This document shows, in pieces, positions 1-64,000 of a DNA stretch of 64,000 bases. Below the pieces are notes generated by a model. That model searched no databases and was not told the origin of the DNA. It saw only the letters and a program-made list of their open reading frames with translations. A program made the position numbers and the translations under genes. Origin of the DNA: Streptomyces californicus (GTDB taxonomy: Bacteria > Actinomycetota > Actinomycetes > Streptomycetales > Streptomycetaceae); assembly GCF_000717645.1 (NCBI RefSeq), contig NZ_JNZZ01000005.1, positions 225,987-289,986 on the forward strand. Direction: 5' to 3'. Each line of letters starts with the position of its first letter. Position 1 is the stretch's first letter.

Positions 1-633
1 GTCGTCCTCACCGACGGGCTCGGCCACTGGGCCGAGGGCGTCGTCCACGCCGCCGAGGGCAAGGACCGCCTCACCGTCGCCCTGCGCGGCGGCGTACAGG
101 AGGAGCCGGAGCCCGCGCCCCGGATCACCGTCGTCCAGGCCCTGCCCAAGGGCGATCGGGGCGAACTCGCCGTCGAGACGATGACCGAGACCGGCGTCGA
201 CGCGATCGTGCCGTGGCAGGCCGGCCGCTGCATCACCCAGTGGAAGGGCGACCGGGGCGCGAAGGCCCTGGCGAAATGGCGCGCCACCGCCCGCGAGGCC
301 GGCAAGCAGTCCCGCCGCGTCCGCTTCCCCGAGGTGGCCGAAGCGGCGACGACCAAGCAGGTCGCGGCCCTGCTCGCCGACGCCGACTTCGCCGGGGTCC
401 TGCACGAGGACCGCGACCACGACAGCACCCCCCTCGCCACCGCCGGACTCCCGGCCGTCGGCTCCATCGTGCTGGTCGTCGGCCCCGAGGGCGGCGTCTC
501 CCCGCAGGAACTGGCCGCCTTCGCCGAGGCGGGCGCCCGCCCTTACCGGCTCGGCCGCAGCGTGCTGCGCACCTCCACCGCCGGGACCGCCGCGACGGCG
601 CTGCTGCTGGGCCGCACCGGCCGCTGGGGCTGA
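1..633 (+). CDS. rsmE: 16S rRNA (uracil(1498)-N(3))-methyltransferase RsmE, 5'-truncated
   Basis: The reading frame is open from base 1, so the N-terminus lies outside the window and 210 residues are visible. The C-terminal SPOUT-fold signatures are clear: VVGPEGGVSPQEL followed by LGRSVLRTSTAG, the knot that binds S-adenosylmethionine. The family methylates N3 of U1498 in 16S rRNA of the assembled 30S subunit. It is followed by a HIT protein and RNase Z on the same strand, an order I recall from other Streptomyces chromosomes. The family is secure; only the start is missing. Confidence 0.93.
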   Translation, partial: VVLTDGLGHWAEGVVHAAEGKDRLTVALRGGVQEEPEPAPRITVVQALPKGDRGELAVETMTETGVDAIVPWQAGRCITQWKGDRGAKALAKWRATAREAGKQSRRVRFPEVAEAATTKQVAALLADADFAGVLHEDRDHDSTPLATAGLPAVGSIVLVVGPEGGVSPQELAAFAEAGARPYRLGRSVLRTSTAGTAATALLLGRTGRWG

Positions 634-654
634 ACCGGCCGCCGGGGTCGAACC

Positions 655-790
655 GCCGGGGCCGGTCCGTTCGCCGAAGTCGCTCCGCCGGGACCGGTCC
701 GCGGCCGATCCACCCGGGCCGGTCCGTCCGCCGGGCCCGGACCGTCCCGCCGGAGCCGGACCGCCGGACGCCCCCGGAGCGGCGGCGGCC
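655..790. repeat. Degenerate GC-rich repeats between rsmE and the HIT gene
   Basis: A CCGCCGGG(N)CCGGTCCG-like unit recurs about five times with substitutions. There is no credible ORF of its own. A possible promoter (GATAGCAT, about 795-802) lies just downstream, ahead of the HIT gene. Confidence 0.5.
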
Positions 791-890
791 CGGCGATAGC
801 ATGCCCCTGTACCGATCACCGGCGGTCGCGCCGACCACCGGTGAACACGGCGAACACACTGACCACCAGCGAACGAGGAGGCCCGGCGCC

Positions 891-1250
891 ATGGCGGGAG
901 AGCCGCAGTCCGACTGCCTGTTCTGCAAGATCGTCTCGGGGGAGATCCCGGCGACCATCGTCCGCGAGAGCGAGACCACGCTCGCCTTCCGCGACATCAA
1001 CCCGCAGGCCCCGACCCACGTCCTGGTCATCCCGAAGGTCCACTACCCGGACGGCGCCTCCCTCGCCGCCGCAGAGCCGCAGACCGCCGCCGACGTGCTC
1101 ACCGAGGCCGGAGCGGTCGCCGCCGACGAGAAGATCGACTCCACCGGCTACCGGATCATCCTCAACACCGGATCCGGCGCGGGCCAGACCGTCTTCCACG
1201 CACACGCCCACGTCCTCGGAGGCCGCGGCCTCCAGTGGCCCCCCGGATAA
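891..1250 (+). CDS. HIT family protein (histidine triad nucleotide hydrolase)
   Basis: This 119-residue protein has the usual length for bacterial HIT/Hint proteins. The triad is [10 protein letters not shown], with His103, His105 and His107. An N-terminal CLFC pair (Cys9, Cys12) resembles the zinc-binding start of many actinobacterial HIT proteins. The ATG at 891 has a GAGGAGG ribosome site (875-881) nine bases upstream, which rules out the longer frame. The family hydrolyses nucleoside phosphoramidates or adenylates; the substrate here is unknown. RNase Z begins 26 bp downstream on the same strand. Confidence 0.9.
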
Positions 1251-1276
1251 CCCCCGTACCGCAGGAGCGTTTCCCC

Positions 1277-2188
1277 ATGTCCGTACGCGAGCTGGTGGTG
1301 CTCGGCACCGCCAGCCAGGTCCCCACCCGGCACCGCAACCACAACGGCTACCTGCTGCGCTGGGACGGCGAGGGCATCCTCTTCGACCCCGGCGAGGGCA
1401 CCCAGCGCCAGATGCTCCGGGCCGGGGTCGCCGCGCACGACGTCCACCGGATCTGCGTCACCCATTTCCACGGCGACCACTCCCTCGGCCTCGCCGGGGT
1501 GATCCAGCGGATCAACCTCGACCAGGTGCCCCACCCGGTGACCGCGCACTACCCGGCGAGCGGGCAGCACTTCTTCGACCGGCTGCGGTACGCCACCGCC
1601 TACCGCGAGACCGTCGAGCTGGACCTCGCCCCGGCCACCGGGGACGGCGGGACCCTCGCCGCCACCCCCGCGTACACCCTGGACAGCGCGAAGCTCTCGC
1701 ACCCCGTCGAGTCGTACGGCTACCGCCTCACCGAGCCCGACACCCGCCGCATGCTGCCCGCCCTCCTCAAGGAGCACGGCATCGCCGGACCGGACGTCGG
1801 CCGCCTCCAGCGCGAGGGCTCCCTCGGCGGCGTCACCCTGGAACAGGTCTCCGAGCACCGGCGCGGACAGCGGTTCGCGTTCGTCATGGACACCCGGCTC
1901 TGCGACGGGGTGTACGCGCTGGCCGACGGCTGCGACATGCTCGTCATCGAGTCCACCTTCCTCGACGAGGACGAGCGGCTGGCCGTCGACCACGGCCACC
2001 TGACCGCCGGCCAGGCCGCCCGGGTCGCGAAGGAGGCGGGCGTGCGCCACCTCGTGCTCACCCACTTCTCCCAGCGCTACAGCGACCCGGAACTCTTCGA
2101 GACCCAGGCCCGCGCCGCCGGGTTCGACGGTGAACTCACCGTCGCCCAGGACCTCGTCCGCGTCCCGGTCCCCACCCGGCACCACTGA
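1277..2188 (+). CDS. rnz: Ribonuclease Z / metallo-beta-lactamase fold hydrolase
   Basis: A 303-residue metallo-beta-lactamase fold protein. The metal site THFHGDH (residues 62-68) has the HxHxDH spacing, and a second histidine motif, [10 protein letters not shown], lies near the C-terminus as in RNase Z. Length, domain order and a GEGTQRQ motif near residue 40 fit the tRNA 3'-processing endonuclease family. I start at ATG 1277 (MSVREL) because an AGGAG sits about ten bases upstream; an in-frame codon at 1235 has no ribosome site. RNase Z matures tRNA 3' ends; activity on other RNAs cannot be judged here. Confidence 0.88.
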
Positions 2189-2221
2189 CCCCCACCAGCA
2201 CCACCGTTTGCGAGACACACC

Positions 2222-3214
2222 GTGCACCTCCCCAAGGCGGAACTCCACCTCCACATCGAAGGCACCCTCGAACCCGAACTGGCCTTCGCCCTCGCCGAGC
2301 GCAACGGGGTGACCCTCCCGTACGCCTCCACCGAAGAGCTGCGCGCCGCCTACGAGTTCGACGACCTCCAGTCCTTCCTCGATCTGTACTACGCGCTGAT
2401 GGCCGTCCTGCGCACCGAGGAGGACTTCGCCGAACTCGCCGACGCCTACCTCGCCCGCGCCGCCGCCCAGGGCGTCCGGCACGCCGAGATCTTCTTCGAC
2501 CCGCAGGCCCACACCGCGCGCGGCGTCCCGATCGGCACGGTCATCGAGGGGCTCGGCCGGGCGCTGGAGCGCAGCGAGGAGAGCCACGGCGTCTCCACCC
2601 GGCTCATCCTCTGCTTCCTGCGCGACCTGTCCGCCGAATCGGCCCTCGGCACCCTCGACGCCGCCCGCCCCTATCTGCACCGGATCAGCGCGGTCGGCCT
2701 GGACTCCGCCGAGGTCGGCCACCCGCCCGCCAAGTTCCGCGAGGTGTACGAGGCGGCCACCGCGCTCGGCCTGCGCAAGGTCGCCCACGCGGGGGAGGAG
2801 GGCCCGCCGGAGTACATCCGTGAGGCCCTGGACGTCCTCGGCGTCGAGCGGATCGACCACGGGCTGCGCTGCATGGAGGACCCGGAGCTGGTGGCGCGGC
2901 TGGTCGCCGACCGGGTGCCGCTCACGCTCTGCCCGCTCTCCAACGTCAGGCTGCGCACGGTGGACCGGCTCGCGGACCATCCGCTGCCGGCGATGCTGGC
3001 CGCCGGACTCCACTGCACGGTGAACTCCGACGACCCCGCGTACTTCGGCGGCTACGCCGGGGACAACTTCGACGCCGTCCGCGAGGCCCTCGCCCTCGGC
3101 CCGGAGCAGCTGCGCACGCTGGCCCGGAACTCGTTCGAGGCGGCGTTCCTCGACGACGACGAGGAACGCCGGGCGCGCTACCTCGCCGAGGTCGAGGCGT
3201 ACACCTTCGACTGA
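2222..3214 (+). CDS. add: Adenosine/adenine deaminase family protein
   Basis: A 330-residue amidohydrolase that begins with a GTG codon. The metal-binding HxH is in ELHLHIEGT (His9, His11). A third histidine is in VAHAGEEG, and late aspartates are in the NSDDPAYFGGY motif. The Asp-Pro-Ala-Tyr-Phe-Gly-Gly form is, as I recall, typical of the adenine-deaminase (type 2) branch rather than classical adenosine deaminase, so adenine may be the substrate. Both are hydrolytic deaminations in purine salvage. It faces a convergent MFS gene across a long palindrome. Confidence 0.85.
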   Translation: MHLPKAELHLHIEGTLEPELAFALAERNGVTLPYASTEELRAAYEFDDLQSFLDLYYALMAVLRTEEDFAELADAYLARAAAQGVRHAEIFFDPQAHTARGVPIGTVIEGLGRALERSEESHGVSTRLILCFLRDLSAESALGTLDAARPYLHRISAVGLDSAEVGHPPAKFREVYEAATALGLRKVAHAGEEGPPEYIREALDVLGVERIDHGLRCMEDPELVARLVADRVPLTLCPLSNVRLRTVDRLADHPLPAMLAAGLHCTVNSDDPAYFGGYAGDNFDAVREALALGPEQLRTLARNSFEAAFLDDDEERRARYLAEVEAYTFD

Positions 3215-3220
3215 GCCAGG

Positions 3221-3337
3221 GACCAGGGGCCGCGGGCCACGGGCAACCGGCCACGGGCCGCAGGCCACGGGCCGCAGGCCACGGGCCTCAGGCCACCGAC
3301 AACGGGGCCACCGGCCACCGACCACGAGCCACGAGCA
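3221..3337. repeat. 14-bp imperfect tandem repeats
   Basis: A GGCCACGGGCCGCA unit stands in near-perfect tandem at 3249-3262, 3263-3276 and 3277-3290 (the last ends CTCA). More decayed copies lie on both sides. The stretch is non-coding and ends directly at a 48-bp palindrome. Confidence 0.8.
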
Positions 3338-3385
3338 CCGGCCGGAGCCGCGACCTCGTACGTACGAGGTCGCGGCTCCGGCCGG
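3338..3385. terminator. 48-bp perfect palindrome, probable bidirectional terminator
   Basis: Every one of 24 base pairs around the centre 3361/3362 is complementary. The arm reads CCGGCCGGAGCCGCGACC and continues to CTCGTAC. It lies between two convergent genes (deaminase and MFS exporter), where a factor-independent terminator serving both strands is expected. There is no unpaired loop, so as DNA it could also extrude a cruciform. Confidence 0.85.
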
Positions 3386-3401
3386 CCGACGCGGTGCGCG
3401 G

Positions 3402-4745
3402 TCAGCCGTTCCCCTGGCCGGACGCGCCGTCCGGACCGGCCGTCCGGATCGCGCTCCGCACCAGGCGCCTGCGCCGCAGCGCCGGAACGCGCAGCTCCGT
3501 GACGGTCTGCTCCGGCGCACCGAGCTTCGGCACCGCGCCGGGCATGCTGCCCGTGGCGGTGGCGGCCAGCAGCGCGACCGGGACTCCACCGCGACGGCGC
3601 ACCGACCCCGGCACCAGCGGACGGCCGCCGGTGTGCAGCGCCACGGCGGTCACCGGGGCGGCGACCAGCAGGGTGGCCGCGCCCAGGATCAGGCCCATCG
3701 CCGGATAGCCCGCCTCCTCGGAGAGCACGCTGCCCAGCAGCGGCCCGCAGGCCACCCCCACCGAGGAGGCCGACCCCGCCAGCACCGCCCAGCGGCCCCG
3801 TATGTCCAGGGAGGCCGCCAGCCCGATCAGATACGACAGGACCACCGGGTAGACGGTGTTCCACAGGATCTCGCCGGTCGCGAACGACCCGAGGTCCCGG
3901 GCCGAGGAGCTGAGCACGATGCTCCCGGCGATGACCACGGTGCCGAGACCGATCGGCATCGCCCGGCCGAGCCGCCCGCCGAGCAGCCCGGCGCCCGTCA
4001 CTCCGAGCAGCCCCGCGCCGAGCGCGGCGGCGAACACCGCGCCGACCGTCACCTCGGACAGCCCCGCCTGGACCACGCCGATGCGGCTGCTCACCCCCCA
4101 CAGCGCGTTCTGCGCCATGGACCAGACGAGCATCCCGCCCGCCAGGACGAGCCCGGAGCGGCGGTGCGGCAGCCGGCCGGTCACCGGCGACGCGGCGCCC
4201 TCCGCCCCCGTGGCGTCGCCGAGCCGCGCGGTCGCGGGCCAGACGAGCAGGGCCACCACGGCGATCGCGGCGAACGGGAGCCGGTGGCCGCCGCCCAGAT
4301 GGGGGATCGTCAGATAGAGGACGCCCGCCGTGGCGGACACGGTGAGCAGCCCGAGCGAGGACGTCCGGTGCGGATCACGGCGGGCGGCTATCCCGGCGGC
4401 GGCGACCGCGGTCGCCGTTCCCGATCCGAGGCCGCCGACCACCACGCCCAGCACCACCAGCGGTACGGACCCGGCGAGGGCGGTGAAGCCGTAGCCGACG
4501 GCGGCCAGCACCAGTCCGGCGCGGGCGGGGGTACGGGGGCCGAGCCGTTCGACGCGGCCCGCCAGCGCGAAGCCGGCGCCGGCCGAACTGAGCAGCAGGG
4601 CGCTGCCGACCAGCCCCGCCTCGGTGGCACTGAGCCCGAGCTGGGCGCTGAGCCGCCCGACGAGGGTGGGGAGGAGGTAGGAGGCGAGGTAACCGGCGGT
4701 GAACACGGCCACCAGAGGCCACACGGCACCAGGGCGCGAGGACAT
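3402..4745 (-). CDS. MFS transporter
   Basis: A 447-residue hydrophobic protein with about twelve membrane segments. It opens with WPLVAVFTAGYLASYLLPTL and has glycine/alanine-rich helices throughout, the pattern of the major facilitator superfamily (YbfB/CynX-like length). I choose ATG 4745 because AGGAA lies eight bases upstream; an in-frame ATG at 4763 has no ribosome site. The substrate is unknown. It is divergent from a sugar kinase gene and shares its control region, so a link to a sugar or nucleoside is possible but unproven. Confidence 0.85.
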   Translation of the reverse strand: MSSRPGAVWPLVAVFTAGYLASYLLPTLVGRLSAQLGLSATEAGLVGSALLLSSAGAGFALAGRVERLGPRTPARAGLVLAAVGYGFTALAGSVPLVVLGVVVGGLGSGTATAVAAAGIAARRDPHRTSSLGLLTVSATAGVLYLTIPHLGGGHRLPFAAIAVVALLVWPATARLGDATGAEGAASPVTGRLPHRRSGLVLAGGMLVWSMAQNALWGVSSRIGVVQAGLSEVTVGAVFAAALGAGLLGVTGAGLLGGRLGRAMPIGLGTVVIAGSIVLSSSARDLGSFATGEILWNTVYPVVLSYLIGLAASLDIRGRWAVLAGSASSVGVACGPLLGSVLSEEAGYPAMGLILGAATLLVAAPVTAVALHTGGRPLVPGSVRRRGGVPVALLAATATGSMPGAVPKLGAPEQTVTELRVPALRRRRLVRSAIRTAGPDGASGQGNG

Positions 4746-4964
4746 GGGCGTTCCTGAAGACATGCCTGAGCAGGCAGGGGGAGGGGAGGGGAGAGGTACT
4801 GCGGGAAGGCACGGCGAAGCAGGGGGTACTGGGGGAGGGCATGGGGGTGCTGCGGAGGTAAGGCGATATGCCAGGAGATCGCGGCTCTCGTCGGACAAGG
4901 TGCCCGATGGTGCTCGCGGGCCAATTTGTATCAAGCGCTTCCGGCACCCCGAAAGCCGCCCCGC

Positions 4965-4980
4965 TGTGATCTGGCTCACT
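4965..4980. promoter_or_regulatory. CRP/FNR-like dyad
   Basis: TGTGA-N6-TCACT matches the classical CRP consensus half-sites TGTGA and TCACA at nine of ten positions. It sits midway in the divergent region. Streptomyces has a Crp homologue, but binding here is inference. Confidence 0.45.
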
Positions 4981-4984
4981 TATG

Positions 4985-5028
4985 TGTTTATGCAGCCTCA
5001 GGACGGGTATTAGCGCATGTTTATGCAG
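4985..5028. promoter_or_regulatory. Direct repeat TGTTTATGCAG, 33-bp phased
   Basis: TGTTTATGCAG occurs at 4985-4995 and again at 5018-5028, 33 bp apart, close to three helical turns. The A/T-rich core is unusual in this genome. It may be a regulator binding pair between the kinase and transporter genes. Confidence 0.45.
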
Positions 5029-5185
5029 GTCAGGCGTGCTGCGAACACCTGGGCTCGAACAGCGTGTTCCCGTCCCCGGATCGGGCAGACTGGCCGCACT
5101 CCACCCCTCCGGATCACCCCCGCGATCCGCACCCCAGACGGTCCGGATCGAGCCGCGATCCGCCGCACGACCCCGGGAGAGCACG

Positions 5186-6313
5186 GTGAGCACAGAGACT
5201 CCGGGCATCGACCCCCTGCTGGCGTTGCGGGCCCCCCGCGACCCCGCCTGCGACGTCTTCCTGACCGGCACGGTCTTCCTCGACATCATCTTCACCGGCC
5301 TGGACAGCGCCCCCGTGCGCGGTACGGAGTCCTGGGCCCGGGGGATGGGCTCCAGCCCCGGCGGCGTCGCCAACATGGCCACCGCGCTCGCCCGCCTCGG
5401 CCTGCACACCTCCCTGGCCGCCGCCTTCGGGGACGACCACTACGGGGAGTACTGCTGGGACGCCCTCGAACAGGGCGAGGGGATCGACCTGTCGATGTCC
5501 CGCACCGTCCCCGGCTGGCACTCCCCGGTCACCGTCTCCATGGCGTACGAGGGCGAACGCACGATGGTCTCGCACGGCCACGAGGCGCCCCCGCCCACCG
5601 GGACCGCCGGCCCGGCCCCCGTCACGGCCCCCGCTCCCGACCCGGTCTTCCCGCACTGCCCGCCGCGCGCCCGCGCCGCCGTTGCCTCGCTCGCCCCGGG
5701 CCGCCCCGAGCCCTGGGTGGCCGCCGCCGCCCGCGGCGGCGCGCTGATCTTCGCCGACGTCGGCTGGGACGAGACGGGCCGCTGGGACCTGGACGCCCTC
5801 CCCGACCTGGCGCACTGCGAGGCGTTCCTGCCCAACGCCGAGGAGGCGATGCGCTACACCCGCACCGACTGCCCGCGCGCCGCCGCCCACGCGCTCGCCG
5901 AACGCGTCCCGCTCGCCGTCGTCACCCTGGGCGCCGAGGGCGCGTACGCCGTGGACGGGCGTACGGGCGCCGCCGCCGAGGTGCCCGCCATCGAGGTGGA
6001 GGCGCTGGACCCGACCGGCGCGGGAGACGTCTTCGTCGCCGGTTTCGTGACCGGCACCCTCGCCGACTGGCCGCTCGCCGACCGGCTCGCCTTCGCGGGG
6101 CTGACCGCCGCCCTCTCCGTCCAGGAGTTCGGCGGCTCCCTCTCCGCCCCCGGCTGGGCCGAGATCGCCGCCTGGTGGCAGCTCGTCCGCACCTGCGACC
6201 GCCAGGCGCCCGCCGCCCTGGAGCGGTACGCGTTCCTGGACGACCTGCTGCCCGCCACGGCCCGCGCCTGGCCGCTGCGGCGCGCCGTGCCCACGATCGG
6301 CTTCCGCCAGTGA
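5186..6313 (+). CDS. PfkB family carbohydrate kinase
   Basis: A 375-residue ribokinase-superfamily protein. The N-terminal region TGTVFLDIIFTGL and the glycine pair in SSPGGVANMATALARLG are the PfkB sugar-binding signature. DPTGAGDVFVAGF near residues 275-287 carries the catalytic aspartate and the anion hole. Such enzymes phosphorylate sugars or nucleosides with ATP; the substrate cannot be told. The GTG start at 5186 has GGGAGA six bases upstream; the frame open from 4982 runs through the control region and is not used. The gene is divergent from the MFS exporter. Confidence 0.88.
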   Translation: MSTETPGIDPLLALRAPRDPACDVFLTGTVFLDIIFTGLDSAPVRGTESWARGMGSSPGGVANMATALARLGLHTSLAAAFGDDHYGEYCWDALEQGEGIDLSMSRTVPGWHSPVTVSMAYEGERTMVSHGHEAPPPTGTAGPAPVTAPAPDPVFPHCPPRARAAVASLAPGRPEPWVAAAARGGALIFADVGWDETGRWDLDALPDLAHCEAFLPNAEEAMRYTRTDCPRAAAHALAERVPLAVVTLGAEGAYAVDGRTGAAAEVPAIEVEALDPTGAGDVFVAGFVTGTLADWPLADRLAFAGLTAALSVQEFGGSLSAPGWAEIAAWWQLVRTCDRQAPAALERYAFLDDLLPATARAWPLRRAVPTIGFRQ

Positions 6314-6511
6314 GCACTGCTCCCGGCCCCCGGCCGGACCCGCCCGGGGGCGTTCCCGCCGGCCGTTCGCACGGTGCCCTCGCGACTCGTACACACGCGC
6401 GGTAAAAGCGCTCTGCGTTGTCACCGTCAGGTCGTACGCTTGGTGGTCCAGAGGTTGTCGAACAGCGAGAACCCTGCAACGGGAGGTATGCGCAGGCCAT
6501 AGGGCCGGCCC

Positions 6512-7576
6512 ATGACTCAGTCACCCACACAGCCGCAGGCGCGTGCCCAGATCAGGATCCCGGCCGCACACCCCATGGTGATGCTCCTCGGATCGGGCGA
6601 CTCGCTGTTGCGCGTGATCGAAGAGGCTTTCCCGGCAGCCGACATCCACGTCCGGGGCAACGAGATCAGTGCCACGGGTGAGGCCGCCGACGTCGCCCTC
6701 ATCCAACGCCTGTTCGACGAGATGATGCTCGTGCTCCGCACCGGAGCGCCGATGACGGAGGACGCAGTGGAACGGTCGATCGCCATGCTCAGGGCGGCCG
6801 GCGAGGGGCAGGAGGGCCCGGAGGGCGAGACGCCCGCCGAGGTGCTCACGCAGAACATCCTCTCCAACCGCGGCCGCACCATCCGCCCCAAGACGCTCAA
6901 CCAGAAGCGCTACGTGGACGCGATCGACCAGCACACGATCGTGTTCGGCATCGGTCCCGCCGGTACGGGCAAGACCTATCTCGCCATGGCCAAGGCGGTC
7001 CAGGCCCTGCAGTCCAAGCAGGTCAGCCGGATCATCCTGACCCGTCCGGCCGTCGAGGCGGGGGAGCGGCTGGGCTTCCTGCCGGGCACCCTGTTCGACA
7101 AGATCGACCCGTATCTGCGTCCGCTCTACGACGCCCTGCACGACATGCTCGACCCCGACTCGATCCCGCGGCTGATGGCGGCGGGCACGATCGAGGTGGC
7201 GCCCCTGGCCTACATGCGGGGACGTACCTTGAACGACGCGTTCATCATCCTGGACGAGGCGCAGAACACCAGCGCCGAGCAGATGAAGATGTTCCTCACC
7301 CGCCTCGGCTTCGACTCCAAGATCGTCATCACCGGTGACGTCACCCAGGTCGACCTGCCGAGCGGCACCAAGAGCGGGCTGCGCCAGGTCCAGGAGATCC
7401 TGGAGGACGTGGAGGACGTGCACTTCTCCCGGCTCAGCTCCCAGGATGTCGTCCGGCACAAGCTCGTCGGCCGTATCGTCGACGCGTACGAGAAGTACGA
7501 CAGCCGCAACGGTCAACGAGACGGTCAGTCGGAAGGCCGTGAAGACGGCCGACGCGACCGCCGAAAAGGGAAGTAG
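6512..7576 (+). CDS. phoH: PhoH family P-loop NTPase
   Basis: 354 residues. Walker A is GPAGTGKTYL (about residues 149-158) and Walker B is FIILDEAQN (about 245-253), the PhoH arrangement. The protein is probably a cytoplasmic RNA helicase-like ATPase. It heads a conserved block with ybeY, a CBS-domain membrane protein and mmcQ. A strong GGGAGG (6481-6486) lies one base before another in-frame ATG (6488), which is closed after four codons (ATG CGC AGG CCA TAG). The real start at 6512 therefore follows a tiny upstream ORF and has only a weak ribosome site. Confidence 0.93.
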   Translation: MTQSPTQPQARAQIRIPAAHPMVMLLGSGDSLLRVIEEAFPAADIHVRGNEISATGEAADVALIQRLFDEMMLVLRTGAPMTEDAVERSIAMLRAAGEGQEGPEGETPAEVLTQNILSNRGRTIRPKTLNQKRYVDAIDQHTIVFGIGPAGTGKTYLAMAKAVQALQSKQVSRIILTRPAVEAGERLGFLPGTLFDKIDPYLRPLYDALHDMLDPDSIPRLMAAGTIEVAPLAYMRGRTLNDAFIILDEAQNTSAEQMKMFLTRLGFDSKIVITGDVTQVDLPSGTKSGLRQVQEILEDVEDVHFSRLSSQDVVRHKLVGRIVDAYEKYDSRNGQRDGQSEGREDGRRDRRKGK

Positions 7577-7588
7577 TCGCAGCGCACC

Positions 7589-8086
7589 ATGTCGATCGAC
7601 GTCAACAACGAGTCCGGAACCGAGGTCGACGAGCAGGCGATCCTCGACATCGCCCGCTACGCACTCGCCCGGATGCGGATCCACCCGCTGTCCGAGCTCT
7701 CGGTGATCGTGGTGGACACCGACGCCATGGAGCAGCTGCACATCCAGTGGATGGACCTCCCCGGGCCGACCGATGTCATGTCCTTCCCGATGGACGAACT
7801 GCGCCCGCCGGCCAAGGACGACCAAGAGCCCCCGCAGGGGCTCCTGGGTGACATCGTGCTCTGCCCGGAGGTCGCGGCGAAGCAGGGCGAGGAGGCCCCG
7901 ACGCGGCACTCCATGGACGAGGAGCTCCAACTCCTGACCGTCCACGGGGTGCTGCACCTGCTGGGGTACGACCACGAGGAGCCGGACGAGAAGGCCGAGA
8001 TGTTCGGTCTCCAGGCCGCGATCGTGGACGGCTGGCGCGGCGAGCAGGGGCTCACCGGTCCCTCCCCGGCCCCCACCGTCTCGTGA
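7589..8086 (+). CDS. ybeY: rRNA maturation endoribonuclease YbeY
   Basis: 165 residues with the zinc motif [11 protein letters not shown] (His119, His123, His129), diagnostic for YbeY, and a preceding region [10 protein letters not shown] typical of the fold. The enzyme takes part in 16S rRNA 3'-end maturation and 70S quality control. It follows phoH by 12 bp, and its stop overlaps the GTG of the next gene (GTGA), so the three are probably one transcript. Confidence 0.95.
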
Positions 8087-9381
8087 GCGCGCCGCTGATC
8101 GTCGGCGCCGTCCTGCTGGTCGTCGTCGGCTGGCTCGCCGCCTGCGCGGAGGCCGGCATCGCCCGCACCTCCAGCTTTCGGGCCGACGAGGCCGTACGCT
8201 CCGGCCGCCGGGGCAGCGCGAAGCTGGCCAGGATCGCCGCCGACCCGACCCGCTATCTCAACGTCGCCCTGCTGGTGCGGGTCGCCTGCGAGATGTCGGC
8301 CGGGGTGCTCGTCACCTACGCCTGCCTCCAGGAACTCCCCGAGACCTGGGAGGCGCTGGCCGTCGCGATGGGCGTCATGGTCCTCGTGAGCTACGTCGCC
8401 ATCGGCGTCTCCCCGCGCACCATCGGCCGCCAGCACCCGCTGAACACGGCCACGGCGGCGGCGTACGTCTTGGTGCCGCTGGCCCGGATCATGGGGCCGA
8501 TCCCGCAACTGCTGATCCTCGTCGGCAACGCGCTGACCCCCGGCAAGGGGTTCCGCAAGGGCCCGTTCGCCAGCGAGGCCGAACTGCGGGCCATGGTGGA
8601 CCTGGCCGAGGCGGAGTCGCTCATCGAGGACGACGAACGCCGCATGGTGCACTCCGTCTTCGAGCTGGGCGACACCCTGGTCCGCGAGGTCATGGTGCCC
8701 CGCACCGACCTGGTCTCCATCGAGCGGTTCAAGACGATCCGTCAGGCCCTCACCCTCGCCCTGCGCTCCGGCTTCTCCCGGATACCGGTCACCGGCGAGA
8801 ACGAGGACGACGTCGTCGGGATCGTCTACCTCAAGGACCTGGTCCGCAAGACGCACATCAACCGCGAATCCGAGTCCGACCCGGTCTCCACCGCGATGCG
8901 CCCCGCCGCCTTCGTCCCCGACACCAAGAACGCCGGCGACCTGCTGCGCGAGATGCAGCGGGACCGCAGCCACGTCGCCGTCGTCATCGACGAGTACGGC
9001 GGCACGGCGGGCATCGTCACCATCGAGGACATCCTGGAGGAGATCGTCGGCGAGATCACCGACGAGTACGACCGGGAGCTGCCGCCCGTCCAGGAGCTGG
9101 AGAACGGCTGCTACCGGGTCACCGCCCGCCTCGACATCGGGGACCTCGGCGACCTCTTCGGGCTCGACGAGTACGACGACGAGGACGTGGAGACCGTCGG
9201 CGGACTGCTCGCCAAGGCGCTCGGCCGGGTCCCGATCGCCGGGGCGTCGGCCCCCGTCGAGCTGCCCGACGGCCGCCGCCTGCGGCTCACCGCCGAGTCC
9301 CCGGCGGGCCGCCGGAACAAGATCGTCACCGTGCTCGTGGAGCCCGAGTCCGCCGAGCCCGAGGAGAAGGAAGCGGAATGA
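8083..9381 (+). CDS. Hemolysin-family membrane protein (DUF21/CNNM, CBS pair, CorC_HlyC)
   Basis: 432 residues. The N-terminal DUF21 membrane region (about 1-180) is followed by a CBS pair (about 200-330; [12 protein letters not shown] and [17 protein letters not shown]) and a C-terminal CorC_HlyC domain (about 345-425). The layout matches CNNM/CorC-type proteins, which have been linked to magnesium and cobalt transport. The GTG start overlaps the ybeY stop and the stop overlaps mmcQ, so translation is probably coupled at both ends. The 'hemolysin' name is historical. Confidence 0.92.
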
Positions 9382-9734
9382 CGCCGGAGCGGCTGCGGGC
9401 CTTCTGTCTGGAGTTCAACGCGAGCGTGGAGGAGTTCCCGTTCAGCCCGGAGACCTCGGTCTTCAAGGTGCTCGGCAAGATGTTCGCCCTCACCGCGCTG
9501 GACGCCCGGCCGCTCACGATCAACCTCAAGTGCGACCCGGACAACGCGGTCCGCCTCCGCGAGGAGCATGCGAAGGCCATCGTCCCCGGCTGGCACATGA
9601 ACAAGCGCCACTGGAACACGGTGACCGTCTCCGGGGTCCCCGACACACTGCTGCGCGAGCTGATCGAGGACTCCTACGACCTGGTGGTCGCCGGCCTCCC
9701 GAAAGCGGAACGGCTCAAGCTGGACCGGCCCTGA
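9378..9734 (+). CDS. MmcQ/YjbR family DNA-binding-fold protein
   Basis: 118 residues, the usual size for MmcQ/YjbR. The family core is visible: FALTALDARPLTINLKCDP, then VPGWHMNKRHWNTV, then LRELIEDSYDLVVAGLPK. The fold is a CyaY-like or double-wing domain; the biochemical role is not established. The ATG overlaps the previous stop (ATGA), completing a four-gene coupled run from phoH. Confidence 0.9.
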   Translation: MTPERLRAFCLEFNASVEEFPFSPETSVFKVLGKMFALTALDARPLTINLKCDPDNAVRLREEHAKAIVPGWHMNKRHWNTVTVSGVPDTLLRELIEDSYDLVVAGLPKAERLKLDRP

Positions 9735-9774
9735 GGCGCGTCCGGCGTCGACGAACGACCCCGGGAGCGGCGGT

Positions 9775-10593
9775 ATGACGGAACAGCTCGACCGCGCCAC
9801 CGGCCTGCTCCGGGACGTGCTGGGGCCGGACCTCCTCGGTGCCTGTCTCCACGGCTCCGCCGTCCTCGGCGGGCTGCGTCCGGCCAGCGACCTCGACATC
9901 CTGGCGATCCCCCGTCGCAGCCTGGACACGGACCGGCGACGCGCGCTGCTGGCGGGCCTGCTGGAGATCTCCGGGCTCACCCCCGGGGTCCGGCCGCTGG
10001 AGCTGACCGTCGTCGTCCACTCCGGCATCCGCCCCTGGCGCTACCCGCCGACCGCGGACTTCCTCTACGGCGAGTGGCTGCGCGCGGAGTTGACCGCGGG
10101 CGGGCCACCGCTCCCCGCGCCTCTGCCGGACCTGGCGCTGCTCCTCACCGTCGCCCGGACCGGCGGCCGTCCCCTCACCGGGCAGCCGCCGGCCCGGCTC
10201 ATCGACCCCGTGCCCCACGCCGACCTGGTCCGGGCGAGCGTCGCGGGCCTCCCGGAACTCCTCGACGACCTCGCCGACGACACCCGTAACGTCCTGCTCA
10301 CCCTGGCCCGGGTCTGGGCGACCCTCGCCACCGGCGAGATCCTGCCGAAGGACGCCGCGGCGGACTGGGCCCTCGCCCGGCTCCCCGCCGAACACCGTCC
10401 CGTCCTGGAGCACGCCCGCGAGCTGTACCGCACCACCCGTTACGCGGACGAGCGCTGGAGCCCGGCCCTGACCGCCCGGGTCCGCCCGCACGCGTGCGAG
10501 GTGCTCGCCCGGATCGACCGTCTCCGCGCCGGTGGCGACGGCGGGCCCCCACCGGCTCCCGGAGAGCCGCGCGGCGGCGTCGGGGGCGCATGA
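9775..10593 (+). CDS. Aminoglycoside adenylyltransferase-like nucleotidyltransferase
   Basis: 272 residues. The nucleotidyltransferase signature HGSAVLGGLRPASDLDI (from about residue 26) gives the GS plus DxD metal-binding pair. A second acidic position follows in PLELTVVVHSG, and a helical C-terminal domain resembles that of ANT(3'')/ANT(9) (AadA) enzymes. These transfer AMP to streptomycin or spectinomycin. Chromosomal homologues are common in Streptomyces and often do not confer resistance, so the substrate is uncertain. Confidence 0.82.
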   Translation: MTEQLDRATGLLRDVLGPDLLGACLHGSAVLGGLRPASDLDILAIPRRSLDTDRRRALLAGLLEISGLTPGVRPLELTVVVHSGIRPWRYPPTADFLYGEWLRAELTAGGPPLPAPLPDLALLLTVARTGGRPLTGQPPARLIDPVPHADLVRASVAGLPELLDDLADDTRNVLLTLARVWATLATGEILPKDAAADWALARLPAEHRPVLEHARELYRTTRYADERWSPALTARVRPHACEVLARIDRLRAGGDGGPPPAPGEPRGGVGGA

Positions 10594-10627
10594 CCCGCCG
10601 CTCCCGCCCCCTTCGTATGCTCGTGCC

Positions 10628-10990
10628 ATGACCGACACCACCAACGCCACCGACCTCGACGCCGAGGACCGCAAGATCGTCACGCTGGCGCGCAGCGCCC
10701 GGGCCCGCAACGGGGTGCCCGAAGGCGCGGCCGTGCGCGACGAGACGGGGCGTACGTACGTCGCGGGCACGGTGGCGCTGGAGTCGTTGAAGCTCAGCGC
10801 CCTGCGGACCGCCGTCGCCATGGCCGTCGCCAGCGGCGCCACCTCGCTGGAGGCCGCCGCCGTCGTCTCCGCCGCCGAGGCGCCCTCCGACGAGGACCGG
10901 GCAGCCGTGCGGGACCTGGGCGGACCGGAGACGCCGGTGTTCCTCGCGGGCCCGGACGGGGTGGTCCGGGCCCGCGTCACGGCGGGCTGA
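10628..10990 (+). CDS. Cytidine-deaminase-fold protein without zinc ligands
   Basis: 120 residues resembling the small cytidine deaminase fold: ARSARARNGVPEGAAVRDETGRTYVAGTV, then a helix-rich middle, then FLAGPDGVVRARVT. The HAE and PCxxC motifs that hold catalytic zinc are absent, and the protein contains no cysteine. It is therefore probably non-catalytic or divergent. A TATGCT hexamer (10616-10621) ends six bases before the ATG, suggesting a leaderless mRNA. It sits just upstream of era. Confidence 0.75.
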   Translation: MTDTTNATDLDAEDRKIVTLARSARARNGVPEGAAVRDETGRTYVAGTVALESLKLSALRTAVAMAVASGATSLEAAAVVSAAEAPSDEDRAAVRDLGGPETPVFLAGPDGVVRARVTAG

Positions 10991-11131
10991 GCGGCCGGGC
11001 GGCGGCCCGCCGCCCGGCGGGGCTCCGGTACCCCTTCCGTACGCCCCGGGGCGGGCCTGTGCCCGCCCCGTCGGCGCGTCCCGGCGCACCGCTGTGCGAG
11101 CGCGTCACCGGGATCGGGGAGAATGGACGCC

Positions 11132-12097
11132 ATGAGCGCTCGACCGAACCAAGAATCCGCTGCCCCGCAGCCGGAGACCACCTCCCCCCACCGGGCCGGT
11201 TTCGCCTGCTTCGTGGGCCGCCCCAACGCGGGCAAGTCCACCCTGACGAACGCTCTGGTCGGTCAGAAGGTGGCGATCACCTCCAACCGCCCCCAGACCA
11301 CCCGGCACACCGTGCGCGGCATCGTGCACCGTGACGACGCGCAGCTGATCCTGGTCGACACCCCCGGCCTCCACAAGCCGCGCACGCTGCTCGGCGAGCG
11401 GCTCAACGACGTCGTACGGACCACCTGGGCCGAGGTCGACGTCATCGGCTTCTGCCTGCCCGCCGACCAGAAGCTCGGCCCCGGCGACAAGTACATCGTC
11501 AAGGAGCTCGCGGGGATCAGGAAGACCCCCAAGATCGCCATCATCACCAAGACCGACCTGGTCGACTCCAAGACGCTGGCCGAACAGCTCCTCGCCGTCT
11601 CCGCGCTCGCGCAGGAGCTCGGCTTCGAGTGGGCCGAGATCGTTCCCGTCTCGGCGGTCGGCGACCAGCAGGTCGGCCTGCTCGCCGATCTCATCGCCCC
11701 GCTGCTCCCCGAGAGCCCGCCGCTCTACCCGGAGGGCGACCTCACCGACGAGCCGGAGATGGTCATGGTCGCGGAGCTGATTCGCGAGGCGGCGCTGGAG
11801 GGCGTGCGCGACGAGCTGCCGCACTCCATCGCGGTCGTCGTCGAGGAGATGCTGCCCCGCGAGGACCGTCCGGCGGACAAACCGCTGCTGGACATCCACG
11901 CCAACGTCTACATCGAGCGCCCGAGCCAGAAGGGCATCATCATCGGCCCGAAGGGCAAGCGGCTGAAGGACGTCGGCACCAAGTCCCGCAAGCACATCGA
12001 GGCGCTGCTCGGCACCCCGGTCTACCTGGACCTGCACGTGAAGGTCGCCAAGGACTGGCAGCGCGACCCCAAGCAGCTGCGCAAGCTCGGGTTCTAG
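11132..12097 (+). CDS. era: GTPase Era
   Basis: 321 residues. The G domain has G1 GRPNAGKST (29-37), G3 DTPGLH and G4 TKTD. The C-terminal KH domain has IIIGPKGKRLKDVG and ends KDWQRDPKQLRKLGF. Era binds the 3' end of 16S rRNA and assists 30S assembly, consistent with ybeY nearby. ATG 11132 is preferred over 11123 because GGGGAGA (11116-11122) is nine bases away. GAGAAT at 11119-11124 could alternatively be a -10 for a leaderless message from the same ATG. Confidence 0.96.
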   Translation: MSARPNQESAAPQPETTSPHRAGFACFVGRPNAGKSTLTNALVGQKVAITSNRPQTTRHTVRGIVHRDDAQLILVDTPGLHKPRTLLGERLNDVVRTTWAEVDVIGFCLPADQKLGPGDKYIVKELAGIRKTPKIAIITKTDLVDSKTLAEQLLAVSALAQELGFEWAEIVPVSAVGDQQVGLLADLIAPLLPESPPLYPEGDLTDEPEMVMVAELIREAALEGVRDELPHSIAVVVEEMLPREDRPADKPLLDIHANVYIERPSQKGIIIGPKGKRLKDVGTKSRKHIEALLGTPVYLDLHVKVAKDWQRDPKQLRKLGF

Positions 12098-12139
12098 AGC
12101 CTTTCCGGAGACCGCTGGGTGCCTCCGGCGGCCGGTGCC

Positions 12140-12174
12140 GATCTCACGCGCCCTCCTTGAGGACGCGTGAGATC
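12140..12174. terminator. Inverted repeat between era and the convergent emfourin gene
   Basis: GATCTCACGCG (12140-12150) pairs perfectly with CGCGTGAGATC (12164-12174) around a 13-base loop. It overlaps the last codons and stop of the convergent emfourin gene, so coding and terminator functions share the sequence. Confidence 0.6.
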
Positions 12175-12410
12175 AGCGTGCGCTGTGCCCCGGTCAGATC
12201 GGGGTCAGCGCAGTACACGGTGGTGCCGTCGACCGTGATCGCGTACCGGAAGCCGTCCGGGGCCCCGGTGGGCGGGGCGTCGCGGGCGCGGGAGAGGGCC
12301 TCCTCGGCGAGCGACCGCCAGGTGGCGGCGTCCTCCCGGCCCTCGGTGTCGAGTTCGCCGCTCCGGGCGATGCCGGCGAAGCCGCCGGTCCGGCTGACCT
12401 GAATACGCAT
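12144..12410 (-). CDS. Protealysin inhibitor emfourin-like protein
   Basis: 88 residues starting MRIQVSRTGGFAGIAR, with a C-terminal half carrying DGFRYAITVDGTTVYCADP. This matches my recollection of emfourin, the small proteinaceous inhibitor of protealysin-type M4 proteases, which is encoded beside its target. The next gene upstream on the same strand is exactly such a protease. ATG 12410 has AGGA six bases upstream; the longer frame is not supported. Expected role: keep the cytoplasmic protease silent by binding its active-site cleft. Confidence 0.8.
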   Translation of the reverse strand: MRIQVSRTGGFAGIARSGELDTEGREDAATWRSLAEEALSRARDAPPTGAPDGFRYAITVDGTTVYCADPDLTGAQRTLISRVLKEGA

Positions 12411-12519
12411 GGGGTCCTGTCTATCGGGGGCCGGGCGGAGGCTCAACCCCGCCCGGTCGGCGGGCCGGTGGTCCCGCCCGCCCACCGGGGCGGCTGCCCG
12501 GTCGGCGGGCGGCAGGCCG

Positions 12520-12690
12520 GGCGGGCTCGGACGGCCCGCCCAGTCGGGCCCGGGGCGGCCGGACGGCCCGCGTCGGATCGGGCCCGGATGACCCGCCCGC
12601 GTCGAACCGGGCTCGGACGGCCCGCCCGCCTCGCTTCGGGCCCGGACGGGTGGCCCGCGTCGGATGGGGCCCGGCCGCCCCCGCCCGCGT
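12520..12690. repeat. Degenerate GC-rich repeats between the protease and inhibitor genes
   Basis: About four or five degenerate copies of a roughly 30-bp unit around CCCGCGTCGGAT(C/G)GGGCCCGG fill the 288-bp gap between the M4 protease and emfourin genes. No ORF with credible features is present. Confidence 0.5.
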
Positions 12691-12698
12691 CGGTCCGG

Positions 12699-13775
12699 TC
12701 AGGCCCGGGTGGAGACGCCCACCTCGGACCACGCCTTGAGGACCGCCTCCCGCTCGTCCGCCTCGCCGAAGCGGTCGCCCGCCGCCGCGACCGTCAGCCG
12801 GGCGAACTGCGCGAAGTCCGCGTTGGCCGTCAGCTCGCCGCCGGTCAGCACGTCGAACCAGATCTGCCCGGCGCGCTCCCAGGAGTTGCCGCCCAGCGCG
12901 GTGGCCGTGAGGTAGAACGCCCGGTTCGGGATGCCGGAGTTGAGGTGGACCCCGCCGTTGTCCTCCTCCGTCTCGATGTAGTCCTCCATCGATCCGGGCT
13001 GCGGGTCCTTGCCGAGGACGTCGTCGTCGTACGCCGTGCCCGGGGCCTTCATCGAGCGCAGCGCCTTCCCGCTGACCCCCGGCGCCAGCAGCCCGGCGCC
13101 GATCAGCCAGTCCGCCTGCTCGGCGCTCTGGCCCAGCGAGTACTGCTTCACCAGCGCGCCGAAGACGTCGGACACGGACTCGTTGAGCGCGCCGGACTGG
13201 CCCTCGTAGCGGAGGTTGGCGGTGTACTGCGTGAGGCCGTGGGCCAGTTCGTGGGCGATCACGTCGACCGCGACGGTGAAGTCGAGGAAGATCTCGCCGT
13301 CGCCGTCCCCGAAGACCATCTGCTCGCCGTCGAAGAACGCGTTGTTGTACTCCTGGCCGTAGTGGACGGAGCCGGTCAGCGGGAGGCCCTTGCCGTCGAT
13401 CGAGCTGCGCCCGTACGCCGAGAGCAGCAGGTCGAAGGTGGCGCCGAGTCCGGCGTAGGCGCGGTTGACGCTGGCGTCGGAGGTGGGCTTCTCGCCCTCG
13501 TCGCGGACCTTGGAGCCCGGCAGCGTGGTGCCGTTCTCGCAGTCGTACAGCGTGCGGTGCGGTTTGGAGGGGACGGCGCCGGCGGTGTGCCGCGTCGGCG
13601 TCGCGGCGAGCGCCGTGATCCGGCGGTGGTCGCGGCGCAGGGCGTCGGCCTCCAGCGTGCGGCGGGCCGGATCGGCGAGCCGTGGCTCGGCCGACCGGGA
13701 CAGGTGGTCGAGGACGTGGGGCGGAACGATGGTGCAGAAGACGGGGTTGAGCTCACCGTCGGTTCGAAGGTCCAT
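12699..13775 (-). CDS. Protealysin-like M4 family metalloprotease
   Basis: 358 residues. The zinc motif HELAHGLTQYTAN (His175, Glu176, His179) is followed by NESVSDVFG, the third ligand, and GGVHLNSGIPNRAFY, the catalytic histidine region of thermolysin-type enzymes. There is no signal peptide. The short N-terminus carries CTIVPPHVLDHL, resembling the short PPYML-type propeptide of protealysin-like proteases rather than the long thermolysin prosegment. The enzyme is probably made in the cytoplasm and inhibited by the adjacent emfourin. ATG 13775 starts the propeptide. The gene is divergent from leuA. Confidence 0.9.
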   Translation of the reverse strand: MDLRTDGELNPVFCTIVPPHVLDHLSRSAEPRLADPARRTLEADALRRDHRRITALAATPTRHTAGAVPSKPHRTLYDCENGTTLPGSKVRDEGEKPTSDASVNRAYAGLGATFDLLLSAYGRSSIDGKGLPLTGSVHYGQEYNNAFFDGEQMVFGDGDGEIFLDFTVAVDVIAHELAHGLTQYTANLRYEGQSGALNESVSDVFGALVKQYSLGQSAEQADWLIGAGLLAPGVSGKALRSMKAPGTAYDDDVLGKDPQPGSMEDYIETEEDNGGVHLNSGIPNRAFYLTATALGGNSWERAGQIWFDVLTGGELTANADFAQFARLTVAAAGDRFGEADEREAVLKAWSEVGVSTRA

Positions 13776-13825
13776 ACAACGACTGTGGCACTCCGTCACC
13801 GTTCTGTCACTGGTTGCGACGGTGA

Positions 13826-15856
<2,031 letters not shown>

Positions 15857-15873
15857 CCCCCGAACGGCACGCT

Positions 15874-15912
15874 CCGAACCCCGACCGCCCGCTCCGGGCG
15901 GTCGGGGTTCGG
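15874..15912. terminator. leuA terminator
   Basis: CCGAACCCCGACCGCCC (15874-15890) pairs perfectly with GGGCGGTCGGGGTTCGG (15896-15912) around a five-base loop. It lies 18 bp after the leuA stop. Confidence 0.9.
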
Positions 15913-16021
15913 CCATATCCGGGGGTTGTGACGTCCGAGAGGCTGACGCCGCGTCGCCGATGTGGCTAACATCACGTCCAACACACGGCAGTGTTGCCGG
16001 AGCGTTACGGAGGTGTGCGAC

Positions 16022-16726
16022 GTGGGGTCGACCAAAGGACAACGCGCTCTGAGGCCGGTCCTCTGCGGCGTACGCACCGTCTGGGACGCCGTCGGCGACG
16101 GCGTCTTCTTCTGCTCGGGCTGCGGGGGAGACCGCAACTACCGCCACCTGACCGGCCGTCGCCGCCTCACCGTCCTCGGCGTCCCGCTGGTCGGCCGCGG
16201 CGAGGCCGAGCCCGTCGTCGAGTGCGCCGCCTGCCTCGCCCGGTACGCCCCCGAGGCGCTGGAGCACCCCACCACGACCCGGTTCTCGGCGATGCTGCGC
16301 GAGGCCGTCCACACCGTCACCCTGGCCGTCCTCGCCGCCGGCGGCACCACCTCCCGCACCGTCCTGGAGGCCGCCGTCGCCACCGTGCGCGACGCCGGGC
16401 TCGACGACTGCACCCAGGAGCAGCTGTACACGGTCGTCGAGGTGCTGGCCGCCGACACCGGGTACGGCTCCGGCGCCGACCCGGCCGCCGAGGCGTGCGG
16501 CCCGACCCTCGCCATCGAGCTGCACGAGGTGCTGGCCCCGCTCGCCCCGCACCTGGCCACCGCCGGCCGCGAGTCCGTCCTCCTCCAGGGCGCCCGGATC
16601 GCGCTGGCCGACGGGCCCTACCGCGCCGCCGAGCGCCAGGTCCTCACCACGGTCGGCACCGCCCTCCACCTCCCCGACGAGGACATCGCCCGGCTGCTGG
16701 CGGCGGCCGCCCGCACACCCTCGTAG
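16022..16726 (+). CDS. TerB-like protein with N-terminal zinc ribbon
   Basis: 234 residues. An N-terminal CSGCGGD and a later CAAC form a probable zinc ribbon (residues about 24-75). The rest is helical and resembles the tellurite-resistance TerB domain, ending QGARIALADGPYRAAERQVLTTVG. GTG 16022 is eight bases from GGAGG (16009-16013); an earlier in-frame GTG at 16013 overlaps that ribosome site. The function is unknown. It lies between leuA and recO, an order I believe is common in Streptomyces. Confidence 0.8.
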   Translation: MGSTKGQRALRPVLCGVRTVWDAVGDGVFFCSGCGGDRNYRHLTGRRRLTVLGVPLVGRGEAEPVVECAACLARYAPEALEHPTTTRFSAMLREAVHTVTLAVLAAGGTTSRTVLEAAVATVRDAGLDDCTQEQLYTVVEVLAADTGYGSGADPAAEACGPTLAIELHEVLAPLAPHLATAGRESVLLQGARIALADGPYRAAERQVLTTVGTALHLPDEDIARLLAAAARTPS

Positions 16727-16817
16727 CGCCGCCTCCGGACGCCCCCGCACGCCCTCGTGGCGCCCCGTCCCGGACGGGGCCGCCCGCCGTCGGCCCCCGG
16801 TGGGCGACAATGGGCCC

Positions 16818-17564
16818 ATGAGCTTGTTCCGGGACGACGGCATCGTGCTGCGTACGCAGAAACTGGGCGAGGCCGACCGGATCATCACGATCCTGACCCG
16901 CGGCCACGGCCGGGTCCGCGCCGTCGCCCGCGGGGTGCGCCGCACCAAGTCCAAGTTCGGCGCCCGGCTGGAGCCCTTCTCCCACGTCGACGTGCAGTTC
17001 TTCGCCCGCGGCAGCGAGCTGGTCGGCCGGGGGCTGCCGCTCTGCACCCAGAGCGAGACGATCGCCCCGTACGGCGGTGGGATCGTCGCCGACTACGCCC
17101 GCTACACCGCCGGCACCGCGATGCTGGAGACCGCCGAGCGGTTCACCGACCACGAGGGCGAACCTGCCGTCCAGCAGTACCTGCTGCTCGTCGGCGGCCT
17201 GCGCACCCTCGCCCGGGGCGAGCACGCCCCCCACCTGATCCTGGACGCGTTCCTGCTGCGCTCGCTCGCGGTGAACGGGTACGCCCCCAGCTTCGAGGAC
17301 TGCGCCAAGTGCGGAATGCCCGGACCGAACCGTTTCTTCTCGGTCGCGGCGGGGGGCGTCATCTGCGGTGACTGCCGGGTCCCCGGGAGCGTCGTACCCT
17401 CGGCACAGGCCCTGGAACTGCTGAGCGCGCTGCTCAGCGGGGACTGGGCGACGGCGGACGCGTGCGAGGCGCGTCATGTCAGGGAGGGGAGCGGGCTGGT
17501 GTCCGCCTATCTGCACTGGCATCTGGAGCGCGGCCTGCGCTCGCTGCGGTACGTCGAGAAGTGA
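16818..17564 (+). CDS. recO: DNA repair protein RecO
   Basis: 248 residues. The N-terminal OB fold begins MSLFRDDGIVLRTQKLGEADRIIT, and a zinc finger is formed by CAKCG and ICGDC near residues 163-190. RecO loads RecA onto SSB-coated single-stranded DNA in the RecFOR pathway. ATG 16818 follows a GACAAT hexamer (16806-16811) by six bases and has no ribosome site, suggesting a leaderless message. uppS follows 90 bp downstream. Confidence 0.95.
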   Translation: MSLFRDDGIVLRTQKLGEADRIITILTRGHGRVRAVARGVRRTKSKFGARLEPFSHVDVQFFARGSELVGRGLPLCTQSETIAPYGGGIVADYARYTAGTAMLETAERFTDHEGEPAVQQYLLLVGGLRTLARGEHAPHLILDAFLLRSLAVNGYAPSFEDCAKCGMPGPNRFFSVAAGGVICGDCRVPGSVVPSAQALELLSALLSGDWATADACEARHVREGSGLVSAYLHWHLERGLRSLRYVEK

Positions 17565-17654
17565 CGCGGTGCGTCGGGCGGACGACGCGACGCGTGGACA
17601 GGCCCCACCCCCATGGCCGGTGGGGCCACGTGACACAGGGAGACTGAGAAGCTC

Positions 17655-18482
17655 ATGGCAGTACGCGGGATCCTCGGCGGCCGAAACCGGCGCACGTACC
17701 AGACCCCCGAGCCGCACCCCTCGGGCGCGGTGCCCCCGAAGATCCCGGGCGAGCTGGTGCCCCAGCACGTCGCCGTCGTGATGGACGGCAACGGCCGCTG
17801 GGCCAAGGAGCGGGGTCTGCCCCGCACCGAGGGCCACAAGGTGGGCGAGGGCGTCGTCATGGACGTGCTCAAGGGCTGCATCGAGATGGGCGTGAAGAAC
17901 CTCTCCCTGTACGCCTTCTCCACCGAGAACTGGAAGCGTTCCCCGGAGGAGGTGAAGTTCCTGATGAACTTCAACCGGGACGTGATCCGCCGCCGCCGCG
18001 ACGAGATGGACGAGCTGGGCATCCGCATCCGCTGGGTGGGCCGCATGCCCAAGCTGTGGAAGTCCGTCGTCCAGGAGCTCCAGGTCGCCCAGGAGCAGAC
18101 CAAGGACAACGACGCGATGACGCTGTACTTCTGCGTCAACTACGGCGGCCGCGCGGAGATCGCGGACGCCGCGCAGCGCATCGCCCAGGACGTCGCGGCC
18201 GGGAAGCTGGACCCGTCGAAGGTCAACGAGAAGACCTTCCAGAAGTACATCTACTACCCGGACATGCCGGACGTGGACCTCTTCGTGCGGCCCAGCGGCG
18301 AGCAGCGCACCTCGAACTACCTGATCTGGCAGAGCGCGTACGCGGAGATGGTCTTCCAGGACGTGCTCTGGCCGGACTTCGACCGCCGCGACCTGTGGCG
18401 GGCCTGCCTGGAGTACGCCCAGCGCGACCGCCGCTTCGGGGGCGCGGAGGCGGTCGAGGCCGCGGAGGCCCTCAAGAAGTGA
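17655..18482 (+). CDS. uppS: Isoprenyl transferase (undecaprenyl diphosphate synthase type)
   Basis: 275 residues. The cis-prenyltransferase signatures are [15 protein letters not shown] (Asp44 binds the diphosphate) and the [10 protein letters not shown] motif, with a C-terminal Trp-Pro-Asp-Phe segment. The enzyme condenses isopentenyl diphosphate into the polyprenyl carrier used in cell-wall synthesis. GGGAGA lies about 15 bases before the ATG, with GAGAAG closer. It converges on zur across only 25 bp. Confidence 0.95.
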
Positions 18483-18507
18483 CGCGGGGGACGCGGAAAA
18501 GGGGCGG

Positions 18508-18942
18508 CTACGCCTTCTTCTCGGCGCACTCCGCGCAGGTGCCGAAGATCTCGACGGTGTGCGCGACGTTCACGTACCCGTGCTGGGCGGCGATCGACTC
18601 GGCCCACTGCTCGACGGCCGGGCCCTCGACCTCCACCGCCTTGCCGCAGAGCCGGCAGACCAGGTGGTGGTGGTGGTCGCCGGTCGAGCACCGCCGGTAG
18701 ACGGCCTCGCCCTCGGTGGTGCGCAGGACGTCGACCTCACCGGCGTCGGCGAGGGACTGCAGGGTCCGGTAGACCGTGGTCAGGCCCACGGAGTCGCCGC
18801 GGTGTTTCAGGACGTCGTGCAGCTCCTGGGCGCTGCGGAACTCGTCGACCTCGTCGAGCGCCGCCGCCACCGCCGCCCGCTGCCGGGTGGACCGGCCGCG
18901 TACCGGCGCTGCGTTCGTGCCACTGATCGGCGCCGTGGCCAC
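18508..18942 (-). CDS. zur: Zinc uptake regulator Zur (Fur family)
   Basis: 144 residues. A winged helix (QRAAVAAALDEVDEFRSAQELHDVL) precedes the dimerisation domain with DHHHHLVCRLCGK and a C-terminal GTCAEC, the structural zinc Cys4 site typical of actinobacterial Zur. GTG 18942 has GAGGAGG six bases upstream, which selects it over the longer frame. Zur represses the zinc importer when zinc is plentiful; the znu genes lie directly upstream on the same strand. Confidence 0.93.
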   Translation of the reverse strand: MATAPISGTNAAPVRGRSTRQRAAVAAALDEVDEFRSAQELHDVLKHRGDSVGLTTVYRTLQSLADAGEVDVLRTTEGEAVYRRCSTGDHHHHLVCRLCGKAVEVEGPAVEQWAESIAAQHGYVNVAHTVEIFGTCAECAEKKA

Positions 18943-19064
18943 AGGTGCCTCCTCGTGTCGCCCGTACATGTGTCGGGCCATTGTGCCAGCCCGGCCGGTC
19001 CCTCCCGGCGAACACGTACGGTGCGACTCCGTCACACACACCGCTGTCGCGGCCGTCGCGTCCC

Positions 19065-19964
19065 TCACACGCGTACGTCGTCCCGGTCCCGGCGGGCCTT
19101 CGGTACTTCCAGGGTGCACTCCGCGCCCTTCGTCTCGCTCGCCCGCGCCCGCCGCCGCGCGAGCGGAGCGGCGAGGGCGGTCAGGGCGACGAACACCGCG
19201 ATGGCCAGCAGCACGATCGTCGCGCCCGGCGGAACGTCCTGGTAGTACGAGGTGACGGTGCCGGTGAGGGTGACGGCCGTGCCGATCACCACCGACAGCA
19301 CGAAGGTGACCTTGAAGGACTTGGTGATCTGCTGGGCGGCCGCCACCGGCACCACCATCAGCGCGCTGACCAGCAGCAGGCCGACGACCCGCATTGCGAC
19401 GGTCACGGTCACGGCGGCGACCACGGCGACCAGCAGGTTCAGAAACCGCACCGGCAGTCCGGAGACCCGGGCGAACTCCTCGTCCTGGCTGACCGCGAAC
19501 AGCTGGCGCCGCAGCCCCACGGTGACCAGCACCACGAAGGCGGCCAGGACGCAGATCGCGACGACGTCCGACTCGGAGACGGTGGCGAGCGAGCCGAAGA
19601 GGTACGAGGTCAGGTTGGCGTTGGAGCCGCTGTCGGACAGGTTGATCAGCATCACGCCGCCCGCCATGCCGCCGTAGAACAGCATCGCCAGGGCGAGATC
19701 GCCGCGCGTGTGCCCGTACCAGCGGATCAGCTCCATCACCACGGCGCCGGCCACCGCGACGGCGGTCGCCATCCAGACCGGGCTGGTGGAGAGCAGGAAG
19801 CCGAGGCCGACGCCGGTCATCGCGATGTGCCCGATGCCGTCGCCCATCAGGGCCTGGCGCCGCTGCACCAGGAAGATGCCGATGGCGGGGGCGGTGATGC
19901 CGACCAGCACGGCCGCGATGAGCGCCCGCTGCATGAAGGGAGGGTTGAGGAATTCGAGGAGCAT
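19065..19964 (-). CDS. znuB: Zinc ABC transporter permease ZnuB
   Basis: 299 residues with about eight or nine membrane segments. It begins MLLEFLNPPFMQRALIAAVLVG and contains RRQALMGDGIGHIAMTGVG, the cytoplasmic coupling loop of ABC-3 family metal permeases. The ATG overlaps the znuC stop (ATGA), so the two are translationally coupled. It imports the metal delivered by ZnuA, driven by ZnuC. Confidence 0.94.
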   Translation of the reverse strand: MLLEFLNPPFMQRALIAAVLVGITAPAIGIFLVQRRQALMGDGIGHIAMTGVGLGFLLSTSPVWMATAVAVAGAVVMELIRWYGHTRGDLALAMLFYGGMAGGVMLINLSDSGSNANLTSYLFGSLATVSESDVVAICVLAAFVVLVTVGLRRQLFAVSQDEEFARVSGLPVRFLNLLVAVVAAVTVTVAMRVVGLLLVSALMVVPVAAAQQITKSFKVTFVLSVVIGTAVTLTGTVTSYYQDVPPGATIVLLAIAVFVALTALAAPLARRRARASETKGAECTLEVPKARRDRDDVRV

Positions 19965-20770
19965 CAGGTCAGCAGTCCCGTCCGGACGGGCTCGGCGGCC
20001 GCGTGGGGGTGTACGTGGTCGTGGCCGGGCAGAGCGTGCTGGCCGACCGCCTCGGGCGGCGGGCCGTCGTGGGTCACACAGCCGTCGCGCAGGACGACGG
20101 CCCGGTCGATCAGGGGCTCCAGCGGGCCCAGCTCGTGCAGCACGAGGAGTACGGACGCGCCCTCGGCCACCTGGTGGCGCAGGGTCGAGGCGAGGATCTC
20201 CTGGCTGGCCAGGTCCACCCCCGCCATCGGCTCGTCCATGATCAGCACCTCCGGCTCGGAGGCCAGGGCGCGGGCGATGAGGACCCGCTGGTGCTGGCCG
20301 CCCGACAGGGCGCTCACGGAGTCCTTCGCGCGGTCGGCGAGGCCCACCAGCTCGATGGCGCGGTCCACGGCCGCCCGGTCCGCCTTCCCCGGCCACCGCA
20401 GCCGCGTACGGGACAGCCGGCCCGAGGCGACGACCTCGCGGATCGTGGCGGGCACGCCGCCCGCCGCCGTGGTGCGCTGCGGGACGTAGCCGATCCGGTC
20501 CCAGCGGCGGAAGCGGCGCAGCTCGGTGCCGAACAGCTCCACGCTCCCGCCGGTCAGCGGGACCTGACCGATGACCGACCGTACGGCGGTGGACTTGCCG
20601 GATCCGTTGGCGCCCAGCAGGGCGACGACCTCGCCGCGGTGCACGGTCAGGTCCACGCCGCGCAGCACGGGGCGCGAGCCGAGGGTCGCGGTCGCGTCGC
20701 GCAGGGCTATGACGGGCTCCTGGAGGGCCTCGTGGGCCTTCTCGCCGAGGGTGCTCCCACGCTCGGGCAT
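19964..20770 (-). CDS. znuC: Zinc ABC transporter ATP-binding protein ZnuC
   Basis: 268 residues. Walker A is GANGSGKST, the signature is ALSGGQHQRVLIARAL and Walker B is VLIMDEP. The C-terminus is histidine-rich (HALPGHDHVHPH), a common metal-linked tail. ATG 20770 has GGAGG five bases upstream. An in-frame GTG at 20812 overlaps the znuA stop (GTGA) and is a possible coupled alternative adding 14 residues. It energises import of zinc through ZnuB. Confidence 0.92.
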   Translation of the reverse strand: MPERGSTLGEKAHEALQEPVIALRDATATLGSRPVLRGVDLTVHRGEVVALLGANGSGKSTAVRSVIGQVPLTGGSVELFGTELRRFRRWDRIGYVPQRTTAAGGVPATIREVVASGRLSRTRLRWPGKADRAAVDRAIELVGLADRAKDSVSALSGGQHQRVLIARALASEPEVLIMDEPMAGVDLASQEILASTLRHQVAEGASVLLVLHELGPLEPLIDRAVVLRDGCVTHDGPPPEAVGQHALPGHDHVHPHAAAEPVRTGLLT

Positions 20771-20808
20771 GAGCGCCTCCGATCCGGTGGTGGTGCGGGC
20801 GGTAGGGG

Positions 20809-21837
20809 TCACTTCGCGCCGAGGGCCTTCTGCAGCGCGGTGAGGTTGGACTCCATGACCTCGATGTAGTCAGCGCCGCGGGACTTGTCCGTGATTCCCT
20901 CCAGCGGGTCCAGGACGCCGGTCTTCAGGCCGGTGTCCTTCGCGAGGGTCTTGGCGGTCCTGTCGCTGGCGAGCGTCTCGAAGAAGACCGTGGTGGCCTT
21001 CTCCTTCTCCGCGATGGTGTGGATCTCCTGGATGCGCGCGGGGCTGGGCTCGGCCTCGGGGTCGATGCCCGCGATGCCCTGCTGGGTGAGCCCGTAGCGC
21101 TCGGCGAGGTAGCCGAAGGCGGAGTGGGTGGTGATGAAGGTCTTGGTGGCGGTGTTCTTCAGCCCGCTCTCGTACGCCGTGTTCAGCTTGTCCAACTCGG
21201 CGACCAGGGTCTCGGTGTTCTTCTCGTAGTCGGCGGCGTGGTCGGGGTCGGCCTTCTCCAGCGACTTCCCGACGCCCTTGGCGACCTCGGCGTACTTCAC
21301 CGGGTCCAGCCAGATGTGCGGGTCGGCGCCGCCCTCCTCGCCGTGGTTGTGGCCGTCGCCCTCGGAGTGCTCCTCGTGGGCTTCCTCGCCCTCGTGGCCG
21401 TGCTCGTCCGCGTGCTCCTCGCCCTCGTGGCCGTGGTCGTGGCCGCTGACCTCGGAGCCGTGGTTCTCCAGCGTGGTGAGGGTCGCGGCGTCGACGGTGT
21501 TCTTCACACCGGACTGCTTGATGGCGTCGTCCACGGCGGGCTGGATGCCCTTGAGGTACAGGACGTAGTCGGACTCGCTGATGGAGCCGATCTGGCGCGG
21601 GGTGAGTTCCAGGTCGTGCGGCTCGACGCCCGGCTTGGTGAGGCTGGTCACGGCGACGTGCTCGCCGCCGATCCGCTCGGCCAGGAACTGCATGGGGTAG
21701 AACGACGCGGTCACCTTCAGCTTGCCGCCGTCGCCTCCGTCCGCCGCGTCGGAGGTGGAGCAGGCGGAGAGAGCGGTCAGGCCGAGGGCGACTGCTCCGG
21801 CGACGGCGGTGGCGGGTATGAGGCGGCGTACGTTCAT
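20809..21837 (-). CDS. znuA: Zinc ABC transporter substrate-binding lipoprotein ZnuA
   Basis: 342 residues. The lipoprotein signal MNVRRLIP..ALGLTALSAC predicts lipid attachment at Cys. The cluster A-I fold has zinc ligands in GVEPHDLELTP, DPHIWLDP and THSAFGYLAERYGL. A long His/Asp/Glu loop (HDHGHEGEEHADEHGHEGEE and further) is typical of zinc-specific binding proteins. ATG 21837 is chosen; 21846 (ATG) and 21855 (TTG) are also in frame and none has a good ribosome site. Two Zur-like boxes cover the start region. Confidence 0.94.
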   Translation of the reverse strand: MNVRRLIPATAVAGAVALGLTALSACSTSDAADGGDGGKLKVTASFYPMQFLAERIGGEHVAVTSLTKPGVEPHDLELTPRQIGSISESDYVLYLKGIQPAVDDAIKQSGVKNTVDAATLTTLENHGSEVSGHDHGHEGEEHADEHGHEGEEAHEEHSEGDGHNHGEEGGADPHIWLDPVKYAEVAKGVGKSLEKADPDHAADYEKNTETLVAELDKLNTAYESGLKNTATKTFITTHSAFGYLAERYGLTQQGIAGIDPEAEPSPARIQEIHTIAEKEKATTVFFETLASDRTAKTLAKDTGLKTGVLDPLEGITDKSRGADYIEVMESNLTALQKALGAK

Positions 21838-21873
21838 GACAGTCATTTTCAACAAAACTGGAAACGATTGTCA
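21837..21873 (-). promoter_or_regulatory. Two Zur-box-like dyads before znuA
   Basis: On the minus strand TGACAATCGTTTCCA (21873-21859) and TGAAAATGACTGTCA (21851-21837) each resemble the 7-1-7 Zur box, with 4/7 and 5/7 matching arm positions. Their centres are 22 bp apart, two helical turns. The second overlaps the chosen znuA start codon. Confidence 0.65.
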
Positions 21874-22066
21874 ACAAGGCTGATGAGATGCCCGGAAGAT
21901 CACGAGACGGCCGCGCGGGATCCCGTACGCCCTTACCGATTTGATATGAGGGGTGCGCCCGCCGGTACCCTGAGCCCTTCGCCCGCCCGTATCCCGAGCA
22001 CCACCCCCCACCGAGGCGCTTCGCGCCGCACCTGTCCAGATTCCAACGTCGTATGAAGAGAGCACC

Positions 22067-23449
22067 GTGGCCGCCGACAAGATCGACACCATCGTCAGCC
22101 TGAGCAAGCGCCGTGGCTTCGTCTACCCCTGCAGTGAGATCTACGGCGGCCAGAAGGCCGCCTGGGACTACGGGCCGCTGGGCGTCGAGATGAAGGAGAA
22201 CCTGAAGCGCCAGTGGTGGCGCTACATGGTCACCGCGCGCGAGGACGTGGTCGGCATCGACTCGTCGGTCATCCTCGCCCCCGAGGTCTGGGTCGCCTCC
22301 GGCCACGTCGCCACCTTCTCGGACCCGCTGACCGAGTGCACCTCCTGCCACAAGCGCTACCGCGCCGACCACCTGGAGGAGGCGTACGAGGAGAAGCACG
22401 GCAAGCCGCCGGTCAACGGCCTCGCCGACCTCAACTGCCCCAACTGCGGCAACAAGGGCACCTTCACCGAGCCCAAGCAGTTCTCGGGCCTGCTCTCCAC
22501 CCACCTCGGCCCGACCCAGGACTCCGGCTCGGTCGCCTACCTGCGCCCCGAGACCGCCCAGGGCATCTTCACCAACTTCGGCCAGGTGCAGCAGACCTCG
22601 CGCAAGAAGCCGCCGTTCGGCATCGCGCAGATGGGCAAGTCCTTCCGGAACGAGATCACTCCGGGCAACTTCATCTTCCGGACCCGTGAGTTCGAGCAGA
22701 TGGAGATGGAGTTCTTCGTCAAGCCGGGCGAGGACGAGGAGTGGCAGCAGTACTGGATGGACCAGCGCTGGAACTGGTACACGGACCTCGGCATGCGCGA
22801 GGAGAACATGCGCTGGTTCGAGCACCCGAAGGAGAAGCTCTCCCACTACTCCAAGCGCACCGCCGACATCGAGTACCGCTTCCGCTTCGGCGGCAGCGAG
22901 TGGGGCGAGCTGGAGGGCGTGGCCAACCGCACCGACTACGACCTCAAGGCGCACTCCGAGGCGTCGGGCACCGACCTCGTCTACTACGACCAGGAGGCCA
23001 ACGAGCGCTGGACGCCGTACGTCATCGAGCCCGCGGCCGGTGTCGGCCGCGCGATGCTGGCGTTCCTCCTCGACGCCTACGTCGAGGACGAGGCCCCCAA
23101 CGCCAAGGGCGTCATGGAGAAGCGCACCGTGATGCGCCTCGACCACCGCCTGGCCCCGGTCAAGGTCGCGGTCCTGCCGCTCTCGCGCAACCAGCAGCTC
23201 TCGCCGAAGGCCAAGGGCCTCGCCGCCGACCTGCGCAAGAACTGGAACATCGAGTTCGACGACGCCGGCGCCATCGGCCGCCGCTACCGCCGCCAGGACG
23301 AGATCGGCACCCCGTTCTGCGTCACCGTCGACTTCGACACCCTCGACGACAACGCGGTGACCGTGCGCGAGCGCGACACCATGAAGCAGAAGCGCGTCTC
23401 GCTGGACCAGATCCAGGCGTACCTGGGTTCGCGTCTGCTCGGCTGCTGA
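22067..23449 (+). CDS. glyS: Glycyl-tRNA synthetase
   Basis: 460 residues, a homodimeric class II enzyme. It opens with a region typical of bacterial alpha2 GlyRS ([15 protein letters not shown]). A zinc-like insertion has CTSCHKRY and CPNCGNKG. Motif 2 is [13 protein letters not shown], motif 3 ends with [12 protein letters not shown], and a C-terminal anticodon-binding domain follows. The GTG start has GAAGAGA six bases upstream. The gene is divergent from znuA. A long GC-rich hairpin follows the stop. Confidence 0.97.
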
Positions 23450-23460
23450 CGCCCGTACGA

Positions 23461-23523
23461 CGCCGAGGCCCCCGGCCCTCCGGACCCGCTCGACGGTTCG
23501 CAGGGCCCGGGGGCCTCTCGGCG
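23461..23523. terminator. glyS terminator
   Basis: CGCCGAGGCCCCCGG on the left pairs, with small bulges, with CCGGGGGCCTCTCGGCG on the right. It starts about a dozen bases after the glyS stop. Confidence 0.7.
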
Positions 23524-23585
23524 TCCCGGGGCCGCGACCGGAAAATCCGGTGCGGCGCGCTCGCGGCGCGCGGTACGGTTCCCGC

Positions 23586-23615
23586 ATGTCTTCGTTCTTC
23601 CAGATCTACGAGTGA
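23586..23615 (+). CDS. Nine-codon ORF (MSSFFQIYE), probable leaderless micro-ORF
   Basis: ATG TCT TCG TTC TTC CAG ATC TAC GAG TGA. A TACGGT hexamer (23574-23579) ends six bases before the ATG, the spacing of leaderless Streptomyces promoters. A GC-rich dyad follows at about 23619-23643, before the DUF6243 gene 101 bp downstream. Translation and function are not established. Confidence 0.4.
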   Translation: MSSFFQIYE

Positions 23616-23716
23616 GAGCGCGGCGGGTGCGCACCCCCCGCCGCAGCCCGGGACCGGCCCGGCCGGGACCCGATCACCTGTCCTGACTCACTTCACCTTC
23701 CGTACGGGAGAACACC

Positions 23717-23932
23717 ATGGCCAAGACCCGCAACAACCTCCTCGGCGTCGGCGGGCAGCGCAAGAAGCTGTCCCGCGCCGACCAGCAGGGCGCGGGCGCC
23801 GCACGCACCGCCGACCGCAAGGTCGCCGAGGACAAGAAGCAGGAGCTGGTGCGCAAGATGCGTGAGCGCGCCGAGGCGCAGGCGCCCGCCACCGCCGAGG
23901 CCGACGGGAACGCGACCGCCGCTCAGAGCTGA
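23717..23932 (+). CDS. DUF6243-type small basic protein
   Basis: 71 residues beginning MAKTRNNLLGVGGQRKKLSR and continuing as a lysine/arginine- and alanine-rich helix (KVAEDKKQELVRKMRERAEA). I recall such proteins being annotated DUF6243 in Streptomyces. No function is known; the composition suggests a nucleic-acid-associated or disordered protein. ACGGGAG lies nine bases before the ATG. It is the last core gene before the polyketide cluster. Confidence 0.75.
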   Translation: MAKTRNNLLGVGGQRKKLSRADQQGAGAARTADRKVAEDKKQELVRKMRERAEAQAPATAEADGNATAAQS

Positions 23933-23980
23933 CGCCCGAGCGGCGACGCGCCCGTACGACCGCGCACGCCACCCGCAGGA

Positions 23981-24016
23981 CCGTGGGCCCGGATCATCAG
24001 TGATCCGGGCCCACGG
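23981..24016. terminator. Bidirectional terminator
   Basis: CCGTGGGCCCGGATCA (23981-23996) pairs perfectly with TGATCCGGGCCCACGG (24001-24016) around TCAG. It lies between the convergent DUF6243 and POT transporter genes and marks the left edge of the cluster. Confidence 0.9.
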
Positions 24017-24036
24017 CCGTCCGGGCCCGAGGCCCG

Positions 24037-25518
24037 TCACTCCGGCAGCGCCGGCCGCAGCCGTGGCGCGCGGGCCGCCAGGGCGGCGCCGATCGCCAGG
24101 ACGGCCGTGCCCATCAGCAGGAAGTAGACGGGCAGCGGAAGTACCGAGGTCAGCCGGTAGAGCTGCCCGCCCAGCACCACGCCGACCGCCGCGAACATGC
24201 CGTTGAGCGCGAGGAAGCGGTTGGCGAAGCCGGGCGGGGCGACCGCCGCCGCGAGCGCCAGCCCGGCCGGGGCGAGGACGATCTCGCCGAGGGAGTAGAG
24301 CAGGTACACCCCGATCAGCCAGGCCACGGAGACCCGCTGCTCCCGGGCCAGGAACGCGGCGCCCGCCATGACGACGAAGCTCAGCCCGGCCACGCCGAGC
24401 GAGCCCGCGACCTTCGTGGTCACCCCGCCGCGCAGCCGGGTCACGAACGGGGCGAGGAGCAGCACGAACAGGGGGTGCGCCGACTGCAGCCAGCTCGCCG
24501 GCACGTCGAAGCCGAGCACGAGGCGGTCGGTGTGGCGCTCCGCGAAGAGGGTGAGCACCGAACCGCTCTGCGCGAAGATCATCCAGAACGCGGCCGACGC
24601 GCCCATCACGGCGGTGAACGCGGAGAGCCCCTCGCCTCCCACGGATGTACGGCGGCGCAGCGCCCGCAGGTACAGGAACGGCAGCGTCAGCGTGACCAGC
24701 CCCAGCACCGCCAGGAGCGCGGTGAGCGGCAGCGCGCCGAGCGAGACCGCGGTGACGGCCGCCGCCGCGACGGCCAGGACGGCGCCGGCCCGGCGGAGCG
24801 CGGCGGCGGCCTCCGTCCGCGCGAGGGGGCGGACCGGACCCCGGCCGGTCCCGGCGAAGGCGCGCATGCCGAGGCCGAACTGCGCCAGGCCCGCCGCCAT
24901 GCCGAGGGCGGCCACGGCGAAGCCGAGGTGCCAGGCGACCCGCTGGGCCAGCACCCCGGTGACGACGGGGGCGACGAGCGCGGAGACCTGGATGCACATG
25001 TAGAAGCGGGAGAACGCCGCCTCCCGCCGCTCCGGACCGCTGACGGCGGCCACCATGGCGGCCAGCGACGGCTTGGACAGCCCGGTGCCGACGACGATGA
25101 GGAGCAGCCCGGCGTAGAGCGCGGTGGCGGACGTGAGCGAGAGGACCGCGTGCCCGGCGGCGATGAGCCCGCCGCCCGCGAGCACCGCCCGGCGCGCCCC
25201 CAGTACCCGGTCGGCGAGCCAGCCGCCGGGCAGCCCGGCGATGAAGCTCGACGACATGTACGTGGCGAACACGGCGGTGGCGGTCTGCGGGGCCATGCCC
25301 AGGCCGCCGTCGGCGGGCGCCGCAGTGAGGTAGAGCACCAGGATCGCGGCCATCCCGAAGAAGCTGAACCGCTCCCACAGGTCCACGCCGAGCAGCGTGA
25401 GGAACGCCCGCCGGGCGCCGGGGCCCGGGGGAGCCGGCACGGCCGGACGCGCGGCCCGCTCGGCCGGGGGCGGCGGCGCGCCCGTGGTGCTGTCGTGCGT
25501 ACGGCTCGGGCTCTCCAC
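24037..25518 (-). CDS. POT/PTR family MFS transporter
   Basis: 493 residues with about 12-14 membrane segments. The POT signature is at the start of the membrane domain: LLGVDLWERFSFFGMAAILV. The family moves di- and tripeptides or other small molecules by proton symport, and several act as exporters in secondary-metabolite clusters. GTG 25518 has AAGGAG six bases upstream. It is co-directional with the polyketide operon that ends 115 bp upstream, so it may belong to the cluster as a second transporter; this is inference. Confidence 0.82.
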   Translation of the reverse strand: MESPSRTHDSTTGAPPPPAERAARPAVPAPPGPGARRAFLTLLGVDLWERFSFFGMAAILVLYLTAAPADGGLGMAPQTATAVFATYMSSSFIAGLPGGWLADRVLGARRAVLAGGGLIAAGHAVLSLTSATALYAGLLLIVVGTGLSKPSLAAMVAAVSGPERREAAFSRFYMCIQVSALVAPVVTGVLAQRVAWHLGFAVAALGMAAGLAQFGLGMRAFAGTGRGPVRPLARTEAAAALRRAGAVLAVAAAAVTAVSLGALPLTALLAVLGLVTLTLPFLYLRALRRRTSVGGEGLSAFTAVMGASAAFWMIFAQSGSVLTLFAERHTDRLVLGFDVPASWLQSAHPLFVLLLAPFVTRLRGGVTTKVAGSLGVAGLSFVVMAGAAFLAREQRVSVAWLIGVYLLYSLGEIVLAPAGLALAAAVAPPGFANRFLALNGMFAAVGVVLGGQLYRLTSVLPLPVYFLLMGTAVLAIGAALAARAPRLRPALPE

Positions 25519-25632
25519 GCTTGCTCCTTCTCTCCGGGGCACGGCATCGGGTCCGGGGCGTCCGGCTCCGGGCGGAGGAGGGCCCACGCCGCGGCGGGAG
25601 GACGGAGCCCCCGGCCGCGGCGCGGGCCGGCC

Positions 25633-25941
25633 TCAGTAGGCGGCGAGCACCCGGTAGATCTCGAACGGGCGGGCCCGCTCGGTGTCGCGGAACGCGCGCA
25701 GCGGCGCCGTCTGCTCCTTGTGCTCCGAGCCGCTCTCCCACGTCTCGAAGGACTCCCAGGCGTCCCAGTGGCTGACCACCACATAGCTGTCCGGGCGGCC
25801 CACCTCGCTCATCAGCTGGTTGCCCAGCAGCCCCGGGGTGCCCGCCATGCGGCGACTGGCCTCGTGGTAGGCCGCCAGCACGTCCTCGCCGCTGGGGGAC
25901 AGGTGGTAGAGGACCACCTCCACGGCGGGCGCGGCCGTCAC
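25633..25941 (-). CDS. ABM-domain monooxygenase/cyclase-like protein 1
   Basis: 102 residues with the antibiotic biosynthesis monooxygenase (dimeric ferredoxin-like barrel) pattern: PAVEVVLYHLSPSGEDVLAAYHEA, then SYVVVSHWDAWESFETW. In aromatic polyketide pathways such small proteins act as cofactor-free anthrone/quinone-forming oxygenases or as cyclases for later rings. Its GTG overlaps the stop of the preceding ABM gene (GTGA). It is the last gene of the ketosynthase operon. Confidence 0.82.
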   Translation of the reverse strand: MTAAPAVEVVLYHLSPSGEDVLAAYHEASRRMAGTPGLLGNQLMSEVGRPDSYVVVSHWDAWESFETWESGSEHKEQTAPLRAFRDTERARPFEIYRVLAAY

Positions 25942-26261
25942 GCGGCCGCCCCGGAGAGGCTCGCGACGATGTCCATCGTCGCCATGGAGCCGCCGCTGCG
26001 GTACGGATGCAGCTTGGTGCGGTGCGACAGGTGGGTGTCGCTGGTCTCGAACCGGCGGAACTGCGGCTCGTCCACCCAGTCGCTGATGATGTAGTAGACG
26101 CCGTCCTCGTCGGCGGTCGTGCTCCGGGACAGCCACTGCCCCCGGTTGGCCGGGTCGCTGGTGACCGAGCCGCCGACCTCCTTCCACACCCGCTCGAAGT
26201 CGGCCTCCATGCCGGGCTTGATCTGCATGCGCAGCATCACCCGGAACGTCGCGTCGGACAC
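25938..26261 (-). CDS. ABM-domain monooxygenase/cyclase-like protein 2
   Basis: 107 residues: FRVMLRMQIKPGMEADFERVW, then GVYYIISDWVDEPQFRRFETS. It has the same ABM fold as its downstream neighbour but low similarity, so the pair are distinct functions rather than a recent duplication. It is probably a ring-forming cyclase or quinone-forming oxygenase. The GTG lies two bases before the SDR stop and has only a G-rich ribosome site, so translation may depend on reading of the SDR gene. Confidence 0.8.
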   Translation of the reverse strand: MSDATFRVMLRMQIKPGMEADFERVWKEVGGSVTSDPANRGQWLSRSTTADEDGVYYIISDWVDEPQFRRFETSDTHLSHRTKLHPYRSGGSMATMDIVASLSGAAA

Positions 26262-26262
26262 G

Positions 26263-27012
26263 TCAGATGCCCCCGTCCACGTTGAGGGTCTCGCCCGTGA
26301 CGTACGCCGCGAGGTCGCTGAGCAGGAACAGGACCGGCGCGGCCAGCTCGTCGACCCGGCCCAGCCGCGCCAGGGCGGTCTTCTGCGCGTACATCGCCCG
26401 CAGCCCCTCCGCGCGCTCGGCGGGCATCGTGTCGAACGCCTCGGTCTCGATGACGCCCGGGGCGACCACGTTGACCCGGATCCCCTTGCCGCCCAGCTCC
26501 TTGGCGAGCGAGCGGGTCAGGCCGATCATGGCCGCCTTGGCGGCGGTGTAGTGGGCGCGCAGCGGAATGCCGGCCGCGGCCCCGCGCGAACCGATGTTGA
26601 CGACGGAGGCGCCGGACCCGAGCAGCGGCAGCGACTGCTGGATGACGCGGTAGGCGGCCGTCAGGTTGGTGTCCAGGACGCGCGACCACTCGTCGGGGGC
26701 GAGCTCGGCGAACGGTATGTGGCTGATGACGCCCGCGTTGTTGACGATGCCGTCGAGCTTCCCGTACCTCTCCCTGGCCCACCCGACCAGGGCGTCGACC
26801 TGGTCCAGGTCGCCCACGTCCGCCCGGACGACCTCGTGGTCGCCGCCGAGCGCCTTCAGCTCCCGGCGCAGGCTCTCGACGTGCTCGCTGTCGTTCACGT
26901 AGCAGGTCAGTACGTCGGCTCCGGCGCGGGCGGCGGCGAGCACGACGCCGCGTCCGATGCCCCGGGAGCCCCCGGTGACCAGAAGCTTCTTTCCCTGCAG
27001 TCCGAGTTCCAC
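26263..27012 (-). CDS. SDR family ketoreductase (3-oxoacyl-ACP reductase type)
   Basis: 249 residues, complete short-chain dehydrogenase. The NAD(P) motif is TGGSRGIG (13-20), with NNAG and a catalytic YTAAK (RAHYTAAKAAM), ending GETLNVDGGI. It is probably one of two polyketide ketoreductases. It is clearly paralogous to the SDR half of the upstream fusion gene: both carry [10 protein letters not shown] followed by [14 protein letters not shown] 27012 has AAAGGA upstream. Confidence 0.9.
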   Translation of the reverse strand: MELGLQGKKLLVTGGSRGIGRGVVLAAARAGADVLTCYVNDSEHVESLRRELKALGGDHEVVRADVGDLDQVDALVGWARERYGKLDGIVNNAGVISHIPFAELAPDEWSRVLDTNLTAAYRVIQQSLPLLGSGASVVNIGSRGAAAGIPLRAHYTAAKAAMIGLTRSLAKELGGKGIRVNVVAPGVIETEAFDTMPAERAEGLRAMYAQKTALARLGRVDELAAPVLFLLSDLAAYVTGETLNVDGGI

Positions 27013-27044
27013 GGGCCTGTCCTTTCCGAGGGGGTGACGGAGGC

Positions 27045-28285
<1,241 letters not shown>

Positions 28286-28315
28286 GTCGTGCTCTCTCCT
28301 CGGGTCTCGGGCGGC

Positions 28316-29578
28316 TCAGGCGGTGTGGTCGGTTCGGTCGCCCCCCTCGACCACCAGGGCGGAGGTGAACCCGCCGTGACCCCGGGCGAGCACCACGGCG
28401 GTACGGGCCCCGGTCCGCCGCGGCCCGCCGACGACCAGGTCGATGCCGAGGCCGGGCGCGGGGCGTTCGACGCCCGGGGTGTGCGGGATCACGCCGGCGG
28501 ACAGGGCGAGCAGGGCGGTCGCCACGTCGAGCGGGGCCCCGCCCGCGTACAGCCGCCCGGTGAGGGTCTTGGGCGCGGTCACCGGCACCCGGCCGGCGCC
28601 GAACACCTCGTTGATCGCGGCGGCCTCGGCACGGTCCAGCTCCGGTGTGCCCGCCGCGTCGGCGAAGACCACGTCCACGGCGTCCGCGCCGATCCCCGCG
28701 TCCGCGACCGCCCGGCGGACGACCGAGGCCAGTACGGGCGGGCGGCCGGAGGAGGACGGCGGGTCGAACCCCGCCGCGTAGCCGAGGATCCGGCCGTACG
28801 AGCGGACCCCCCGCTCCCGCGCGCCGCGCTCGGTCTCGACGAGGAGCATGGCCCCGCCCTCACCGGGCGCGTAGCCGGCGGCGGCCTCGTCGAACGGCAG
28901 ATACGCCCGCGCCGGGTCGTCCGAGGCCGACAGCGTCCCCGTGGACAGCTGGGCGGTCAGCCCGTACGGGCACAGCGAGGCGTCCGTGCCGCCGCTGAGC
29001 ACCAGCCGGGAGCCGGTGTCCAGCAGCCGCCGGGACTGGCCCAACGCGTCCAGGCCGCCCGCCTGTTCGGCGCACAGGACCCCGCAGGGGCCGCGCATGC
29101 CGTGGCGGATGGAGACCTGGCCGGTGGTGGCGGCGTAGAACCAGGCGATCGACTGGTACGCGCCGACCCACGCCGGGCCCCGCTGGTAGAGCCGCTCCAT
29201 CTCGTGCTGGCCGAACTCGGTGCCGCCGGAGGAGGCGGCGGTGACCACGGCCATGTCGTACTCGGGCAGCTGCGCCGGGTCGGCGTCCGCGTCGGCGAGG
29301 GCCGCCTCGGCGGCGGCCAGGGCGAAGTGGGTGAACCGGTCGGTCCGGTCGACCAGCCCCCGGGGCACCTGCTCGCCCGCGGTGAAGCCGGGCACCTCCC
29401 CGGCCACCTCGACCGGGTAGCCGGCCGGGTCGAAGCGGGTGATGCGGCCGAGGCCGCTCTTGCCGGCCAGCACCGACTCCCAGTGCCGCCGGACGCCGAT
29501 GCCGGTGGGGGCGACGATGCCGAGGCCGGTGACGGCCGCCGGGCTGCGGCGCCCCGCGGGCAGGCCGAGCGCGCTCAC
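28316..29578 (-). CDS. Type II PKS ketosynthase beta / chain length factor
   Basis: 420 residues, a ketosynthase fold in which the active-site cysteine is replaced by glutamine ([12 protein letters not shown], Gln172), the hallmark of chain length factors. It pairs with KS-alpha, decarboxylates malonyl-ACP for priming and sets chain length. The GTG overlaps the KS-alpha stop (GTGA), ensuring equal synthesis of the partners. Chain length cannot be read reliably by eye; aligning the gating residues with known CLFs would show it. Confidence 0.95.
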
Positions 29579-30855
29579 GCGACCGCCTCCTTACGGGCTC
29601 CGGGCCGGCTGAGGATCATGGCGCTCTGGAAGCCGCCGAATCCGCTGCCGACGCTGAGGACGTGGTCCATGCGGTGCTCCCGGGCGGTGACCGGGACGTA
29701 GTCCAGGTCGCACTGGGGGTCGGGGACCGTGAGGTTCGCCGTGGGCGGCACCACCTGGTGGCGCAGCGCCAGGGCGCAGGCGGCCACCTCCAGGGAGCCG
29801 ATCGCCCCCAGGGAGTGCCCGATCATCGACTTGATGGAGCTGACCGGGATCTCGTGGGCGCGCTGCCCCAGGGACCGCTTGAAGGCGGCCGTCTCGTGCC
29901 GGTCGTTCTGCTTGGTGCCGGAGCCGTGCGCGTTGACGTGGTCGATCGCGCCGGGGTCGAGCCGCGCGCGGTCCAGGGCGACTCGGATGGCCTCGGCCAT
30001 CTCCCGCCCGTCGGGCTTGAGCCCGGTCATGTGGAAGGCGTTGGAGCGGTTGGCGAAACCGGCCACCTCGGCGTAGACGGTGGCCCCCCGGCGGCGGGCC
30101 GCCCCGGCCTCCTCGATCACCATGACCGCCGAGCCCTCACCCAGCACGAAGCCGTCGCGGCGGCCGTCGAAGGGGCGGGAGGCGCTGCCCGGGTCCTGGT
30201 CCGCGTTGGGCGTCGTCGCCTTGATCGCGTCGAAGCAGGCGGAGGTGATGGGGGACAGCGGGGCGTCGGTGGCGCCCGCCAGGACGATGTCGGCGGCGCC
30301 CTCCTCGATGAGCTGCACGCCGTGGGCGATCGCGTCGAGACCGGAGGTGCAGCCGGTCGAGATCAGCGCCACCGGGCCCTCCGCCCGCGCCCGCCAGGCC
30401 ACTTCGGCCGCCAGCGTGCTGGGGACCATGTAGCCGTACAGATGCGGGACCCCGTAGGTGTGGTCGACCAGCCAGTTCCGGCCGCCGTCCGAGAGGACCG
30501 CGTACTCGTCCTCCAGGCCGGTGGTGCAGCCGACCGCGCTGCCGATGCTGACCGCGGTCCGCCCCGGGTCGCCCGCGCCGACGTCGATGCCGCTGTCCTC
30601 GATCGCCTCCTGGGCCGCGACCACCGCGAACTGGGCGGCCCGGTCCATCCGGCGCACTTCCTGCGGGCTCAGCCCCGCGGCGACCGGGTCGAAGTCGCAT
30701 TCGGCGGCGACCTGCGAGCGGAACGCCGACGCGTCGAACCGGCTGATCCGCCGGGTGGCCGTACGGCCGTGCGCGAGCAGGTCCCAGTACGCGTCCCGTC
30801 CGATGCCGCCGGGAGCGACGGCTCCGACCCCCGTGATGACGGCGCGTCGGCTCAC
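29575..30855 (-). CDS. Type II PKS ketosynthase alpha
   Basis: 426 residues. The nucleophile Cys169 is in [11 protein letters not shown]. The catalytic histidines are in [14 protein letters not shown] and [12 protein letters not shown]. This is the active condensing subunit that extends the polyketide chain with malonyl-ACP. GTG 30855 overlaps the cupin stop (GTGA) and its stop overlaps KS-beta. Its place behind two cyclase genes is a layout I associate with pentangular-type clusters. Confidence 0.96.
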
Positions 30856-31286
30856 GGCGCTCCCCCCACGTCGGGGTTGGCGCCGTTCCCGTCGAGCGGG
30901 GCCTCGGTGTCGACGTGGCCCAGCTCCGGGCGGGGCGCGAGCGGCGACAGGTGGAAGACGACCTGCGCCGGCTCCGGCCCGGTGTTCACCAGGCGGTGGC
31001 GCATGTTGATCGGGACCAGCAGCGAGTCGCCGGGGCCCAGGGCGACGGGCGCGCCGTCCAGGGTGATCTCCAGCGTGCCGGTGACGACGTGCAGGAACTC
31101 CTCCGAGTACGGGTGGAGGTGCTCGGTGACGTACTCGCCCGCCTCCAGCCGCAGGGTGCCGCCGAACCCGGAGGTGCAGCCGGTCGTGCGCGGGCTGAGG
31201 GTGATGCGGATGTCGCCGCCGCGCTTGCGGTTGGGGGCGACCTCCGCCAGGTTGACCTTGGCCGGGGTGGCCGCCGCGGTCGTCAT
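30852..31286 (-). CDS. Cupin-domain polyketide cyclase (TcmJ-like)
   Basis: 144 residues with a single cupin barrel. The first motif is [20 protein letters not shown] with the HxH(x)4E metal pattern, and the second is [20 protein letters not shown]. TcmJ-type cupins act with TcmI-type cyclases in forming the later rings of aromatic polyketides; the adjacent gene is TcmI-like. Both ends overlap neighbours by four bases (ATGA before, GTGA after), so it is tightly coupled to KS-alpha. Confidence 0.88.
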
Positions 31287-31654
31287 CGGCCACCGCCCAG
31301 GTTCGGCGCGGCCGGCCGGGTGATGACGGGACCGCTCTCCGGAGTCCACGAGTAGAACGGGACGGCCATCGCGTCGCGCGGCTCGCGCCAGTCCGGGTCG
31401 TAGGGGGAGATGAACTCCTGCAGCCGGGTGTTGACGTCGTTGTACAGCGGGTGGCTGCGGGCCTTGTAGAGGTTCGGGCTGATGTCCTGCTCCGCCTCGA
31501 CGAGGTGGAAGTACAGGTCGTGGAAGGCGAACAGCGTCCGCCGGGAGACGCCCACCATGTGCGGCAGGTCGGTGCTGTCCGAGTCGGCGAAGACCTTGCC
31601 GACGCCTTCGGCGTCCGCCAGGTTCATCCTGGCCACGATCAGGGTGCGGTGCAC
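31283..31654 (-). CDS. TcmI family type II polyketide cyclase
   Basis: 123 residues: [21 protein letters not shown], then [14 protein letters not shown] and [19 protein letters not shown], the TcmI cyclase pattern of a small ferredoxin-like alpha+beta dimer. The family closes late rings in multi-ring aromatic polyketides. The GTG has AAGGAGG six to eight bases upstream. It is the first gene after a SARP-type repeat array (31702-31740) and thus probably leads the ketosynthase operon. Confidence 0.9.
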
Positions 31655-31701
31655 GGTGCCCTCCTTGCGCTTTCGGTCCTGGAACCACCCTCGTGGGCGG
31701 T

Positions 31702-31740
31702 TCTCAAAGCTGTCTCGAACCGGCCTGGACCGGTCTCCGG
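31702..31740 (-). promoter_or_regulatory. SARP-type operator A (ketosynthase operon)
   Basis: On the plus strand TCTCAAA (31702), TCTCGAA (31713) and CCTGGAC (31724) stand exactly 11 bp apart, followed by TCTCCGG (31734). It is about 50 bp upstream of the TcmI-like start. Confidence 0.65.
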
Positions 31741-31745
31741 CGGCC

Positions 31746-33623
31746 TCAGAGCCGCAGGTCGACCCGGTAGTCGGTGAGCCAGGTGTCGAGCTGGAGCGCC
31801 ATCTCCATGCCGGCCCGCTCGACCCACGCGAAGGCGCCCTGCGGGGAGCCGTCGGCGGCCACCGCCTCGGCGGTGGCGGTGGTGTCGAGCAACCCGGCCA
31901 CGGCCGCGTCCCGGTCGGCGGCCAGCTCGGCGAACCGTTGGCGCACGAAGTCGCCGTAGGCCGCCTCCTGGGTGGTGGGGTAGGCGCTCTTCCGGCGGTG
32001 CAGGACCTCGTCGGGCAGCAGGTCGGCGACGGCGGAGCGCAGCAGGCTCTTCTCGACGCCGTCCACCCGCTTCATGGCGGCCGGCACGTTGTAGACGTAC
32101 TCGACGAGCGCCCGGTCGCAGAAGGGCGGCCGGAGCTGGACGCCGTGCGCCATGCTCATGCGGTCGGCGCGGTCCAGGTGGGTGGGGGCCCAGCGGGTCA
32201 GCGCGAGATAGGTGACCTCGCGAGCCCGGCGTTCGGCCGCGGTGTCCCCGTCGATGTGCGGGACCTCGGTGAGGGCGTCCCGGTAGTGCTGGTCCGCGTA
32301 GCCCAGGAAGTCCAGCCGCTTGCGCAGTTCGCGGTCGATCATCGAGGTGCCGAGCCCGCCGGCCGCGGCGTCGTGGCCGCGCTCGAAGGAGACCCAGGGG
32401 AAGGTCTGCGAGTTGCTGTGCTTCGGGTCGTACGCCCAGAAGTAGCCGTTGAAGACCTCGTCTGCGGTCTCGCCGGAGAGCACGGCCGCGAACCCCTCCT
32501 CGCGCAGCCGGGCGAAGAACCGCAGGAGGGAGACGTCCATGTCGCCGAGCGGCGAGGGGGCGTCCTGGCTGCGCAGGGCGGCGGTGTGCACCCCGGGGTC
32601 CGTGAGGGCGGCCGTGTCCAGCAGGAACTCGGTGTGCCGGGAGCCGATGTGCCGCGAGGCGAGGGCCGCGAACGGGGCGTCGGGCGTCGAGCGCATCGTG
32701 GGGTGGGGCTCGAAGTTCTCGGTGTACCCCGTGAAGTTGACCGAGAAGGTGCGCAGCGGGCCGGAGCCGGCGGCGGTGAGGTCGCGGTGGGCGAGGGCGC
32801 TCAGGGCGCTGGAGTCGATGCCGCCGGAGAGCATGGCGCCCACCGGGGCGTCGGCGCGCGTGTGGGAGGCGACGGCGTCCGCGAGCAGGCCGCGCACGGT
32901 GGCGACGGTCGTGTCGAGGCTGTCGGTGTGCTCCCGCGCGGGCAGCGACCAGTACCGCTGCTCCCGGCTGCCGGGGCGGCGGACGATCAGGGCGTGACCG
33001 GGGACGACCTCGCGCATCCCCCGGAAGACGCCGGTGCCGGGCTTGCGGCTGTGCGCGAACAGCTCGCGCAGCCCGTCGGCGTCGACGACCGCGTCGACGT
33101 CCGGGTGGGCCAGGATCGCCTTGGGCTCGGACCCGAACAGGACCCCGGTGGGCGTCGGGTAATAGCTCAGCGGCTTGACGCCGAGGCGGTCGCGGGCCAG
33201 CAGCAGCTCCTGGCGGCGTACGTCCCACACCGCGATCGCGAACAGGCCCTCCAGGCGGGTGAGGAAGTCCGCCCCCCACTCCAGATAGGCGTGCAGGGCG
33301 GTCTCGCCGTCGCCCCGGCCGGTGAACCGGTGGCCCTTCGCGGCCAGTCGGGCCCGCAGCTCGGTGTGGTTGGTCAGCGCTCCGTCGAGCGTGAGGACGG
33401 CGACGGCGGCGCCCCCCTCGGTGGTGTGGACGGCCGGCTGCGCGCCGGTCTCCGTCAGGTCGAGCAGGGCCAGGCGCCGGTGCGCGAGGGCGGCGTGCCC
33501 CTCCGCCCAGACGCCCCGGCCGTCCGGGCCGCGGTGGGCCAGGGCGGCCGCCATGGTCTCGACGGTCGCGGCCTGCGGGGACAGGTCCCGCTCGAAGTCG
33601 ACCCAGCCGGCGATTGCGCTCAT
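31746..33623 (-). CDS. Asparagine-synthetase-like amide-forming enzyme without the glutaminase Cys
   Basis: 625 residues, two domains. The N-terminal Ntn glutaminase-type domain begins MSAIAGWVDFERDL, where functional enzymes begin MCG; the nucleophile Cys2 is Ser. HRGPDGRG remains, but the usual NGEIYNH appears as DGALTNH. The C-terminal synthetase domain is intact, with the PP-loop SGGIDSS (266-272). It probably activates a carboxylate as adenylate and couples it to ammonia or an amine without hydrolysing glutamine. Homologues make amides in tetracycline, pradimicin and xanthone pathways. ATG overlaps the upstream stop (ATGA). Confidence 0.88.
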   Translation of the reverse strand: MSAIAGWVDFERDLSPQAATVETMAAALAHRGPDGRGVWAEGHAALAHRRLALLDLTETGAQPAVHTTEGGAAVAVLTLDGALTNHTELRARLAAKGHRFTGRGDGETALHAYLEWGADFLTRLEGLFAIAVWDVRRQELLLARDRLGVKPLSYYPTPTGVLFGSEPKAILAHPDVDAVVDADGLRELFAHSRKPGTGVFRGMREVVPGHALIVRRPGSREQRYWSLPAREHTDSLDTTVATVRGLLADAVASHTRADAPVGAMLSGGIDSSALSALAHRDLTAAGSGPLRTFSVNFTGYTENFEPHPTMRSTPDAPFAALASRHIGSRHTEFLLDTAALTDPGVHTAALRSQDAPSPLGDMDVSLLRFFARLREEGFAAVLSGETADEVFNGYFWAYDPKHSNSQTFPWVSFERGHDAAAGGLGTSMIDRELRKRLDFLGYADQHYRDALTEVPHIDGDTAAERRAREVTYLALTRWAPTHLDRADRMSMAHGVQLRPPFCDRALVEYVYNVPAAMKRVDGVEKSLLRSAVADLLPDEVLHRRKSAYPTTQEAAYGDFVRQRFAELAADRDAAVAGLLDTTATAEAVAADGSPQGAFAWVERAGMEMALQLDTWLTDYRVDLRL

Positions 33624-34177
33624 CGGGAGGTCCTCTCGTTCGTGACGGATGCGGTCAGGAGGTCCACGGCCACCAGGGCGAGCGGGATGCCGGTGACGGC
33701 GGCCCGGAAGTCGGCCGGGGTGGGCGTGGCGGCGGCGTCCACGGTGATGCCCAGGCGGCGCTGGGCGGCCTCGGGGCCGTAGCGCTCGTAGAGCTCGTGG
33801 TAGCCGCGGGCGGTCCGCTCCCCGTCGGTGACCAGCGTGAAGCGGACGGGGGAGCGGTTGCCGCGCCAGGTGATCTCGCCGGGCGCCCCGCCGGCGAAGT
33901 TGTGCCGCCAGGGGCTGCCGGTGGCGACGAACAGCCCGCCCCCGACGCGGTGCAGACCCGCCGGGACGGTGTGCGCCGCGCCGCTGCGCCGGCCGGTGAA
34001 GTGCAGCAGGGCCAGGTGCTCGGAGACCGGGCCGGGCTCCGGGCCGGTCAGCAGGGCGACCATGCGGGCGTTCGCGGCGGCCCGTTCCGCGACGGGCGGG
34101 AGGACCCGGGAGATGACCGGGAGACCCGTTCCGGCGTCGGCGCTCCTTCCGGTGCCGCCGCCCGTTCCGGTGCTCAT
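33620..34177 (-). CDS. Deazaflavin-dependent nitroreductase/quinone-reductase family protein
   Basis: 185 residues with the split-barrel DDN-like pattern: LLHFTGRRSGAAHTVPAGLHRVGGGLFVATG, then SPWRHNFAGG and ITWRGNRSPVRFTLV. The family uses F420H2 to reduce quinones or other small molecules; F420 use here is inferred from family. It may act on a polyketide quinone. It is coupled by ATGA overlaps to DUF1772 upstream and the asparagine-synthetase-like gene downstream, so the three form a cassette. Confidence 0.75.
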   Translation of the reverse strand: MSTGTGGGTGRSADAGTGLPVISRVLPPVAERAAANARMVALLTGPEPGPVSEHLALLHFTGRRSGAAHTVPAGLHRVGGGLFVATGSPWRHNFAGGAPGEITWRGNRSPVRFTLVTDGERTARGYHELYERYGPEAAQRRLGITVDAAATPTPADFRAAVTGIPLALVAVDLLTASVTNERTSR

Positions 34178-34626
34178 GACAGCACCACCGCGGCGGCGGT
34201 CAGGGAGCAGCCGGCGACGGCGAAGCAGGTGCGCAGCAGATGCCAGTCCCGCCACTGGCCGCGCGGGTCCTCCCAGCCGGGCCCGAGCTCGTCGGGCCGC
34301 GTCTTCTTGACCCGGTTGTTTATGGGCACGTTGCGGGTCTGCGAGACGACGGCGACCCCGGTCATGGCCAGGGCGGCGGCGATGAACAGCACTCGCGGCC
34401 CGGTCGCGTCCGCCCGCACGGCGAAGGCCGCGTCGATGACGACGGAGCCGCTCACGATGAACGGCATGATGCGGTCGTACCGCTTGCCGAGCAGCTTGTG
34501 CGTGTCGACGTAGCGCTCCGGCTCCATCGCGATCAGGGCGGGCATGACGCTGACCGCCACGGCGAACAGCACCCCCGCCACCAGGCCGGTGCCCAACAGC
34601 ACCAGCACACTCAGGGTTTCCACCAT
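34174..34626 (-). CDS. DUF1772 (anthrone oxygenase family) membrane protein
   Basis: 150 residues with about four membrane helices: LSVLVLLGTGLVAGVLFAVAVSV, MPFIVSGSVVIDAAFAV, VLFIAAALAMTGVAVV and a C-terminal helix. The conserved NVPINNRV motif is typical of DUF1772. Some family members are described as anthrone oxygenases, which would suit an aromatic polyketide, but the assignment is weak. ATG 34626 has GGGAGGAA upstream. It is the first gene of its operon. Confidence 0.75.
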   Translation of the reverse strand: MVETLSVLVLLGTGLVAGVLFAVAVSVMPALIAMEPERYVDTHKLLGKRYDRIMPFIVSGSVVIDAAFAVRADATGPRVLFIAAALAMTGVAVVSQTRNVPINNRVKKTRPDELGPGWEDPRGQWRDWHLLRTCFAVAGCSLTAAAVVLS

Positions 34627-34940
34627 GTCCCCGGTTCCTCCCGTCCAGCGGCGTTCAGCGGCGCTCCGAAGGTGGCAGCCGCGCCTCGCGCGCCGCTCGA
34701 AGCGGTCTGGACGGGGCGGCCAGCACGCCGGGGCCCGCCGCCGGAGGCCGTACGGGACCGGCGGCGGGCGCGTCCGCAGCCCGAGCGGTCCTCTAGCCGC
34801 CGCGTGTTCGCTGGCGGGGAGTGCCCGAGCCGCGCCGGAACGACAAGGGCGCACCCGGACGCGACGGCGTCGCGTCACCGCCGCACCCGGCACGGACCGG
34901 CACCGCGTCACAACCGCATCGAGACAAGGGAGCGCATCCG
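34627..34940. other. Divergent promoter region of the ketosynthase operon and FAD hydroxylase 1
   Basis: A 314-bp stretch with no credible gene. It contains SARP-type operator B at 34684-34712 and otherwise GC-rich sequence. It separates the DUF1772-led operon (minus) from the FAD hydroxylase (plus). Confidence 0.6.
34684..34712. promoter_or_regulatory. SARP-type operator B
   Basis: CCTCGCG (34684), GCTCGAA (34695) and TCTGGAC (34706) are 11 bp apart. The last two with their spacer match operator A as CTCGAA-N-CGG-N-CTGGAC. It may serve both divergent units. Confidence 0.65.
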
Positions 34941-36530
34941 GTGGCGGAGCGAACCGACGTACTGATCGTGGGCGGCAGCATGGTGGGCCTCGCCCAGGCC
35001 CTGTTCCTCGCCCAGCAGGGCATCCGGTCGATCCTGGTGGAGCGCCATACGCACATCTCGGCGCACCCCCGGGCCCAGGCGGCCAGCCCCCGCACGATGG
35101 AGCTGATGCGCGCGCTGGGGCTGGAGCAGAAGGTGCGCGCGCGGGAGAACCCGCACGCGCAGTACGGCGACATCCTCCAGGTGGAGTCGCTGACGGGCCG
35201 TGAACTGGGCCGGTTCGACGGGCCGTTCCGGCACGACCCGAACGAGGTGAGCACGACCGGCTGGACCCTGATCGGCCAGGACCGGTTCGAGCCCGTGCTG
35301 CGCGCCAAGGCCGAGGAGCTGGGCGCGGACATCCGGTTCGCCACCGAGATGGTGTCCTACGAGCAGGACGCCGACGGGGTCACCGCGGTGCTGCGGGACG
35401 TGCGCGGGGGAGAGGAGACCGAGGTCGAGGCCGCGTACCTGGTCGCGGCGGACGGCTTCCGCAGCACCGTCCGCGACGGACTGGGGATCGGCACCCACGG
35501 ACAGGGCGTCTTCGGCCGCCAGATGAACGTCATCTTCCACGCCGCGCTCGACCCGTACGTGGCGGAGCGCCGGTTCTTCCTCTGCTTCGTCAGCAACGAC
35601 CGGGTCAAGGGCGTCCTCGGCCGGCTCGACGACGGGGACCGCTGGGTGCTGGCTCCGAGCCTGCCGCCCGAGGAGACGCACGCCGCGTACTCCGAGGAGG
35701 ACTGCGTCGCCATGGTGCGCGCCGCGGTGGGCGTACCGGATCTGGACGTGGCCGTGGAGTCCAGCACGAGTTGGGAGGTGGCGGCCCGGATCGCCGACGG
35801 GTTCCGCTCGGGACGGGTCTTCCTGGCCGGTGACGCGGCCCATGTGATGCCGCCCACCGGGGGGTTCGGCGGCAACATGGGGGTGCAGGACGCGCACAAC
35901 CTGGCGTGGAAGCTGGCGGCGGTCCTGCGGGGGCAGGCGGACCCCGCCCTGCTGGACACCTACGAGGAGGAGCGCGTCCCGGTCGCGGAGTTCACCGTGG
36001 AGCAGGGCGTCATCCGCTACCTGCAGCGCAGCGGTCTGGACGAGGAGGTCGCGGCCCGCCACCGGCCGGAGACCACGGTGCTGTTCGGCCACGTCTACCG
36101 CTCGGCCGGGGTGCTGGCGGAGTCCGGCGGCGAGGACGGCCCCCCGGTGGAGGACCCGACCCAGCCGTCCGGCCGCCCCGGCGCCCGCGCGCCCCACGTC
36201 GAGCTGCGCGTCGGCGGTGTGGACACCCCGCTGCACGACCTGCTCAGGGGCGGCTGGTGGCTGCTGGCCGGCCCGGACGCCGGGCTGTGGGAGCGGGCGG
36301 CCGCCCAGGTGTCCCGGCTCACCGGCCTCGTGGTCGACTTCCACCGGGTGGGCGGTGAGGAGCCGGTCGAGACGGTCGAGGGCTTCCTGAAGAAGTACGG
36401 CATCACGACCGGCGGCGCGGTCCTGGTCCGCCCGGACGGGTTCGTCGCCTGGCGCGCGGCCGGGCAGCCGGCGGACCCGGCGGTCGAACTCTCGGCGGTC
36501 GTCCACCGGTTGCTGGGGCGCCCGGCCTGA
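34941..36530 (+). CDS. FAD-dependent aromatic hydroxylase 1 (class A)
   Basis: 529 residues of the PHBH/UbiH-like polyketide hydroxylase family. The FAD dinucleotide motif is VLIVGGSMVGLAQALFLA, followed by VAADGFRSTVRD and GDAAHVMPPTGGFGGNMGVQDAHNLAWKL. The C-terminal thioredoxin-like domain found in RdmE/PgaE-type enzymes is present. It probably hydroxylates or oxidatively rearranges the aromatic intermediate with NAD(P)H and O2. GTG 34941 has AAGGGA upstream. It is one of only two cluster genes on the plus strand. Confidence 0.92.
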   Translation: MAERTDVLIVGGSMVGLAQALFLAQQGIRSILVERHTHISAHPRAQAASPRTMELMRALGLEQKVRARENPHAQYGDILQVESLTGRELGRFDGPFRHDPNEVSTTGWTLIGQDRFEPVLRAKAEELGADIRFATEMVSYEQDADGVTAVLRDVRGGEETEVEAAYLVAADGFRSTVRDGLGIGTHGQGVFGRQMNVIFHAALDPYVAERRFFLCFVSNDRVKGVLGRLDDGDRWVLAPSLPPEETHAAYSEEDCVAMVRAAVGVPDLDVAVESSTSWEVAARIADGFRSGRVFLAGDAAHVMPPTGGFGGNMGVQDAHNLAWKLAAVLRGQADPALLDTYEEERVPVAEFTVEQGVIRYLQRSGLDEEVAARHRPETTVLFGHVYRSAGVLAESGGEDGPPVEDPTQPSGRPGARAPHVELRVGGVDTPLHDLLRGGWWLLAGPDAGLWERAAAQVSRLTGLVVDFHRVGGEEPVETVEGFLKKYGITTGGAVLVRPDGFVAWRAAGQPADPAVELSAVVHRLLGRPA

Positions 36531-36687
36531 GACGGCGGCACCGGGGGAGCGGCGGGGCCGTCGGGGGCGGCCCCGCCGACGTGTTCGCGTCGGCTCCGGC
36601 GGTCGGAGGGACCGCCGCCGCCCCGTCGCCCGCGCCGCCGCCCTCCGTCCGAGGGCCGGCCCGCCGCCCTGTTCGCCCGCACGCAGA

Positions 36688-36725
36688 ACCGGCGCGCCTC
36701 CCCGATCCGGGGGAGGCGCGCCGGT
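36688..36725. terminator. Bidirectional terminator between FAD hydroxylases 1 and 2
   Basis: ACCGGCGCGCCTCCCC pairs perfectly with GGGGAGGCGCGCCGGT around a six-base loop, between the convergent genes. Confidence 0.88.
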
Positions 36726-36747
36726 CGCGTGTGCGGCGTGCTCCGGG

Positions 36748-38352
36748 TCAGTCCAGCGCGAGGATCCGCCGCAGGACGCCCGTCACCGTCGCCGCGACAT
36801 CGCCCTCGGGGGCGCTCCCGGCGCGCCACGCGACCACCCCGTCCGGGCGGACCAGGACCGCGCCGCCGTCCGCGACGCCGTAGCGCTCCGTGAACGTGCC
36901 CTCGGTGTCGGCGTAGTCGCCGCCCGCGCCGACGCCGCGCACCTGGAGGACCAGGCCCAGCTCCCGGCCCGCGTCGGCCGCAGCCGCCCAGGGAGCGGAC
37001 GCGCCCGCGGTGAGCAGGGTGAAGCCGACGGGGAAGAGGTCCACTGCGGAGAACGGCCCGTGCGCGCCCTCGATCACGACGTGCGGGGCCCGTGCGCCGG
37101 GGCGGCCGCTCGGCTTGTCGGGCTCCTCGGTGATGTTCCCGGCCCCGGCGCCCTCTCCGGTGAACGCGCCGGCCGGATAGACGTAGCCGAAGGTCATCGT
37201 CATCTCGTCGACCAGGTCCTTGGCGACGTCCTGGAACTGCTTGCCCTCGCGGACCGCGAACCGCAGCATCGCCTGCCGGACGGTCTCCTCCGCGACCGGG
37301 CGGCGTTCCGCGTCGTAGCTCGCGAGCAGCTCGGGCCCGGCCTTGTCCGCCAGCACGAGGGCGAGCTTCCAGGCCAGGTTGTAGGCGTCCTGGATGCCGG
37401 TGCTGGCGCCGAAGGCCCCGGTGGGCGGCATCACGTGCGCGGCGTCCCCGGCCACCAGGAAGCGGCCGCGGGCGAAGGTGTCCGCCACCCGCGCCGAGAT
37501 GTCCCAGGCGGGCATGTCGACCGAGTCGAGGGTCAGCTCCAGATCCGGTACGCCGACGGCGGCGCGGACCAGTTCGACGCAGCGCTCCGGGGTGAAGTCC
37601 TCGGCGCTCTGGCCCTTGTCGGGGAAGAAGGAGACGTTGATGACCCACTTGCGGTCGTTGTCGAGCGGGATGATCGTGCCGCGCACCTCGGGGTTGTTGA
37701 CGTAGGCGGCGATGATCTTCCGGCCGCGCAGCGGCTCCTCCAGGTCGGCGTCGAAGAAGAAGCTGACCAGGTTGGTGAGGGTGCCGCGGCCGTGGGAGCC
37801 GATGGAGAGGAGGTCGCGGACCGGGCTGCGGCTGCCGTCCGCGGCGATCACGTACGCGGCGCGCAGTTCGGTGCTCTCGCCGGTCCCGACGTCGGTGAGG
37901 GTCGCGGTGACGCCGTCGGCGGTCTCGGTGACGGCGTCCAGCCGGGTGTGGAAGCGCAGGTCGACGCCGACCTCCTCGGCCCGCGCGCGCAGGATGGGTT
38001 CGAGCTGGTTCTGGTCGATCAGGGTCCACCGGGCCGGGCTGATGCGGCTGATGTCCTCGACGGAGGCGTTGGGCATGCGGACCCGCTCGGCGCCGGCGAG
38101 GGTCTCGACGTGCACCAGGTCGGTGTTGCCGGAGATCGGCGAACGGCCGGCCGTGACGCGCTCCTCCATGCCCACCGCGCGGTAGAGCTCCATGGTGCGC
38201 GGGTTGATGGCCCGCGCCTTGGGGTGGGTGGAGGTGCCGGGGTGGCGCTCGACGAGCGTGGCCCGCACCCCGTGGTGGGCGAGGAACACGGCGGCGGACA
38301 GCCCGGTCAGGCCACCGCCGACGATGAGGACGGGCACGTTCTCCTGGCTCAT
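36748..38352 (-). CDS. FAD-dependent aromatic hydroxylase 2 (class A)
   Basis: 534 residues. The FAD motif is LIVGGGLTGLSAAVFLAHHG, with ERHPGTSTHPKARAINPRTMELYR, AADGSRSPVRDL and GDAAHVMPPTGAFGASTGIQDAYNLAWKL. A C-terminal thioredoxin-like domain ends VLVRPDGVVAWRAG. It is the same family as the other three but clearly divergent, so each probably oxidises a different position. ATG 38352 has AAGGAA upstream; a start at 38400 would overlap the methyltransferase stop (ATGA). It probably forms an operon with that gene. Confidence 0.92.
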   Translation of the reverse strand: MSQENVPVLIVGGGLTGLSAAVFLAHHGVRATLVERHPGTSTHPKARAINPRTMELYRAVGMEERVTAGRSPISGNTDLVHVETLAGAERVRMPNASVEDISRISPARWTLIDQNQLEPILRARAEEVGVDLRFHTRLDAVTETADGVTATLTDVGTGESTELRAAYVIAADGSRSPVRDLLSIGSHGRGTLTNLVSFFFDADLEEPLRGRKIIAAYVNNPEVRGTIIPLDNDRKWVINVSFFPDKGQSAEDFTPERCVELVRAAVGVPDLELTLDSVDMPAWDISARVADTFARGRFLVAGDAAHVMPPTGAFGASTGIQDAYNLAWKLALVLADKAGPELLASYDAERRPVAEETVRQAMLRFAVREGKQFQDVAKDLVDEMTMTFGYVYPAGAFTGEGAGAGNITEEPDKPSGRPGARAPHVVIEGAHGPFSAVDLFPVGFTLLTAGASAPWAAAADAGRELGLVLQVRGVGAGGDYADTEGTFTERYGVADGGAVLVRPDGVVAWRAGSAPEGDVAATVTGVLRRILALD

Positions 38353-38396
38353 GCTGCTTCCTTGGGTGGTCGGGGCGGGCGGCTGCGTCCGGGCGG

Positions 38397-39428
38397 TCAT
38401 CGGACGGCGGTGACCAGCGTGTGCGTGCCCAGCAGCGGCTGCGCGGTGCTGTCGGCGAATCCGGCCCCGGCGAGCCAGGTGCGCAGGTCGCCGACGCGGT
38501 ACTCGGAACCGTCCTGGCTGACCAGGCGCATGTGCAGGCTGGAGAGCAGCCGTTCGGGATCGCGGCGCTCGTCGTCGATCATCCGGTCGTAGACGAGCAC
38601 CCGGCCGCCGGGGTTGACCGCGGCGAAGACGCGGTTCAGCAGTTCGCGGCGGCGGTCGGTGTCGAAGCCGTGCAGGATGTGGCCGAGCACGATGACGTCG
38701 GCCTTCGGGATGTCGTCGGTGAAGAAGTCGCCGCCGGTGAACGCGACGCGGCCGTCGAGCCCGAGGCGGGTGGTGTGCTCGGTGAAGAGCGGGCGGGTGC
38801 GCTCCAGGTCGAAGACCCCGGCCGCGAGGTGCGGGTGCTCCTTGACCAGGACGGCGGCGAGGTTGCCGCGCGCGCCGCCGAGGTCGGTGAAGGAGGCGTG
38901 GCGGCTCCAGTCGACGGCGCGCGCGATCTCGACGCCCATGCGGTCGCTGTAGGCGTCGAGGCCCGCGAAGAACCGCTTCATCTTCTCCGGGTCCTTGTGC
39001 CGGTCGCCGACGAAGCCGCCCTTGTCGGGGTCGAGGTGCTGCGGGGCCCCGGTGGTGAGCGCCTCGGTCAGCCGCCCCCAGGTGCCGTACAGGGTCTCGT
39101 TGGTCAGCTCGACGAAGCCGCCCAGATACGTGGCGGTGCCCGGCACGAGGTACGCCTCGGCCAGCGGGCTGTTGCCGTACCGGTCCCCCGTGCGCTCCAG
39201 CAGGCCCAGGCCGGCCAGCGCGTCGAGGAAGTCGGGGGCCATGCGTTCGTGCAGGCCGGTCGCGGCGGCGACGTGGTCCGCGTCGGCCGGGCCGTCGGCG
39301 AGGGCGCCGAACACCCCGAGCGCCACCGCGCTGTGCAGCACCTTTGCCGCGCAGTCCGCGATGGTCAGCTTGATCAGCGGACCGGGGTCGACCGCCGCGG
39401 CCGTCGTACGGTCATCGGTCGTTGTCAC
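38397..39428 (-). CDS. SAM-dependent O-methyltransferase
   Basis: 343 residues. An N-terminal winged-helix dimerisation domain (ALGVFGALADGPADADHVAAATGL) is followed by a class I methyltransferase fold with SFTDLGGARGNLAAVL (motif I, GGARG instead of GGGxG) and GHILHGFDTDRRRELLNRV (ArsR/OMT family 2 pattern). It is the only methyltransferase in the cluster portion seen and probably O-methylates a phenol. GTG 39428 has TAGGAGG upstream; a SARP-type array lies about 65-90 bp upstream. Confidence 0.9.
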   Translation of the reverse strand: MTTTDDRTTAAAVDPGPLIKLTIADCAAKVLHSAVALGVFGALADGPADADHVAAATGLHERMAPDFLDALAGLGLLERTGDRYGNSPLAEAYLVPGTATYLGGFVELTNETLYGTWGRLTEALTTGAPQHLDPDKGGFVGDRHKDPEKMKRFFAGLDAYSDRMGVEIARAVDWSRHASFTDLGGARGNLAAVLVKEHPHLAAGVFDLERTRPLFTEHTTRLGLDGRVAFTGGDFFTDDIPKADVIVLGHILHGFDTDRRRELLNRVFAAVNPGGRVLVYDRMIDDERRDPERLLSSLHMRLVSQDGSEYRVGDLRTWLAGAGFADSTAQPLLGTHTLVTAVR

Positions 39429-39491
39429 GCGAGCCTCCTAGCGAGCCGTCAGGGGACCGCTTCGGGTCCTCCCCTGACGATGGACGGTGCG

Positions 39492-39520
39492 CGTGGAGTC
39501 CCGCTCGAAGTGCTCTGCAG
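39492..39520 (-). promoter_or_regulatory. SARP-type operator C (methyltransferase unit)
   Basis: CGTGGAG (39492), GCTCGAA (39503) and TCTGCAG (39514) are 11 bp apart, and nearly identical in order to operator E. Confidence 0.65.
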
Positions 39521-39555
39521 CCCCCGCGACGCCCGCCCCGGGCCCCGGACATGGA

Positions 39556-39597
39556 GAAGTGCCGCCCCGGCCGCGCGGAGCGGTGGGGCGGCACTTC
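39556..39597 (-). terminator. Terminator of the EmrB-type MFS gene
   Basis: GAAGTGCCGCCCC (39556-39568) pairs perfectly with GGGGCGGCACTTC (39585-39597). It lies 33 bp past the MFS stop. Confidence 0.8.
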
Positions 39598-39629
39598 GGC
39601 CGTGAGTCACATGCGGGGGATGTATGTGA

Positions 39630-41219
39630 TCAGGCCGTCTCGGGGGTGCCGTCGGCGGCGGCCGGCGCCGGGCTCTCGGCCGGCTCGTCGGCGCCGTGGT
39701 GGCGGGAGCGGAGCGTGAGGTTCTTCATGAGCAGGGTGAGGACCAGGCCCACCGCGAGGATCGGCACGGCGGTGGTGAACACCGGGGTGAGCGAGGCCGC
39801 GTACGCGTCCTCGACGGCGCCGCGCACCGGGTCCGCGAGGGTGGCGAGGACGGTGTCCGAGGAGAGCGAGTTGCGGTCGATGCCGTCGAGGGCGCCGTCC
39901 GGCACCCGGGCTGCGAGTTCGTCGGTGAGCCGTCCGTAGAAGACGGCCGCGAAGAGCGAGATGCCGATCGAGGTGCCGAAGGAGCGGCCGAAGGTCACGG
40001 TGCCGGAGACGGCGCCCATGTCCTGCGGGGGCGCGGTGTTCTGGGCCGCCTGCGTGAACACCTGGGCCGAGAGGCCCGAGGCGAAGCCGAAGACCACCAT
40101 GTAGAGGATGGTGAGCACGCGCGGGGTGTCCGAGTCCATGGTGGACAGCAGGAGGGCTCCGACGATGCCGAGCGCCATGCTCAGGATCGGGAAGATCTTG
40201 TACGTGCCGGTCTTCATGATGATCCGGCTCGACCCCACGGAGGAGAGCACGAGGCCCATCATCATCGGCAGCAGGATGAAGCCGGAGGCGGTGGGGCTGG
40301 CGCCGGTGGCGACCTGGACGTACAGGGCGAGGAACTGGACCGCGCCGACGAAGACGATGCCGCAGATGGTGGTGCCGAGCAGCGAGATGGTGAAGGTGGA
40401 GTCCCGGAAGAGGCGCAGCGGGACGATCGGCTCCGAGGCGGTCGACTCGGCCTTCACGAACAGTCCGAGGAAGACCAGGGTGCCGAGGCCGAGCCCGATG
40501 ATCTGCGGGGAGGTCCAGGCGTACTCGACGCCGCCCCAGGACGTGAGCAGGGTGAGGGCGATGATGGCCGCGGAGAGCGTCACGATGCCCGCGTAGTCGA
40601 GCTTGGCGCCCGCGGCGGCCTTCCGGGGCAGGTGCAGGTACTTGACCAGCAGGGCGACGATCACGGCGCCGACGGGGAGGTTGACCAGGAAGACCCAGTG
40701 CCAGCTGAGCGCGTCGGTGAGCAGACCGCCCACGGCCGGGCCGGCCAGGGAGGCGCCGGCGAAGACCATGCCGAACATGCCGTAGTACTTGGCGCCCTCG
40801 CGCGGGGTGAACAGCTCGCCGATGATCGCGAGGACGGAGACGAACAGCCCTCCGGCGCCCAGCCCCTGCACGATGCGGAAGACGATGAGCTGCTCCATGC
40901 TGCCGGCGGCGCCCGCGAGCGCGGAGCCGAGCAGGAACAGACCCATGGCCGAGAGGTAGGTGACCTTGCGGCCGAAGAGGTCGCCGAGCTTGCCGTAGAT
41001 CGGCGTGGTGACGCTGGAGGCGATGACGTAGGCGATGGTCACCCAGGCGAAGAGGTCGATGCCGCCGAGGTCGCCCGCGATGCGGGGCAGGGCGGTGGAG
41101 ACGATCTGCAGGTCGAGGATGGCCACGAACGCGGAGAGCATGCAGGCGACCATGACCGGGGTGGTCCTGGTGCCGGAGGGGTGCGGGCCCCCGGGGGCCG
41201 GGGGAGTGGGAGCGGACAT
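39630..41219 (-). CDS. EmrB/QacA family MFS drug exporter
   Basis: 529 residues with 14 predicted membrane segments. The DHA2 motifs are LDLQIVSTALPRIAGDLGG near the start and GKLGDLFGRKVTYLSAMGLF (motif A). It probably exports the cluster product and gives self-resistance. ATG 41219 has AAAGGCGG upstream. The quinone oxidoreductase gene with a MarR operator is upstream on the same strand, so transcription may be substrate-induced. Confidence 0.92.
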   Translation of the reverse strand: MSAPTPPAPGGPHPSGTRTTPVMVACMLSAFVAILDLQIVSTALPRIAGDLGGIDLFAWVTIAYVIASSVTTPIYGKLGDLFGRKVTYLSAMGLFLLGSALAGAAGSMEQLIVFRIVQGLGAGGLFVSVLAIIGELFTPREGAKYYGMFGMVFAGASLAGPAVGGLLTDALSWHWVFLVNLPVGAVIVALLVKYLHLPRKAAAGAKLDYAGIVTLSAAIIALTLLTSWGGVEYAWTSPQIIGLGLGTLVFLGLFVKAESTASEPIVPLRLFRDSTFTISLLGTTICGIVFVGAVQFLALYVQVATGASPTASGFILLPMMMGLVLSSVGSSRIIMKTGTYKIFPILSMALGIVGALLLSTMDSDTPRVLTILYMVVFGFASGLSAQVFTQAAQNTAPPQDMGAVSGTVTFGRSFGTSIGISLFAAVFYGRLTDELAARVPDGALDGIDRNSLSSDTVLATLADPVRGAVEDAYAASLTPVFTTAVPILAVGLVLTLLMKNLTLRSRHHGADEPAESPAPAAADGTPETA

Positions 41220-41447
41220 GGTGGTGCCGCCTTTCTGGTCGGTGGGTGCTCCCCGTCGCACCGGACGCCGCGTCCGGTGTCACCTGGCTCTCGGCCCCGC
41301 ACGGGGCTCAGGGGAAGTCGTGGTGCCGCGCCGCGTCGTGCGGCGGGTGGTGTGCCGCGCCGCTCGGGGCGCGGGGCGGTCGGCCGGGCCGGCCGACCGC
41401 CTGCCCGGCGGTGGTTCCGACGGGCGGTGGCGCTGTCCTGCGGTGGG

Positions 41448-42425
41448 TCAGGGAACGAGGACGATCTTGCCGAGCTGGGCCCGTGCCTCCAGCAACTCGT
41501 GGGCCTTGACCGCCTCGTCGAGCGGCAGCCGGTCGTGCACGACGGGCTTGACCTCGCCGGAGGCGATGAGGTCGAGCAGGTGGCGCTGCCCCTCGGCCAC
41601 GGCGTCCTGCTTGTTGTAGAGCATGGCGTAGAGGCTGAAGCCCGCGACGTTCTTCATGCGGGACAGCGCGAGGGTGGGCAGGTCCGGGATGTCGCCGGAG
41701 GCCGAACCGTAGAAGACGAGCGTCCCGAACTGGGCGGTGATGCCGAGCGACTTGAGCAGGACGTCGCCGCCGACGGTCTCCAGGACGATGTCGGCCCCGC
41801 GCCCGTCGGTGGCGGCGAGGATCTGGTCGGTCCAGTCCTCGTCGGTGTAGTTGACGGTGACGTCGGCGCCGAGTTCGCGGGCGAAGTCGAGCTTGGCCTG
41901 CGTGCTCGCGGTCGCGATGACCTTGCCGGCGCCGAGGGCCTTGGCGATCTGGACGGCCAGGTGGCCGACGCCGCCGGAGGCCGCGTCGATCACGATGCTC
42001 TGGCCGGGCCGGAGGCGGCCGGCCTCCTTGATCGCGTGGTACGCGGTCTGGGCCGGGCTCGGGAGCAGGGTCGCCGCGGCGGCGTCGAGGTCCTGCGGGA
42101 TCTTGATGAGCCAGTCCGTGCCGGTGACGACGTAGTCGGCGTAGGCGTCCCGGTCGACGTCGCCGACGACGCGGTCGCCGACGGCGAAGCCGGTGACGCC
42201 CTCGCCGAGCGCCTCGACGGTGCCCGCGACATCGCCGCCGGGGGCGCCGGGGAGCCCGGCGTGGCCGCCGATCGGAATGCCCTGGCGGCGCTGGACCTCT
42301 GCGAAGGTGACGCCGATGGCCTCGGCACGGATCAGGACCTGACCCGGGCCGGGCTGCGGCTTCTCCACCTCTTCGAGGCGCAGCACGGACGGCGCGCCGT
42401 GCTCGTAGTGGCGGACGATGCGCAT
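41448..42425 (-). CDS. Zinc-type NADPH:quinone oxidoreductase
   Basis: 325 residues of the medium-chain dehydrogenase (QOR) family: LIRAEAIGVTFAEVQRRQG, then GGDVAGTVEALGEGV, and the NADPH site DAASGGVGHLAVQIAKALGA. No structural zinc Cys cluster is seen, as in QOR. It may reduce polyketide quinones either as a biosynthetic step or for protection. ATG 42425 has GGGAG upstream. An 18-bp palindrome 61 bp upstream suggests control by the nearby MarR protein. Confidence 0.88.
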   Translation of the reverse strand: MRIVRHYEHGAPSVLRLEEVEKPQPGPGQVLIRAEAIGVTFAEVQRRQGIPIGGHAGLPGAPGGDVAGTVEALGEGVTGFAVGDRVVGDVDRDAYADYVVTGTDWLIKIPQDLDAAAATLLPSPAQTAYHAIKEAGRLRPGQSIVIDAASGGVGHLAVQIAKALGAGKVIATASTQAKLDFARELGADVTVNYTDEDWTDQILAATDGRGADIVLETVGGDVLLKSLGITAQFGTLVFYGSASGDIPDLPTLALSRMKNVAGFSLYAMLYNKQDAVAEGQRHLLDLIASGEVKPVVHDRLPLDEAVKAHELLEARAQLGKIVLVP

Positions 42426-42485
42426 GTTTTCTCCCAACGGGGTTCGGTCGAGCCGTCGCGGATCGCTGGGGCTCGGAAGCAACGT

Positions 42486-42503
42486 ATGCATGCTTGCATG
42501 CAT
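42486..42503. promoter_or_regulatory. 18-bp perfect palindrome, probable MarR operator
   Basis: ATGCATGC-TT-GCATGCAT, two perfect 8-bp arms in a locally A/T-rich stretch of the quinone oxidoreductase promoter region. Confidence 0.7.
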
Positions 42504-42562
42504 TTGATTGTCGGTCCACATCTTATGGGGGATGCGGGGATTCTTTGCCAGTCCCTTACGTG

Positions 42563-42614
42563 CGGCGTCCCGCACGGGCGCCCCCGGTGCGGGGTGTTCC
42601 CGTGCGGGACGCCG
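42563..42614 (-). terminator. Terminator of FAD hydroxylase 3
   Basis: CGGCGTCCCGCACGGG (42563-42578) pairs perfectly with CCCGTGCGGGACGCCG (42599-42614), directly after the stop. Confidence 0.88.
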
Positions 42615-42620
42615 TGGGGG

Positions 42621-44183
42621 TCAGCTGAAGACCGCGCGGGTCGGGTCGGTGATCCCGGCCCAGGTCTCGATCGCCGTCCGCAGTCCCTCCGCGATCTCGG
42701 CGGGGGAGGCGTCGCGGTCGGCGGCCCAGGCCACGTAGCCGTCCGGGCGGATGAGGGCGCCGGCCAGCTCCGGCTCGTCCTTGCACGTGGCGACGACGTG
42801 CCGGACGCGCCCGGCCCAGTCGAGCGGCGCGGCCCACTTCGCGTACTCTTCCGCGATCTCCGGCCGTCCGGCCAGGTCGAGCAGGACGAAGTTGCCGCGC
42901 CGCAGGAACTTCGGGAGGGTCCTGGGCCCCTCCTCCGTCTCCAGTCGCAGGTCGCGGGCGAAGTCGCCGAGCAGGCGGTGGGCCGGGCCCGGCAGGTCGT
43001 AGCGGACCCGTACGCCGCTGAGCATCTCGGCGATGTGGTGGTTCACCTGGTCCTTGCGCATGAGGTCCTGGAAGAGCTCGCGCAGCTGGGTGACGTAGGG
43101 GTCGGGGTTCATCAGCGCGATCTGGGCGCGGGTGTTGGCCAGGACCTGGCGCGCGGGCTCCTGGCGCTCGGCGTCGTAGGTGTCGAGCAGCCCTTCGCCG
43201 GCCCAGCCGTTGATGTCGGCGCAGAGCTTCCAGCCCAGGTTGAGCGCGTCCTGGAGGCCCAGGTTCACCCCCTGGCCGCCGACCGGGAAGTGCGTGTGGG
43301 CCGCGTCGCCGGCGAGCAGGATCCGGCCGTCGCGGTAGGTCTCGGCCTGGCAGGCGGAGTCGGTGAACCAGGAGAGCCAGCGCGGCTCGGAGGCGCCCAT
43401 GTCGTCGCCCCAGATCGTGCGGACGCTGTCCTTGAACTCCTCGAAGCCGAGCTCGGAGCCCGTCTCCTTGCCCTGCTCGTAGTCGAACGTGGCGACGCGG
43501 TGGTACGTGTCGTCGAGCGGTACGCAGAAGAGCAGGCCGCGCTCGGTGCGCTCCATGCCCATGGGGGCGTTCTCGCGGTCGGCGAGGACGACGTCGGCGA
43601 GCCGCGCGGTGACGCGGCCGCCGGTGCCGGGGAAGGCGATCCCGGCCGACCTGCGGACCAGGCTGCGGCCGCCGTCGGTCCCGACGACGTACCGGGCGCG
43701 CAGGGTGTACGGGCCGTCGGGGCCGGTCACGTCGACCTCGGCGCCGTCCTCGTCCTGGCGGACGGCCGTGACCTCGTGGCCGCGGCGGATCGTGCAGCCG
43801 AACTCCTCCGCGCGCTCCTCCAGCAGCCGTTCGGTGCGGGTCTGCTCGGACAGCAGGGCGTAGTTGTGGGCGCTGTCCAGGAGGGAGAAGTCGACCCAGA
43901 CGTCGAGGCCCGCGAAGTGGCCGTTGTTCCAGGAGCGGGCGCCCTCGCGGAAGCGGTCGGCGAGTCCGCGGCGGTCGAGCGACTCCAGCGACCGCGCGTG
44001 CAGCCCGAACGCCTTGGAGTGCGGGGTGCGCTCGGTGAGCTTCTCCAGGACGACGGCCTTGGCGCGGCCGATGCGCAGCTCCGAGGCGAGCAGCATGCCC
44101 ACGGGGCCGCCGCCGACGATGATCACGTCGAAGTCGAAGCCCGGGGTGTCGATGGTGTCGGTGGTGCCCTTGGTGTCCGGCAT
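42621..44183 (-). CDS. FAD-dependent aromatic hydroxylase 3 (class A)
   Basis: 520 residues. The FAD motif is VIIVGGGPVGMLLASELRIG, with VGTDGGRSLVRRSAGI and GDAAHTHFPVGGQGVNLGLQDALNLGWKL. The HFPVGGQGVNLG form differs from the MPPTGGFG form of hydroxylases 1 and 2 and is common in Rox/OxyS-like and phenol-type enzymes. ATG 44183 has GGAGGAA upstream. It is divergent from marR and shares its promoter region, so expression may be inducible by a phenolic or quinone effector. Confidence 0.9.
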   Translation of the reverse strand: MPDTKGTTDTIDTPGFDFDVIIVGGGPVGMLLASELRIGRAKAVVLEKLTERTPHSKAFGLHARSLESLDRRGLADRFREGARSWNNGHFAGLDVWVDFSLLDSAHNYALLSEQTRTERLLEERAEEFGCTIRRGHEVTAVRQDEDGAEVDVTGPDGPYTLRARYVVGTDGGRSLVRRSAGIAFPGTGGRVTARLADVVLADRENAPMGMERTERGLLFCVPLDDTYHRVATFDYEQGKETGSELGFEEFKDSVRTIWGDDMGASEPRWLSWFTDSACQAETYRDGRILLAGDAAHTHFPVGGQGVNLGLQDALNLGWKLCADINGWAGEGLLDTYDAERQEPARQVLANTRAQIALMNPDPYVTQLRELFQDLMRKDQVNHHIAEMLSGVRVRYDLPGPAHRLLGDFARDLRLETEEGPRTLPKFLRRGNFVLLDLAGRPEIAEEYAKWAAPLDWAGRVRHVVATCKDEPELAGALIRPDGYVAWAADRDASPAEIAEGLRTAIETWAGITDPTRAVFS

Positions 44184-44287
44184 GGCGGTTCCTCCGGGGG
44201 ATGGGGGTGGGGACGGGGTGGTGCGGGGACGGGGTGGGCCCGTCCGAAGGGAAAAAATTATGTGCTTGATAACATGCAAGAGATTGT

Positions 44288-44303
44288 GAGCATACACATG
44301 CTC
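44288..44303. promoter_or_regulatory. Inverted repeat in the marR / hydroxylase 3 intergenic region
   Basis: GAGCAT-ACAC-ATGCTC is a perfect dyad. The nearby CTTGATAACATGCAAG (44265-44280) shares the CATGC/CTTG elements of the palindrome at 42486. It is a probable MarR autoregulatory site. Confidence 0.55.
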
Positions 44304-44337
44304 GCTGTCCTGCTTCTTCGCGCCTAGGATGTCTGCC

Positions 44338-44856
44338 ATGGAGACCTCACCCGCCGGGCGGAAGCCCGCGCAGCCGCTGTCCGACAACGGCGCACTGGCC
44401 GCCATGGACCCGCTCGACGCGGTGGGCCCCGCCTTCTCGCGACTGCGCCGCGCCTCCGCGCTCAACGCGGAGAGCCCGGTGTCCCGGAAGGACATGACGC
44501 GGACGCTGGTGCTCAACATCGTGGACGAGGGGCCCGAGCACGACGGGCAGGAGATCACCGTCGGCGTCGTCGCCGAGCGGCTCGCCGTGGACCCCTCCGT
44601 GGCCAGCCGCATGGTCACCGACTGCATCGCCGCGGGCTACCTGATCCGCGCCGCCTCCCAGCAGGACGGCCGGCGCACGATCCTCCAGATGACGGACGAC
44701 GGGCAGGGCATGCTGGCGGCCTTCCGCCGGCACCAGCGGGCGGCCTTCGAGTTCATCACCCGGGAGTGGCCCGAGGGGGAACGCGAGCAGCTCGCCCGCC
44801 TGCTGATCAAGTACGTCGACTCCGTCGCGCAGGCCCGGGGCGCCCTCGACGCCTGA
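44338..44856 (+). CDS. MarR family transcriptional regulator
   Basis: 172 residues with a winged helix: ITVGVVAERLAVDPSVASRMVTDCIAAGYLIRAASQQDGRRTILQMT, then a dimerisation helix rich in charged residues. MarR proteins repress and are released by phenolic ligands. TAGGAT (44325-44330) lies seven bases before ATG 44338 and may be a -10 of a leaderless mRNA or, as AGGA, a ribosome site; an ATG at 44329 is less likely. It is the second plus-strand gene in the cluster. Confidence 0.92.
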   Translation: METSPAGRKPAQPLSDNGALAAMDPLDAVGPAFSRLRRASALNAESPVSRKDMTRTLVLNIVDEGPEHDGQEITVGVVAERLAVDPSVASRMVTDCIAAGYLIRAASQQDGRRTILQMTDDGQGMLAAFRRHQRAAFEFITREWPEGEREQLARLLIKYVDSVAQARGALDA

Positions 44857-44911
44857 CCCCGGGCCCCGGGCCGGCCGCCCGCGCCCGGCGCGCCGGGGCG
44901 GTGGTCCGTGC

Positions 44912-46525
44912 TCAGCGCGCCAGGACGGTCCGCAGCGCCGCCGTGAGCGCGCGGCCCCCTGCCCCGCCCGGCATGCCGTCCCGGCTGCGCCACGCCACGA
45001 TCCCGTCGGGCCGCACCAGCACCGCGCCCGCCGCGCCCACCCCGTACGCCTCGGCCCAGCGGCCGTGCACGTCGACCGGCCGTCCCTCACCGGCGTCCGG
45101 CGCGACGCGGTGGAAGGCGATGCCCACGCCCAGCCCGGCGGCGGCCTCCCCGGCCGCCTCGGCCCAGGAGTCGCCCTCGGCCCCGGCCAGCAGCACGAAG
45201 CCGTCCCCGAACAGGTCCAGCGTGGACAGCGGGGCGCCGTCGCGCTCCAGTGCCACGTACGGGGCGCGCGTGCCCGGCTCGCCGCGCAGCGTTCGCGGAT
45301 CCGAGGTCAGCGGCAGCGGATCGGCCCCCGCGTCGGCGACGAAGGCGCCGGAGGGGTACGCCTGCCCCATGGTGACCCGCATCGCGTCGTGCGCCGCCTC
45401 CCGCTGCTCCTCCGTCGCGGTCCGGGACCGCACGGCGAGCTGGAGCGATCCCTGCCGCGCCGTGTACAGCCCGACCGGCCGCCGCTCCTCGTCGTACGTG
45501 TCCAGCAGCGCGCGGCCGGCGGTGCCCGCGAGGACGTGTGCCAGCTTCCAGCTCAGGTTGAAGGCGTCGGCGATCCCGGTGTTCGCGCCGTACCCCCCGG
45601 TCGGCGGGATCTGGTGGGCGGCGTCGCCCGCGACCAGGACGCGGTCGCTGACGAACGCGTCGGCGACCAGCTCGGCCATGTCCCACGGGAAGCGGGAGCG
45701 GATGGTGACGGCGACGTCGTCCGAACCGATGGCCGCGGAGACCAGTTCCGCGCACCGGGCGTCGGTGAAGTCGTCCAGCCCCTCGCCCTTCTCCGGGTCG
45801 TAGCCGACGATCAGGGTGCCCTCGGTGAGGGTGTCGTCGTGCACGAGGATGCCGGTGACCCGGTCGTTCTGGACGTGGACCACGCTGTAGCGGCGCTCTC
45901 CCAGCACCGCGGCGAAGTCCGCGCCGAACGCGATGCTCACGTGCCGCGAGAGCACGCCGCGTCCTTCCCGGCCGATGCCGAGCGCCTCGCGCACGGTGCT
46001 GCGCGGCCCGTCGGCGGCCACCAGGTAGTCGGCCCGCACCACGCTCTCGCCGCCGTCCGCGTCCCGGACGACCGCGCTGACCTCGTCCGCGTCCTGGGTG
46101 AAGGAGCGCAGCTCGGCGCCGAACCGCAGCTCGGCGCCCAACTCCTCCGCGCGGGCGCGCAGGATCGGCTCCAGGCGGTCCTGCGGAAGCAGCAGCAGGG
46201 AGGACGGGGTCAGGTCGGCCAGCTCGTCCCCGCCCTCCAACTCCTCCTTGGAGAACAGCACTTCGCCCGCCAGTGACTCCACGCCCGCGCGGGTCCGGTG
46301 CTTCTCGAACCCGGAGGCGGCGGCCTTGGCCGGGACCTCGACGCCGACCGTGGCCAGCAGCTCGGCGGTACGCGGGTAGTAGCCGACCGCGCGCGGGTGG
46401 ATCGAGGTGCCGGGGTGCCGCTCCACCAGGGTGACCGGCACGTCGTGGTGGGCCAGGAAGACAGCGGTGGACAGGCCGACGAGGCTGCCACCGACGATCA
46501 GTACGCGTGTGCCGCTGCTGCTCAC
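44912..46525 (-). CDS. FAD-dependent aromatic hydroxylase 4 (class A)
   Basis: 537 residues. The FAD motif is VLIVGGSLVGLSTAVFLAHHD, with ERHPGTSIHPRAVGYYPRTAELL, VAADGPRSTVREAL and GDAAHQIPPTGGYGANTGIADAFNLSWKL. It shares the ERHPGTS(T/I)HP start with hydroxylase 2 but differs elsewhere. A C-terminal thioredoxin-like domain ends VLVRPDGIVAWRS. GTG 46525 has GAGAGGGG upstream; a SARP-type array lies 51-79 bp upstream. It converges on marR across 55 bp. Confidence 0.92.
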   Translation of the reverse strand: MSSSGTRVLIVGGSLVGLSTAVFLAHHDVPVTLVERHPGTSIHPRAVGYYPRTAELLATVGVEVPAKAAASGFEKHRTRAGVESLAGEVLFSKEELEGGDELADLTPSSLLLLPQDRLEPILRARAEELGAELRFGAELRSFTQDADEVSAVVRDADGGESVVRADYLVAADGPRSTVREALGIGREGRGVLSRHVSIAFGADFAAVLGERRYSVVHVQNDRVTGILVHDDTLTEGTLIVGYDPEKGEGLDDFTDARCAELVSAAIGSDDVAVTIRSRFPWDMAELVADAFVSDRVLVAGDAAHQIPPTGGYGANTGIADAFNLSWKLAHVLAGTAGRALLDTYDEERRPVGLYTARQGSLQLAVRSRTATEEQREAAHDAMRVTMGQAYPSGAFVADAGADPLPLTSDPRTLRGEPGTRAPYVALERDGAPLSTLDLFGDGFVLLAGAEGDSWAEAAGEAAAGLGVGIAFHRVAPDAGEGRPVDVHGRWAEAYGVGAAGAVLVRPDGIVAWRSRDGMPGGAGGRALTAALRTVLAR

Positions 46526-46575
46526 AAAGAACCCCTCTCGCGGTTGGTCGCTCTCCGCGGATCGTGGCAGCGGCC

Positions 46576-46604
46576 GGTGGACCGGAACTCGAACCTCCCT
46601 CGGG
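46576..46604 (-). promoter_or_regulatory. SARP-type operator D (FAD hydroxylase 4)
   Basis: GGTGGAC (46576), ACTCGAA (46587) and CCTCGGG (46598) are 11 bp apart. Confidence 0.55.
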
Positions 46605-46652
46605 CGCCCGGCCCCCGGTCCGTACGTACGCGCCGCGCCCCGGTCCGTACGC

Positions 46653-47612
46653 TCACGCCTTGACGGCGTACGTGGTCCAGGAGCTGTCCCCCACGAAGCC
46701 GAGGCGGCGGTTGAGGGCGAGGGACGCCTCGTCGCGTACGTCGTTCCACGCCTGCACCAGCGCGAGGTGGGGGTTCTCGGCGGCGGCCCGGGAGAGCAGG
46801 GCGGCCTTGGTCCAGGAGCCCAGCCCCCGGCGCCGCCGGCCGGCGACGACCAGGGTCTCCCCGGCGTCGGCCATCGGGCTGTCCCGGACGAACAGCGTGG
46901 CGTAGCCCACGACTTCGCCGGCCGTGTCCACGGCCGCCGTCACGTACGGGCGGTGCCCGGCGCGCTCCGCCTCGGCCTCACGGGCGCGTACGTCGGCGGC
47001 GGCGGGACGGCGCACCGCCGCCTGGCCGTTGGCCGCCGTCTCCAGGGCGCCCCAGGCACGGGCGTAGGAGTCGACCAGCTCGTCGGGGCAGCGGCCGCTC
47101 CAGTGGACGAGCCGGTGCCCCGGCACCGCGCGGCCGGCCGCCGCGTCGAGCCCGGCGCGGCCGGGCCCCTTGAGGAGGAGCCGGTTGCGCAGGTTGGTGC
47201 CCAGCGCCTCGGCCCCGCAGGCGGCGGCGAAGCGCTCGGCGGCCGGGGTGTGCGGGGCGTCGACCATCAGCAGGTCCCGCCCGCGGGCGCGCAGTTCGGT
47301 CCGGGCGGCGGAGACGAGGGCGGTGCCCGCGCCCCGGCGGCGGAACCCGGGGAAGACCCAGAGCGAGCCGTGGCCGGGCCCGTCCGGGACGCCGAGGTCG
47401 AGGCCGAGCTTGGTGCAGCCGGCCGGCCGGTCGCCGTCGAACGCCGCGAGGACGATCCGGTCGGCGCCGTGCCGGCGTTGCAGCAACCGGGCCAGCAGCG
47501 CGGGTGACACCGGCGGATCGCCGGGCAGTTCGAGGCTCATCGTCTCCCGGAAGCCGGGCAGGAGCAGATCGATCGTGGCGGGGTCGTCGCCGTCAAGGCT
47601 GCGTATGTCCAT
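46653..47612 (-). CDS. Tandem GNAT-domain N-acetyltransferase
   Basis: 319 residues with two GNAT-like halves. The first has GSLWVFPGFRRRGAGTALVSAARTEL (acetyl-CoA loop RRRGAG). The second has ETLVVAGRRRRGLGSWTKAALLSRA (loop RRRRGLG) and a LNRRLGFVGDSSW end. Such double-GNAT proteins resemble mycothiol synthase-like enzymes in layout. The substrate is unknown; a role in self-protection or tailoring is possible. ATG 47612 has no clear ribosome site. The alternative GTG 47666 would place a SARP-type repeat inside the gene, so I prefer 47612. Confidence 0.75.
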   Translation of the reverse strand: MDIRSLDGDDPATIDLLLPGFRETMSLELPGDPPVSPALLARLLQRRHGADRIVLAAFDGDRPAGCTKLGLDLGVPDGPGHGSLWVFPGFRRRGAGTALVSAARTELRARGRDLLMVDAPHTPAAERFAAACGAEALGTNLRNRLLLKGPGRAGLDAAAGRAVPGHRLVHWSGRCPDELVDSYARAWGALETAANGQAAVRRPAAADVRAREAEAERAGHRPYVTAAVDTAGEVVGYATLFVRDSPMADAGETLVVAGRRRRGLGSWTKAALLSRAAAENPHLALVQAWNDVRDEASLALNRRLGFVGDSSWTTYAVKA

Positions 47613-47633
47613 GAACGCATCGTCGGGGCGGCA

Positions 47634-47651
47634 ACTTGAGGAACCGTCAAG
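47634..47651 (-). promoter_or_regulatory. SARP-type operator H (GNAT gene)
   Basis: ACTTGAG (47634) and CGTCAAG (47645) are 11 bp apart, the same pair as at 58854 before the first SARP gene. Confidence 0.5.
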
Positions 47652-47742
47652 AGCCGCTAGTGGCACCGCACTTCGTCCGGTGCCTGACGGGATGCGGCCC
47701 CGGGCGCGGACGCCGCACCGTCCGTGCCCGGGGCCTCGCGCG

Positions 47743-47774
47743 GCGCCGGGCGGGTCCGCGGACCCGCCCGGCGC
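47743..47774 (-). terminator. 32-bp palindrome, terminator of the P450-ferredoxin unit
   Basis: GCGCCGGGCGGGTCCG is followed immediately by its exact complement CGGACCCGCCCGGCGC. It lies five bases past the ferredoxin stop. Confidence 0.88.
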
Positions 47775-47778
47775 GTGG

Positions 47779-47982
47779 TCATACGCCCTCGGTCTCCTTC
47801 AGCACGATGGCCTGCACCGGGCAGGCCCGGACGGCCTCGCGCACCATCGGCTCGCCACCGCCGTCCTCACGGCCGGGGATGACGGTGGAGAGCCCGTCCT
47901 CGTCCTGCTCGAAGACGGAGGGCACGGTGACGGCGCACTGGGCGGAGCCGATGCAGCGGTCGGAGTCGACGGAGAGGTGCAC
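47779..47982 (-). CDS. [3Fe-4S] ferredoxin, P450 partner
   Basis: 67 residues. Cys10, Cys16 and Cys54 (CIGSAQC and RACPVQAI) form the three-cysteine pattern of Streptomyces [3Fe-4S] ferredoxins, with Ala where a 4Fe protein would have a further Cys. It delivers electrons to cytochromes P450. The GTG start is six bases after the P450 stop, so the two are almost certainly one transcript. A 32-bp palindromic terminator follows. Confidence 0.95.
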   Translation of the reverse strand: MHLSVDSDRCIGSAQCAVTVPSVFEQDEDGLSTVIPGREDGGGEPMVREAVRACPVQAIVLKETEGV

Positions 47983-47988
47983 GGCGGC

Positions 47989-49239
47989 CTACCAGGTGAC
48001 GGGGAGTTCGGAGACTCCCTGGAGGACGAACGGCGCGTTGACGGGCACCTGCTCGGCGGGGACCGCGAGCTTCAGCGTCGGCACCCGGCGGAACAGGGTG
48101 GCCAGCGCGATCTCCATCTCGGCGCGGGCCAGGTTCTGCCCGATGCACTGGTGGATGCCGTAGCCGAACGCGACGTGGCGGCCCGCGGGCCGGCGGATGT
48201 CCAGCTCGTCGGGGCGCTCGAAGGCTCCGGGGTCGCGGTTCATCAGCATGGTCGAGAGGATCACCCCGTCGCCGGCCCGGATGAGGTGGCCCTCGATCTC
48301 GATGTCCTCCTTGGCCACGCGCATCAGCATGTCGCCGATGGAGGAGAACCGCATCAGCTCGTCGACGGCGCGGGGCATCAGGGACTCGTCGGCGCGCAGG
48401 GCCGCCAACTGGTCCGGGTCGGCCAGCAGCGCCATCGTGGAGAGGGCGATCATGTTCGAGGTCGTCTCGTGCCCGGAGACCAGCAGCACGGTGGCGATCA
48501 TCGCCAGCTCCTGGCGGTCGACCTTGCCCTCCTCCAACTGGCGGGCGATCAGCTCGTCGAGGAGGGTGTCGCCGGGCTCGGCCTGCTTGCGGACGATCAG
48601 GTCGTCCAGGTAGGCCAGGATCTCGGTGAACGCCTGCTGCGCCTGCGCCGCCTGCTCCTCGCCGGACGAGGACAGGACGTGGCGCGAGCGCTCGTCGAAG
48701 TAGTGGTGGTCCTCGTACGGGACGCCGAGCAGCATGCAGATCACGGCGGACGGCATCGGCAGCGCGTACTCGGTGAGCAGGTCGACGGTGACGCCCGGCC
48801 CCTTGGCCAGCATCGTGTCCAGCAGGCCGTCGGCGTACTTCTGGATCTCCGGGCGCAGCGCGTTGATCTGGCGGATGCCGAAGCTCGGCAGCACCATGCG
48901 GCGCTGACGGGCGTGGACCGGGTCGTCGACGCCGACCAGCGGCGGCGCGGCGGCCTGCTGCCGCTGCGCCTCGATCCGGGGCGCGAGCAGCGGGAAGCGC
49001 GGGTCCAGGACGTCCGAGGAGAGCCGGGCGTCCGGGAACAGCCTGCGGCCGAGGTCGTTGCCGGTGACCAGCCAGGCCGTCCGCCCGTTCCAGAGGGTCA
49101 CCCGGGAGATGGGGCCCTTCTCCCGGAGTTCCTCGTAGCCGGGCGGCATCCGGTAGGGGCAGGTGCGTTTGACGGGGTAGGCGGGCGCGTCCTCGGCGCC
49201 GTCCGCCAGCGTCTGCGGCTCGTCGAGTGTGTCGGTCAT
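47989..49239 (-). CDS. Cytochrome P450
   Basis: 416 residues. The haem ligand Cys365 is in FGYGIHQCIGQNLAR. The I-helix is VLLVSGHETTSNM and the K-helix ExxR is DELMRF. It belongs to the soluble bacterial class that takes electrons from a small ferredoxin, encoded next. In an aromatic polyketide cluster it could hydroxylate, couple, or close an ether or methylenedioxy bridge; the sequence does not say which. ATG 49239 has CAGGAG upstream. Confidence 0.95.
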   Translation of the reverse strand: MTDTLDEPQTLADGAEDAPAYPVKRTCPYRMPPGYEELREKGPISRVTLWNGRTAWLVTGNDLGRRLFPDARLSSDVLDPRFPLLAPRIEAQRQQAAAPPLVGVDDPVHARQRRMVLPSFGIRQINALRPEIQKYADGLLDTMLAKGPGVTVDLLTEYALPMPSAVICMLLGVPYEDHHYFDERSRHVLSSSGEEQAAQAQQAFTEILAYLDDLIVRKQAEPGDTLLDELIARQLEEGKVDRQELAMIATVLLVSGHETTSNMIALSTMALLADPDQLAALRADESLMPRAVDELMRFSSIGDMLMRVAKEDIEIEGHLIRAGDGVILSTMLMNRDPGAFERPDELDIRRPAGRHVAFGYGIHQCIGQNLARAEMEIALATLFRRVPTLKLAVPAEQVPVNAPFVLQGVSELPVTW

Positions 49240-49295
49240 CGAAAACTCCTGGGGGTGCGGAGGCTGGGCGGAAGGGGCGGGGGAGCGGGGCCGGG

Positions 49296-50069
49296 TCACA
49301 GGCCGCCGGTGACGCGCAGGGCCTCGCCGTGGATGTTCCCGTTGGCGGCGGAGCCGAGGAAGACGATCGCCCGCGCGACGTCCTCGGGCGTGTTCATACG
49401 GCCCGAGGGCAGGGAGGCGGCCTTGTTCTCCAGGAAGGCGGGCGAGGCGTGTGCGAGGACGTTCTCGGTGAGCGTCTGGCCGGGCACGACCTCGTTGACC
49501 AGGATCCCGGCGGGGCCGACCTCCCAGGCCAGGCTGCGCACCAGCCCGTGCAGGGCGGCCTTGGCGGCCCCGTACGCGGCCGCCCCCGGCAGACCGGTCT
49601 CCGCGAGCCCGGCGCCGAGCACCACGATGCGGCCCCACTCCCGGTCGCGCATGAGGGGCAGCACCGCCTGCACGGTGTGGAAGACGCCGTCCACCGAGGT
49701 GCGCAGGACCCGTTGCCACTGCGCGGGCGGCACCTCCTCGAAGGCGGGCATCTTCCGTCCGGGGCGCGGAATCGCCTCCCCCCACTCGACCGCGCCGGCC
49801 ACGAGGACGTCGACGCCGCCCCACTCCGCGCCGACCGAGGCGACGGCGGAGCGCACGGAGTCCTCGTCCCCGAGGTCGTAGCGGACGACGTGGGGGGTGC
49901 CCCCGGCGGCGGCGACCCGCTCGGCCGTCTCCTTCGCCCCGGCCTCGTCGGAGTGGTAGGTGATCGCGACCCGGGCGCCCTCCGCCGCGTAGGCGAGGGC
50001 CGTGGCCCGCCCGATGCCGCGCGAGGCGCCGGTGACGAGCACCGCCTTGTCCGTCAGTCCTGTCTTCAT
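49296..50069 (-). CDS. SDR family oxidoreductase 3
   Basis: 257 residues. The NAD(P) motif TGASRGIG (residues 14-21) and catalytic YGAAK are present. The usual NNAG is replaced by VAGAVEWGE, so the structural asparagine at that point is missing. It belongs to a different branch from the two ketoreductases in the ketosynthase operon and probably acts as a tailoring reductase or dehydrogenase. ATG 50069 has AGGACGGG upstream. It lies between the P450 and BBE-type oxidase genes. Confidence 0.88.
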   Translation of the reverse strand: MKTGLTDKAVLVTGASRGIGRATALAYAAEGARVAITYHSDEAGAKETAERVAAAGGTPHVVRYDLGDEDSVRSAVASVGAEWGGVDVLVAGAVEWGEAIPRPGRKMPAFEEVPPAQWQRVLRTSVDGVFHTVQAVLPLMRDREWGRIVVLGAGLAETGLPGAAAYGAAKAALHGLVRSLAWEVGPAGILVNEVVPGQTLTENVLAHASPAFLENKAASLPSGRMNTPEDVARAIVFLGSAANGNIHGEALRVTGGL

Positions 50070-50127
50070 CGTCGTGCCCGTCCTGTCCTCGTCGTCCTGG
50101 TTGCGTCGTCCGCCGGCCCCGCTCCGG

Positions 50128-51531
50128 TCAGGAGCCGATGCTCCGGCCGTGCCGGAAGAAGCCGTCGGGGTCGTAGGCGCGCTTCACCGCGCGCAGCCGG
50201 GCGGCGTTCTCGCCGTAGTGGTCGGCCTCCCAGTCGGGCGGCGTACGCGAATCGGGGAAGTTGATGTACGAGCCCGTGGCCAGCGGTGCGAGCGCCTCGG
50301 CGCACCGGTCGGCCCACGCGTCGAGCTCCACCGGGCCGCGCGCGACGGCCTCCGGGTCGCGGGTGGCGATCTGGTAGCCGGTCAGGAACCGCGCGTCGCG
50401 GTGCACGTACGCGGTCTCGGTGCGGCCGACGCGGTTGGCGGCGCCGCCGAGCGCGATGCACAGCAGGTAGTGCTCGGCGTCCAGGTCGGGCTCCCACGCC
50501 CGCAGCAGGGACTCGGCCTCGGTGCGGGTGACGGGCCTGCCGGTGAGCCGGTACGCCTGCCGGGTGTAGGGGTGCCGGTGGCCGACCGCCTCGGGGCCGG
50601 TACCGGTGCGGTGGCACTGCTGGACGGTCTTGGAGCCGCACAGCGCCTCGTGCATGACGTCGGCGTACGGCCCCGTCGCCGTGGTCTCGCGGTGCGCGGG
50701 CTTGACGCCGGCGAGGTCGGTGAGCGCGTCCAGGGCGCGTTCGAGCTCCTCGGCCGCGCCGTGGTGCACCCCCCAGACCTTGACGACCGGCCGGCCGCCG
50801 GGGCCGAACATGCCCGGCAGCACCACCAGGGAGGTGCCGAGGTCGTCCGACTCCCCGGCGGCCCAGGACTGCCAGGCGGTGAGCACGTCCGCGGCGTCGT
50901 CGAAGGACCACAGGGTCTCGAAGGCGGTCAGGTGCGGGGCGTCGACGGGACGGAGTTCGAACGCGGTGACGATGCCGAAGTTGCCCCCGCCGCCGCCCCG
51001 CAGGGCCCAGAACAGGTCCGGGTGCTCGTCGGCGGACGCGACCACCGCGCGGCCGTCGGCGAGGACGACCCGGGCCGAGACGATCCGGTCGCTCGCCACC
51101 CCGAACTTCCGGGTCTGCCAGCCCAGTCCGCCGCCGCTGAGGAACCCGCCCTGGCCGACCGTGGGAAACGTGCCGGTGATGATCTGGCGGTCGTGCCGCT
51201 TGAGCGCGTCGAGCGCGTCGAGCGACTGGATGCCGGCTCCGATGCTGACCGTGGGGCCGTCGGCGGCGGCGTGGTTCATCCGCGACAGGTCGATGACCAG
51301 ACCGGTCCCGGTGGACCAGCCGTTGAAGCTGTGGCCGGCCCCCCGGACGTGCGCCGGTATGCCCGCCTCCCGGGCGTGGCGCACGCAGGCCAGGACGTCG
51401 TCGGGGGACGTGCAGTAGGCGATGGCGCGGGGCGAGATCGCGTCGTACTCGGTGTTCTGCACCTGCTTGGCCAGCCGGTACCCCGGATCGGAGGGGAGAA
51501 CGAGCTCGCCTGTGAGGTCGTCGCGCAGCAT
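50128..51531 (-). CDS. BBE-type FAD-linked oxidoreductase
   Basis: 467 residues, berberine bridge enzyme/PCMH-type flavoprotein. His67 in HVRGAGHSFNGWSTG is the expected site of covalent FAD attachment. In bicovalent members a Cys occupies the position held by Phe122 (TGTFPTVGQGGF), so the flavin is probably linked only through His. A C-terminal YINFPDS and DPDGFFRHGRSI close the BBE domain. Such enzymes oxidise alcohols or close rings in aromatic polyketide pathways. ATG 51531 has GAGGAGG upstream. There is no signal peptide. Confidence 0.92.
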   Translation of the reverse strand: MLRDDLTGELVLPSDPGYRLAKQVQNTEYDAISPRAIAYCTSPDDVLACVRHAREAGIPAHVRGAGHSFNGWSTGTGLVIDLSRMNHAAADGPTVSIGAGIQSLDALDALKRHDRQIITGTFPTVGQGGFLSGGGLGWQTRKFGVASDRIVSARVVLADGRAVVASADEHPDLFWALRGGGGGNFGIVTAFELRPVDAPHLTAFETLWSFDDAADVLTAWQSWAAGESDDLGTSLVVLPGMFGPGGRPVVKVWGVHHGAAEELERALDALTDLAGVKPAHRETTATGPYADVMHEALCGSKTVQQCHRTGTGPEAVGHRHPYTRQAYRLTGRPVTRTEAESLLRAWEPDLDAEHYLLCIALGGAANRVGRTETAYVHRDARFLTGYQIATRDPEAVARGPVELDAWADRCAEALAPLATGSYINFPDSRTPPDWEADHYGENAARLRAVKRAYDPDGFFRHGRSIGS

Positions 51532-51589
51532 GGTGGTGCCTCCTCGGTGGGTCACCGGTCCGGGGGACGGACGTGTCCGGGGCGGGCGT

Positions 51590-51958
51590 CTACTTGTCGA
51601 TGCCGAACTTGCGGGCGGTGACCCGGGAGCCCTCGTGGCCGCGCAGGAGGTCGCCGGCGGGGGAGTAGAAGTTGGCGCCGCCGGTGCCCTCCCACCGGTC
51701 GTCGGAGACGAACTCGCCGGTGACGAAGACGTGCGCCTCGCCGACGTGCTCGCCCTGCGGGTTCACGGCGAGGATGTGGAAGTTGTAGTGGAAGGAGTCC
51801 TTCCCGGTGGACTCCCAGTTGCCCAGGCCGATGTTCTTGGCGTTGACCTGGTAGCAGGTGACGCCGCCGTCACCCGTGAAGGACGCGAGTCCGAGCACGG
51901 ACTTGCCGTCGTCCTCCAGCTCGGTGGTCCAGGTTCCGACAAGCCGGGCGTCGCTCAT
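51590..51958 (-). CDS. Small beta-rich protein of unknown function
   Basis: 122 residues. I do not recognise a family with confidence. It starts MSDARLVGTWTTELEDDGK and alternates short beta strands with Gly/Asp turns (ASFTGDGGVTCYQV; HYNFHILAVNPQGEHVGEAHVFVTGEF), reminiscent of lipocalin/calycin or allene-oxide-cyclase-like barrels. It has one Cys, no signal peptide and no membrane segment. ATG 51958 has AGGAGAG upstream. It leads the unit with BBE oxidase, SDR, P450 and ferredoxin, so it may bind or isomerise a pathway intermediate. Confidence 0.8.
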   Translation of the reverse strand: MSDARLVGTWTTELEDDGKSVLGLASFTGDGGVTCYQVNAKNIGLGNWESTGKDSFHYNFHILAVNPQGEHVGEAHVFVTGEFVSDDRWEGTGGANFYSPAGDLLRGHEGSRVTARKFGIDK

Positions 51959-52033
51959 GGTGGGTCTCTCCTGACGTGGGTCCGAGGTGGGTCCGGTACG
52001 CGGGGTGGTGCGGTGAGTACGGTTCCGTCCCGT

Positions 52034-52062
52034 GCTGGAGGCGCGCTCGAACGGGCCTGCAG
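52034..52062 (-). promoter_or_regulatory. SARP-type operator E (P450/BBE unit)
   Basis: GCTGGAG (52034), GCTCGAA (52045) and CCTGCAG (52056) are 11 bp apart, about 75-105 bp upstream of the first gene. Confidence 0.65.
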
Positions 52063-52169
52063 CCGGGGCCGGGCGGTGGTGCCGGGGTGGCGCGGCGGGG
52101 GTGGCGGTGCCCGTCAGCGGCGTCGGGCGGCGCGGCGGTGGCCGGTGGCGCGGCGGCCCGGCCGGGCGG

Positions 52170-52511
52170 TCATCTGCCGCGCCACGTACCGGGGGAGGGC
52201 GCGCGGACGCGGGGCGGCCGGTGCCAGCCGGTGCCGGTGCTCCCCGGCGCGTCCGCCGCGTCCCGCCCGTCGCCCGCGGCGCGGCCGAGGACGACCGCCA
52301 GGACCGCGGCGAGGGCGGCCGTCTCCTCGGCGGTGGGCGACCCCCCGGAGATCCGCCAGGCGGGGCGGGCGCTGATCGCGGTGCCCGGGACGGCCGCGGG
52401 GCCGGGGCCGGCCGGCGGATCCGTCGTCCCGTTCCGGCCGAACTCCGTGTGCGGCCCGCTCGTCCCGTTCGGCGCGGACTCCGTGTGCGCGCCGGTCGTC
52501 GTCGGTGTCAT
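52170..52511 (-). CDS. Acyl-CoA carboxylase epsilon subunit
   Basis: 113 residues. A low-complexity N-terminus is followed by PAWRISGGSPTAEETAALAAVLAVVLGRAA and a C-terminal tryptophan/arginine tail (GWHRPPRVRAPSPGTWRGR). This is the AccE/PccE pattern of actinobacteria, in which the small basic subunit binds and stimulates the carboxyltransferase. It follows that subunit by 16 bp. ATG 52511 has GGAG upstream. Together they would raise malonyl-CoA for chain extension. Confidence 0.85.
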   Translation of the reverse strand: MTPTTTGAHTESAPNGTSGPHTEFGRNGTTDPPAGPGPAAVPGTAISARPAWRISGGSPTAEETAALAAVLAVVLGRAAGDGRDAADAPGSTGTGWHRPPRVRAPSPGTWRGR

Positions 52512-52527
52512 CGTCTCCGCCGCCCCC

Positions 52528-54093
52528 TCACACCGGGGGGTTGCCGTGCTTGCGGGACGGCAGGTCCGTGTATTTGGGCCGGAGCATGGCGAGCGCGCCG
52601 ATGAGCGCGGAGCGGGTCGCCGCCGGGTCGATGACGTCGTCCACCAGGCCGCGCTCGGCCGCGTAGTACGGGTGCATCAACTCCGTCCGGTACTGCTTGA
52701 TCCGCTGGGCCCGTACGGCGTCCGGGTCGTCCGCCGCGGCGATCTCCCGCCGGAAGATGACGTTGGCGGCCCCCTCCGCGCCCATGACCGCGATCTCGTT
52801 CGTCGGCCAGGCCAGCGAGACGTCCGCGCCGATGGAGCGGGAGTCCATGACGATGTACGCGCCGCCGTACGCCTTGCGCGTGATCAACTGCACGCGCGGA
52901 ACGGTCGCGTTGCAGTAGGCGTAGAGCAGCTTCGCGCCGTGGCGGATGACGCCGCCGTGCTCCTGGTCCACCCCCGGCAGGAAGCCGGGCACGTCGACCA
53001 GGGTCACCAGCGGGATCGAGAACGCGTCGCAGAACTGCACGAAGCGGGCCGCCTTCTCGCTGGCGTGGATGTCGAGCACCCCGGCGAACGCGGCGGGCTG
53101 GTTGGCGACGACGCCCGTCACATGCCCGTCGAGCCGGGTCAGCGCGCAGACGATGTTGGACGCCCAGTCCGGCTGGATCTCGAAGAACTCGCCGTCGTCG
53201 ACGATCTCCTCGATCACCGCCCGTACGTCGTACGCCTGGTTGGGGTTGGCGGGGACCAGGTCCCGCAGGGCGTCGGTGGGCCGGTCGGCCGGATCGTCCG
53301 GGGCCCGGTACGGAGCGGTCTCGCGGTTGTTGGACGGCAGCAGCGAGAGCAGGAACCGTACGTCCTCCAGGCAGGCGGCCTCGTCGTCGTGGGCGAACGC
53401 CGCCACACCGGACACCGCCGCGTGGACGTCGGCCCCGCCCAGTCCGTTCTGGGTGATCTCCTCGCCGGTGACCGCCTTGACGACGTCCGGTCCGGTGATG
53501 AACATCTGCGAGGTCCCGCGCACCATGAAGATGAAGTCGGTGAGCGCGGGCGAGTACGCGGCGCCCCCGGCGCACGGGCCGAGCATCACGGAGATCTGCG
53601 GGATCACCCCGGAGGCGAGGGTGTTGCGGCGGAAGATGCCGCCGTAGCCGGCCAGCGCGGTGACGCCCTCCTGGATGCGCGCGCCCGCCCCGTCGTTCAG
53701 GGACACCAGCGGGGCCCCCGCCGCGAGCGCCATGTCCATGATCTTGTGGATCTTGGCGGCGTGCGCCTCGCCGAGGGCGCCGCCGAAGATCCGGAAGTCG
53801 TGGGCGTACACGAACACGGTCCGCCCGTGCACCGTTCCCCAGCCGGTCACGACACCGTCGGTGTACGGGCGTTTGTTCTCCAGGCCGAAGCCGCTCGCGC
53901 GGTGTCTGCGCAGGGCCTCGATCTCCTGGAACGAGCCTTCGTCGAGGAGCAGGTCGATGCGCTCCCGCGCGGTCAGCTTCCCCTTCGCGTGCTGCCGGGC
54001 CGTGGCCTGCTCGTCGGGGCCGTCGGCGGCCTCCTGTTTGAGCTGGGCGAGTTCGGCGGTCGGGTCGGATGCGGCGGCGGTCTCGGTGGTCAC
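52528..54093 (-). CDS. Acyl-CoA carboxylase carboxyltransferase (beta) subunit
   Basis: 521 residues, complete. It contains the carboxyltransferase fold with KLTARERIDLLLDEGSF, GGALGEAHAAKI, LNDGAGARIQEGV and MLGPCAGGAAYSPALTDF in the N-terminal half, and VDVPGFLPGVDQEHGGVIRHGAKLLYA in the C-terminal half. It carboxylates acetyl- or propionyl-CoA with a biotinylated alpha subunit, which is not in this window and may be shared with primary metabolism. GTG 54093 overlaps the preceding stop (GTGA) and has AAGGAG upstream. Confidence 0.95.
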   Translation of the reverse strand: MTTETAAASDPTAELAQLKQEAADGPDEQATARQHAKGKLTARERIDLLLDEGSFQEIEALRRHRASGFGLENKRPYTDGVVTGWGTVHGRTVFVYAHDFRIFGGALGEAHAAKIHKIMDMALAAGAPLVSLNDGAGARIQEGVTALAGYGGIFRRNTLASGVIPQISVMLGPCAGGAAYSPALTDFIFMVRGTSQMFITGPDVVKAVTGEEITQNGLGGADVHAAVSGVAAFAHDDEAACLEDVRFLLSLLPSNNRETAPYRAPDDPADRPTDALRDLVPANPNQAYDVRAVIEEIVDDGEFFEIQPDWASNIVCALTRLDGHVTGVVANQPAAFAGVLDIHASEKAARFVQFCDAFSIPLVTLVDVPGFLPGVDQEHGGVIRHGAKLLYAYCNATVPRVQLITRKAYGGAYIVMDSRSIGADVSLAWPTNEIAVMGAEGAANVIFRREIAAADDPDAVRAQRIKQYRTELMHPYYAAERGLVDDVIDPAATRSALIGALAMLRPKYTDLPSRKHGNPPV

Positions 54094-54359
54094 GCGATCT
54101 CCTTCGGGTCCAGAAGCCGGCGTGCCAGGTCCTGTTCGGCCGCGCTGAGCGGAACGTCGGGGCGCAGTCGTTCGGGATGGCCCGGCGGAGGCCGGAGCAG
54201 CACCGGGGGCTCTGCCCGGTCGTCGAGCGGCGGGATGTGGACCCACAGGGCGCCGGCGGCGGCCAGCGCCCGGCCGGTCCACCGCAGGGACGCGGCGGTG
54301 ACGGACCAGAAGCCCACGTGCGTCTCCGTAACCGAGGGCCTGGTCGTCTGCACGGTCAC
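54090..54359 (-). CDS. Small protein of unknown function upstream of the carboxylase
   Basis: 89 residues that I cannot assign. It begins MTVQTTRPSVTETHVGFWSV, has a short hydrophobic stretch (RALAAAGALWVHIPPL) and ends with a charged helix (SAAEQDLARRLLDPKEIA). GTG 54359 has GAGGAGG upstream and its stop overlaps the carboxylase GTG (GTGA), so it is made in step with that subunit. A SARP-type array lies about 50-80 bp upstream, making it first in the carboxylase unit. Confidence 0.75.
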   Translation of the reverse strand: MTVQTTRPSVTETHVGFWSVTAASLRWTGRALAAAGALWVHIPPLDDRAEPPVLLRPPPGHPERLRPDVPLSAAEQDLARRLLDPKEIA

Positions 54360-54409
54360 GAGCGGCCCTCCTCGATGTGACGTTCGGACGGTTCACGCTC
54401 ACACGGAGG

Positions 54410-54438
54410 GCTCAAGACCCCTTGGAGACGGCCTCAAG
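54410..54438 (-). promoter_or_regulatory. SARP-type operator F (carboxylase unit)
   Basis: GCTCAAG (54410), CTTGGAG (54421) and CCTCAAG (54432) are 11 bp apart. The last overlaps the PPTase stop. Confidence 0.65.
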
Positions 54439-55237
54439 GGCGGTCGGAAGAAGGCCGGAGCGGGGCCGCGGGAGCGCCGTCGTGGCGGGCCACGCCGACG
54501 AGGTACCGGCCCAGCGCCCGGTGGGCGCCGAAGGTCCACGCACGCGGGCCCGCCGGCCCGCCGCCGGGGGAGAGCAGGCCCTCGTCGCCGTACGCGGTGG
54601 CCTCCCCCTCGACGGCCCAGGGCACGCCGAACCGGGCGAAGGGCAGCCGGAGCCCGCACCCCAGCGCCTTGGTGTACGCCTCCTTGAGCGTCCAGAGGCG
54701 GAGCAGCGCGGCCGTCACACCGGCCGCCCCGCCGATGCCTTCGAGGGTTTTGACGGCGGCCCGCTCGTCCGGTGTGCAGGCGCGGGCGAGCAGGACGTCC
54801 ACCGACAGGGAGCGGGTGAGGGGTTCGGCGTCCACCCCGATCCGCCCGGTGCGGCTGAGACCCGCCACGACGAGTTCACCGGTGTGGGCGAGGCTCACGT
54901 CCACACCGCGTACGCCGCGCAGATACGGGCGTCCGCCGGGCCGGTAGGCGAGGTCCAGCTCCGCCGGGTCGGTCTCCAGGGCCGCCGCCGCGGCGTGCTT
55001 CAGGACGAACCGCGCGGCGGCGAACCGGTGCCGCACGGTGGCGTCCGCGGTACGCCGGTAGCGCGGCCAGTCGTCGCCGAGCAGGCCGCGCAGCCGGGGG
55101 TCGGTGACGACGGCGGGCAGCCACTCCCCCCAGGTGGCCAGGACGACGACGCCGCCGGACTCCTCCCACTGCCGGTGGAGCTGGTTCCAGGGCCCGTCGG
55201 GGCCGCCCACGTGCACGGGCGGCGCGAGGCGCGGCAT
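54434..55237 (-). CDS. Sfp-type 4'-phosphopantetheinyl transferase
   Basis: 267 residues from ATG 55237. The family motifs are RIGVDAEPLT (Mg-binding) and LWTLKEAYTKALG, in the C-terminal half of a two-lobed Sfp/Gsp-type protein. It would convert the apo-ACP of this cluster to the holo form with coenzyme A. ATG 55237 has GGAGG eight bases upstream; an in-frame GTG at 55285 adds 16 Pro/Arg-rich residues and has a weaker site. It follows the aromatase gene closely. Confidence 0.9.
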   Translation of the reverse strand: MPRLAPPVHVGGPDGPWNQLHRQWEESGGVVVLATWGEWLPAVVTDPRLRGLLGDDWPRYRRTADATVRHRFAAARFVLKHAAAAALETDPAELDLAYRPGGRPYLRGVRGVDVSLAHTGELVVAGLSRTGRIGVDAEPLTRSLSVDVLLARACTPDERAAVKTLEGIGGAAGVTAALLRLWTLKEAYTKALGCGLRLPFARFGVPWAVEGEATAYGDEGLLSPGGGPAGPRAWTFGAHRALGRYLVGVARHDGAPAAPLRPSSDRP

Positions 55238-55298
55238 GCCGGTGGCCTCCGGCCGGGGCGGCGGAAGGTCGGCGAAGGGGCGCACGGGCGTCCGCCGT

Positions 55299-56306
55299 TC
55301 AGGGCTTCGGCGTGATCACGCGCACGGCGCTCTGCGCGTACCGCCGGGCAAGACCCAGCACGACGGCGCTGTCCCGGCCGAGCGCCCGCCCCACCTCCGG
55401 GCCCGCGCCCCCGCCCGACGCCGTACGCGGGTCCGTGTCCGGCGCCGTGCCCGACGCCGTACGCGGTTCCGTGTCCGACGACCCGTCCGGGCAGCGCAGT
55501 ACGGCCTGGTGGCGGCCGCGGAGGGTCACACCGCTCGCGTCGGGCTCGACCGACCACTCCCCGGCCTGGGCGACGGTCGACGCGGGCGGTTCGACGAGCT
55601 TGTAGACGATCCGGCCGCCGTGGGGGAAGCACACGCGCACGCCCCTGGCGGTGTGCGTACGGCCGTCGTCCGCCAGCAGGTCCATCCGGACCTGCTGGAT
55701 TCCGGGGGTCTCCTCCACGAGGTCGAGGCGGGTCAGCCGGGGGAGCTGCGCGGGCCAGTTCTCGATCCGGTACAGGAAGTCGTAGGCGAGTTCGGCCGGC
55801 CCGTCGACGCGCAGGGTCTCCTCGACGGCCACGATGTGCTCGTCCAGGGTGGCCCAGCGTTCCGCCAGGTGCTTCAGATCCGCCAACAGGGCCAGTAGAT
55901 CGTCGTGTTCGGCCCGTTCGAGCCAGCTCGCGGGGGTGGTGCGCGTCGCGGACGCCGGCAGCGCGGAGCGCAGGGTGAGGCGCGAGGAGCCTTCGGGAAG
56001 CTCCTCGACCACCCAGGAGCCGGTCACCCCCGGCTCGGACGGTCCGGGGACCTCCTGGCGGAAGTCGATCCGCCGCGCGGCCGGGTCGAGTGTGCGCCGG
56101 GTCACCCACGAGGTGACGTCGTCGCAGGCCAGCGCCCAGATCCGCAGGCGCTGGTCGGCGCCCTCCAGGTCCAGCGCCTCCACATGCACGGTCGGGGTGA
56201 GGAACAGCGGCCAGCGCACCGCGTCCGCGACCAGTCCGTAGACGACCCCGGCGGGCGCGGCGATGTCCACACGGTGGGACGTGTGGTGGAAGGCCGTCTC
56301 GGGCAT
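55299..56306 (-). CDS. Didomain aromatase/cyclase
   Basis: 335 residues in two SRPBCC domains. Domain 1 (about 1-150) starts TSHRVDIAAPAGVVYGLVADAVRWPLF; domain 2 (about 155-330) starts ETLRVDGPAELAYDFLYRIENW. This matches didomain ARO/CYCs that aromatise the first ring of type II polyketides, usually of reduced chains. An in-frame 36-bp tandem duplication (EPRTASGTAPDT-like) lengthens a loop in the second domain. ATG 56306 has AAAGGAA upstream. Confidence 0.93.
   Translation of the reverse strand: MPETAFHHTSHRVDIAAPAGVVYGLVADAVRWPLFLTPTVHVEALDLEGADQRLRIWALACDDVTSWVTRRTLDPAARRIDFRQEVPGPSEPGVTGSWVVEELPEGSSRLTLRSALPASATRTTPASWLERAEHDDLLALLADLKHLAERWATLDEHIVAVEETLRVDGPAELAYDFLYRIENWPAQLPRLTRLDLVEETPGIQQVRMDLLADDGRTHTARGVRVCFPHGGRIVYKLVEPPASTVAQAGEWSVEPDASGVTLRGRHQAVLRCPDGSSDTEPRTASGTAPDTDPRTASGGGAGPEVGRALGRDSAVVLGLARRYAQSAVRVITPKP
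55414..55477. repeat. 36-bp in-frame tandem duplication in the aromatase/cyclase gene
   Basis: Copies at 55414-55441 and 55450-55477 (period 36 bp) differ at one of 28 positions. They encode repeated (D/E)PRTASG segments. Confidence 0.88.
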
Positions 56307-56426
56307 CGGTGTTCGTTCCTTTCTTCGGCACACGCGACCGACCGTCGGCCCGACCGCTCGTGAAACGGTGGACCGACGGTGGAGAACGGATCACCTCGGT
56401 GTGCGGCGGGGCGGCGCCCCGGACGG

Positions 56427-56453
56427 GGACCGGGCCCGCCGGGCCCGGTCCCG
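56427..56453 (-). terminator. Hairpin after the ACP gene
   Basis: GGGACCGGGCCC pairs perfectly with GGGCCCGGTCCC around GCC, 12 bp past the ACP stop. It may partly terminate before the aromatase gene. Confidence 0.65.
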
Positions 56454-56464
56454 ACCGCCCCCGA

Positions 56465-56725
56465 TCAGGCGGTGGCCTGCGGAGACAGCACCCGGTTGAC
56501 GGCCGCGATGTACTGCCTCGGGGTCTCCGCCTCCTCCAGCACCTGCTCGTCGAGCGCGACCCCCGCATCGCGCTCGATGACGCCGGTGACCTGGAGGAGG
56601 CACAGGGAGTCGTAGCCGAGGTCGGCGAACGCGACGTCCAGCACGTCCCCGTTCAGGTCGTGGGTGTCGCTGCCCCCGCTGGTCCGCAGGAGGCCGATCA
56701 GGGTGGGAAGGTCGAGCTGCTGCAT
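56465..56725 (-). CDS. Acyl carrier protein of the type II PKS
   Basis: 86 residues. The phosphopantetheine site is Ser40 in ADLGYDSLCLLQV, with acidic helices typical of a polyketide ACP. It carries malonyl units and the growing chain for KS-alpha/KS-beta, which lie 26 kb away rather than beside it, an unusual split of the minimal PKS. The nearby PPTase and thioesterase can load and clear it. ATG 56725 has AGAGAGG upstream. Confidence 0.95.
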   Translation of the reverse strand: MQQLDLPTLIGLLRTSGGSDTHDLNGDVLDVAFADLGYDSLCLLQVTGVIERDAGVALDEQVLEEAETPRQYIAAVNRVLSPQATA

Positions 56726-56860
56726 GATGGTGCCTCTCTTCTTCTCGTGTACTCGTGTCGTGTCGTGACAGGTGTGACGGGGACGCCGGCCCCGGAGGCG
56801 CGCGGCGGTCTCGAAGGCGTGCCGGCGGTCGGGCGGCGCGCTCAGGGATGTCCGGAGGTC

Positions 56861-57670
56861 TCAGGGATGTACGGCGGGCTCACGGGTGTACGGCGGGACC
56901 GTCTCCGCCGGCCGCCGCCCGTTCCCGGTCCCGGCTTCGAGCCGCCGCACGACGCGGCAGGCCCGGCCGATCAGCCGGGGAAGCGCCTCACCGCGTACGA
57001 AGAAGTGGTCGCCGGGCACGGTACGGGCCGCCACCGGCCCGGAGGTCCACCGGCGCCAGCCGCCGACCGTCGCGGGCGACACCAGCGGGTCACGGCTTCC
57101 GGACACCGCGAGCAGCGGGACGGACAGCGGTCCGCGCTCCGGCGCCGACGCGCGGGCGGCGGCGCGGAGCGCGCCGGCCAGCCGCAGATCGTCGCGGAGC
57201 ACGGGCAGTGAGGCCCGCCGCCAGTACCCCCGTGCCTCAACGCTCTCGGGCAGGGCCCCCAGCCGGTCCAGCGCCTCCACCAGCTCCTCGTCGGAGCTCT
57301 CGCAGGCGTCGGAGAGCCTGCTGGCCGCGTCCGGGGGCGGGCAGGCCCCCACGGCGACGAACGACGGAAGCGGCAGCCCCTCCTCGCGCAGCGCCCCGGC
57401 GAGGGCGTGGGCCACCATCGCCCCGAGGCTGTGCCCGTACAGCGCGTAGGACTGTCCGGCCGGGACGCGGACGCGGTCCAGCAGATGCGCGACCAGGGAG
57501 TCGCGGTCGGTCAGGCGCGGCTCGCGCCGCCGCCCGCCACGGCCCGGCAGCAGCACGGGCACGGGCTCGACGCCCTCACCCGTGCTCCGGGCCCACCGGT
57601 GGAACACCGAGTCCCCCGCCCCCGCGTGGGCGAAGCAGTACAGCCGAACCGCTGGTTCCGTGCCCGCCAT
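56861..57670 (-). CDS. Type II thioesterase
   Basis: 269 residues, alpha/beta hydrolase. Ser81 is in LYGHSLGAM, the aspartate is in VSGSRDPLVS and the histidine in VPGDHFFVRG. It starts AVRLYCFAHAGAGDSVFHRW, the typical TEII N-terminus. Such editing enzymes release misprimed or stalled acyl groups from carrier proteins. ATG 57670 has GAGGAGAG upstream. A long SARP-type repeat array lies 57-107 bp upstream. Confidence 0.93.
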   Translation of the reverse strand: MAGTEPAVRLYCFAHAGAGDSVFHRWARSTGEGVEPVPVLLPGRGGRRREPRLTDRDSLVAHLLDRVRVPAGQSYALYGHSLGAMVAHALAGALREEGLPLPSFVAVGACPPPDAASRLSDACESSDEELVEALDRLGALPESVEARGYWRRASLPVLRDDLRLAGALRAAARASAPERGPLSVPLLAVSGSRDPLVSPATVGGWRRWTSGPVAARTVPGDHFFVRGEALPRLIGRACRVVRRLEAGTGNGRRPAETVPPYTREPAVHP

Positions 57671-57726
57671 CTCTGCTCTCCTCGGCCCGTCGGAATCGCG
57701 TGTGCCCGTTCAGGCTCGCGGACGGC

Positions 57727-57777
57727 CCTGGAGACGGACTTGAGACCCGGCCGCCCCCCGCTCCAGACGGCGTGGAG
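57727..57777 (-). promoter_or_regulatory. SARP-type operator G (thioesterase unit)
   Basis: CCTGGAG (57727), ACTTGAG (57738), GCTCCAG (57760) and CGTGGAG (57771) all fall on one 11-bp lattice, with a degenerate copy at 57749. ACGG spacers recur between pairs. Confidence 0.65.
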
Positions 57778-57800
57778 CGCGGCGGTGCGTGCCGCCCGGG

Positions 57801-57890
57801 AGCCGCACGTTCACAGGACGTACGGATACGGGACGTACGGATACGGGACGCACGGATACGGGACGCACGTTCATGGCACGCACGGGCACC
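57801..57890. repeat. 15-bp tandem repeat downstream of SARP 1
   Basis: Six 15-bp units; GGACGTACGGATACG is perfect at 57816-57830 and 57831-57845, and the next unit differs by one base. Flanking units are decayed. The array ends 10 bp before the SARP 1 stop. Confidence 0.88.
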
Positions 57891-57900
57891 GAACGCGCGG

Positions 57901-58722
57901 TCACGCCGCGTACAGGTCGAACGTCGAGCCGCGCCGGGGCCCCGTGGCCAGGTCGAGCGCGGGGTCCACGGAGAGCATCGCCTGGTGCATGCGCTGCATC
58001 TGCGGCGAGGGCTCCACGCCCAGCTCCTCGATGAGCCGTACCCGCAGCTTGCGGTAGAGGTCCAGCGCCGCGGCCTGCCGGCCGGACCGGTACAGGGCCA
58101 CCATGGCCTGCGAGTGCAGCCCCTCGTGGTGCGGGTGGCGCGCCGTCAGGTCCCGCAGTTCGGCGCTGATCTCGCAGTGACGGCCCAGCCGCAGATCGGC
58201 GTCGATGCGCCGCTCCACCGTCACCAGCCTGCTCTCCTCCAGCCGGAGCACCTCGATGCTCAGCGCCGGGCCGCAGCGCACGTCGACCAGCGCGGGTCCC
58301 TGCCAGAGCGCCAGCGCCTCCCGCAGCGTGTCGGCGGCGCTCTCGTCGTCACCGGCCTCGAAGGCCGCCTGCCCCTCCCGCACCTTGCGCTCGTAGGCGT
58401 GCACGTCCGTGCTGTCCGCCGGGATCTGGAGCACGTACCCGCCGTGCCGCGTGGCGAGGACGTCCTTCGCGGTGTGCGGGGCCTCGGGCCCCATGGCGGT
58501 GCCGAGCCGGCGCCGCAGCTGGAGTATGTAGGTCTGGAGCGTGGTCAGCGCGCTGACGGGCGGGTTGGCGCCCCAGATCTCCTCCATCAGCGTCGGCACG
58601 GGCATGATCTGCCCCGGGTACAGCGCGAGCAGGGAAAGGACTTGGCGTGGCTTGCCCGCCGAGGGGACGACGGAGACACCATTGACGTCGGCATTCAGCG
58701 GTCCCAGAACCCGGATCCTCAT
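57901..58722 (-). CDS. SARP family regulator 1
   Basis: 273 residues. An OmpR-type winged helix (MRIRVLGPLNADVNG; RQVLSLLALYPGQIMPVPTLMEEIW) is followed by the bacterial transcriptional activation domain (TDVHAYERKVREGQAAFEAGD to SPQMQRMHQAML). SARPs bind direct heptamer repeats 11 bp apart and activate antibiotic clusters; nine such arrays lie in this cluster. ATG 58722 has GGGGAGAG upstream. A repeat pair at 58854 suggests regulation by itself or SARP 2. Confidence 0.95.
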   Translation of the reverse strand: MRIRVLGPLNADVNGVSVVPSAGKPRQVLSLLALYPGQIMPVPTLMEEIWGANPPVSALTTLQTYILQLRRRLGTAMGPEAPHTAKDVLATRHGGYVLQIPADSTDVHAYERKVREGQAAFEAGDDESAADTLREALALWQGPALVDVRCGPALSIEVLRLEESRLVTVERRIDADLRLGRHCEISAELRDLTARHPHHEGLHSQAMVALYRSGRQAAALDLYRKLRVRLIEELGVEPSPQMQRMHQAMLSVDPALDLATGPRRGSTFDLYAA

Positions 58723-58853
58723 GAACGTTCTCTCCCCAGACTCGTCGAGAGCTTCTCGAATCGTTCTCCGAAGCAGGACTTACGGACCTCTTTGTCCGCA
58801 TCTGCGTGTACGACCTCCAGCATCGTACTGACTGAAACAGGTCGCCCCGGATT

Positions 58854-58882
58854 CCTTGAGTCTGCGTCAAGCGGCTCTCCGT
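58854..58882 (-). promoter_or_regulatory. SARP-type operator I (SARP 1 promoter)
   Basis: CCTTGAG (58854) and CGTCAAG (58865) are 11 bp apart, with weaker TCTCCGT at 58876. They lie in the 229-bp gap before SARP 1. Confidence 0.5.
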
Positions 58883-58951
58883 CCAGCCGCGTTCGGACGT
58901 CATGCGCACCCCCTCCCACCTGCGGTGATCGCTGCCGAGGGGGGTGGCGGG

Positions 58952-59773
58952 TCAGACCGCCCGGACCGCGCGGGAAACGGAGTCGGAGGCCGTCATCTGG
59001 CTGTGGTCCAGCAGGATCGAACGCTGGAGCTGGCGGAGAGCGAGGGAGGGCTCCAGGCCCAGTTCGCGGGAGAGCGTGCCGCGCAGCTTCCGGTAGACCT
59101 CCAGGGCGTCGCTCCAGCGCCCGGAGCGCTGCAACGCGATCATGAACTGGCGGCACAGGTTCTCGTGGGTGCGGTAGCGACTGACGAGCACGGTCAGTTC
59201 GGCGAGCAGCTCGCGGTGCCGCCCCAGCCGCAGATCGGCCTCGATGCGCTGGTCCAGCGCGCACAGCCGGCTCTCCTCCAGGCGTGCGGCCTCCATCTCC
59301 AACTGCTTGCCCAGCTGCACGTCGGCGAACGGCGCCCCGCGCCAGAGCGCGAGGGAGGCCCCCAGCAGCCGTGCCCCCTCCGCGTGGTCCCCGTCGCCGA
59401 CGGCGCGGTAGCCGAGCCCCGCGAGCCTCTCGAACTCCCGCACGTCGCTGGTGCCGCCCCTGGTGTTGAGGAGATAGCCCCCCGGGCACGTCATCAGGAT
59501 GTCCTTGGCGGTCAGCGCCTTCTTGCCGCGACCGGGAGCCGGCAGCGCGACGGTGATCAGCTCGCGCAGTTGGAGGACGTACGTCTGGAGGGTCGTACGG
59601 GCGCTGCGCGGCGGCCTGCCGGCCCACAACTCGTCCGTCAGCACGGCGATCGGCACGACCTGTCCGGCGAAGAACGCCAGGATCGCGAGCACTTGCCGCA
59701 CCTTCGGCGCGGTGGGCATGACGGGTATCCCGCCTTCCGACACGATCAGGGATCCCAGTATTTCGATGTCCAC
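58952..59773 (-). CDS. SARP family regulator 2
   Basis: 273 residues, the same length and domain order as SARP 1: winged helix (VDIEILGSLIVSEGG; RQVLAILAFFAGQVVPIAVLTDELW), then BTA domain (SDVREFERLAGLGYRAV to EPSLALRQLQRSIL). The two are clear paralogues but diverged, so they probably have separate targets or act in series. GTG 59773 has AGGGGGAA upstream; the longer frame runs through repeat-rich non-coding DNA. Confidence 0.94.
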   Translation of the reverse strand: MDIEILGSLIVSEGGIPVMPTAPKVRQVLAILAFFAGQVVPIAVLTDELWAGRPPRSARTTLQTYVLQLRELITVALPAPGRGKKALTAKDILMTCPGGYLLNTRGGTSDVREFERLAGLGYRAVGDGDHAEGARLLGASLALWRGAPFADVQLGKQLEMEAARLEESRLCALDQRIEADLRLGRHRELLAELTVLVSRYRTHENLCRQFMIALQRSGRWSDALEVYRKLRGTLSRELGLEPSLALRQLQRSILLDHSQMTASDSVSRAVRAV

Positions 59774-60592
59774 GTCGATTCCCCCTGTGATGTGCGTCAA
59801 CTGCGCTCCACCCGCGGTCGATACGGGTGGTCGATGGTGAACTGGGCCAGGATGCGGCGGGGTGGGACGCGCCCCTCCCCGCACGGTGGTGCCGGGTCCG
59901 CGCCGCGCCGGTCGACCGGGCCGGCGCGGGCGGCCCGGCCGCCGCACGGGCCGCGGGCGGCGCGCGACCGGTCGGCGCCGGATGCCGCGACCATCCCAGC
60001 ACCCTCCGAAAGAGTTCCGGTCAAGCGCTCCCGGTACGCGGCCGTGCACGGCGTGCCGGGCCTTCGCGCGGCGGTGTGCGGTGCCGTCCGGCCCTCGTAC
60101 GGCGGTGTACGAGTGGCCGGGACCCCTTCCGGGCGGTCGGGACGGCTGACGGGTGGCCGGGACCCCGCCCGGGCGGATCGGGACCCCTTCCGGGCGGTCG
60201 GGACGGCTGACGGGCGGCCGGGGACGGCTTCGGGCGGTTCAGGGAAGGCCGAAGCCCGGTACGGTGCGCGGGCGGTCGAGTCCGGGGCCGGGAAGGTGAC
60301 GGAAGCACGGCTCCGCCGACCCGGCGAAGGGTGCGGGGGACGGGGTCGCGCGGGGTGGTCTCCCGGCCCTCGGCGCACCCACCGCGCCCGGCTCTCCGGG
60401 GTTCCCTCCAGCACGTACGGTCAGCGCCCACAGCACAACAACAGCCCCTTCCCGCTCGACGGGCCGCACCCCCTTGCGCAGCTCAACCATCAAAGCAGTA
60501 GCCCTCGCCACCGCGTCACCGGAAGATCGATTCTGGTCAGATGGCCTGAATCGAACAGTCGCTCGTGTGCGGGTTCCGGCACACTGACTGCC
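59774..60592. other. 819-bp non-coding, repeat-rich stretch at the cluster edge
   Basis: I see no gene with a ribosome site or recognisable protein. The stretch is extremely GC-rich and contains a 35-bp direct repeat (60119-60153 and 60180-60214) with partial copies around it. It presumably holds the SARP 2 promoter at its left end and the kinase promoter at its right end. Confidence 0.6.
60119..60214. repeat. 35-bp perfect direct repeat
   Basis: GGGACCCCTTCCGGGCGGTC and the following 15 bases recur exactly at 60119-60153 and 60180-60214 (61-bp period). A partial copy lies between them and further ones upstream. Confidence 0.9.
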
Positions 60593-61348
60593 ATGGACGA
60601 GGTCGAAGAGGTCGAGGTCGTCGTCGCCCACGCCGAGCGGGCGACCCTGCGCGTCGGTGGCGTGTTCCTGAAGGTGGACGCCGACCGGGCGCGGACCGAC
60701 GCCGAGGTCGAGGCGATGTCGCTCGCCCCGGTCCCGACCCCGGAGATCCTGTGGCGCAAGCCGCCCGTGCTCGCGATCGCCGCGGTCCCGGGGGTGACGC
60801 TCGGGCGCCTCGGCGGGGCGGCGGCCGGGTCGCCGGCGGGGTGGGCCGCGGCGGGCGCCGCCATCCGGAAGCTGCACGACGCCCCGCCGCCGCCCCGGAC
60901 CGGGCGGGCCGGCCGGAGTTCCGCCGCGCTGGCGGCGGAACTCGACGCCGAGTGCGCCCTGCTCGTGGCCGAGGGCGTGCTGCCCGCCGACCTCGTCGCC
61001 CGCAACCGCCGCGTCGCCGAGGCCGCGCTCAGGCCGTGGACCCCGGCGTTCACCCACGGCGACCTGCAGATCGCCCACGTCTTCCTCGACGGCGACGAGG
61101 TCACGGGCATCATCGACTGGTCCGAAGCGGGCCGGGGGGACGCCCTGTACGACCTCGCCACCTTCACGCTGGGCCACGAGGAGCACCTCGACGACGTCCT
61201 CGCGGGCTACGGCGCGGACGTCGACCTCGACGTGATCCACGCGTGGTGGTCGGCGCGCAGCCTCCTGGCGGTGCGCTGGCTCGCCGAGCACGGCTTCGAC
61301 CCGTTCGCGCCGGGCTGCGAGGTCGACGTCCTGAGATCCCGCATGTGA
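60593..61348 (+). CDS. Aminoglycoside phosphotransferase (APH) family kinase
   Basis: 251 residues. The catalytic loop is FTHGDLQIAHVFLDG and the metal-binding segment is VTGIIDWSEAGRGDALYDLATF. The N-lobe has VGGVFLKVDADRARTDAE. Members phosphorylate aminoglycosides, macrolides or homoserine-like substrates; most chromosomal ones are uncharacterised. CACACT (60580-60585) lies seven bases before the ATG and no ribosome site is visible, so the mRNA may be leaderless. There is no sign that it belongs to the polyketide pathway. Confidence 0.87.
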   Translation: MDEVEEVEVVVAHAERATLRVGGVFLKVDADRARTDAEVEAMSLAPVPTPEILWRKPPVLAIAAVPGVTLGRLGGAAAGSPAGWAAAGAAIRKLHDAPPPPRTGRAGRSSAALAAELDAECALLVAEGVLPADLVARNRRVAEAALRPWTPAFTHGDLQIAHVFLDGDEVTGIIDWSEAGRGDALYDLATFTLGHEEHLDDVLAGYGADVDLDVIHAWWSARSLLAVRWLAEHGFDPFAPGCEVDVLRSRM

Positions 61349-61445
61349 GGCCGTACGCCTTCGTCCGTCGCGGAGAACCACGCCACCACGGCCTCTCCCG
61401 CCGCCGCGCCCCCGGCCGTAACGCTCCCCGTCGCGGCAGGCCCCG

Positions 61446-61814
61446 TCAGCGGAAGAGGTGCGGATGCAGCCGCGCCAGCTCCTCCGTGATCGCCGCGCCG
61501 GTGGGGTCCACGACCTCCCAGTCGTGCGCCGCCGGATGCCCGGCGAACAGACCGCAGGCCGCGTCCGCGGTACGGGGGTCGAGCACGGAACACCAGGGGA
61601 GCGGGGCGAGCCGCGCGTCTCCCGCGTCCCACCGGACCCAGACGGCGCTCCCGGGCCACCCGTCCTGGTCCCACAGCATGGCTGCGTGATCCTCCGCGTG
61701 CCCCTCGCCGAGTTCGCACAGGACGTGACCTGCCTCGGGGCTCTGCCCGGGGTCCGCGAGGGCGACCGCGTACGCCGGGGGAGGCAGCAGGGCCACGGCG
61801 GTGCACTGGTTCAC
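61446..61814 (-). CDS. Hypothetical protein, paralogue A of a tandem pair
   Basis: 122 residues of unknown function. It begins NQCTAVALLPPPAYAVALAD and contains HVLCELGEGHAEDHAAMLWDQDG, then AVWVRWD, then LPWCSVLDPRTADAACGLFAGHPAAHDWEV. The next gene upstream shows the same ordered motifs (QCTAV, VLCELG, H-x-A, W-x-W, C-x-LF, AH-WDV), so the two are duplicates. The Cys/His spacing suggests metal binding, which is inference. The GTG overlaps the neighbour's stop (GTGA). Confidence 0.8.
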   Translation of the reverse strand: MNQCTAVALLPPPAYAVALADPGQSPEAGHVLCELGEGHAEDHAAMLWDQDGWPGSAVWVRWDAGDARLAPLPWCSVLDPRTADAACGLFAGHPAAHDWEVVDPTGAAITEELARLHPHLFR

Positions 61815-62281
61815 GGGCACGGGTCGCCCTTCGGGGAGTCGCCGAAGGCGATCCGCCCCGCGACCAGGTCGCCGAGCGGGTCGGCCACGTCCCAGGAGTG
61901 GGCGGCACCGTGCCGGTCGAACAGGTTGCACCGCCGCACGACGCCCGTATCGACCTGGCGCAGGATGGCCGGGCACCAGGGGACGTACGCGGACCGGTGG
62001 ACGCGCTCCGGTTCGCCCCCGGCCCAGAAGAACCACACGGCCGGAGATTCGGGCGTGCGGCCCGGCACGAGGTAGGCGGCGTGTTCGGTGTCCTGGCCGT
62101 CGTGCGCGCCGAGTTCACACAGCACGTACGGCTCGGGTTCCTCGGGCTCGTCCTCGGAGGCGCGGAGGCGCTGCACTTCCTCGGGCGGGAGGGCGGTCAC
62201 GGCGGTGCACTGGAGCACGGCGGTCAACTCCTGGTCGAGTGGCGGGATGCCCGGCCCCGTGACCGGACGAGGCGTTTTCAC
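61811..62281 (-). CDS. Hypothetical protein, paralogue B of a tandem pair
   Basis: 156 residues of unknown function, longer than paralogue A by an N-terminal segment (KTPRPVTGPGIPPLDQEL). Shared motifs are QCTAVTALPP, YVLCELGAHDGQDTEHAAYL, AVWFFWAGG, VPWCPAIL, RRCNLFDRHGAAHSWDVADP. Both ends overlap neighbours by GTGA, so the three genes are one coupled operon read away from the HTH regulator. Confidence 0.8.
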   Translation of the reverse strand: MKTPRPVTGPGIPPLDQELTAVLQCTAVTALPPEEVQRLRASEDEPEEPEPYVLCELGAHDGQDTEHAAYLVPGRTPESPAVWFFWAGGEPERVHRSAYVPWCPAILRQVDTGVVRRCNLFDRHGAAHSWDVADPLGDLVAGRIAFGDSPKGDPCP

Positions 62282-62556
62282 AGGACCTCGCCCCGGCTAC
62301 GGGCGTTGAGCCGTGCGGTACGGGCGCGAAGCTGCTCTATCAGGACGGCGGGCCGCACATGGCGGGGCTCGACCTCCCACTCGACACCGCCCCCGACCGG
62401 CCGCAACGACCAGTACGGGCCGGCGACGCCCCGGAACTCCCCCACGCGATCGGCGCGGCTGGTGTCGACCACGAGGGTTCCGGGGGCGGGGACCGGGGTG
62501 GGGCTGGGGGTGTCGGAGGGCGTGGGGTTAATCGGGCGTACGTTCTCGCCGTCCAT
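62278..62556 (-). CDS. Small hypothetical protein, first gene of the coupled operon
   Basis: 92 residues. A Pro/Thr/Ser-rich N-terminus (PINPTPSDTPSPTPVPAPG) is followed by a compact region VVDTSRADRVGEFRGVAGPYWSLRPVGGGVEWEV and a basic helix. Similar short proteins are, as I recall, often encoded divergent from HTH/DUF397 pairs in Streptomyces; the function is unknown. ATG 62556 has GGAGAGGAG upstream. It is divergent from the HTH regulator, 106 bp away. Confidence 0.82.
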   Translation of the reverse strand: MDGENVRPINPTPSDTPSPTPVPAPGTLVVDTSRADRVGEFRGVAGPYWSLRPVGGGVEWEVEPRHVRPAVLIEQLRARTARLNARSRGEVL

Positions 62557-62662
62557 CGATCGCTCCTCTCCGTAGCCGTTTGGCTACCGGGGCGATTCAG
62601 GGTGGCCTAGGGTCGGGACGTCTTCAACCTGCGCACTGTGCTCGGATAGTTAGGGCTTGGAC

Positions 62663-63490
62663 ATGGTGAACCGCAAGCGACTGGACCCCGACGACCCGGA
62701 CCGAGACTTCGGCGTTCAATTAAGGCTGGCCAGAGACGCACGTGGCTGGACCCAGGACGAGTTGGCCTCGCGCATGGGATGCTCGGGGACGCATATTTCG
62801 GCCGTGGAAACTGGTCGCAGGTCTCCAACTCCTCGTTTCGCGCAGAGCGCTGACAGGGCGCTCGGCACCGGCGACAAGTTCAGTCGCATGGTTCAGGCGA
62901 TGAAAGAACCGGCGCTGCTGGACGGCTTTCCCGAGTACGTGAAGTACGAAGCTCGGGCTGTGGAGCTCCGGCTGTACGAAGTGGGGATCATTCCAGGGCT
63001 GTTGCAAACTCCGGAGTACGCACGGGTTCTGGCGGACAGCGCTGTGCGGAGAGGGTCGATCACCCCGGGCCAGGCAGAGGAGCGTGTCGCCTTCCTGGCG
63101 AAGCGGCAGGCCGCCTTGGTGCGGCCGAATCCGCCCATGCTCTTCGTGACCATGGACGAGAGCTGCATCCGTCGCCCTGTGGGGGGCTCTGCCGTCATGA
63201 ATGCTCAACTGGACCGACTGATCGAGTTCGCTGAGCTGCCCAACACGGTCTTGCAGGTGGCGCCGTACGAGATCGGAGAACGGAGGACGTTTGATCTTCC
63301 GGTCAACATCCTGACGCTGCCTGACCGGTCGGTGGTCTGCTACGCCGAGTCGCAGACCCAGGGACATCTGGACCGGGAAAGCTCATTCGTGCTGCCGATA
63401 CTCACGGAGTACCATCAACTCCAGGGCGCGTCGCTGTCGCAGACGGCGTCTGTGGCCAATATCTGTGAGTTGCGAAAGGGCACCTTGTGA
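62663..63490 (+). CDS. HTH (XRE-type) regulator with DUF5753 domain
   Basis: 275 residues. A helix-turn-helix (LRLARDARGWTQDELASRMGCSGTHISAVETGRRSP, about 20-57) is followed by the DUF5753 region with LRLYEVGIIPGLLQTPEYAR and a C-terminal LPVNILTLPDRSVVCYAE. These regulators pair with a small DUF397 protein in a Streptomyces-specific module related to the BldB/WhiJ systems. G+C looks lower than in neighbours. ATG 62663 is used; a TTG lies two codons earlier. The stop overlaps the next GTG (GTGA). Confidence 0.92.
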   Translation: MVNRKRLDPDDPDRDFGVQLRLARDARGWTQDELASRMGCSGTHISAVETGRRSPTPRFAQSADRALGTGDKFSRMVQAMKEPALLDGFPEYVKYEARAVELRLYEVGIIPGLLQTPEYARVLADSAVRRGSITPGQAEERVAFLAKRQAALVRPNPPMLFVTMDESCIRRPVGGSAVMNAQLDRLIEFAELPNTVLQVAPYEIGERRTFDLPVNILTLPDRSVVCYAESQTQGHLDRESSFVLPILTEYHQLQGASLSQTASVANICELRKGTL

Positions 63491-63696
63491 CGACCGAATC
63501 CCCCCGTTGGTTCACGTCCTCGTACAGCAACAACGGCGGCAACTGCGTTGAGGTGGCCGCCAACCTCGCCTCCGTACGCGGCATCGTCCCGGTCCGTGAT
63601 TCCAAGGTCGTGGGCGGCCCTGTGGTTTCTGTCCCCGCGACGGCTTTCGCGGCGTTCGTGGCGGGTGTGCGGGGCGGGACGTTCGACACCGTCTGA
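63487..63696 (+). CDS. DUF397 protein 1
   Basis: 69 residues: WFTSSYSNNGGNCVEVA, then VPVRDSKVVGGPVVSVPATAFAAFVAGVRGG, the full DUF397 pattern. The GTG overlaps the HTH gene stop, so the two are coupled and probably interact. In the WhiJ-type model such proteins modulate the DNA binding of the regulator. Confidence 0.93.
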   Translation: MTTESPRWFTSSYSNNGGNCVEVAANLASVRGIVPVRDSKVVGGPVVSVPATAFAAFVAGVRGGTFDTV

Positions 63697-63714
63697 CGGC
63701 CTGAGCAGCAGGTT

Positions 63715-63743
63715 CGCCCCATCATGCTTTGCATGGTGGGGCG
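63715..63743. terminator. Hairpin between DUF397 genes
   Basis: CGCCCCATCATGC pairs with GCATGGTGGGGCG (one G-T wobble) around TTT. TGCATGGTGGGGC recurs alone at 63787-63799. Confidence 0.65.
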
Positions 63744-63824
63744 TTCGTGTGTGTCGGGGCCCTCTGGTGCACGTCTGGCCGTGTCCTGCATGGTGGGGCT
63801 TCCTACGGCGAAGGGGAACCTGTG

Positions 63825-64000
63825 GTGATCGAGTCCGCATGTTGGTTCACGTCCTCGTACAGCTCGAATGGCGGCAACTGCGTTGAGGTGGCCGCCAATC
63901 TCGCCGCTGCACGCGGCGTCGTCCCGGTCCGTGATTCCAAGGTGGTGGGCGGTCCGGTGCTGACGGTCCCCGCGACCGCGTTCGCGGCGTTCGTGGCGGG
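63825..64000 (+). CDS. DUF397 protein 2, cut by the window end
   Basis: 58 codons are visible from GTG 63825 (AAGGGG at 63811-63816): VIESACWFTSSYSSNGGNCV, then VPVRDSKVVGGPVLTVPATAFAAFVA. It is a tandem duplicate of the preceding DUF397 gene. The 3' end is outside the window. A GTG at 63822 is also in frame. Confidence 0.88.
   Translation, partial: MIESACWFTSSYSSNGGNCVEVAANLAAARGVVPVRDSKVVGGPVLTVPATAFAAFVA

Follow-up and report, generated by a model that had tools for sequence, protein, structure and literature searches.

The type II polyketide synthase (PKS) cluster of Streptomyces californicus analyzed here carries nine arrays of heptamers at 11-bp steps, which are very probably operators for activators of the SARP family. 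Eight of these arrays share one promoter layout, while the ninth, located in front of one of two SARP genes, has a longer spacing. SARP operators, together with a cascade acting through the ninth array, are the likely explanation of the pattern as a whole; for the cascade itself, from SARP2 to SARP1, we regard the case as evenly balanced. The window, i.e., the whole stretch of 64,000 nt that was analyzed, corresponds to positions 225,987–289,986 of contig NZ_JNZZ01000005.1 (assembly GCF_000717645.1). It comprises an uncharacterised, antibiotic-type cluster of type II PKS and tailoring genes, taken as 28.9 kb for site counts, and 35.1 kb of remaining sequence. The two SARP genes are:

57901..58722, minus strand, SARP1 gene, 273 aa, BTAD and Trans_reg_C domains
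58952..59773, minus strand, SARP2 gene, 273 aa, BTAD domain, Trans_reg_C under the curated cut-off

Both proteins have the small-SARP architecture of an OmpR-type winged helix followed by a BTAD domain, with no additional domains, and each matched four PDB sequences, AfsR included. Although the winged helix of SARP2 reached 21.4 bits vs. a cut-off of 26.2, its alignment with EmbR and AfsR spans both domains. The recognition helix reads LQTYILQLR in 62 of 87 SARP1-type proteins and LQTYVLQLR in 44 of 54 SARP2-type proteins, and the base-contacting R92 of AfsR is replaced by Q in SARP1 and SARP2. As the two helices are nearly identical, binding specificity is not readable from them.

Arrays were found at all nine places where the original prediction had put them, with heptamers at 11-bp steps and, as proposed, just upstream of transcription units, each preceding a minus-strand gene. 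Where two to four repeats per array had been claimed, at least two or three were counted here. One core, TNNA(G/C) on the minus (transcribed) strand, is common to the nine arrays, with single core-base misses in some heptamers. The arrays and candidate -10 elements are:

31701..31729, minus strand, SARP array TCCAGGC/TCGAGAC/TTGAGAA, upstream of the TcmI-type cyclase gene (start 31654), minimal PKS genes next
31687..31692, minus strand, candidate -10 GAGGGT, 8 bp past the TcmI-type cyclase array
34683..34711, minus strand, SARP array, cores TCCAG/TCGAG/GCGAG, upstream of the DUF1772/anthrone-oxygenase-like gene (start 34626)
34669..34674, minus strand, candidate -10 CACCTT, DUF1772/anthrone-oxygenase-like promoter
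39491..39519, minus strand, SARP array, cores TGCAG/TCGAG/TCCAC, upstream of the O-methyltransferase gene (start 39428)
39477..39482, minus strand, candidate -10 CATCGT, O-methyltransferase promoter
46575..46603, minus strand, SARP array, cores CCGAG/TCGAG/TCCAC, upstream of the FAD monooxygenase gene (start 46525)
46561..46566, minus strand, candidate -10 CACGAT, FAD monooxygenase promoter
47633..47650, minus strand, SARP array of two heptamers, TTGACGG/TCAAGTT, upstream of the GNAT gene (start 47612)
47619..47624, minus strand, candidate -10 GACGAT, GNAT promoter
52033..52061, minus strand, SARP array, cores TGCAG/TCGAG/TCCAG, upstream of a hypothetical gene (start 51958)
52019..52024, minus strand, candidate -10 AACCGT, promoter of the hypothetical gene starting at 51958
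54409..54437, minus strand, SARP array, cores TTGAG/TCCAA/TTGAG, upstream of a DUF6059-type gene (label taken from locus L081) and the acyl-CoA carboxylase beta gene
54395..54400, minus strand, candidate -10 GAGCGT, DUF6059-type/acyl-CoA carboxylase beta promoter
57726..57743, minus strand, SARP array of two heptamers, TCAAGTC/TCCAGGG, upstream of the thioesterase gene (start 57670)
57712..57717, minus strand, candidate -10 GAGCCT, thioesterase promoter
58853..58881, minus strand, long-spaced array CGGAGAG/TTGACGC/TCAAGGA, in front of the SARP1 gene
58822..58827, minus strand, candidate -10 TACGAT, SARP1 gene, 25 bp past the array

The array at 54409–54437 overlaps its upstream neighbor gene (54434–55285) at that gene's end. 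A tenth candidate at about 56355–56383, upstream of the aromatase gene, scored 14.1 in the window and 8.2 in L081, and was dropped as poorly conserved.

The predicted distance of about 8 bp between array and -10 was observed at eight of the nine arrays, where a NANNNT motif, taken as the predicted -10, begins exactly 8 bp past the last heptamer; the SARP1-promoter array at 58854 is the exception. The chance of finding the A and T of NANNNT at eight of nine arrays is approximately 1e-13, assuming a fixed alignment and independent sites, and which heptamer counts as the last was our choice. Heptamers in 11-bp phase with an 8-bp gap to the -10 constitute the SARP promoter layout described for published systems (PMC10936776, PMC4393881). 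Two further marks of a SARP promoter, namely at least two direct heptamers 11 (or 22) bp apart and a SARP gene in or near the cluster, were present. The proposed SARP regulon is supported by the match of core, 11-bp phase and 8-bp gap to published promoters, by the two SARP genes and by the recurrence of arrays at orthologous promoters in relatives.

Conservation was analyzed at the orthologous promoters of nine related clusters. At four promoters, the array is present in every one of the nine relatives: those of the TcmI-type cyclase, the DUF1772/anthrone-oxygenase-like gene (in six relatives at a lower score of 13.8), the O-methyltransferase and the hypothetical gene at 51958; other arrays are conserved in fewer. 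Arrays at the GNAT promoter were found in 8/9 relatives, and the FAD monooxygenase array in 3/9, the closest ones. The array at 54409–54437 was retained in both relatives inspected (L081 and L082), and that of the thioesterase, covered in two relatives only, scored 9.9 in L081 and 18.6 in G262.

In the proposed whole-genome search with an 11-bp motif, concentration in the cluster was confirmed, while the genome total did not rise above control: the strict triple TNNAG gave five matches in the 7.78-Mb genome, three of them in the cluster (one via the plus strand) and two outside it (C5:141393 and C12:8653), vs. eight for the same pattern read backwards. Hence, it is the clustering and not the total that counts. 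With one mismatch allowed, the triple matched nine times in the window at six places (three of which match on both strands), vs. a mean of 1.31 and a maximum of 5 in 100 shuffles. We also used a composite score of three heptamers plus the -10, whose weights were fixed after the sites had been seen, with 360 kb in 18 stretches of the same genome as background. Equal array density elsewhere was not seen: sites of at least 16 bits numbered seven in the cluster and none in either the rest of the window or the background. The corresponding numbers were 8, 0 and 1 at 15 bits or more and 11, 0 and 4 at 12 bits or more; two of the nine sites scored low (58859, 11.6; 57732, 9.9). In 80 SARP1-type loci (1.3 Mb), 124 matches of at least 16 bits were obtained at a spacing of 11, compared with 3, 9, 4, 10, 0 and 3 at spacings of 8, 9, 10, 12, 13 and 14, respectively, and the 124 matches at the right -10 distance compared with 34–68 at 13 other distances.

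These figures leave a negligible probability that the arrays are chance or codon-driven repeats of GC-rich DNA. Lone TNNAG pairs at 11 bp do occur within genes (e.g., at 41096, 43229 and 52911), but the background is free of 16-bit composite sites, and in relatives such sites sit at orthologous promoters. It is also improbable that two heptamer sequences exist, one per SARP, with the GNAT and SARP1 promoters set apart from the rest. This claim of the original prediction was not supported as written, even though the two arrays look alike in the window: on the transcribed strand, its second form is TTGAC-N6-TCAAG and thus has the same TNNA(G/C) core. Moreover, the GNAT array has the 8-bp geometry, and relatives G243, G292, G143, G186 and G092 carry three ordinary heptamers there, the first and last being TCGAG, with an 8-bp gap. 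In each of these five, just one SARP was found (tblastn with SARP1 and SARP2 queries, 40 kb fetched), and the recognition helix is nearly the same in both SARP types. What survives is that the SARP1 promoter is distinct in its spacing and probably its direction, linked with the presence of a SARP2-type gene, rather than in a separate heptamer sequence.

In this long-spaced layout, the array ends 25–26 bp before the -10 of the SARP1-type gene. A TANNNT lies 32–33 bp from the T of the last heptamer in 75 of 87 SARP1-type promoters (75 of 90 in the larger count), whereas the layout was found at none of 54 SARP2-type genes and none of 26 other SARPs; in further plasmid loci, it was present in 9/10, vs. 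1/2376 background windows. Where a SARP2-type gene was found in the genome, 75 of 85 SARP1-type genes have the array, vs. none of five in the four genomes without a detected SARP2-type gene (Fisher p 6.8e-5, with related rows, two of the five, L074 and L120, sharing one unresolved fork on a quick, unfinished tree). In these four genomes, one of which is split into about 700 contigs, a SARP2-type gene may have been missed through gaps in the assembly. Ten SARP1-type genes fail the strict match despite a SARP2-type gene in the genome: four retain the array, but their -10 is off by one base (L005, L009, L013 and L034), three are second copies (L053, L056 and L063) and three are without explanation (L054, L075 and L124). 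The long-spaced array is probably opposite in direction to the biosynthetic arrays: reverse reading outscored forward reading in 62/75 cases with two units and in 67/75 with three, figures that, like those for identity, are descriptive, as the sequences are related and the site-picking score contains core bases. The direction of the window's own array is ambiguous.

Several other readings of this array were discarded. Half-site covariation does not support mirror variation of an inverted repeat CTTGA-N7-TCAAG, with 16/70 mirror matches (12.6 expected) and 9 direct matches (13.0 expected) favoring neither reading. A divergent 8-bp promoter on the opposite strand was found in 0/75 cases. That a second SARP is not needed, as loci lacking SARP2 within 10 kb had suggested, was rejected when whole-genome searches found a SARP2-type gene in 13/13 such genomes.

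From the arrays, their spacing, the -10 alignment, the conservation and the link of the long-spaced array with SARP2-type genes, all read from sequence, we infer SARP binding, the SARP at each array, whether the effect is positive or negative, and where transcription starts. In this model, each of eight promoters would be bound by two or three SARP monomers, on TNNA(G/C) heptamers one helix turn apart. These monomers would cover the position of a -35 that is weak or absent and retain RNA polymerase at the NANNNT 8 bp downstream, so that the type II PKS and tailoring genes would be switched on jointly. At 25–26 bp from its -10, the ninth array would exert its effect from a position upstream of the polymerase. 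In the most likely scheme, SARP2 would bind it and turn on SARP1, and SARP1, perhaps with SARP2, would bind the other eight. Among three SARP1-type loci in genomes without a detected SARP2-type gene, 8-bp-type sites of at least 16 bits occur in L072 and L074, but not in L057 (8 kb); hence, SARP1-type alone may serve them. In four sampled genomes with a SARP2-type but no close SARP1-type gene, such scores were reached in L126 and L129, with 15.8 in L128 and none in L127. Tentatively, SARP1-type and SARP2-type regulators may work together as a portable two-step switch of Streptomyces clusters, of which many are on plasmids. In this switch, SARP2 would act via a reversed far-upstream array at a nearly fixed 32–33 bp from the -10 of the SARP1 gene, which would be a small-SARP promoter layout separate from the 8-bp one, and SARP1 would then fire the biosynthetic promoters.

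That the array at 58853–58881 is autoregulatory, bound by SARP1 as activator or brake and not by SARP2, is rather unlikely. Of the SARP genes examined, those of SARP1 type alone show the long-spaced layout, its probable reversed direction could suit a brake, and RslR2 of the rishirilide cluster is described as reducing its own transcription (PMC7917814). However, the direction is ambiguous in the window itself, and where no SARP2-type gene was detected in the genome, the five SARP1-type genes all lack the array. Binding of the arrays by a global regulator that uses 11-bp direct repeats, PhoP or AfsR, instead of a cluster SARP is highly improbable. AfsR is a SARP, PhoP is reported to share its afsS site (PMC10972967), the published afsS repeat CGTT(T/C)ATCGNN contains the TNNA core, and ten BTAD matches in the genome exceed the cut-off, although some of these may not be SARPs; the family also matches in control genomes. 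Yet the base after TNNA is T in the afsS repeat, vs. G or C here, and strong arrays are concentrated in this cluster and in SARP1-type loci.

For this uncharacterised type II PKS cluster, the regulon is for the most part readable from sequence, with promoters and predicted start regions named, and the reading suggests which regulator to express for waking the cluster. The conserved long-spaced array provides a testable rule for the wiring of paired SARPs in many Streptomyces clusters, and its geometry poses the question of how one protein fold could act from two positions.

The arrays appear to be another case of the known SARP switch, with an unusual, conserved version at the SARP1 promoter. 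The OtcR regulon of the oxytetracycline cluster, as described, likewise has cluster-wide 11-bp direct repeats at several promoters, a SARP activator and a last repeat 8 bp before the -10; it belongs to another cluster and was reporter-tested in E. coli, while the present arrays are predicted operators (PMC4393881). At the afsS promoter, AfsR, a large SARP and global regulator with another heptamer, shares the SARP domain and is reported to use 11-bp direct repeats over the -35 place, with a weak -10 (CACTGT), as in the promoters here (PMC10936776). Searches of open papers listed none that we recognised as describing an array of reversed direction or long spacing in front of the gene of a small SARP. 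The position of the SARP1 array would fit the PimR type, but no -35 motif is visible: the pimM promoter, as published, has three heptamers that lie upstream of the -35 rather than over it, also fronts a second regulator's gene, and class I activation has been proposed for PimR (PMC5930380). PimR differs in being a SARP-LAL with the heptamer CGGCAAG (PMC5930380), and the SARP1-type array in its T-to-(-10) distance of 32–33 bp, kept in most loci, and in its probable reversal. Finally, activation of one SARP's gene by another, as proposed here, has been described for the multi-domain RslR3 acting on rslR2 (PMC7917814) and for SrrY acting on srrZ (PMC7296167).

The type II polyketide cluster spans approximately 24 to 60 kb of the window, which corresponds to positions 225987-289986 of contig C5 in a genome of 7.78 Mb and 104 contigs. 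It encodes a ketosynthase pair, cyclases, a cupin, an asparagine-synthase-like protein, several FAD monooxygenases, a methyltransferase, a P450 with ferredoxin, a carboxylase, an ACP, a thioesterase, a MarR regulator and two SARPs. Streptomyces plasmids carry close relatives of the whole cluster. The contig (289,986 bases) ends exactly at the window end (64000; C5:289986), and the close relatives are plasmid-borne. A single ORF at 27045-28253 encodes both a polyketide cyclase-like domain and a short-chain reductase as one fusion. In L082, one of two plasmid relatives (NBC_00190), the reductase is annotated shorter and an ACP gene lies beside the chain-length factor, whereas the ACP of the window is at 56465-56725; L082 also harbors genes for methionine and SAM recycling (ahcY, metF, metH, metK; 31952-40101) inside the cluster. 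The features relevant to the arrays were as follows:

31654, minus strand, start of the cyclase gene
34626, minus strand, start of the DUF1772 gene
39428, minus strand, start of the methyltransferase gene
46525, minus strand, start of the FAD monooxygenase gene
47612, minus strand, start of the GNAT gene
51958, minus strand, start of a gene for a hypothetical protein
57670, minus strand, start of the thioesterase gene
57901..58722, minus strand, SARP1 gene
58853..58881, minus strand, long-spaced array in the SARP1 promoter
58952..59773, minus strand, SARP2 gene

On the minus strand, which also encodes the downstream genes, TNNA(G/C) recurs every 11 bp in all nine arrays, with one core base missing in some heptamers. 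When the last heptamers were aligned, NANNNT was found exactly 8 bp further on at eight of the nine sites (candidate -10s GAGGGT, CACCTT, CATCGT, CACGAT, GACGAT, AACCGT, GAGCGT and GAGCCT), so that the expected placement of the arrays about 8 bp before a -10 was borne out there with predicted -10s. Such arrays with an 8-bp gap to the -10 are the SARP promoter layout stated in PMC10936776 and PMC4393881. The original prediction had also distinguished two heptamer forms; both carry the same core, and it is in layout that the SARP1 promoter stands apart. At the GNAT gene, 6 bases separate the end of the -10 from the ATG in both the window and L081, the other plasmid relative, and 7 do so in L082, which would predict a leaderless message.

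The strict triple (TNNAG three times at 11 bp) occurred five times in the whole genome, three of them within the cluster, whereas its backwards control occurred eight times; hence it is the clustering of triples that counts rather than their total. A composite score, combining three heptamers with a -10 at the right distance and weighted with the sites already known, gave 7 hits in the cluster vs. none in 360 kb of the same genome at 16 bits or more, 8 vs. 1 at 15 bits and 11 vs. 4 at 12 bits, with none in the rest of the window at any of these thresholds. Array density, on which the original prediction partly hinged, thus separates the cluster from both backgrounds by this score. We also scored the surroundings of SARP1-type genes at 80 loci totalling 1.3 Mb, the best of 140 that had been picked by protein similarity and not by array. 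At least one composite hit (16 bits or more) was present in 55 of them; 124 hits were obtained at spacing 11, whereas none of the other spacings between 8 and 14 gave more than 10, and the same 124 at the right -10 distance contrasted with 34–68 at 13 other distances.

The arrays were also retained in relatives. All nine were present in L081, as were all seven within the fetched stretch of L082. Nine relatives were compared, namely both plasmids and seven genomes from the best chain-length-factor matches, leaving out G052 (by its match a near copy of the L081 cluster) and G228 (a partial match). Arrays were found in 9/9 relatives at the cyclase, methyltransferase, hypothetical (51958) and DUF1772 promoters, the last with six at 13.8 bits, in 8/9 at GNAT (none in G274) and in only 3/9 at the FAD monooxygenase (46525); for the thioesterase promoter, sequence from two relatives was available. 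An array upstream of the P450 gene, absent from the window, is present in three relatives. Pairwise identity within promoters was 0.93 at core bases vs. 0.61 elsewhere (225 pairs), a difference inflated by site choice. Taken from sequence, the arrays at the biosynthetic promoters very probably serve as operators for SARPs. Within the 40 kb fetched, one SARP was found in each of five genomes (G243, G292, G143, G186 and G092), 44–46% like SARP1, and two in G274 (43% and 34%). The operators thus seem to have persisted while the type of regulator changed.

A separate element, ACAATCNNNTGCATG (minus strand), occurs in the window only at 44287 and 42511, respectively next to the divergent MarR gene (44338) and upstream of the gene for the Zn-dehydrogenase (42425). 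L081 retains a similar sequence and L082 does so in part; given this and its position by the MarR gene, it may be a MarR operator.

The SARP1 promoter follows a different arrangement. When the 250 bp preceding each of the 80 SARP1-type genes were scanned, TNNAG pairs with 11-bp spacing were found in 17/80 on the sense strand and 59/80 on the other, and sense pairs at 22 bp in 32/80, while the remaining spacings from 6 to 30 reached at most 10 loci on either strand. Among distances of 5 to 60 scanned from the last heptamer T to TANNNT, only 33 (56 loci), 32 (6) and 44 (3) were counted. This long-spaced alignment fits 70/82 promoters, with conserved bases outside the selection rule (C before the middle heptamer, 68/70; third-heptamer A, 66/70; G after the last, 60/70), and no -35 motif was visible in 63 aligned SARP1-type promoters. 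The layout was present in 75/87 SARP1-type genes, 0/54 SARP2-type genes and 0/26 other SARPs, and matched once in 2376 background windows. It recurred in 9 of 10 further plasmid loci unused in defining the rule (chosen from 40 listed of 148 plasmid records), whose last 150 upstream bases match no earlier locus, yet which are relatives. A number of SARP1-type promoters carry a second array further upstream (TCCAG-N6-TACAA-N6-TCGAG in one, L012).

To assess direction, a profile was built from the heptamers of the biosynthetic arrays. It fitted those arrays better forward in 53/56 held-out cases, and the SARP1-type arrays better in reverse in 62/75 (two units) and 67/75 (three units). For the SARP1 array of the window the scores differ little between directions, favoring reverse when two units are used (10.7 vs. 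8.8) and forward when three are used (6.0 vs. 4.4). An inverted-repeat reading of the SARP1-type array was tested and found unsupported; a divergent -10 at 8 bp was seen in 0/75.

The recognition helix is nearly identical in SARP1-type and SARP2-type proteins and, of the two AfsR base-contact residues, as read from the alignments, T88 is kept in both SARPs and R92 is Q in both. Some loci have no SARP2 within 10 kb, as if it were dispensable, but it was found elsewhere in all 13 genomes tried. SARP2-type presence was judged for 90 SARP1-type genes from the loci or else from whole genomes, and no SARP2-type match was detected in four genomes, holding five SARP1-type genes. The long-spaced array was present in 0/5 of these vs. 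75/85 with SARP2-type found (including L037, scored as present from a SARP2-type gene end at the contig edge). The five genes occupy four or five places on a quick tree, two being in one unresolved fork. Among 101 sampled genomes, counted by hand, 14 carry SARP1-type at 72% identity or more and 14 SARP2-type at E 1e-85 or better; 10 carry both, compared to a chance expectation of 1.9, and another three of the 14 (G039, G024 and G087) have partial SARP2 matches beginning only at about residue 80. The SARP1 array represents a conserved second geometry, with SARP2 as the most likely binder. Of the 148 plasmid records with a match, 142 of them from Streptomyces, 111 carry SARP1-type genes (at least 60% identity), so that plasmids act as vehicles for this regulator.

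Binding of SARP2 to the SARP1 array would give a SARP2-to-SARP1 cascade, like the cascades reported for other SARP pairs. In its position, the SARP1 array as read from sequence also resembles the operator of PimR, which is placed upstream of the -35 (PMC5930380; PMC10972967).
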